From a virus, in IMG/VR virus record IMGVR_UViG_3300042453_004007, positions 1 to 21,002 of that record: a stretch of DNA of 21,002 bases, one strand, 5' to 3'. The notes under the pieces are model-generated. The model saw nothing but the letters and a program-made list of their open reading frames with translations. It did no database searches and was not told where the DNA came from. This document shows positions 1 to 21,002 of the stretch, piece after piece. Both the position numbers and the translations under genes were made by a program. The stretch's first letter is position 1; each line of letters starts with the position of its first letter.

Positions 1-219
1 GGGAATTAGCGCATCAGAAAATACATTATGTAGAAGAATGAGATGGTTCAGAATTAACCGATCCGGAATCTCACCCGTCTTCTTGTATTTTTTCAACAAC
101 CGTTTGATGTACTTGAATCGTTTCAAGTCGTCATGGAATTCTGACACCCCAGAGCAACTTGGATTATTGTAGTGTTTTGCTGCGTATAGAAGGTAATTCT
201 CAGATGTCAAAGAAATCAT
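1..219 (-). CDS. Conserved phage protein, DUF7207-like (N-terminal 73 residues; runs off window)
   Basis: An open frame starts at an ATG whose complement is at 217-219 and reads to the window edge, so only 73 residues are seen and the C-terminus is missing. It begins MISLTSENYLLYAAKHYNNP and contains FHDDLKRFKYIKRLLKKY, then ERLILNH-like RLILNHLILLHNVF. From memory this pattern (ENFLLYAAxxYxN, DLKRFKYIKRL, RLILNHIIxLxNVF) is a conserved small protein of T4-like cyanophages and related phages, filed as DUF7207; its function is unknown. It starts 10 bases after the stop of the tail-type gene at 230 with only a weak Shine-Dalgarno (AGG), so it is probably translated from the same late message. 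Confidence 0.8.
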   Translation of the reverse strand, partial: MISLTSENYLLYAAKHYNNPSCSGVSEFHDDLKRFKYIKRLLKKYKKTGEIPDRLILNHLILLHNVFSDALIP

Positions 220-229
220 GGCAAGCCTA

Positions 230-679
230 TTAGTACGTGACTGCGGCAGACCCTCCGAGAATCCACCAATTTCCGTTGAACCACATGAATAACACGGTCA
301 TTCCCGGTTCACTGAATACCACATTTTCTGCCTTGATATTGCTGGTGATGGTGGACACTCCCGTCATAGTTTCTGCCATCACCAGTTTTAGCTGTCCTTG
401 ATGACTACCATCATTGAAGTTGAGGTAGTGTGTGCCACCATCATTCGTAATCGTTGTCAGAAATTCCGTGCTCGTGATGATACCGGAGTTCGCAATGTTC
501 TGCGGAGCGTTCATAGGCAACACCAAATTACCTTGAAACTTTACTAGCGTTGACGGCAAGTTCGCTAGTAAAGTTGCAATAGTAATCTTGTAGTCTTTTT
601 CATCTTGAATCAGATATAAAAGACCCGTGGTTTTTACGAATGTTGCTGCATCAAAATCTGTTACTTTGCCGTCAGCCAT
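230..679 (-). CDS. Putative tail/virion-associated protein
   Basis: This 149-residue protein begins MADGKVTDFDAATFVKTTGL and continues LLYLIQDEKDYKITIATLL, a pattern seen at the N-terminus of small phage tail or fibre-associated proteins. The rest is predicted beta-rich and ends in an aromatic/Gly segment (MWFNGNWWILGGSAAVTY) like the C-terminal strands of trimeric tail-fibre domains. It starts 6 bases downstream of the Thr-rich gene and is followed after 10 bases by the DUF7207-like gene, so the three probably share one late transcript. An AGGA lies 12 bases before the ATG. A virion role is inferred from composition and context; the exact location (fibre, neck or baseplate) cannot be read from the sequence. 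Confidence 0.65.
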   Translation of the reverse strand: MADGKVTDFDAATFVKTTGLLYLIQDEKDYKITIATLLANLPSTLVKFQGNLVLPMNAPQNIANSGIITSTEFLTTITNDGGTHYLNFNDGSHQGQLKLVMAETMTGVSTITSNIKAENVVFSEPGMTVLFMWFNGNWWILGGSAAVTY

Positions 680-685
680 GATCTA

Positions 686-1033
686 TTACGGTCCTGCGGT
701 GGTGGTTGTAGTCGTCGGTGCTGCTGTGGTGGAGGTCGTCGTGGTTGTCGGCGCCGCCGTTGTCGTCGTTGTCGTGGACGTAGTAGTGGTCGTCGATGTG
801 GTCGTGATGCCGCCGGGGAATTCCGTGTTATCATCCGTTTCAACCGGAGGATTCTTCATAGCGACTAGCGTTTCATATACCACACGAGTTGCCCCGATTT
901 CTTTTCTACGTACCCAACCAGCATGCTGCGGGCCATTTGTCTCTGACATTTCGTCAGAGTCAACGCCGAAGATCTCTTCCTCTGGGATCGTTACGTCTGC
1001 TGACGGTTTTACTGTTCTGGACCATCCTGACAT
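686..1033 (-). CDS. Conserved phage protein with Thr-rich low-complexity tail
   Basis: This protein has 115 residues. The first ~75 form an ordinary conserved part (MSGWSRTVKPSADVTIPEEE, then GWVRRKEIGATRVVYETLVAM), similar to small proteins I recall next to structural genes in marine T4-like phages. Residues ~76-115 are almost only Thr with Ser, Ala and Pro, arranged as runs of T broken by AAP or AGP (for example TTTTTTAAP, TTTTTSTTAAP). Start choice is firm: AAGGAG sits 6 bases before the ATG. It lies 2 bases after the stop of the preceding gene. The tail looks like an extended linker or surface region, as in phage fibre and adhesion proteins; that role is inferred. The repeat makes the plus strand GT-rich and open, producing false ORFs there. 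Confidence 0.75.
   Translation of the reverse strand: MSGWSRTVKPSADVTIPEEEIFGVDSDEMSETNGPQHAGWVRRKEIGATRVVYETLVAMKNPPVETDDNTEFPGGITTTSTTTTTSTTTTTTAAPTTTTTSTTAAPTTTTTTAGP
706..812 (-). repeat. Low-complexity Thr-codon repeat (ACN)n encoding the Thr/Ala/Pro tail
   Basis: On the plus strand this stretch is built from GTN triplets (GTG, GTC, GTT, GTA) broken by GGCGCC-type Ala/Pro codons. Read on the minus strand it is runs of Thr codons. All four Thr codons are mixed, so it is not a pure microsatellite and the protein sequence rather than the DNA seems to be conserved. The two AAP-containing units are near copies of one another. Confidence 0.8.
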
Positions 1034-1035
1034 AT

Positions 1036-1779
1036 TTAGCTCCTTGAATTTTTTGTTTTGTGTGAAATCTTTTCCATCATGTCAAGAATCAGAGAAAACG
1101 ATGGGGCAGTATAAACCGCGTCTTCCCCAAGGCGAACACCGAGATTATCTCTGCGGCGGCGAAGTTCGGCCTTCGCACGAGACGCCAGTTTCTTTTCCTC
1201 TGGGCTGATTTTTCCGCCAGCGCGAACCTTTGAATATACGTTGTTGGCAATGTTGTTCAACATCCCCTCTGGCATGCGCTTGAATTCTTCGCGGCGACGA
1301 TCTTCAAAGATTTCGTATGATTCCTTTGCGGTTACATTCGGGGTTGCCTTTTTCTTGAGCTTGTGCTTGACTATGTTATATGCCTTCGCTCGGTTGGCGG
1401 CTACCAAGTCTGCCTTGGACATTTTCTTCCCTTTCTTTTTCTTCGAGAAGATACTCCGGGATAAGTTGACCAACATTTCTGGCGTCAACTTTTTCATCGA
1501 CTTCTTCATCGGGTTTGCGGTTTCATCCAATGGTGATGTATTCATGGCAGATCTCTTGGTTACATGGGTTCTGAGGCGCTGAAAGCTGACCGGGTCTTCC
1601 AAAGAAAATGATAGAACCTTATCAATAAGCATACCAAGGGCAGCGCGATCTTCCGGGGTCAGCATCATGCCCGTCTTCACGCGCAACAAGGCGCGCCGAA
1701 GAACTGGGATGATATTAATGGGAAGAAGGCCGAGACGGATGAGCATCTCCAATTTCGGCAAAACAATTCCGCTCTGCAT
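1036..1779 (-). CDS. Lysine/arginine-rich protein of unknown function, late gene
   Basis: I do not recognise this 247-residue protein. Residues ~1-30 are hydrophobic with interspersed Arg (MLIRLGLLPINIIPVLRRALL), possibly an amphipathic helix. The middle and C-terminal parts are strongly basic (KKKKGKKM, KHKLKKK, AELRRRR) with two similar segments: residues ~99-135, LTPEMLVNLSRSIFSKKKKG, and ~169-205, MPEGMLNNIANNVYSKVRAG. Each is followed by an E/D or S/K helix and an A-K or R-A pattern, which suggests an internal duplication. The net charge would suit nucleic-acid or capsid-interior binding. It has a perfect late promoter TATAAATA 43 bases upstream but no Shine-Dalgarno; the bases before the ATG are AATAACCT. 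Expression late in infection is therefore likely, while the function is open. Confidence 0.75.
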   Translation of the reverse strand: MQSGIVLPKLEMLIRLGLLPINIIPVLRRALLRVKTGMMLTPEDRAALGMLIDKVLSFSLEDPVSFQRLRTHVTKRSAMNTSPLDETANPMKKSMKKLTPEMLVNLSRSIFSKKKKGKKMSKADLVAANRAKAYNIVKHKLKKKATPNVTAKESYEIFEDRRREEFKRMPEGMLNNIANNVYSKVRAGGKISPEEKKLASRAKAELRRRRDNLGVRLGEDAVYTAPSFSLILDMMEKISHKTKNSRS

Positions 1780-1821
1780 AGGTTATTGAGAAAGGGCCGG
1801 TCGAACTAGAACGCTTTGTTA

Positions 1822-1829
1822 TATTTATA
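1822..1829 (-). promoter_or_regulatory. T4-type late promoter TATAAATA
   Basis: The minus strand reads TATAAATA exactly, the T4 late promoter octamer recognised by gp55-containing RNA polymerase. It lies in the 61-base gap between the stop at 1841 and the ATG at 1779, placing a start site near 1815 and a leader of about 36 bases. Its position and perfect match support it well. Confidence 0.85.
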
Positions 1830-1840
1830 CAGACGCAAGG

Positions 1841-3259
1841 CTAACAATTCCACTTTCTGAGGGACTTATTGATGCGAGAATCTGGATCTTTTGCCTTTTT
1901 TGTCGAGGTAAGGCGTTCTTTCATCCCCGTCATTCTTGCACAAAACCTCTTTCTTCGCTTCGCCTTTTTTGAGTTTGGATCCAGTTTTGACGGCTTGGTA
2001 GTCACTGCCATAGAGAGCTTTGATCCCGGATTTTCTCGACGATATGAGGCAATACCCTTGCGGTTCAATCCACCCTCTGGGTCTTTACCCTCCTTTCTCT
2101 GCCATGCCGCCGTTTTCGCTTCCGCCACATACCCTTCCAAAGAAAGCTGCTTGTCTTCCAAGGAATCAATTGCCAGTCTGAGTTTTTCGATCAGGCCAGT
2201 GTTTCGAAGCACCTTGAATGTCATATTCTCTATGCTGTATTCTCCATTTTGCTGAAGACCAGAGCGGCGCATCTTCACGATCTTTTGCAACACTGCCATC
2301 ATACCATTCCAATCAAATGCCGCAATCGCGGCTTCGGCTTGGCGAATGAGGTCAGCCGCCTTGCGCTGCACTTCCGAGGTATCCACGGACGCTCGCTGCG
2401 GATAGGGGACAACCAACCAGTTGTCGCGCAGAATGCTATACTGCCCAGTTGAGCGATGATCTTCGGTCACATTCTGTGCATACACTTCAACAGAATACCC
2501 GTAGAGTTTGATGGCGTGTTTTTTGTTGAACAGGTCTTTCTTGGCACGAAGGTATTTTTCAAATACCCCGGTGTTGTCGGACGGAATATTGACAACTACA
2601 TGGAGGTCTAGATCGCTGTATTTCGTCCAGTTGTAGTTGGCATTGGATCCGGTCAGAATAATATCATGCAAGGGAATTTCAATTTCCCATGTTTCCATGA
2701 ACTTGTAAGCAATACTTAATAGTTGGCGACGAACCTCTGGGCGCAGTTCCATCCCATCCCAAATCGCAGGATTGAGTGTTGTATTGAAGTGAGGAGCGAC
2801 TTCCGGATTCGTTGCGTCGAAGGTCTCTTTCACAGAGCCCCATCCACCCCCCTGCTTTTTATACCATTTCGCAGCCCATGCATTTGCATAGGCACTAGGG
2901 TATACGTCGAATTTTGATCTAGCCAGAGACTTGGCGCGGGACCATAGTTTTGGATTCGATGGGGTATTTTTTTCGATCAGCAGATGTTCTTTGAATGTTT
3001 TTACCATGATGGGTTTGTTTCCTTGTCCGGGTTGAGATTTTCCGGGTCTACCTGCCTCCCTCTGGGCGGCGCGCTTTCTTTTGACAGCAGAGGTTATCTC
3101 TTGCTTTGACATGCTCGCCGCTTTTTTTGCTGGCACACACTTCGCGTATCCCTTTTTTTCTCCGGAGGTTCCGCACTCCTCATACCCCCCAGACTTCTTC
3201 TTTTTCGCGAGGTTAACCCACCGCTCACGGAACCAATCTCGAAGGTCTTCGCGGAACAT
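1841..3259 (-). CDS. Multidomain phage protein: DUF5872-like region, nucleotidyltransferase-like domain, DUF6321-like C-terminus
   Basis: This protein has 472 residues. Residues ~5-65 (DWFRERWVNLAKKKK, a Cys pair, then KKGYAKCVPAKKAASMSKQE) resemble a small basic domain found in marine phages and giant viruses (DUF5872-like). Residues ~98-143 (NPKLWSRAKSLARSKF, YPSAYANAWAAKWYKKQGGG) are a second phage-typical segment. Residues ~185-290 show a nucleotidyltransferase signature, TGSNANYNWTKYSDLDLHV (G204, S205, D216, D218) with a possible third acidic residue at E258. Residues ~385-472 match the phage DUF6321 pattern (AWQRKEGKDPEGGLNRKG, RRENPGSKL, FCARMTGM, final LRKWNC). The ATG overlaps the upstream TAA by one base (TAATG), indicating translational coupling. 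Enzyme activity is unproven; with two of three acidic residues placed by motif, AMP or nucleotide transfer is possible. Confidence 0.8.
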   Translation of the reverse strand: MFREDLRDWFRERWVNLAKKKKSGGYEECGTSGEKKGYAKCVPAKKAASMSKQEITSAVKRKRAAQREAGRPGKSQPGQGNKPIMVKTFKEHLLIEKNTPSNPKLWSRAKSLARSKFDVYPSAYANAWAAKWYKKQGGGWGSVKETFDATNPEVAPHFNTTLNPAIWDGMELRPEVRRQLLSIAYKFMETWEIEIPLHDIILTGSNANYNWTKYSDLDLHVVVNIPSDNTGVFEKYLRAKKDLFNKKHAIKLYGYSVEVYAQNVTEDHRSTGQYSILRDNWLVVPYPQRASVDTSEVQRKAADLIRQAEAAIAAFDWNGMMAVLQKIVKMRRSGLQQNGEYSIENMTFKVLRNTGLIEKLRLAIDSLEDKQLSLEGYVAEAKTAAWQRKEGKDPEGGLNRKGIASYRRENPGSKLSMAVTTKPSKLDPNSKKAKRRKRFCARMTGMKERLTSTKKAKDPDSRINKSLRKWNC

Positions 3260-3972
3260 TATCTTCCACCAGCAGCAACGGCTAATGCAGTCATCGCAAC
3301 ACCTGTCATGAAGGATACGACTCTACTGGGCTTTGGAATAAACCCCAGAAACTTGTTGTTGGGCTTCTCAGGTTTTGGTGCCGCATTGATGGCAGCCGTG
3401 AGACTGTCAATTGTTTCTTTCGATTGCTGTGCCACCAAAGCATTGATTTTTGCAATGTCTTCAAGTTCAGCCAGTTGTTGTGTCTTGGCGGCAATCGTCG
3501 CGTGTTGTTGGAAGATGATCTCATCTTTCTGTGGAAGTAGCGCCACAAAGACATCAACGCTGTCGCGTAGTGTCGTGGTCGTGTCCTTCAATTTCTTCTC
3601 CAGTAACACAGCGGAGGCGGTGGCTTTTTGTGCTAGAATGATGTGAACCCGGCTCTGTGATTCGAGTTCATTGATCTTCTGATTCTTTTTCGCGACGACT
3701 AACTCAAGTTCAGCCGCCTTCTTTCCATTCGCCGCCGCTAACGCCAGTGCAGAATCGCGCCTTTGCTCAAACACTGCATATTGTTTTTTCTGCTCGGTGT
3801 CAGATGTTGTGTGTTTGGCGTCACCCAAATAGGTGGCCAAGGCAAATGAGGCAGCGCCAACACCAATAAATTTGAGTAAAGGGAGGGCAACAGACATCAA
3901 TGCCCCCACGGTCTCAAAGATGAGCTTCAAATGCTCCAATAGCTTTTTCGTTTTATTGCTCAATGGGCTCAT
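3259..3972 (-). CDS. Membrane-anchored coiled-coil protein, possible lysis or virion membrane protein
   Basis: I start this at the ATG at 3972 (MSPLSNKTKKLLEHLK, 237 residues) because GGAG lies 9 bases before it; an upstream in-frame ATG at 4008 has no Shine-Dalgarno. Residues ~17-50 hold one or two hydrophobic helices (LIFETVGALMSVALPLLKFIG, ASFALATYL). Residues ~60-195 are a long Ala/Gln/Glu/Lys-rich coiled coil. The C-terminus (~215-235) has another hydrophobic stretch, SFMTGVAMTALAVAAGG. The layout resembles a coiled-coil protein fixed to membranes at both ends, as in spanins, but there is no lipobox and no neighbouring endolysin. It overlaps the two-TM gene by 20 bases, and its stop overlaps the next ATG. 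Function is not recognised. Confidence 0.65.
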   Translation of the reverse strand: MSPLSNKTKKLLEHLKLIFETVGALMSVALPLLKFIGVGAASFALATYLGDAKHTTSDTEQKKQYAVFEQRRDSALALAAANGKKAAELELVVAKKNQKINELESQSRVHIILAQKATASAVLLEKKLKDTTTTLRDSVDVFVALLPQKDEIIFQQHATIAAKTQQLAELEDIAKINALVAQQSKETIDSLTAAINAAPKPEKPNNKFLGFIPKPSRVVSFMTGVAMTALAVAAGGR

Positions 3973-4267
3973 CGGGAGTTTCTCCAGAGGATGAAGACTG
4001 TTTCTCATGAGGCTGGGATCCTACATTTTTGACCATAAACGGCACCAACCACTTTGGAACCGCAGTAATGACCAAGAGTCCAACCAACCACCGAAGCGTG
4101 ACTAGTGCCTGAATCTGCACAGTGGGTTGGGCGTCTCCGACAGAAAAAATTCGGAAAGCGATGACCAGCGTCACGACAATAATTGCCGCAAACAAGACCT
4201 GTAAAATGTCGAGGTCGTCATCGCGAGTGAAAAACAACTGATATAAGAACTTGAAGAGTGTTTCCAT
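3953..4267 (-). CDS. Small two-TM membrane protein (holin-like topology)
   Basis: The start is taken as the ATG at 4267 (METLFKFLYQLFFTRDDD, 104 residues), two bases after the stop of the big structural gene; the frame is open further upstream only from a TTG. Two hydrophobic segments are clear: LQVLFAAIIVVTLVIAFRIF (~23-42) and LRWLVGLLVITAVPKWLVPF (~58-77). They are followed by a hydrophilic, Ser/Glu-rich tail. Size, two TM helices and a charged C-terminus fit class II holins, but many phage membrane proteins look alike. No Shine-Dalgarno is seen (CTAACC precedes the ATG), so coupling to the upstream gene is likely. It overlaps the coiled-coil gene downstream by 20 bases. Confidence 0.6.
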   Translation of the reverse strand: METLFKFLYQLFFTRDDDLDILQVLFAAIIVVTLVIAFRIFSVGDAQPTVQIQALVTLRWLVGLLVITAVPKWLVPFMVKNVGSQPHEKQSSSSGETPDEPIEQ

Positions 4268-4269
4268 GG

Positions 4270-5646
4270 TTAGGTAAGTTGATACCAACCGAGAGATGCC
4301 ACGGTTTTCACATTATTACTGAACCCTCGTGCCGCCAAGGTAATCACATCACTCGTACCGTTGAGAAATCTACCGAGTTGGAAGTTGAAATTTTGTAATC
4401 CGTACAATGAGATCTTGCCGTTGTTCGTCACAAAGCCCTGCTGTAATATTCTTCCTCCACCGACCGCAGTGGCTGTGGTGTCAATCTGACATTGGCTCAA
4501 GCCATGATCGGCAAATGACGCGCCAGTTAATGATGCGTTCAGTAGCAAGGAAAATTCAATTCCCTGATTACTGAGACTTAGTATATCAATTTCACTAGGA
4601 AGAATAATCGCGTCCAGTTGAGAGGATTTGAGCCGCACCGAAATTAACGGCACCAGAGTCCCGGCAGCGCCTAGATCCACTCCAGCGGAGGGGGCATTTT
4701 TTGCGAAGTGAAACATGCTGTTTCCTTCATACCCACCTTCGCTCATAACCGACGCACAAATTTGCATTAATGTGCTGGAGGAGCCAGTGGCTCCGGTGTT
4801 TTCAATTTCATACCGGATGGGTAGTACAGCCGTTTGCATATAGGTGCCAACAATCAGATTCGCGTGATGAAATTTGTGTACAACAACAAACCGGCCATCA
4901 ATCACGAAACCCGTGCGTACCGTACCAACACCAAGCCATTCAATATCAATGAAAAAGATGTGCGACTTGCTCAAGTCTAATGTTGACAGCGTGTCTTCTG
5001 ACCATGATGATTGCGCAACTCTGGTGTCAGATCCGTTATTTCGCTTCACGATGTATACGGTGTTGTCTTCCACCTCAAGAAAAATGCCATTCGACCCGCC
5101 GAAAAATCCAACACGCTGCCGAAGGCCAACCTTTTTTTCGTTCATTGTAAACGAACAAAAGATCAGTAAGCTTTTTCCGGGTTGATACGGAAAGGTTCGT
5201 TTAGTCTCACGAATAACCCGGTCTCCGGAGTTATTTCCCACTGTCATGTTGACGGTGTGGTATGTCCCAGAAAACGCGGCAGAGGCAGTGCCTGTAGTGG
5301 CTGTGTCGAAATAGCCATTATCCTCATATCGGAATGAGGAATCAAACAGGGTGCGTGTGTTGCTGACGCGAAGCCTTCCAAATGCGTCGAGGTTTGATTC
5401 CTCAAACATGATAGGGAATGACCCTGACGCCGAAGTGACGGGAATTGGATTTCCTACATCATTAGAGATCTCTACCGTACCGGGGATCGTGACGGGACCA
5501 CTGATTTCAATCGACTCGGCCCCAAGTGTCACCGGGAGTGGGTTGGTCGCCTCTACCACAGCACCATCCTTCCCGGTCGCCAGCATTATCACTTCATACC
5601 GGGACTCCCCATCCTGTGTATCAAGCGGCTTAATGTATTGTGCCAT
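4270..5646 (-). CDS. Virion structural protein, beta-rich, late gene
   Basis: This 458-residue protein begins MAQYIKPLDTQDGESRYEV. It has few Lys, many Gly, Ser, Thr and aromatic residues, and contains the pattern DAFGRLRVSNTRTLFDSSFR (~87-106) that I recall from structural proteins of marine T4-like phages and their metagenomic relatives. It lacks TM segments and enzymatic motifs. A perfect late promoter lies 70 bases upstream, and a terminator-like hairpin lies between the two. There is no Shine-Dalgarno; the bases before the ATG are GGTAACCTATT. A particle component is likely (capsid-surface, fibre or tail ornament); the exact role is not readable. Confidence 0.7.
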   Translation of the reverse strand: MAQYIKPLDTQDGESRYEVIMLATGKDGAVVEATNPLPVTLGAESIEISGPVTIPGTVEISNDVGNPIPVTSASGSFPIMFEESNLDAFGRLRVSNTRTLFDSSFRYEDNGYFDTATTGTASAAFSGTYHTVNMTVGNNSGDRVIRETKRTFPYQPGKSLLIFCSFTMNEKKVGLRQRVGFFGGSNGIFLEVEDNTVYIVKRNNGSDTRVAQSSWSEDTLSTLDLSKSHIFFIDIEWLGVGTVRTGFVIDGRFVVVHKFHHANLIVGTYMQTAVLPIRYEIENTGATGSSSTLMQICASVMSEGGYEGNSMFHFAKNAPSAGVDLGAAGTLVPLISVRLKSSQLDAIILPSEIDILSLSNQGIEFSLLLNASLTGASFADHGLSQCQIDTTATAVGGGRILQQGFVTNNGKISLYGLQNFNFQLGRFLNGTSDVITLAARGFSNNVKTVASLGWYQLT

Positions 5647-5663
5647 AATAGGTTACCAAAACG

Positions 5664-5691
5664 AAAAAAGGTATCCCTATAAGGATACCTT
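5664..5691 (-). terminator. Rho-independent terminator hairpin with U-tract
   Basis: On the minus strand a perfect 9-bp stem (AAGGTATCC and GGATACCTT) with a 6-base loop is followed by T residues and then CGTTTT. This is the only hairpin in the window with a proper U-tract on the coding side. It follows the stop of the gene at 5729 by 37 bases. The unusual point is that it also lies downstream of the late promoter at 5717-5724, within the leader of the structural gene. Confidence 0.75.
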
Positions 5692-5716
5692 CTATCCGTC
5701 CTTATAGATATGTGAC

Positions 5717-5724
5717 TATTTATA
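5717..5724 (-). promoter_or_regulatory. T4-type late promoter TATAAATA
   Basis: A perfect TATAAATA on the minus strand in the 82-base gap between the stop at 5729 and the ATG at 5646. Initiation is expected near 5710. The transcript would run through the hairpin at 5668-5691 before reaching the structural gene. Confidence 0.85.
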
Positions 5725-5728
5725 AGGA

Positions 5729-5998
5729 TCACAAGATTGACTCAATTTTTCGTTTTCGCTCAAGAATCTCTTGAATTATGTAGTAGTAGATCAATCGATC
5801 TGTCAGGGAACGCATCGCATGCATCGTGTGGGCGTCCATTTCAAGCAGTGCGAGTAGGGAAGCCTCTGCCTTGGGAATTTCAGCAACACAGTCGTGTACG
5901 GTATTTAACGTCTCCTCTTCCTCAAACGCCTCCCAATTAATTTGGGCATCGTCTGCAATGGCTTTCGCTTGCTCTCGGAGGAATTGAAGTTTATCCAC
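5729..5998 (-). CDS. Small acidic helical protein of unknown function
   Basis: This protein has 89 residues and is predicted almost entirely helical and acidic at the start (QAKAIADDAQINWEAFEEEE), ending in a charged helix (IIQEILERKRKIESIL). The start is GTG, which overlaps the upstream stop by 8 bases; the next Met is at residue 54, so GTG is the only sensible start. No strong Shine-Dalgarno is visible, so translation probably depends on coupling. It is the last gene before the terminator at 5664-5691. I do not recognise a family. Confidence 0.6.
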   Translation of the reverse strand: MDKLQFLREQAKAIADDAQINWEAFEEEETLNTVHDCVAEIPKAEASLLALLEMDAHTMHAMRSLTDRLIYYYIIQEILERKRKIESIL

Positions 5999-6338
5999 GA
6001 AGATACACCCGAGACTTTCCGTGTGCCCCCTCTTCGAGTTTCCGCCACCGAATTTGCTTCATGAAATCCATGTGTTTGTTCTCCCAGATGCGACGAGTGA
6101 TGTCGCTCTGTGCGGTGTCGATCATGTGCTGGAGATTTTCGAGCACTTTTTCTTCACGCTCTAGAACAGATGGAGCCCCCACATACAGCACCTCTGAATA
6201 GGGGTGTGTGTAGATCTCCGCTGATGTCATTTCCTCAGATCGGTCTAGTAGTTTGTCAATCTTCTTGAATGCCCACGCGGGGGAAAGAACAACGGCAATG
6301 AACAGCGTAAATGCAACATACGAATACCATGGCAGCAT
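5991..6338 (-). CDS. Small single-TM protein of unknown function
   Basis: This 115-residue protein has one N-terminal hydrophobic helix (YSYVAFTLFIAVVLSPAWAF, ~5-24), which could be a membrane anchor or, given SPAWA, a cleavable signal. A hydrophilic helical domain follows, with a likely coiled coil at VLEREEKVLENLQHMIDTAQ. A G-rich Shine-Dalgarno (GGGGGAAAG) precedes the ATG. It lies 26 bases after the winged-helix gene and overlaps the next gene by 8 bases. An Rz-like inner-membrane lysis protein is one possibility, but nothing else supports it; the family is not recognised. Confidence 0.6.
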   Translation of the reverse strand: MLPWYSYVAFTLFIAVVLSPAWAFKKIDKLLDRSEEMTSAEIYTHPYSEVLYVGAPSVLEREEKVLENLQHMIDTAQSDITRRIWENKHMDFMKQIRWRKLEEGAHGKSRVYLRG

Positions 6339-6364
6339 GTTCTTTCCCCCGTAGTGGTGGTTGC

Positions 6365-6622
6365 TTAGACCGTCGTGACGGTCGTGGTGAAGAGCGAAGA
6401 ACCTGCGACCTGATACGCGGTCGCGACAATGCTCGGGGTCGGAGAGCCAAGCATGTAGGTGGTGCCCTTATCGGTGCGTGAAGTGAATACGCACACGCCG
6501 TTCATGCGAAGCTCGTTGACACGAGCACGAAGGTTGCGAATGCCCAGCTTCTTGCGAGCGGTAGTGGAGTTGATGCTCGTGTTGGAAGTGAGGTAATCGA
6601 CCAGCTTCTGATTCTGCGTCAT
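6365..6622 (-). CDS. Small helix-turn-helix / winged-helix DNA-binding protein
   Basis: The start is set at the ATG at 6622 (MTQNQKLVDYLTSNTSINST, 85 residues) because GGAG sits 8 bases before it and an upstream ATG at 6661 has none. Residues ~5-60 fit a winged-helix fold: helix 1 NQKLVDYLT, turn, helix 2 STTARKKLG, recognition helix IRNLRARVNELRMNG, and a two-strand wing VCVFTSRTDKGTTYMLG. This pattern is common in short phage HTH proteins. The C-terminal ~25 residues are Ser/Thr/Val-rich and end TTTVTTV. A sigma70-type promoter directly upstream makes it a likely early or independently controlled gene. A transcriptional regulator is plausible, but no target is shown. Confidence 0.75.
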   Translation of the reverse strand: MTQNQKLVDYLTSNTSINSTTARKKLGIRNLRARVNELRMNGVCVFTSRTDKGTTYMLGSPTPSIVATAYQVAGSSLFTTTVTTV

Positions 6623-6630
6623 ACTGTAGT

Positions 6631-6648
6631 CTCCTGAAAAATGGTTAT
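6631..6648 (-). repeat. Leader motif shared with the Hsp20 gene (copy 2)
   Basis: The minus strand reads ATAACCATTTTTCAGGAG, ending in the Shine-Dalgarno of the winged-helix gene. It matches the Hsp20 leader at 14136-14155 except for one A. Confidence 0.7.
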
Positions 6649-6670
6649 AGGGTTGCCACACACATGCTAC

Positions 6671-6700
6671 TGATTATAAGCAGTGGCGGGCTTACAATCA
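6671..6700. repeat. Imperfect inverted repeat spanning a promoter
   Basis: Arms of 11 bases (TGATTATAAGC at 6671-6681 and GCTTACAATCA at 6690-6700) pair with one mismatch around an 8-base loop. The -10 element lies in one arm and most of the -35 in the other. It begins 14 bases after the stop at 6715. It could be an operator, or a 3' hairpin for upstream messages; no U-tract follows on the minus strand. Confidence 0.7.
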
Positions 6701-6701
6701 A
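6673..6701 (-). promoter_or_regulatory. Sigma70-type promoter TTGATT-N17-TATAAT
   Basis: On the minus strand a perfect -10 (TATAAT, complement at 6673-6678) is preceded at 17 bases by TTGATT (complement at 6696-6701), four of six matches to the -35 consensus. Initiation is expected near 6666, giving a leader of about 44 bases to the winged-helix gene. It sits in the only real gap of this gene cluster. Confidence 0.7.
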
Positions 6702-6714
6702 CGGAAGAGTTTGT

Positions 6715-7026
6715 TCAGGACTTCAACAGACGGCTCTTTGCCTTCGCAATCGCCGCGTGGATTTCATCTGCACTACAAGTCGTCTTCCAAACGGTCTGAG
6801 TTCTAGAACCGCAACTTGAGACCAAACTAGACATATAATCAAGTGCGTCCTTCTTAGTCATTGGGGAAGGAAGTGCAAAAAAATTGATATTGGTGTCAGT
6901 GCGCGAAAGCTGCTTGATCCGGCGAGCGACATTTGTCGCGAGGCGAATCTTGATAACTTCTGCCTTCTTCGTGGACACCCGCTTAGAAAACCCAACATGG
7001 TTAAAAAGATCTTCACTGTTTCGCAT
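6715..7026 (-). CDS. Small basic protein of unknown function
   Basis: I choose the ATG at 7026 (MRNSEDLFNHVGFSKRVSTK, 103 residues) because GGAG lies 6 bases before it; an adjacent ATG at 7029 and an upstream TTG at 7083 are less likely. The protein is basic and mainly helical (KKAEVIKIRLATNVARRIKQ), with a C-terminal helix EIHAAIAKAKSRLLKS. There are no TM segments or catalytic motifs. It follows the small gene at 7061 with a 34-base gap. I do not recognise a family. Confidence 0.55.
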   Translation of the reverse strand: MRNSEDLFNHVGFSKRVSTKKAEVIKIRLATNVARRIKQLSRTDTNINFFALPSPMTKKDALDYMSSLVSSCGSRTQTVWKTTCSADEIHAAIAKAKSRLLKS

Positions 7027-7060
7027 CATGTTCTCCGTCGAAGTTGAAGTCCTAAACTTA

Positions 7061-7267
7061 CTACCGGTCGGACGAGTTGTCAAGTGGCTGGCTGGAGGTG
7101 TTGTTTTCTGGAGACACCTCGCCTTCTTTTGCCAAATTTTGCAAATAGTCTAGAAACGGTTGCTCATCAATGTCTACATCATACCATCCCCGAAGTTGGG
7201 TGATCTGAGTATCTCTTGGAGGGGTGTTGGGGTCTTTCATATGGAAAGGTGGGTTTCTTGTCCTCAT
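7061..7267 (-). CDS. Very small acidic protein of unknown function
   Basis: From the ATG at 7267 (MRTRNPPFHMKDPNTPPRD) this encodes 68 residues. It is Pro-rich at the start, followed by a short acidic helix (YDVDIDEQPFLDYLQNLA) and a disordered Ser/Asn/Glu tail. The frame stays open upstream to a TTG at 7291, and the ATG has only a distant AGG, so the start is uncertain. It sits between the zincin-like gene (27-base gap) and the basic small gene in a tightly packed run, which is the main reason to believe it is real. Confidence 0.45.
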   Translation of the reverse strand: MRTRNPPFHMKDPNTPPRDTQITQLRGWYDVDIDEQPFLDYLQNLAKEGEVSPENNTSSQPLDNSSDR

Positions 7268-7294
7268 ACAAGATATACCAGCCTGAAACAAAAG

Positions 7295-7975
7295 TCAAGG
7301 GGCAATCAGCGGAGGGGCATGTGCCGTGGGGATCCACTTCCAGATCTTCCGAAATAGCTCTTTTTGGACTTTTGTCCAATCCATGTTCTTGAACATCTGG
7401 GTATAGATTCGATAGGTCTTGATGCGCTTCATCGTATCAAGGTTTCTCAGCACGGTAGATGTTGAGAGATGTGGATAAAATGCATTGATTTCCATCGCGA
7501 TATCATGGGCATACGCATCAATTTCGCTCTTATTTCTCAAATAATCAATTTCCGTAATTCTTGTTTTTGATATCCGTCGATTTTTCTGAACATGGATATT
7601 TTCCTCCAGCGACTTGGGGTGCTTGAGGTATTGTGCTTGATGCACCAATTCATGTTGCAGCGCCTGAGAAATCTCAAACACAAAACGGTTATAGGTATGT
7701 TTCGTATAGGTGAACGCAGATCGGCTAGGGTCCATGTGAACCGTAAGCCGCATCGGAAAGACCTTCAGGTCCGTGTCAAAGAACCCGGACACGGTGAAAT
7801 CTTGCCGTTTTCCGAATTGCAGCCCCCTATCAACCACCACCTGTGTCAGAAAACCAAAAGGCCGGAACCCGGCGCTCAAGCGGTGGCTGATTTCTGGGTA
7901 TCTAAGTTGTTTTCCAACAAGAGTTTGTGGGAACTGTTCTGATAGTGTAGCATTTATGGCGCCAGCAAGCAACAT
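7295..7975 (-). CDS. Zincin-like metallopeptidase-family protein
   Basis: This 226-residue protein carries a zincin helix FEISQALQHELVHQAQYLKH with H108, E109 and H112 of HExxH. About 40 residues later comes KSEIDAYAHDIAMEI, whose E151 is well placed as a third zinc ligand; this E-I-x-A-Y-A element is typical of small phage and bacterial zincin-like proteins. The C-terminal ~55 residues are basic and aromatic. Start choice is firm: GGAGGG lies 4 bases before the ATG. A late-type promoter motif (CATAAATA) lies just upstream inside a palindrome, so it is probably expressed late. Substrate is unknown; processing of a virion or host protein is inference only. Confidence 0.7.
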   Translation of the reverse strand: MLLAGAINATLSEQFPQTLVGKQLRYPEISHRLSAGFRPFGFLTQVVVDRGLQFGKRQDFTVSGFFDTDLKVFPMRLTVHMDPSRSAFTYTKHTYNRFVFEISQALQHELVHQAQYLKHPKSLEENIHVQKNRRISKTRITEIDYLRNKSEIDAYAHDIAMEINAFYPHLSTSTVLRNLDTMKRIKTYRIYTQMFKNMDWTKVQKELFRKIWKWIPTAHAPPLIAP

Positions 7976-7982
7976 AGACCCT

Positions 7983-8008
7983 CCATAAATATCCAGTTGT
8001 ATTTATGG
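7983..8008. repeat. Perfect 9-bp inverted repeat containing a late-promoter motif
   Basis: CCATAAATA (7983-7991) and TATTTATGG (8000-8008) pair perfectly around an 8-base loop. It lies 33 bases after the gp41 stop and just upstream of the zincin-like gene. Because of the symmetry, CATAAATA appears on both strands. No U-tract follows. Confidence 0.75.
8000..8007 (-). promoter_or_regulatory. Late promoter variant CATAAATA
   Basis: The minus strand reads CATAAATA, one base from the T4 octamer; the relaxed NATAAATA form is known from T4-like cyanophages. It lies 25 bases before the ATG at 7975, with a strong Shine-Dalgarno between. The tight spacing and the palindrome around it make it likely but less certain than the perfect octamers. 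Confidence 0.55.
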
Positions 8009-8041
8009 TTTGCCTAGGTTGCATGACTGGCACCGCCCCTA

Positions 8042-9340
8042 TCAATAGGAGTTCGCGGTGGTGGATATGTCGTACATCTTCATCCGAGACCGATCAATTC
8101 CAACCACAAACTTCTTACATAGGTTCATGTCCATGTAGCGGTTTTTTAGCTGTTTGAAGAGGATTTGCTGAAGATTTTCTAGCTCTTCCGTGCTAATCAG
8201 CGCAAGCATCAGATCAGCGGTCGCAGGGACGCCAAAGGATTCTGAGGTATGGGTCAGTTCAACCTCACTGTTGTCGTACCCATCCCGATTCGTCTGGGTT
8301 GCTGTAACTACTGGTACATTGAATTCAACCCCGAGACCTCGAATCTCTTCTGCGATAGCTTTCACCAGTGTGTACGCATTGATGTTACTAGATGCCTTGA
8401 ACCGACTGCTGGCGCAAATGTTCAAGTAATCAATAAACACCATGTCAGGCACAAAGTTCTTCTTGATCTGTAAATCTTGCAAAAGCGCACGAAAATGACC
8501 GGCATGTGCAGACGCCGTGGGGAACTCCTTGATAATCAACTGTCCCTCTGTCATGCTCCGGATTCGATTGATACGATCCATGAACTTGTCTTTTGAGATA
8601 CGAGACAAATCATGAACTGGTGTGTCTAGCAGATTCGCATCAATACGCTCGGCAATACGCTCTTCCGCCATTTCCATCGTGATGTACAACACATTCTTGC
8701 TCTGACTCAGCACATTCGCTGCCATGTGGCACATCACCGTAGACTTACCAACACCCGGACCTGCCATCAATACGGTTAGAGTCTTTTTGGCAATACCGTT
8801 TTTTGTAATACGATTCAGTGCCGAGATATCAAACGGGATTTTTTCTTCAACCCGAGTATAAAAATCGTGGCGAGCACTGGCATCTTCAAAAAGATCGTGC
8901 CCAATTGAATTGTTGAATGACACGGACAAGGCTTCTTGTAACAGCGATGGAATGGCATCCGCAGAATGCGTCTTGTCCTTTCCATCGATGATCTGGATAG
9001 AATGCAGAATGGCATTATACAACGCCTTGTCTTTGCAAAACTTTTCCGTCTCGGCGTAGAGCCAGTCCAGATTTTCCTTTACGGGATCTAGCTGATCCAG
9101 TACTTCTACAATTGCCTTATATGCAGATTCTATGACGCTCCGATCATTCTGCACATGAATCTTGAGCGCCGTGGTGGTTGGCAGCGTGTTGTATTCTTCA
9201 ACAAACGCCGTAATCGCACTCAGCACATATTTTTCTGAAGGATCCAAGAAATAGTCATCCCGCAAAAACGGGATGACCTTTCTCATATACTCTTCATTGT
9301 ACAGCAGGTTACTCAGAATTATTGTTTCGAGTCTGTTCAT
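8042..9340 (-). CDS. 41: Replicative DNA helicase, gp41 (DnaB family)
   Basis: This is the hexameric 5'-3' replicative helicase that unwinds the fork with the primase. It has 432 residues (T4 gp41 475). The N-terminus MNRLETIILSNLLYNEEYMR matches the T4 gp41 start. The RecA-like motor has Walker A GPGVGKST (194-201), hydrophobic Walker B ending MVFIDYLN (~291-298), and the DnaB-type segment VVTATQTNRDGYDNSEVEL followed by a sensor/Arg region. It lies downstream of uvsX and one small ORF, the T4 arrangement uvsX-40-41. The start overlaps the small ORF by 32 bases and has a weak Shine-Dalgarno, suggesting coupling. The last gene before a promoter/hairpin gap. Confidence 0.95.
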   Translation of the reverse strand: MNRLETIILSNLLYNEEYMRKVIPFLRDDYFLDPSEKYVLSAITAFVEEYNTLPTTTALKIHVQNDRSVIESAYKAIVEVLDQLDPVKENLDWLYAETEKFCKDKALYNAILHSIQIIDGKDKTHSADAIPSLLQEALSVSFNNSIGHDLFEDASARHDFYTRVEEKIPFDISALNRITKNGIAKKTLTVLMAGPGVGKSTVMCHMAANVLSQSKNVLYITMEMAEERIAERIDANLLDTPVHDLSRISKDKFMDRINRIRSMTEGQLIIKEFPTASAHAGHFRALLQDLQIKKNFVPDMVFIDYLNICASSRFKASSNINAYTLVKAIAEEIRGLGVEFNVPVVTATQTNRDGYDNSEVELTHTSESFGVPATADLMLALISTEELENLQQILFKQLKNRYMDMNLCKKFVVGIDRSRMKMYDISTTANSY

Positions 9341-9617
9341 TCTCTAGGGAGTCTTCGATGATCTTATGGAGGACAACGCTGATTTCCTGCTCAACTTCGC
9401 GTTTGACTTCATCGTCTTGAATGCTGTACCCTTCTGGGAGAGCTAGTACAGTGTAATCGAATGAGATGTTGCCATTTCCTTCCTCATCTTCTCCAGTGAA
9501 TTCAATCGGTCCAAATACAAAACTCGTACCTCTGTACTTTCCCTCGTTCAACACGAGATAGAACTCAGTGTTTGCATCGGGAAACTCTACATTCTCGACA
9601 ATCTTAAAGGGTTGCAT
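9309..9617 (-). CDS. Conserved small ORF between uvsX and gp41 (position of T4 gene 40)
   Basis: The start is placed at the ATG at 9617 (MQPFKIVENVEFPDANTEF, 102 residues), where GGAG lies 7 bases upstream; the frame is open to 9671 but that would overlap uvsX by 68 bases. The sequence VENVEFPDANTEFYLVLNEG, FVFGPIEFTGEDEEGNGNI and EISVVLHKIIEDSLEN looks like a compact beta-sheet domain with a C-terminal helix, and I recall similar ORFs at this place in marine T4-like phages. It overlaps the uvsX stop by 14 bases and the gp41 start by 32. Not recognisably similar to T4 gp40. Function unknown; a role with recombination or helicase loading is suggested only by position. Confidence 0.75.
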   Translation of the reverse strand: MQPFKIVENVEFPDANTEFYLVLNEGKYRGTSFVFGPIEFTGEDEEGNGNISFDYTVLALPEGYSIQDDEVKREVEQEISVVLHKIIEDSLENEQTRNNNSE

Positions 9618-10662
9618 CCTCATACTCCGCTTGAAGGTTAAAATCACTGGACAAAATATTGCCCCCTGCAATTACATAATTATCCTGAATCCACTTGGAA
9701 AACTGTGGGTTCCGAAGGATTGGAAGCCAGAACTCTTTGGTGTTGGTTTCCACATACTTATACTTGCGCTCATCATCGTAAAATTCTGCCGACTTCCGGA
9801 ATCCATGGCCATCTTTGATGACATGATTTGCTTCAAGCGCAACATCAATCAATCCAGACCATGTGTTGATACCACCGTCAAACAGGACTTCAACGGGAAT
9901 CTTGCTCTTCTCCCGAACATGTCTCGACTTCTCGACATTGATGATGAAGTTGTATCCAACAACATCAGTGCCGTCCTTTTCCTGCTGACGACCAATGATG
10001 AAGATGTTGTCCGCAGAGAGATATGGCCCTTGGCCACCAGACACAATATCCTTTGGATACATCCCCATTTCCTTATAGGTGTGGTTCACGACGACCATGG
10101 GAATGTTCTTCAAGGTGAGGTGCGGGGTACACATGCGGAACAGACTCTTTAGCTGTTTTGCCCGCGTCATGTCTGCCACCGCCTTGCCCTCAAGCGCGTC
10201 TTCTACTTCTTTCCGAGACGCCAGATTTCCAATAGAATCCACGATGATGATAATATGATCCCCTCGCTCAATCTTATCCAATTGATTCATGAGATCATAT
10301 TTCAGAACTTCAATATCCGTAACCGGAGAATGAAGAACACGGGTGGTATCGATCCCAAAGCTCTCAAAATAGGTCTGTGGGGATCCAAACTCGGAATCAT
10401 AGAATAGCAACACGGCGTCCTTGTATTTGTCAAGATATGCCTTTGCCATTAGCATGCAAAATGCGGTCTTGAAATGCTTACTGGGACCGGCGAATACGGT
10501 AAGGCCGGGAGTCAACCCTCCATCAAGACGGCCTGACAGTGCCACATTGACCATGGGCACCGCCGTCTGAATCATATCCTTGGTGGAAAAGAACTTCGAC
10601 TCCGACAGCACATCCGTTTCCTTGATAGTGCTGTTTTTTCGCATGCGAGATAGAAGGGACAT
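9604..10662 (-). CDS. uvsX: UvsX, RecA-like recombinase
   Basis: UvsX forms filaments on single-stranded DNA and carries out strand exchange for recombination-dependent replication and repair. The protein has 352 residues (T4 391). Walker A is GPSKHFKT (59-66), very close to T4 GPSKSFKS. The catalytic Glu lies in YDSEFGSP (E91), Walker B is IIIIVDSIG (~137-145), and loop L2 lies around VVNHTYKEMGMYPKDIVSGG. The C-terminus is acidic. A strong AAGGAG overlaps the end of gp43 and fixes the start 11 bases after the gp43 stop. gp43, uvsX, small ORF and gp41 form one operon. Confidence 0.95.
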   Translation of the reverse strand: MSLLSRMRKNSTIKETDVLSESKFFSTKDMIQTAVPMVNVALSGRLDGGLTPGLTVFAGPSKHFKTAFCMLMAKAYLDKYKDAVLLFYDSEFGSPQTYFESFGIDTTRVLHSPVTDIEVLKYDLMNQLDKIERGDHIIIIVDSIGNLASRKEVEDALEGKAVADMTRAKQLKSLFRMCTPHLTLKNIPMVVVNHTYKEMGMYPKDIVSGGQGPYLSADNIFIIGRQQEKDGTDVVGYNFIINVEKSRHVREKSKIPVEVLFDGGINTWSGLIDVALEANHVIKDGHGFRKSAEFYDDERKYKYVETNTKEFWLPILRNPQFSKWIQDNYVIAGGNILSSDFNLQAEYEDATL

Positions 10663-10673
10663 AACAGATCTCC

Positions 10674-13253
10674 TTAGAAAAGATCGTTGAGAGTGGCAGC
10701 AGGACGAACAGACCAGTTAAGGCTTGAGAGGATGACCTCCAGTGGATCAAGGAAGGTCTTCTCGAACATCTTGTCGTAGTCTACATACGACAACAAGTTA
10801 AAATCTAAAGGGAACGACCCAAAAAAAGCAACTACGTTTTCGTGAATCGGATTAGGTACTTTCAGAAACACAAACTTAATCTTGTCTCCATCACGGATCT
10901 TCTCATACTTCTTGCCCAGATCCAACTGATCTAGCAGCCGATTGTGCAGAATAGCAGCGCGAACATGAATTGGTGTCTTCTTCGCATAGATTGTATGAGG
11001 AGAACTGTACTTGACGATGCCATTCACGCCGCGAGGAAACGCAATCTTTTCAACCGGCAGCCGGGAAAACTGATCTTCAAGGTCTCGAATGAAGCCTTGC
11101 AGGTCTCTCTCGTTTTTCATGAGAATGATCTTCATGGCATCTTTGAGTTGCTTCCGCACAAAGCTTGGAGTGCTGCTTCGAACGATTTCCAAGCCCAACA
11201 CCTTCAGCTTCGGCTCCTCAAACCGAACCCCTTCCTTGTCATGAATGAACATCGCATATCGCTTCTTCGAAACCCAAATACCACTCTCGGCAATCGCCTC
11301 TCGCTTGAACGAGATCTTGTTTTGAAACGCATGCGTGTCCTGTGCAATTTCACGAGATACTCGGTCAATCGCCGGAATGATCTTCTCTCTGCAAATTGTA
11401 TCAATCAGTTCAACGAGCTTTGGGGTCGAACGGGTTGCAGACAGATGCGACTGTACGGCGGCTCCAAGGGTAATATAGCAGGAGTCGGTGTCGCTGTAGA
11501 ATGCATAATCCACATTTGATGTTTTGAAAAACTTGTTCAGGTACTCATTCATGCGCTGAGTGACAAGCTGAATGATGTACTGTCCCGTCAAGGTGATGCC
11601 TTCTGCGATGCGTGGATCATAGAAGCGAAAGAACCTATTGGCCATGGAACCGTAGAGCGAGTTCAACTGAATCTTTCGCGCCATCTGAAAGTTGTTGTAC
11701 CGCGACACCTTTTTATGTTCAGCAATCAACTGCTGCTGGAGGTGGGCCTCATCTGCCGAATTCGTACAGGTTCGAATCGCCTCTTCCAACTGTACGACAC
11801 GGCGTTCCGCGTCAATCATCTTGTTCTTGAATGCCACTCGGTCAGCAAAGATTTTCTCGACGACTTCCGGGAATAGTCCCATTTTATCGCGACGGTAGCA
11901 ATATCCATTGGCTGCCATGGCGTAATTTTTCTGCACGAGGTCGTCCGTCTGCGTAAACTTCTTCTCCAGTAGGATCTCAGGGGTACACATATACGGAGGC
12001 TCTTGCACCAATGTCTCTGGAGACATGTTATACTGCATGATGATGGACGGATACAGGGAAGTCGCGTCAAAGGAGCATATCCAATGGTATTTCCCCGGCA
12101 CTGGCTCCTTGACATATGCGCCAGCAATCTTTCTTCCCTCGTGATCCTCATTCAGAGGCACCACGATGTTCTTCTCCAACAGATGATTGTAGAGAATGCA
12201 GTCCCATGTACGCACTGCCGAGAATACATCGGCGTAATTACATTTTGCGTAATACGCCATGGAAATTGCCATCTCAATCAACTTCATCTTGTCTTCCAGT
12301 TCATCGACAAGCTCAACGTCTACGATGTTATACTCGACAAAGTGGTGCCAGTCGTTCGTATAGAAATCCTTGAAGGTATCGTATTCGGTTTCGAGTTTCT
12401 TTTTGTCGAGTTCTACCGACGCAATATGGTCTAGCTTATAGCTCTCTTGGCGGCTATAGGTGAACTTCTGATAGAGTTCTAGGTAGTCAAGAGTGCTGAT
12501 GCCGAGTAGGTCATAAATCATCCACTGGCGGTCATTCTTGGTGACATCGCGAGTGCGAACAATCTCCCATGGTGACAGCCGCTTGGCGGCGTCTTCGCCC
12601 AACACGCGAATGATGCGATTGTGTAGGTATGGAATGTCAAAGAACTGGATATTCCACCCCGTGATGACATCAGGGGCGAGATGCTGCCAGAGCTTGAGAA
12701 ACTTCTTCAGAAGGTCCACTTCATTCTTGCAGTGAACATATTGCACGAGGTGCTTGTTTTTCACATGCTGAATTGCCGTGGTGTCAAACGGCTTAGTACC
12801 GAACGAGAACAGTTCCTTCGTCTTGTAGTCTTGCAGGGTAATGACCAGCAACTCTTCAAGGGGGTTCTGTACGTCTGGGAAACCTAGTTCTGAGGTGGTC
12901 TCAATGTCGAGCGTGATAATCTTGACATGATCCAGATCAAAATCAATCGCCTCTGGATAGTGCTCCGTGATGTATTGGTAGGCGAACCGCGTATTCCCAT
13001 ATATCTGAAAGTTCTCGACTGACTTGTATTCGTCAAGAAATCCCTTCGCCTTTTTGATGGAAGGAAAAAATATGGGCCGAAGTGCGTTCCCATGAATATC
13101 CGTGTACCCGGACGGCGTCTCATTGTGTCGAGACGGCTGGACAAACAGGACCGGCTCATATTTTTCAACCTGCTGCACCCGCCGCCCGTCTTCGACGCGA
13201 CGAACCAACAAGGAGTTGCCGTTTTGCACTACATTGGTATAGAATGCGCTCAT
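10674..13253 (-). CDS. 43: DNA polymerase gp43 (family B)
   Basis: The replicative polymerase with 3'-5' proofreading, 859 residues (T4 898). Exo I is TLDIETT (D116, E118), Exo II TGWNIQFFDIPYL (~198-210), and Exo III YNIVDVEL. Polymerase motif A is DATSLYPS (396-403), motif B KIQLNSLYGS (K527), and motif C YSDTDS (D588, D590). The C-terminus ends TLNDLF, a short hydrophobic tail like the T4 sliding-clamp contact. All catalytic residues are present. The ATG (MSAFYTNVVQNGN) is the only sensible start, but it has no close Shine-Dalgarno; a GAGG lies 25 bases upstream. A promoter embedded in a 13-bp inverted repeat precedes it. T4 gp43 represses its own translation through a leader hairpin; whether this one does is unknown. 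Confidence 0.97.
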   Translation of the reverse strand: MSAFYTNVVQNGNSLLVRRVEDGRRVQQVEKYEPVLFVQPSRHNETPSGYTDIHGNALRPIFFPSIKKAKGFLDEYKSVENFQIYGNTRFAYQYITEHYPEAIDFDLDHVKIITLDIETTSELGFPDVQNPLEELLVITLQDYKTKELFSFGTKPFDTTAIQHVKNKHLVQYVHCKNEVDLLKKFLKLWQHLAPDVITGWNIQFFDIPYLHNRIIRVLGEDAAKRLSPWEIVRTRDVTKNDRQWMIYDLLGISTLDYLELYQKFTYSRQESYKLDHIASVELDKKKLETEYDTFKDFYTNDWHHFVEYNIVDVELVDELEDKMKLIEMAISMAYYAKCNYADVFSAVRTWDCILYNHLLEKNIVVPLNEDHEGRKIAGAYVKEPVPGKYHWICSFDATSLYPSIIMQYNMSPETLVQEPPYMCTPEILLEKKFTQTDDLVQKNYAMAANGYCYRRDKMGLFPEVVEKIFADRVAFKNKMIDAERRVVQLEEAIRTCTNSADEAHLQQQLIAEHKKVSRYNNFQMARKIQLNSLYGSMANRFFRFYDPRIAEGITLTGQYIIQLVTQRMNEYLNKFFKTSNVDYAFYSDTDSCYITLGAAVQSHLSATRSTPKLVELIDTICREKIIPAIDRVSREIAQDTHAFQNKISFKREAIAESGIWVSKKRYAMFIHDKEGVRFEEPKLKVLGLEIVRSSTPSFVRKQLKDAMKIILMKNERDLQGFIRDLEDQFSRLPVEKIAFPRGVNGIVKYSSPHTIYAKKTPIHVRAAILHNRLLDQLDLGKKYEKIRDGDKIKFVFLKVPNPIHENVVAFFGSFPLDFNLLSYVDYDKMFEKTFLDPLEVILSSLNWSVRPAATLNDLF

Positions 13254-13282
13254 GAGATGAGTAAAGGAAAAATATATCCTCT

Positions 13283-13311
13283 AATGTAGCAACACCACGG
13301 ACTTATGTCAA
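13283..13311 (-). promoter_or_regulatory. Sigma70-type promoter TTGACA-N17-TACATT before gp43
   Basis: On the minus strand a perfect -35 TTGACA (complement at 13306-13311) is followed after 17 bases by TACATT (13283-13288), four of six matches to the -10. Initiation near 13276 gives gp43 a short leader of about 23 bases. The -35 is in the loop and the spacer in one arm of the inverted repeat at 13289-13326. Confidence 0.65.
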
Positions 13312-13326
13312 GATCCGTGGTGTTGC
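13289..13326. repeat. Perfect 13-bp inverted repeat upstream of gp43
   Basis: GCAACACCACGGA (13289-13301) and TCCGTGGTGTTGC (13314-13326) pair without mismatch around a 12-base loop. It begins 27 bases after the stop of the Sm-like gene. It would be a very stable RNA hairpin in read-through messages, but no U-tract follows on the minus strand, so it is not a standard terminator. It overlaps the gp43 promoter, so an operator role is equally possible. Confidence 0.85.
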
Positions 13327-13353
13327 CGCATTGTGCATTTTCATTCGGTGTCA

Positions 13354-13659
13354 TTAAGACAGGATCTTGAGATCCTCTGCGCTCGCCATGACAATTCCGG
13401 AAGTCACCCGAATGTATTGGTTTTTCAGATCGTCGGTTGGAGCCACGGAAAACAGAATGTTATCATTCTGGATCACAAACTCACGCTCCTTTGCATACGG
13501 GACGAATGGAGCAAACGCCACATTAAAAGACGTATTGTTTCGCGAAGGCACCACGATAAGCTGAATTGGATCGACGAGAATCGTGGTGTTCCCTGCGAGA
13601 CTTCCTTTTGTTTCGCTGATGAGTTCTTCACCAGTGATCAGCTTCACACACTTAATCAT
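13354..13659 (-). CDS. Small Sm-like (Lsm fold) phage protein
   Basis: This 101-residue protein begins MIKCVKLITGEELISETKGS, then TTILVDPIQLIVVPSR and later a second beta-rich part ending YIRVTSGIVMASAEDLKIL. The opening (hydrophobic strand, LxxGEExI, strand, DPxxL) fits the Sm1 half of an Sm/Lsm barrel, and I recall similar small proteins near the replication genes of cyanophages. An RNA-binding role is suggested by the fold and by its place between Hsp20 and gp43, next to the RNA-binding RegA, but is inference. There is no Shine-Dalgarno (the ATG follows ATATATC); it lies 25 bases after Hsp20. An inverted repeat and the gp43 promoter follow its stop. Confidence 0.7.
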   Translation of the reverse strand: MIKCVKLITGEELISETKGSLAGNTTILVDPIQLIVVPSRNNTSFNVAFAPFVPYAKEREFVIQNDNILFSVAPTDDLKNQYIRVTSGIVMASAEDLKILS

Positions 13660-13684
13660 GATATATTGAGTTAGAGGGAGATGT

Positions 13685-14131
13685 TTATTTGATCGTAAAG
13701 GTCTTCGTGTTCTTTGGCTGCGGCACGATTTTATCCATCAGAATGGTCAAAATGCCATCTTCTAACATCACGAAGTCAACGACGACATCTGCGGCAATTG
13801 TCCACTCTTTGACGAATCCGCGACTAGTAAAACCACGATACATGTAGGACGCCATTTCGTCGAAGGTATCATGTTTGGCATTTCGCGAAACTTTCACCGT
13901 GAGTGTGTCCTCTTCCTGAGAAACTTCAATGTCGTTTTTCTTGAAACCCGGTACTAGAACTTGAAGTGCAATTTTGGTTTGCTCTTTATTCAGATACATT
14001 AGGTTGTAATCTGGCTTAAACCCCTTGGAATGTCCCGCAAACGTATTACTATCAGGATAGAATCTAAACATATGTGGTTGAGAAAACCCTAGGGTGTCAG
14101 CAAATGTTCCAACTGCGCGGTGTGATGTCAT
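13685..14131 (-). CDS. Small heat shock protein, Hsp20 / alpha-crystallin family
   Basis: An ATP-independent holdase chaperone, common in T4-like phages of cyanobacteria. The start is the ATG at 14131 (MTSHRAVGTFADTLGF, 148 residues), fixed by AAGGAG five bases upstream; an ATG at 14194 would add 21 residues inside regA and has no such signal. The alpha-crystallin domain runs from ~40 to ~135: PDYNLMYLNKEQTKIALQVL, PGFKKNDIEVSQEEDTLTVK, then YRGFTSRGFVKEWTIAADV and DGILTILM, ending with a short tail. It lies 20 bases after regA and 25 before the Sm-like gene. Its leader shares an unusual sequence with the winged-helix gene. Assistance in capsid or replisome folding is inference. Confidence 0.9.
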   Translation of the reverse strand: MTSHRAVGTFADTLGFSQPHMFRFYPDSNTFAGHSKGFKPDYNLMYLNKEQTKIALQVLVPGFKKNDIEVSQEEDTLTVKVSRNAKHDTFDEMASYMYRGFTSRGFVKEWTIAADVVVDFVMLEDGILTILMDKIVPQPKNTKTFTIK

Positions 14132-14135
14132 AATA

Positions 14136-14155
14136 TCTCCTTGAAAAATGGTTAT
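14136..14155 (-). repeat. Leader motif shared with the winged-helix gene (copy 1)
   Basis: The minus strand reads ATAACCATTTTTCAAGGAG, directly before the Hsp20 start and including its Shine-Dalgarno. A second copy, ATAACCATTTTTCAGGAG, occurs before the winged-helix gene at about 6631-6648. The two copies differ by one A. The match extends well beyond what the Shine-Dalgarno alone requires. Confidence 0.7.
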
Positions 14156-14580
14156 CTCTTTTTTCCAATGGTGTACTTTGTTTGCAAGTTCCACTGAGGT
14201 TTTTCGTCAAATGACAATACCTTGATTTGTGACAGTGGTGCAAATCCTTGAATTCGTTCCGGGTGGCAGAGCTTCACCAGATTCCATTCAGCCAACATCA
14301 TGGCTACGGTGTTTCTTCGTTGCAAATCGTTCTCTGAAAGATCCGCTTGCTTGCCGTCAAGAATGAATAACTCTTTGAAGTGAACGATATAATATCGACC
14401 CTGTTTGTGCAAGATATGACAGCTTTGATATAGCGTCTTATCCTTTCGAGAGGCGACCCCAATTCGTGTGAGGGTTTCTCGAACTTTCAAAAAATCATCT
14501 TGGGTGTGTAACAACACCTGTATTGATGCGTAATTCGGAACTGCTGAATTACGAAATAGGTCATGTACGTTCATCTCCAT
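14152..14580 (-). CDS. regA: RegA translational repressor
   Basis: RegA binds AU-rich start regions of early phage mRNAs and blocks their translation; in T4 it targets gp44, gp45 and many early genes. The 142-residue protein (T4 122) contains the T4-like core DFLKVRETLTRIGVASRKDK, LYQSCHILHKQGRYYIVHFK, DGKQADLSENDLQRRN and a C-terminal KYTIG. It has about 15 extra N-terminal residues. The start is the ATG at 14580 with GGTGG eight bases upstream; an ATG at 14574 is possible. It overlaps gp62 by 20 bases and sits where T4 has it, after gp62. A TATAAATA octamer lies 93 bases upstream, inside gp62. Very likely correct. Confidence 0.93.
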   Translation of the reverse strand: MEMNVHDLFRNSAVPNYASIQVLLHTQDDFLKVRETLTRIGVASRKDKTLYQSCHILHKQGRYYIVHFKELFILDGKQADLSENDLQRRNTVAMMLAEWNLVKLCHPERIQGFAPLSQIKVLSFDEKPQWNLQTKYTIGKKR

Positions 14581-15019
14581 TTTTCAATCCACCTGTACTT
14601 AATCGTTTCTTAATGGCCAAAATTTGGTCGTCTGTCAGTATTGACAACGCCTGTAAAGCCTTTTCTGTGTTGTATTTATAATACTGCTTGACAACATCCA
14701 GATGCTCTACCAGTTGCGGCTTCACCCACTGCGTGAACCGCTGGCGCTTTCTGACACTATTTATAAGAAACGTGAACTGCATGTGGTTGTCCAACGAAGG
14801 ATACCGATTCATCTCATTCGCATAGAACAGCGTGTCCAACGAATGACTGAGGGCGCGATTGACGATGAATTTGTTATACTGCCGTTCGCCGTCTTCGACC
14901 TCCATCATGTTTTTCTTGGTGTGTTCGATGGCCTTCACATAATCAAATGGACTGATCTTGTGTGTCTTGGGCTTATCATCAACCTCCGGAAGAATCTCGT
15001 CGCCGTCTAAGTTACGCAT
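14561..15019 (-). CDS. 62: Clamp loader small subunit gp62
   Basis: gp62 joins four gp44 subunits to make the T4-type clamp loader. This one has 152 residues (T4 187). Recognisable core segments are SPFDYVKAIEHTKKNMM (~23-39), YNKFIVNRALSHSLDTLFYA, NEMNRYPSLDNHMQFTFLIN, VRKRQRFTQW and, near the end, DDQILAIKKRL. The ATG lies three bases after the gp44 stop without a clear Shine-Dalgarno (GAATAGCCT precedes it), suggesting coupling with gp44. Two perfect late-promoter octamers lie within the gene. Identification rests on the conserved core and the gp45-gp44-gp62-regA order. Confidence 0.92.
   Translation of the reverse strand: MRNLDGDEILPEVDDKPKTHKISPFDYVKAIEHTKKNMMEVEDGERQYNKFIVNRALSHSLDTLFYANEMNRYPSLDNHMQFTFLINSVRKRQRFTQWVKPQLVEHLDVVKQYYKYNTEKALQALSILTDDQILAIKKRLSTGGLKNGDERT
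14673..14680 (-). promoter_or_regulatory. TATAAATA octamer inside gp62 (candidate late promoter for regA)
   Basis: A perfect minus-strand TATAAATA lies in the coding region of gp62 (over Tyr-Lys-Tyr codons), 93 bases before the regA ATG. It may be a late promoter for regA and Hsp20, or may be there because of the codons. Confidence 0.4.
14758..14765 (-). promoter_or_regulatory. Second TATAAATA octamer inside gp62
   Basis: Another perfect minus-strand TATAAATA lies 85 bases upstream of the first, again inside gp62 (over Ile-Asn codons in a different reading phase). Two octamers in one 459-base gene are more than chance would suggest. Confidence 0.4.
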
Positions 15020-15022
15020 AGG

Positions 15023-15964
15023 CTATTCAAAGGTGCAAGACTTCATGATCTGCGATAGGCATGCGGTCATGTTGAGTTCTTGGTCATGACAGAACGCTGC
15101 CATATATTGATAGTGCGCCAAGATCAATACCAACTCTTCTGGTTGTGAGGTTTTTGGCAGGAACGCATCATAGATCTTGCGGAAGAGTGGTCCCACATCA
15201 TTGTTGACATGCGTGGCTACCCACTGCCGAATGTTATTGAACTGCTTTTTCTTCACGCACTCCAACAGATCTACCAGTCGAGCATCTGCCTGATTGCCGA
15301 GAGCCGCCGGGGAGATCTTTCCAGACGCCGCTTGTCGCTGAAGTTCATTCAGGACGCGACGAAAATCTGGGAAATGGTGTGTGATCAATGCGGCGACCAC
15401 CTTGCCGTCATACTCTACATTCTCTTGTTGGAGGATGTCTTTTACACGAGAGTAGAACTGCATGGCCAGCAGCTTTTTCTCATCGGGAGTGATAGAGAAG
15501 TCAATCACGGTTGTCCGAGAGTGCAATTCCTTGATGATACGATTCTTGTAGTTGCAGGTAAAAATGAATCGGCACACTCGGCTGTACTCTTCCATGAACC
15601 GACGAAGGGCTGGCTGCGTGGAATTTTGGTTGAGGTAATCAGCCTCATCCAAGATGACTACCTTGATATTAGATTCCAGCGACACGGTGCTGGCAAAGTA
15701 GCGAATCTTGGTTCGAAGCACATCAATCCCAGACTCCTCAGAGCCGTTGATGATCATGTATTCCACACCCATCTCTTTGCACATGGCCATCGCCACCGTG
15801 GTCTTGCCTACGCCAGAGGGGCCAGCCAGAATGAGATTGGGGATATTTTTCTGATCGACAAACGCCTGAAAGGTTTCTCGCAGTGATGTGGGGAGAACAC
15901 AGTCAGCCACCCGCTCAGGGCGCCACCGCTCTACCCACAGAAACTCTGATGTGTTTGGATGCAT
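15023..15964 (-). CDS. 44: Clamp loader large subunit gp44 (AAA+)
   Basis: gp44 is the ATPase of the clamp loader that opens the gp45 ring and places it on primer-template DNA. It has 313 residues (T4 319). The N-terminus has WVERWRPERVADCVLP, typical of clamp loaders. Walker A is GPSGVGKT (48-55), Walker B VVILDEAD (102-109), sensor 1 FIFTCNYKN (~134-141). The arginine-finger motif reads SRT (149-151) where most relatives have SRC; the Arg is kept. The ATG overlaps the gp45 TAA by one base (TAATG), a coupling arrangement. Confidence 0.96.
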   Translation of the reverse strand: MHPNTSEFLWVERWRPERVADCVLPTSLRETFQAFVDQKNIPNLILAGPSGVGKTTVAMAMCKEMGVEYMIINGSEESGIDVLRTKIRYFASTVSLESNIKVVILDEADYLNQNSTQPALRRFMEEYSRVCRFIFTCNYKNRIIKELHSRTTVIDFSITPDEKKLLAMQFYSRVKDILQQENVEYDGKVVAALITHHFPDFRRVLNELQRQAASGKISPAALGNQADARLVDLLECVKKKQFNNIRQWVATHVNNDVGPLFRKIYDAFLPKTSQPEELVLILAHYQYMAAFCHDQELNMTACLSQIMKSCTFE

Positions 15965-16695
15965 TAATTGATCGTTCGAAGAATTGGAAAATTTTCTGTG
16001 GTATGAATGCGCGAATTTTCTTCTGTTGCAACTAGGTAGGACGGGGTGCGACCCACCGACGACCCGCGACCCTCGAAATAAAACACAACAACTGACCCAG
16101 CCCGTCCAATTGCCTCACACACGTACACCGTATAGTCGTCTGGCATCATCTTGAACAAGTCCATGCTCATGATTGCGGAAAATGGCACACCACTCGGCGG
16201 CAGGTTGATCTTGAACCCGTGCTTCGACGACTTACTCTTAACCCGTAAAACGACCTCTGTTCCGTCTCCTACAACGGACAGGGTCGTCGCTTCAAGGGTA
16301 GACGCCGTCTTAAGAATCGTCTGCCATTCCTCCTTGGTGAGAGGAAAGGAATACACCTTCTGTAGATTTGGCAACTCTCGCTTTGGAAGGCTCTGAATAA
16401 GCGAGGCGTCTGTGTAAAAGTAATCCACAGACTGGTTCGACGACATGTGAACCGTAAGGTGATCCTCAGCAAATGACAAATGGCAATTCTTGTCAATAGA
16501 CAAAATCATCAAGAACTGATTTAGATCATAGAGAGAAAACTGGCGAGGGAATTCTTCTTCTACATGGACTCTCGCCTGAATGCTATTCACCTGATCGTTT
16601 TTGATGGACAGAAAATTTCCAGCCTCAACCGTAATGCTCTGGCTGATCTGAGAGAAGTTTCTGAGGATGTTTATGGTGTGGGGGCTAATCTTCAT
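15964..16695 (-). CDS. 45: Sliding clamp gp45
   Basis: The trimeric processivity ring for gp43; in T4 it also activates late transcription. The 243-residue protein (T4 228) starts MKISPHTINILRNFSQISQS, matching cyanophage and T4-type clamps, with EEFPRQFSLYDLNQFLMIL and a C-terminal half of clamp-like beta strands. I prefer the ATG at 16695 by family similarity; an ATG at 16704 would add MAP. Neither has a good Shine-Dalgarno, and the start overlaps the DUF3310 gene by 11 bases. Because late promoters occur in this window, this clamp probably also serves late transcription; that is inferred from T4. Confidence 0.94.
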   Translation of the reverse strand: MKISPHTINILRNFSQISQSITVEAGNFLSIKNDQVNSIQARVHVEEEFPRQFSLYDLNQFLMILSIDKNCHLSFAEDHLTVHMSSNQSVDYFYTDASLIQSLPKRELPNLQKVYSFPLTKEEWQTILKTASTLEATTLSVVGDGTEVVLRVKSKSSKHGFKINLPPSGVPFSAIMSMDLFKMMPDDYTVYVCEAIGRAGSVVVFYFEGRGSSVGRTPSYLVATEENSRIHTTENFPILRTIN

Positions 16696-17074
16696 CGGCG
16701 CCATTCGTTTGAAGAACTGGGCTATCTTGCAGGTAATGAATATGCAACAAGATCAATCCATAGTGCAAAATCTTCAAGATGTCCTTTCGATTGTAGCCTT
16801 CTTTCTTTCCATATCGCAGTGCATACTTGATGATGTTTCCTAAGACATAATCTTCACCCATTCCAGCCGCAATAATAACCTCTGCCGCCTGAATGCCACG
16901 CATTGCGTAGTGTTGTTTATAAGTAGACGCAATATACGCTTCTAGCTCGGCTAACCCGCTGATTTCGCTATACAGGCAATCTTCTGTCAACTTCCATGAG
17001 CCATCGTCTGTATGGTCATCATTACTGAAGAAATCGGGAATGATGTCTTCTAACGCTCTACTTTCACTTTTCAT
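16685..17074 (-). CDS. DUF3310 (SaV-like) domain protein
   Basis: This 129-residue protein has an acidic N-terminal half followed by the DUF3310 pattern at ~52-113: YKQHYAMRGIQAAEVIIAAG, DYVLGNIIKYALRYGKKEGY and RKDILKILHYGLILL. The family is widespread in phages as a short domain with a conserved GNxxKYxxRxxxK core; its biochemical role is unknown to me, though some members are annotated as nucleotide-kinase related. The ATG follows a very AU-rich stretch (ATAATAT) and has no Shine-Dalgarno. It lies three bases after the zinc-ribbon gene and overlaps gp45 by 11 bases, so it is probably co-translated in the clamp operon. Confidence 0.85.
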   Translation of the reverse strand: MKSESRALEDIIPDFFSNDDHTDDGSWKLTEDCLYSEISGLAELEAYIASTYKQHYAMRGIQAAEVIIAAGMGEDYVLGNIIKYALRYGKKEGYNRKDILKILHYGLILLHIHYLQDSPVLQTNGADED

Positions 17075-17077
17075 ATA

Positions 17078-17491
17078 TTATAGTTGTGATGGGTAACTAA
17101 CACCTAGCGAATTCATAAAAACAGGTGAAAGGGGGATGGTGTCTTTCCCGTGTTGCGGACATACCGTAACGAGCCAACCTGCTGGAGTCTTTCTCGTTTC
17201 TCCACAACCTACGGAAGTCTTTCTCGTTTCTCCGGGTTCACCACAAATCTCACAGATATGATGGCTGCGTAATGACAATTCCACGATCTTATCTTCAATG
17301 TCCTTGTCATAGATTGAGGTGTATACGCGAAGCCCCCCAAACTTTTCCTTCACCTGAATAACCTTCACCGGAAAGTTTCTCTCCTCCAGTAAGGCATAGA
17401 GTTCCTCAATCAGTGGGTGCCATCCGGCACCCACTGACATCTTTGCATGTTCCTTGTCACAAGGAAGAAACCGAAAGTTCTTGGTGTTCAT
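17078..17491 (-). CDS. Small zinc-ribbon phage protein with internal 10-residue duplication
   Basis: This 137-residue protein has the conserved phage pattern GWHPLIEELYALLEE (~23-37) and VIQVKEKFGGLRVYTSIYD (~44-62). A zinc-ribbon follows, with CEIC at ~80-83 and CPQH at ~111-114. Between the two zinc knuckles there is a tandem repeat, GETRKTSVGC then GETRKTPAGW, produced by a 30-base in-frame duplication. The ATG overlaps the stop of the MoxR gene as ATGA, so the genes are coupled. Many phages carry relatives as a hypothetical protein; its role is unknown. The longer loop may be a recent change, as the DNA copies are still identical over 17 bases. Confidence 0.75.
   Translation of the reverse strand: MNTKNFRFLPCDKEHAKMSVGAGWHPLIEELYALLEERNFPVKVIQVKEKFGGLRVYTSIYDKDIEDKIVELSLRSHHICEICGEPGETRKTSVGCGETRKTPAGWLVTVCPQHGKDTIPLSPVFMNSLGVSYPSQL
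17187..17233. repeat. Tandem 30-bp direct repeat inside the zinc-ribbon gene
   Basis: GTCTTTCTCGTTTCTCC occurs at 17187-17203 and again at 17217-17233, exactly 30 bases apart. The flanking bases of each unit are also partly alike. The period is ten codons, so the frame is kept. Confidence 0.9.
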
Positions 17492-18591
17492 GTGGACGAA
17501 TTCACAGACAAGACAGAGTTAATGACATCAAGCTCGCCCATGTCGGGGTGGACATACGGCTTCTGCCAATCCGGATCAACCTTGGTGTACAGGTCAAAAA
17601 ACGCCTTCTTGGTGTTATCATCAAAACGGGCAATCGACATGTTGATAGCCTTTTCACGGCTCTGAAATACCGCAAAGGCATTCACAATATGCTCTAGGCG
17701 CCGAGTGGTGATGATATCTTCAACCGCCCCGTCTGCATAAGACCGGCGAATAACATCTGACCAAGTAACGAGCTTCCCCGCAAAATCCTCGTCTACCACA
17801 CCAGTCTTCTTCATCTTACGGAGCACAATCAGGTTTTCCGTGTTCATGGGCGGGTATTCCTGCTGGAACGCCACGGCAAATCGCTCAAGGAACGCATCAT
17901 CAAGGATCTGCGCACTGATATATCGCGTGTCGTCCACGCCAAACCCCTTGGTGTTCGCCGTCGCGACAATGTTAAAGCCGGGAGCCGGATGAATTAGCTC
18001 CTGCGTCTTCTTGTTGAAATACGGCTTGCCCTCCAGAATGGACTGAAGGCACATGAGCTTGTTACTGCCGCGATCAATCTCGTCGAGGATAAGTACCGCT
18101 CCACGGCGCAGCGCAGTAAGCACCGGACCCTCGCGAAACACGACATTTCCATCAATCAGCGTATGACCTCCAATAAGGTCATCCTCATCCGTCTCAATGG
18201 AAATATTGACGCGAATAGCCTCTCGCTTGAGCGATGCACACGCCTGTTCCACCATAGTGGTCTTGCCGTTGCCTGACATACCGACGATGTAGACCGGAAA
18301 GAACATATTCGCAGAAATGATTTTACGCAAATCTGCGTAATGCCCAAATGCGACGAAAGTCGGATCCTTTACCGGAACGAGCGAAGACGCCTTGGTGGAG
18401 ATATTCGTCGAAGTCGCCTCTCCAGAGATTGAATACACCCCGTGCCGCACACGAAACTGACTGTTGGTTAGAATTGGCTGCGGTGAAACATTCACTCGCT
18501 GGGCAAGCTCAATAACTTCAGCCCGAGTAAACTCAGTCTTGCCAGAGGCGTTCATCGCGGTGCGAAGCGCAGAATCGATTTGCATGGTCAT
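17488..18591 (-). CDS. cobS: MoxR/CobS-like AAA+ ATPase
   Basis: This 367-residue protein is an AAA+ ATPase of the MoxR/CobS type, a core gene of T4-like cyanophages where it is usually named CobS. Walker A is GMSGNGKT (104-111), Walker B VLILDEID (~166-173), sensor 1 VATANTKG (~209-216), and an Arg finger lies in DDAFLERFAV. The segment ANTKGFG and ISAQILDDAFLERF is close to true CobS proteins. I place the start at the ATG at 18591 (MTMQIDSALRTAMNASGK); a TTG at 18624 lies upstream of the predicted transcription start, and an ATG at 18585 is possible. It pairs with the VWA/HExxH gene just upstream, the usual MoxR-VWA partnership. Since no CobN is visible, a cobalt-chelatase function is doubtful. 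Confidence 0.85.
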   Translation of the reverse strand: MTMQIDSALRTAMNASGKTEFTRAEVIELAQRVNVSPQPILTNSQFRVRHGVYSISGEATSTNISTKASSLVPVKDPTFVAFGHYADLRKIISANMFFPVYIVGMSGNGKTTMVEQACASLKREAIRVNISIETDEDDLIGGHTLIDGNVVFREGPVLTALRRGAVLILDEIDRGSNKLMCLQSILEGKPYFNKKTQELIHPAPGFNIVATANTKGFGVDDTRYISAQILDDAFLERFAVAFQQEYPPMNTENLIVLRKMKKTGVVDEDFAGKLVTWSDVIRRSYADGAVEDIITTRRLEHIVNAFAVFQSREKAINMSIARFDDNTKKAFFDLYTKVDPDWQKPYVHPDMGELDVINSVLSVNSST

Positions 18592-18611
18592 GTATGATGT
18601 GTGGGTGAATC

Positions 18612-18638
18612 CCTCTCCCCGCAATATACGAGGAGAGG
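18612..18638. repeat. Inverted repeat centred on the -10 of the MoxR promoter
   Basis: CCTCTCC (18612-18618) and GGAGAGG (18632-18638) are perfect 7-base arms around a 13-base spacer. The dyad centre at 18625 coincides with the -10 hexamer (18623-18628). Such placement fits a repressor operator, or a hairpin in messages reading through from the VWA gene. Confidence 0.65.
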
Positions 18639-18652
18639 AATGGTCGTGTCAA
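18623..18652 (-). promoter_or_regulatory. Sigma70-type promoter TTGACA-N18-TATATT
   Basis: On the minus strand a perfect -35 TTGACA (complement at 18647-18652) is followed after 18 bases by TATATT (18623-18628), five of six matches. It lies directly after the stop of the VWA gene at 18657. Initiation near 18616 leaves a leader of about 25 bases to the ATG at 18591. Confidence 0.75.
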
Positions 18653-18656
18653 GGGT

Positions 18657-20837
18657 CTATACGAGATTCTTCGAAATGGATGATGTGAATCGATTGATGA
18701 AGATCTTGTCGTTCACTTCGTTGATTCGATTGGTTGAAAACTGGTTTGTCAGATTTTCAATCTCCTGCTTTTTCAGATTCTTCGCGCTGGAGGACTTCCG
18801 TTTGGAGTTGATCGAATACCACCCACGCGGCGAGGAAGACGCCGAATCCAACGTCATGATAAAAAACGAGTCAAACCCAAGGATGTCAATTGACACCAAG
18901 TTGTGCTTCGTCGATAGATCTTCTAGAATAAAAATCTCCTGCTGCGGCCTGATATAGCCCTTGAATTTGTCAGCGATTTGCATCAGAAAGTTTGTGTATG
19001 ATGTCTCTCTGGAACTGTGCAGGTAACCGCCCGCCATCTGGTCCAACATCGTTTTTTCGACCAAGAAATACCCCAGCACATTTACCTTCTCGGTCTTACG
19101 AAGCAGTTCAAGTAGAACATATGGCATGAGGGCACCAGCGTTTCTCTCTGTCACCTTTTTGTAATCGGCCCCGTGAATCTTGGCATCTTTATGAACGACC
19201 ATCGTTTTAGTTGACAATGTCACAGCGGCGTTTGCTCCATCCACCAAACTACTGGTGGCATCTCCATCACTAAGAACTACTACATTCAACACTTCCGGCG
19301 CATAGGTTTTCTTGAAATTCTGGGTAACTGCGAACAAGGCTAGCGTTGCTTCCGCCAACGGAGTTCCACCCAATGTAAGATTGTGGGGAGTTGTCGGAAA
19401 CGGGCCGGTTGACCACGGAAATCCCAACTCGTTCACAAAATACTCTAGATCTTCTTTCAGCCGATTATACGTGCCAGCCGTCGCCAACAGAATCCCAACT
19501 GCCATCTTGAACGTGTTCTTGTCCATTCCACTATGCAACAACTGGTGCAGACGAAACGCTTCGTCTTTTGGGCGAAGGTTCAGATGATCATTCTTAAGTG
19601 TCCTGTTCCCACCAGCATAATGATAACCCGGCAGATTTAACCGTGTGTCGCTAAATGCATACATCTCAAACGGAATGTTGACACGCTGACAAAAGATCGC
19701 AAAGTTAATGGCTTGCTGTAAGGTGTTTTTCATGACACGGCACATGCTTGCTGAAAAATCCAGCAGCATGATCATGCCGTGATTCTTTGCTTGCGGAATG
19801 ATCGTGGTATTAAGAAACATGTCATCTGTGAACTTGTTCTTCCATAGACGATTCATGTCGAGCTTACCAGTACGGGCCGTTCGCTTCTTGTCCATCATAT
19901 GTGCCGCCTTCTTGACCTCAAATTCGCGTACCATCTGGTCAAGCTTTGCCTTGTTTTTTCTCACAAACCTCGCATACGCCGCGAACAGAAGGGGGTTCGA
20001 TATGCGGTGTTCTGGTGTTGTCAACTTAATGGCATCGTACAAAGCCTTCGACGGAATAACGCACTCTTCTAACGACGGAATGTTAAGCTTGAAGATTCGT
20101 TGCAGAGACTCTGTCGCAGTTCCATTGAAAGACACGCGACAAAAGGAGTCAAGTGGAGAATCCGTGAGGATCTCTGTCTCTTTCTGCCCACTAATATATC
20201 CTTCCGTACCCCCCCACTCGTAAACCTGATCGGGTTGGCCAGCTTCACGGAGGTCCGAAGTTTCGTGTTTATGATGTTGAAACAGCTTCTTCGCAACCGT
20301 TACCACATCTTCGAATGTTTGTACCGCGTCCATCTCGGCAATAAGCTGCTTCTCTGCTTCGTCCTCGAATTTGAGAAGCACTCGTGCGCCAAGCTTAAAG
20401 TGCAGATTAGCCCGATCCGCAAACACTAGATCGTGCATCTCCTTTTCGGTCTTCACACCAAAGAACCCATCCCGAAGCAGCACACCATACCCAGCGATCA
20501 TCGTGCGCCGAAGGCCGGGATATTTCCTCTGAATGTTCTTTTCGATACGAACATCTTCTACAATGTTCAATACCTGCTTGAAGATGCGCTGGGTCTTCCC
20601 GTCATATTCATCCAGCGCAGCAAGCCACTTGACAGGATCGGTATACAGGGCGTGACCGACCTCATGCCCAATCATGAGATCCTCGACATCCTCATCAAGC
20701 GAGGCCCACTGCGGAAGAACAAGCCGACGCGCCGTCACATCAAAATACGGGCTCTGACACTCTGCCGAATAGTCCACAATGATGTTTTCGGTCGAGAGTA
20801 GTTTGCCAAGGATGACCTTTTGTTCAGTGGTCTTCAT
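18657..20837 (-). CDS. VWA-domain protein with N-terminal HExxH metallopeptidase-like motif (CobT-like partner of MoxR)
   Basis: This protein has 726 residues. Near the N-terminus, LMIGHEVGHALYTDP gives HEVGH (H58, E59, H62), and about 32 residues on NIVEDVRIEK offers E94 as a third zinc ligand. The von Willebrand A domain occupies ~350-600 with the full MIDAS: DFSAS (D360, S362, S364), T492 in GGTPLAEA, and LSDGDAT (D524). The tail after ~650 is basic and Ser-rich. In phage annotations the relative is called CobT or peptidase; VWA plus MoxR pairs usually remodel or insert metals into partner proteins. The ATG has GGAG six bases before it and a consensus promoter. It starts the run with the MoxR ATPase 66 bases downstream. 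The substrate is unknown. Confidence 0.85.
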   Translation of the reverse strand: MKTTEQKVILGKLLSTENIIVDYSAECQSPYFDVTARRLVLPQWASLDEDVEDLMIGHEVGHALYTDPVKWLAALDEYDGKTQRIFKQVLNIVEDVRIEKNIQRKYPGLRRTMIAGYGVLLRDGFFGVKTEKEMHDLVFADRANLHFKLGARVLLKFEDEAEKQLIAEMDAVQTFEDVVTVAKKLFQHHKHETSDLREAGQPDQVYEWGGTEGYISGQKETEILTDSPLDSFCRVSFNGTATESLQRIFKLNIPSLEECVIPSKALYDAIKLTTPEHRISNPLLFAAYARFVRKNKAKLDQMVREFEVKKAAHMMDKKRTARTGKLDMNRLWKNKFTDDMFLNTTIIPQAKNHGMIMLLDFSASMCRVMKNTLQQAINFAIFCQRVNIPFEMYAFSDTRLNLPGYHYAGGNRTLKNDHLNLRPKDEAFRLHQLLHSGMDKNTFKMAVGILLATAGTYNRLKEDLEYFVNELGFPWSTGPFPTTPHNLTLGGTPLAEATLALFAVTQNFKKTYAPEVLNVVVLSDGDATSSLVDGANAAVTLSTKTMVVHKDAKIHGADYKKVTERNAGALMPYVLLELLRKTEKVNVLGYFLVEKTMLDQMAGGYLHSSRETSYTNFLMQIADKFKGYIRPQQEIFILEDLSTKHNLVSIDILGFDSFFIMTLDSASSSPRGWYSINSKRKSSSAKNLKKQEIENLTNQFSTNRINEVNDKIFINRFTSSISKNLV

Positions 20838-20863
20838 AAATCTCCGAAGAATGTTGTCTTCCT

Positions 20864-20909
20864 AACTTATAACCTCCCTCAACACGATTGTCAAGGGAGG
20901 TTATAAGTT
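20864..20909. repeat. Perfect 16-bp inverted repeat upstream of the VWA gene
   Basis: AACTTATAACCTCCCT (20864-20879) and AGGGAGGTTATAAGTT (20894-20909) pair perfectly around a 14-base loop, the longest perfect palindrome seen in the window. It follows the histone-like gene's stop by 16 bases. No U-tract follows on either strand. The loop holds the -35 and the distal arm the -10 of a promoter. Confidence 0.9.
20866..20894 (-). promoter_or_regulatory. Sigma70-type promoter TTGACA-N17-TATAAG
   Basis: On the minus strand a perfect -35 TTGACA (complement at 20889-20894) is followed at the ideal 17 bases by TATAAG (20866-20871), five of six matches. Initiation near 20859 gives a leader of about 22 bases with a good Shine-Dalgarno for the VWA gene. 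This is the best host-type promoter in the window. Confidence 0.8.
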
Positions 20910-20925
20910 GTTGAAATATAAGAGT

Positions 20926-21002
20926 TTAGCTCTTCCTTCGGGTCTTCTTTGCCACCTTCTTCGCGGTCTTTGCGGTCTTCTTACCACGCACGGCGGTCTT
21001 TT
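20926..21002 (-). CDS. C-terminal tail of a Lys/Ala-rich histone-H1-like protein (partial)
   Basis: The last 24 residues before a TAA read KTAVRGKKTAKTAKKVAKK and end TRRKS. This KKTA/AKK repeat is typical of bacterial and phage histone-H1-like proteins, which bind and compact DNA. The N-terminus lies outside the window, so fold and length are unknown. The codon pattern (AAG for Lys, GCN/ACC for the small residues) supports a translated frame. The gene is followed by the 16-bp inverted repeat. A short basic tail on an unrelated protein remains possible. Confidence 0.6.
   Translation of the reverse strand, partial: KTAVRGKKTAKTAKKVAKKTRRKS

Follow-up and report, generated by a model that had tools for sequence, protein, structure and literature searches.

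Why would the best host-type promoters of a phage genome each lie on an inverted repeat, and what might such a repeat do there? The question is raised by four sites in a 21,002-base virus record, which was analysed whole and is called the window here. Judged from its proteins (gp41-type helicase, UvsX, gp43, Hsp20, RegA, gp62, gp44, gp45, CobS-like and CobT-like), the source of this 21-kb contig is an uncultured T4-like myovirus, and its genes lie wholly on the minus strand. No close relative of the window was found among the phage records searched, and a megablast with the window DNA gave no matches, so relatives had to be found through proteins. The window's gp43 is at most 47% identical to that of cultured phages, with cyanophages closest, and about 55-57% identical to that of the best metagenomic contigs.

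All four promoters are sigma70-like, lie on the minus strand, and sit in intergenic gaps of 71-100 nt. Site 1 (TTGATT-17-TATAAT, 6673..6701) is upstream of a phrog_4973-like gene (6365-6622), site 2 (TTGACA-17-TACATT, 13283..13311) is upstream of the gp43 DNA polymerase gene (10674-13253), site 3 (TTGACA-18-TATATT, 18623..18652) is upstream of a cobS-like gene (17488-18585), and site 4 (TTGACA-17-TATAAG, 20866..20894) is upstream of a cobT-like gene (18657-20837). Sites 1-3 were covered by a promoter scan, and site 4, outside the scanned range, was read directly from the letters. The scan gave 36 promoter-like matches against 26.4 expected, so the weaker matches are mostly noise. One match of equal quality (10/12) lies on the other strand at 4983-5011; it is antisense, within a gene, and touches no strong stem.

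The stem-loops, also on the minus strand, are laid over the hexamers in different ways. At site 1 the stem-loop (TGATTGTAAGC CCGCCACT GCTTATAATCA, 6671..6700) is weak, with 11 bp and both hexamers within the arms. At site 2 a stem of about 18 bp (13283..13332, core 13289-13326) carries the -35 TTGACA in its loop, at site 3 (18609..18641) the -10 TATATT is in the loop region, and at site 4 (20864..20909) a 21-bp stem with a 4-nt loop has the -35 at the end of its 5' arm and the -10 in its 3' arm. The coding-strand sequences are CGTTGATTGTAAGCCCGCCACTGCTTATAATCAG (site 1), GCGGCAACACCACGGATCTTGACATAAGTCCGTGGTGTTGCTACATT (site 2), TTGACACGACCATTCCTCTCCTCGTATATTGCGGGGAGAGGGAT (site 3) and AACTTATAACCTCCCTTGACAATCGTGTTGAGGGAGGTTATAAGTT (site 4), and the minimum free energies of the coding-strand RNA folds are -12.6, -29.6, -23.2 and -31.0 kcal/mol for sites 1-4. 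A stem scan of the whole window found nine stems with a score of at least 12, including the four sites with scores of 12, 22, 16 and 24; the top stem of each of 15 dinucleotide shuffles, used as a control, scored at most 16. When the flanks were shuffled with the hexamers fixed, an equally good stem appeared in 23/1000, 0/1000, 2/1000 and 0/1000 cases for sites 1-4. The stem-loops are real at sites 2-4, far above chance, and marginal at site 1.

The initial annotation had placed each good promoter on its own inverted repeat. This stands for the three strong sites; it is marginal at site 1, and the overlap as such is expected from the size of the gaps. A hairpin placed anywhere in its own gap would overlap the promoter with a chance of 0.67, 0.92, 0.87 and 1.00 at sites 1-4 (product 0.53), so in gaps this short the overlap is mostly forced, and the surprising part is the hairpins themselves. 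The annotation had also put all four sites 14-27 bases after the preceding stop codon, which is right for the hairpins (about 14, 27, 15-18 and 16 nt for sites 1-4) but not for the -35 boxes (about 13, 42, 4 and 31 nt). Strong hairpins are found inside genes too (17410-17437 and 533-579), so they are not restricted to promoters. The longest string common to the window sites is 9 nt, with little shared beyond the hexamers, and there is no sign of recombination between the window cassettes. No Rfam 15 covariance model matched within the window at the gathering score.

The same arrangement was counted in a class-wide set of 168 dereplicated loci (2.0 Mb), each with a gp43, cobS or gp44 relative. 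Promoters had to score at least 10/12 and be sense and intergenic, stems had to score at least 13, and hexamer-preserving shuffles served as the control. A strong stem was overlapped by 35 of the 275 intergenic sense promoters, against 0.8 expected, and inside genes the same overlap test gave 4/501. The centres of the overlapping hairpins are bimodal: measured from the start of the -35, they lie at 0-7 nt, with the loop over the -35, or at 27-32 nt, with the loop over the -10, and none lies at 7-21 nt. The two registers are what independent constraints predict: arms shun the hexamers except where these are complementary by chance. Some searches gave little material: the window cobT found no loci, the cobT of relative L089 found only five, and the gene behind hsp20 in Synechococcus phage S-T4, a cultured relative with a hairpin after hsp20, had relatives at five loci, too few for covariation.

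Among orthologous gaps no shorter than 45 nt, the promoter was kept in 20/21 cobT, 38/40 cobS and 36/42 gp43 gaps (94/103 in total), and a hairpin overlapped it in 8, 8 and 10 gaps, respectively (26/103), leaving about three quarters of the orthologous promoters without an overlapping hairpin. These counts match the outcome that the initial annotation had named as a refutation, and speak against an obligatory coupling of promoter and hairpin. At the gp43 junction, a first table of relatives hinted at no conservation, and closer relatives showed the reverse. Among phages 70-100% identical to L089 in gp43, four states were seen: the -35 in the loop (L246-L254, L268), the -10 in the loop (L272, L291), a hairpin just upstream of the -35 (L263, L270), and no hairpin. 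The window is in the first of these states, as are L082 and L089, but with unrelated arm sequence; the gap compared in these three lies between a phrog_527-like gene and gp43. The cobS junction shows the -10 register in the window, the -35 register in L169 and L177, and the upstream position in L087 and L163. These differences in register and arms at orthologous junctions indicate that what is kept of the hairpin is its pairing rather than its sequence, and that it is exchanged or shifted over a short evolutionary scale. Going by these comparisons, the hairpin is most likely a 3'-end signal that can be swapped for another and is fitted over a promoter that is conserved.

We are led to think that each site is probably a composite 3'-end/early-promoter element of the PeSL (promoter-early stem-loop) type, in which the hairpin is optional and interchangeable and the promoter is conserved. 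RNA polymerase coming from the upstream gene would transcribe the hairpin just past that gene's stop codon, and the hairpin may then terminate the upstream message or shield its 3' end. The host-type promoter within the same few dozen bases would initiate the next transcript past most or all of the 5' arm, and the transcript made from it would therefore never hold a complete hairpin. Because the gap is short, the hairpin would have to be fitted round the hexamers, with its loop over the -35, with its loop over the -10, or just upstream. The promoters would presumably be used early by host RNA polymerase. For a hairpin made only by upstream transcripts, 14-27 nt past a stop codon, the simplest role is at the 3' end of the upstream message.

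How the upstream message would end depends on the sequence behind the hairpin. The tails of the window hairpins have 0-3 T, so at all four sites a hairpin is present but the GC-rich hairpin followed by a U-tract that marks an intrinsic terminator was not found. For comparison, a canonical intrinsic terminator, a hairpin followed by T6, does occur on the minus strand at 5668..5691, in a gap (5647-5728) without a sigma70-like promoter. This difference, and the position of the hairpins shortly past stop codons, would fit the main rival, in which the hairpins stabilise mRNA 3' ends or are sites of processing, and transcripts end farther on in another way and are trimmed back to the hairpin. We consider this rather unlikely in view of the relatives, about half of whose overlapping hairpins are followed by T-rich tails, clearly exceeding the controls: there are about 4.3 T in the 8 nt after the 3' arm in both register classes, against 3.0 and 2.7 in the controls. 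Some of the relatives' hairpins are textbook terminators (L291, L219, L028), and the one in L291, at the gp43 junction, consists of a 15-bp stem and a loop holding the -10, and is followed by T6. From the relatives as a class, we infer that intrinsic termination may also take place at the four window sites.

A read-through hairpin might in addition fold on the hexamers as polymerase passes and so tune downstream firing, with termination and initiation coupled in an element of 30-50 nt. If true, this would explain why the loops are over the -35 or the -10 and nowhere else; we give it only a slim chance. One of the two explanations first offered for these sites, that DNA structure or read-through RNA controls the promoter, found no support, as most relatives keep the promoter without an overlapping hairpin and an asymmetry of wobble pairs speaks against DNA structure.

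That asymmetry also bears on another reading, in which each inverted repeat would switch its promoter as a protein operator or a DNA cruciform. A dyad over the -35 or -10 is in a typical operator position, and in one clade of relatives cobT and cobS each have a dyad of conserved sequence (TAAGTTGTTGATTTTCAANNACTTA) 7-9 nt upstream of the -35. The arms, however, are wholly different between sites and between orthologous sites, so the conserved arm sequence of a dimeric-protein operator is seen across neither, and the original argument from differing arms against a single operator protein is upheld. Promoters also persist without the dyad in relatives. In the cobT gap, compared in a small set of four sequences (L084, L089, L090, L091), 95% of cells pair and 9/16 pairs have changed on both sides; 0/500 shuffles reach the observed covariation, and slid controls pair at 27-45%. 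In the gp43 gap, compared in an equally limited set of five sequences, 2/10 pairs have changed on both sides and 2 have varied on one side only. The -35 and -10 are constant in both sets except for TATACT/TACATT variants, and covarying arms with persisting hexamers, the pattern proposed as a check in the initial annotation, are thus found upstream of both genes. Wobbles on the coding strand, counted at unique sites in a search that allowed both kinds equally, are 28 G-U against 4 A-C (p = 2e-5). The symmetry of DNA would give G-T and A-C equally often, so the G-U excess points to pairing selected on coding-strand RNA, and a symmetric DNA dyad cannot explain it. Since transcripts from the promoters begin past most or all of the 5' arm, the paired RNA must derive from upstream read-through, and the claim that only such RNA can form the hairpins is borne out. 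The operator and cruciform readings were dropped as very unlikely on account of arm divergence and wobble asymmetry.

There is a precedent in T4-related phages for a hairpin of this kind acting on translation. The leader hairpin of T4 gene e has a late promoter embedded in its 5' strand, forms only in upstream transcripts, and buries the ribosome-binding site (PMC3014915). At the window sites, too, the 5' strand of the hairpin holds the promoter and only transcripts from upstream can fold into it, and RNA made from the promoter would lack the 5' arm at all four, so the hairpin could block translation of read-through RNA while promoter-made RNA is translated. Unlike the gene e hairpin, the four window hairpins do not bury a ribosome-binding site: their 3' arms stop about 24 nt or more before the start codons, and when read-through RNA is folded, the starts are not clearly more buried than in the short RNA. 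Translational silencing of the gene e type was therefore rejected at the four sites as extremely improbable. Elsewhere in the window, a late-type box at 8000-8007 is a closer match to the gene e arrangement.

Unrelated hairpins and promoter-like strings could have come together in small gaps by coincidence, as the all-four overlap chance of 0.53, given a hairpin per gap, and the marginal result for site 1 alone (23/1000) would allow; against the strength of sites 2-4 and the enrichment, covariation and register bias in relatives, this has very little probability, being already contradicted for sites 2-4, though it may hold for site 1. N4-type single-stranded hairpin promoters were dropped, since the phage is T4-like, its sigma70 hexamers are ordinary, and the arms vary freely.

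The preferred reading, a composite 3'-end/early-promoter element, has counterparts in known phages. Arbiol et al. 2010 and Comeau et al. 2014 reportedly described PeSLs in the T4-type phages RB49/phi1, PST/T4 and nt-1/KVP40. They are said to have been known since 2010, and their reported role is modular shuffling through shared sequence, typically in hyperplastic regions. In positions 1-50000 of coliphage RB49, a hairpin overlaps 8/15 intergenic promoters and is adjacent in 4 more; the registers are as in the relatives, some further hairpins lie within the spacer, and at gp43 the -35 of the promoter is in the loop. We take these to be the PeSLs of the two studies just named.

Like PeSLs, the window sites belong to a T4-like phage and have a strong sigma70-like promoter ahead of an ORF, a stem-loop in the same short intergenic cassette (strong at sites 2-4, weak at site 1), and the registers seen in RB49, including that at gp43. 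They differ in that they lack U-tracts and flank core replication genes (gp43, cobS, cobT), and the shared sequence that goes with shuffling was not found among them, at most 9 nt being common. The window sites are PeSL-like composite promoter/stem-loop elements, an arrangement already known from other T4-like phages. The other explanation first offered, a compact 3' hairpin and promoter, is supported by covariation with the hexamers kept, by the G-U bias, by some relatives with U-tracts, and by the anatomy of RB49. PeSLs are also described in passages of two citing papers (PMC4503421, PMC3950731). A passage of the second reports a TATA-box/inverted-repeat motif before many ORFs of the haloarchaeal myovirus HGTV-1, which its authors liken to PeSLs; HGTV-1 has an archaeal promoter type and a single conserved motif, whereas the arms in the window vary freely.

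Known PeSL-type elements come from cultured enteric and Vibrio T4-like phages, and those described here lie in a deep uncultured T4-like lineage, beside core replication genes. From this it seems that T4-like genomes quite generally place a 3' hairpin and a promoter on top of each other. The comparison further tells the parts of the element apart: the promoter is strongly selected, the hairpin is gained, lost and re-registered, and its pairing is maintained as RNA. Such elements will be missed or misplaced by genome annotators who search for terminators and for promoters separately.

The stretch ahead of the gene at 7295-7975 (7976-8041, minus strand) contains a hairpin, CCATAAATA/TATTTATGG, with 9 bp and no mismatch. 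Its 5' arm holds a late-promoter-like CATAAATA (8000-8007), and its 3' arm extends into the gene's GGAGG ribosome-binding site. This arrangement of box, hairpin and GGAGG shares its anatomy with the T4 gene e leader (PMC3014915).

The virion protein gene at 4270-5646 is preceded, within 5647-5728, by a late-type box, TATAAATA (5717-5724, minus strand), inside a short inverted repeat, CCTTATA...TATAAGG, and then by a canonical U6 terminator (5668-5691, minus strand). A second copy of TATAAATA is found in a gap at 1822-1829.

In five relatives (L082, L084, L089, L090 and L091), a sequence-conserved dyad, TAAGTTGTTGATTTTCAANNACTTA, lies upstream of both cobT and cobS, 7-9 nt 5' of the -35 at each junction. 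Half of it, TTTCAACAACTTA, is carried by window site 4, the promoter and stem-loop upstream of the cobT-like gene. The gene upstream of cobT ends in a C-terminal tail (20926-21002, minus strand) rich in lysine, alanine and arginine, KTAVRGKKTAKTAKKVAKKTRRKS, which resembles a histone-like basic tail. Directly after cobS, a small gene (17078-17491) holds within its codons a perfect, GC-rich 12-bp hairpin (17410-17437).

The ROSE_3 thermosensor family is known from the leaders of heat-shock genes, and one relative, L202, matches it (RF02523) at 4506-4572 with 51.7 bits. An Rfam search of ten loci, including L177, L239, L202, L014, L187, L183 and L174, gave no match at the phrog_4973 leader. In these seven named relatives, the phrog_4973 orthologue has an upstream hairpin directly 5' of its ribosome-binding site, with a loop complementary to a stretch further downstream; this pairing shows apparent compensatory changes, GGTCTC/GAGACC versus GGTCGC/GCGACC. 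The leader of these seven orthologues is a candidate pseudoknot leader.
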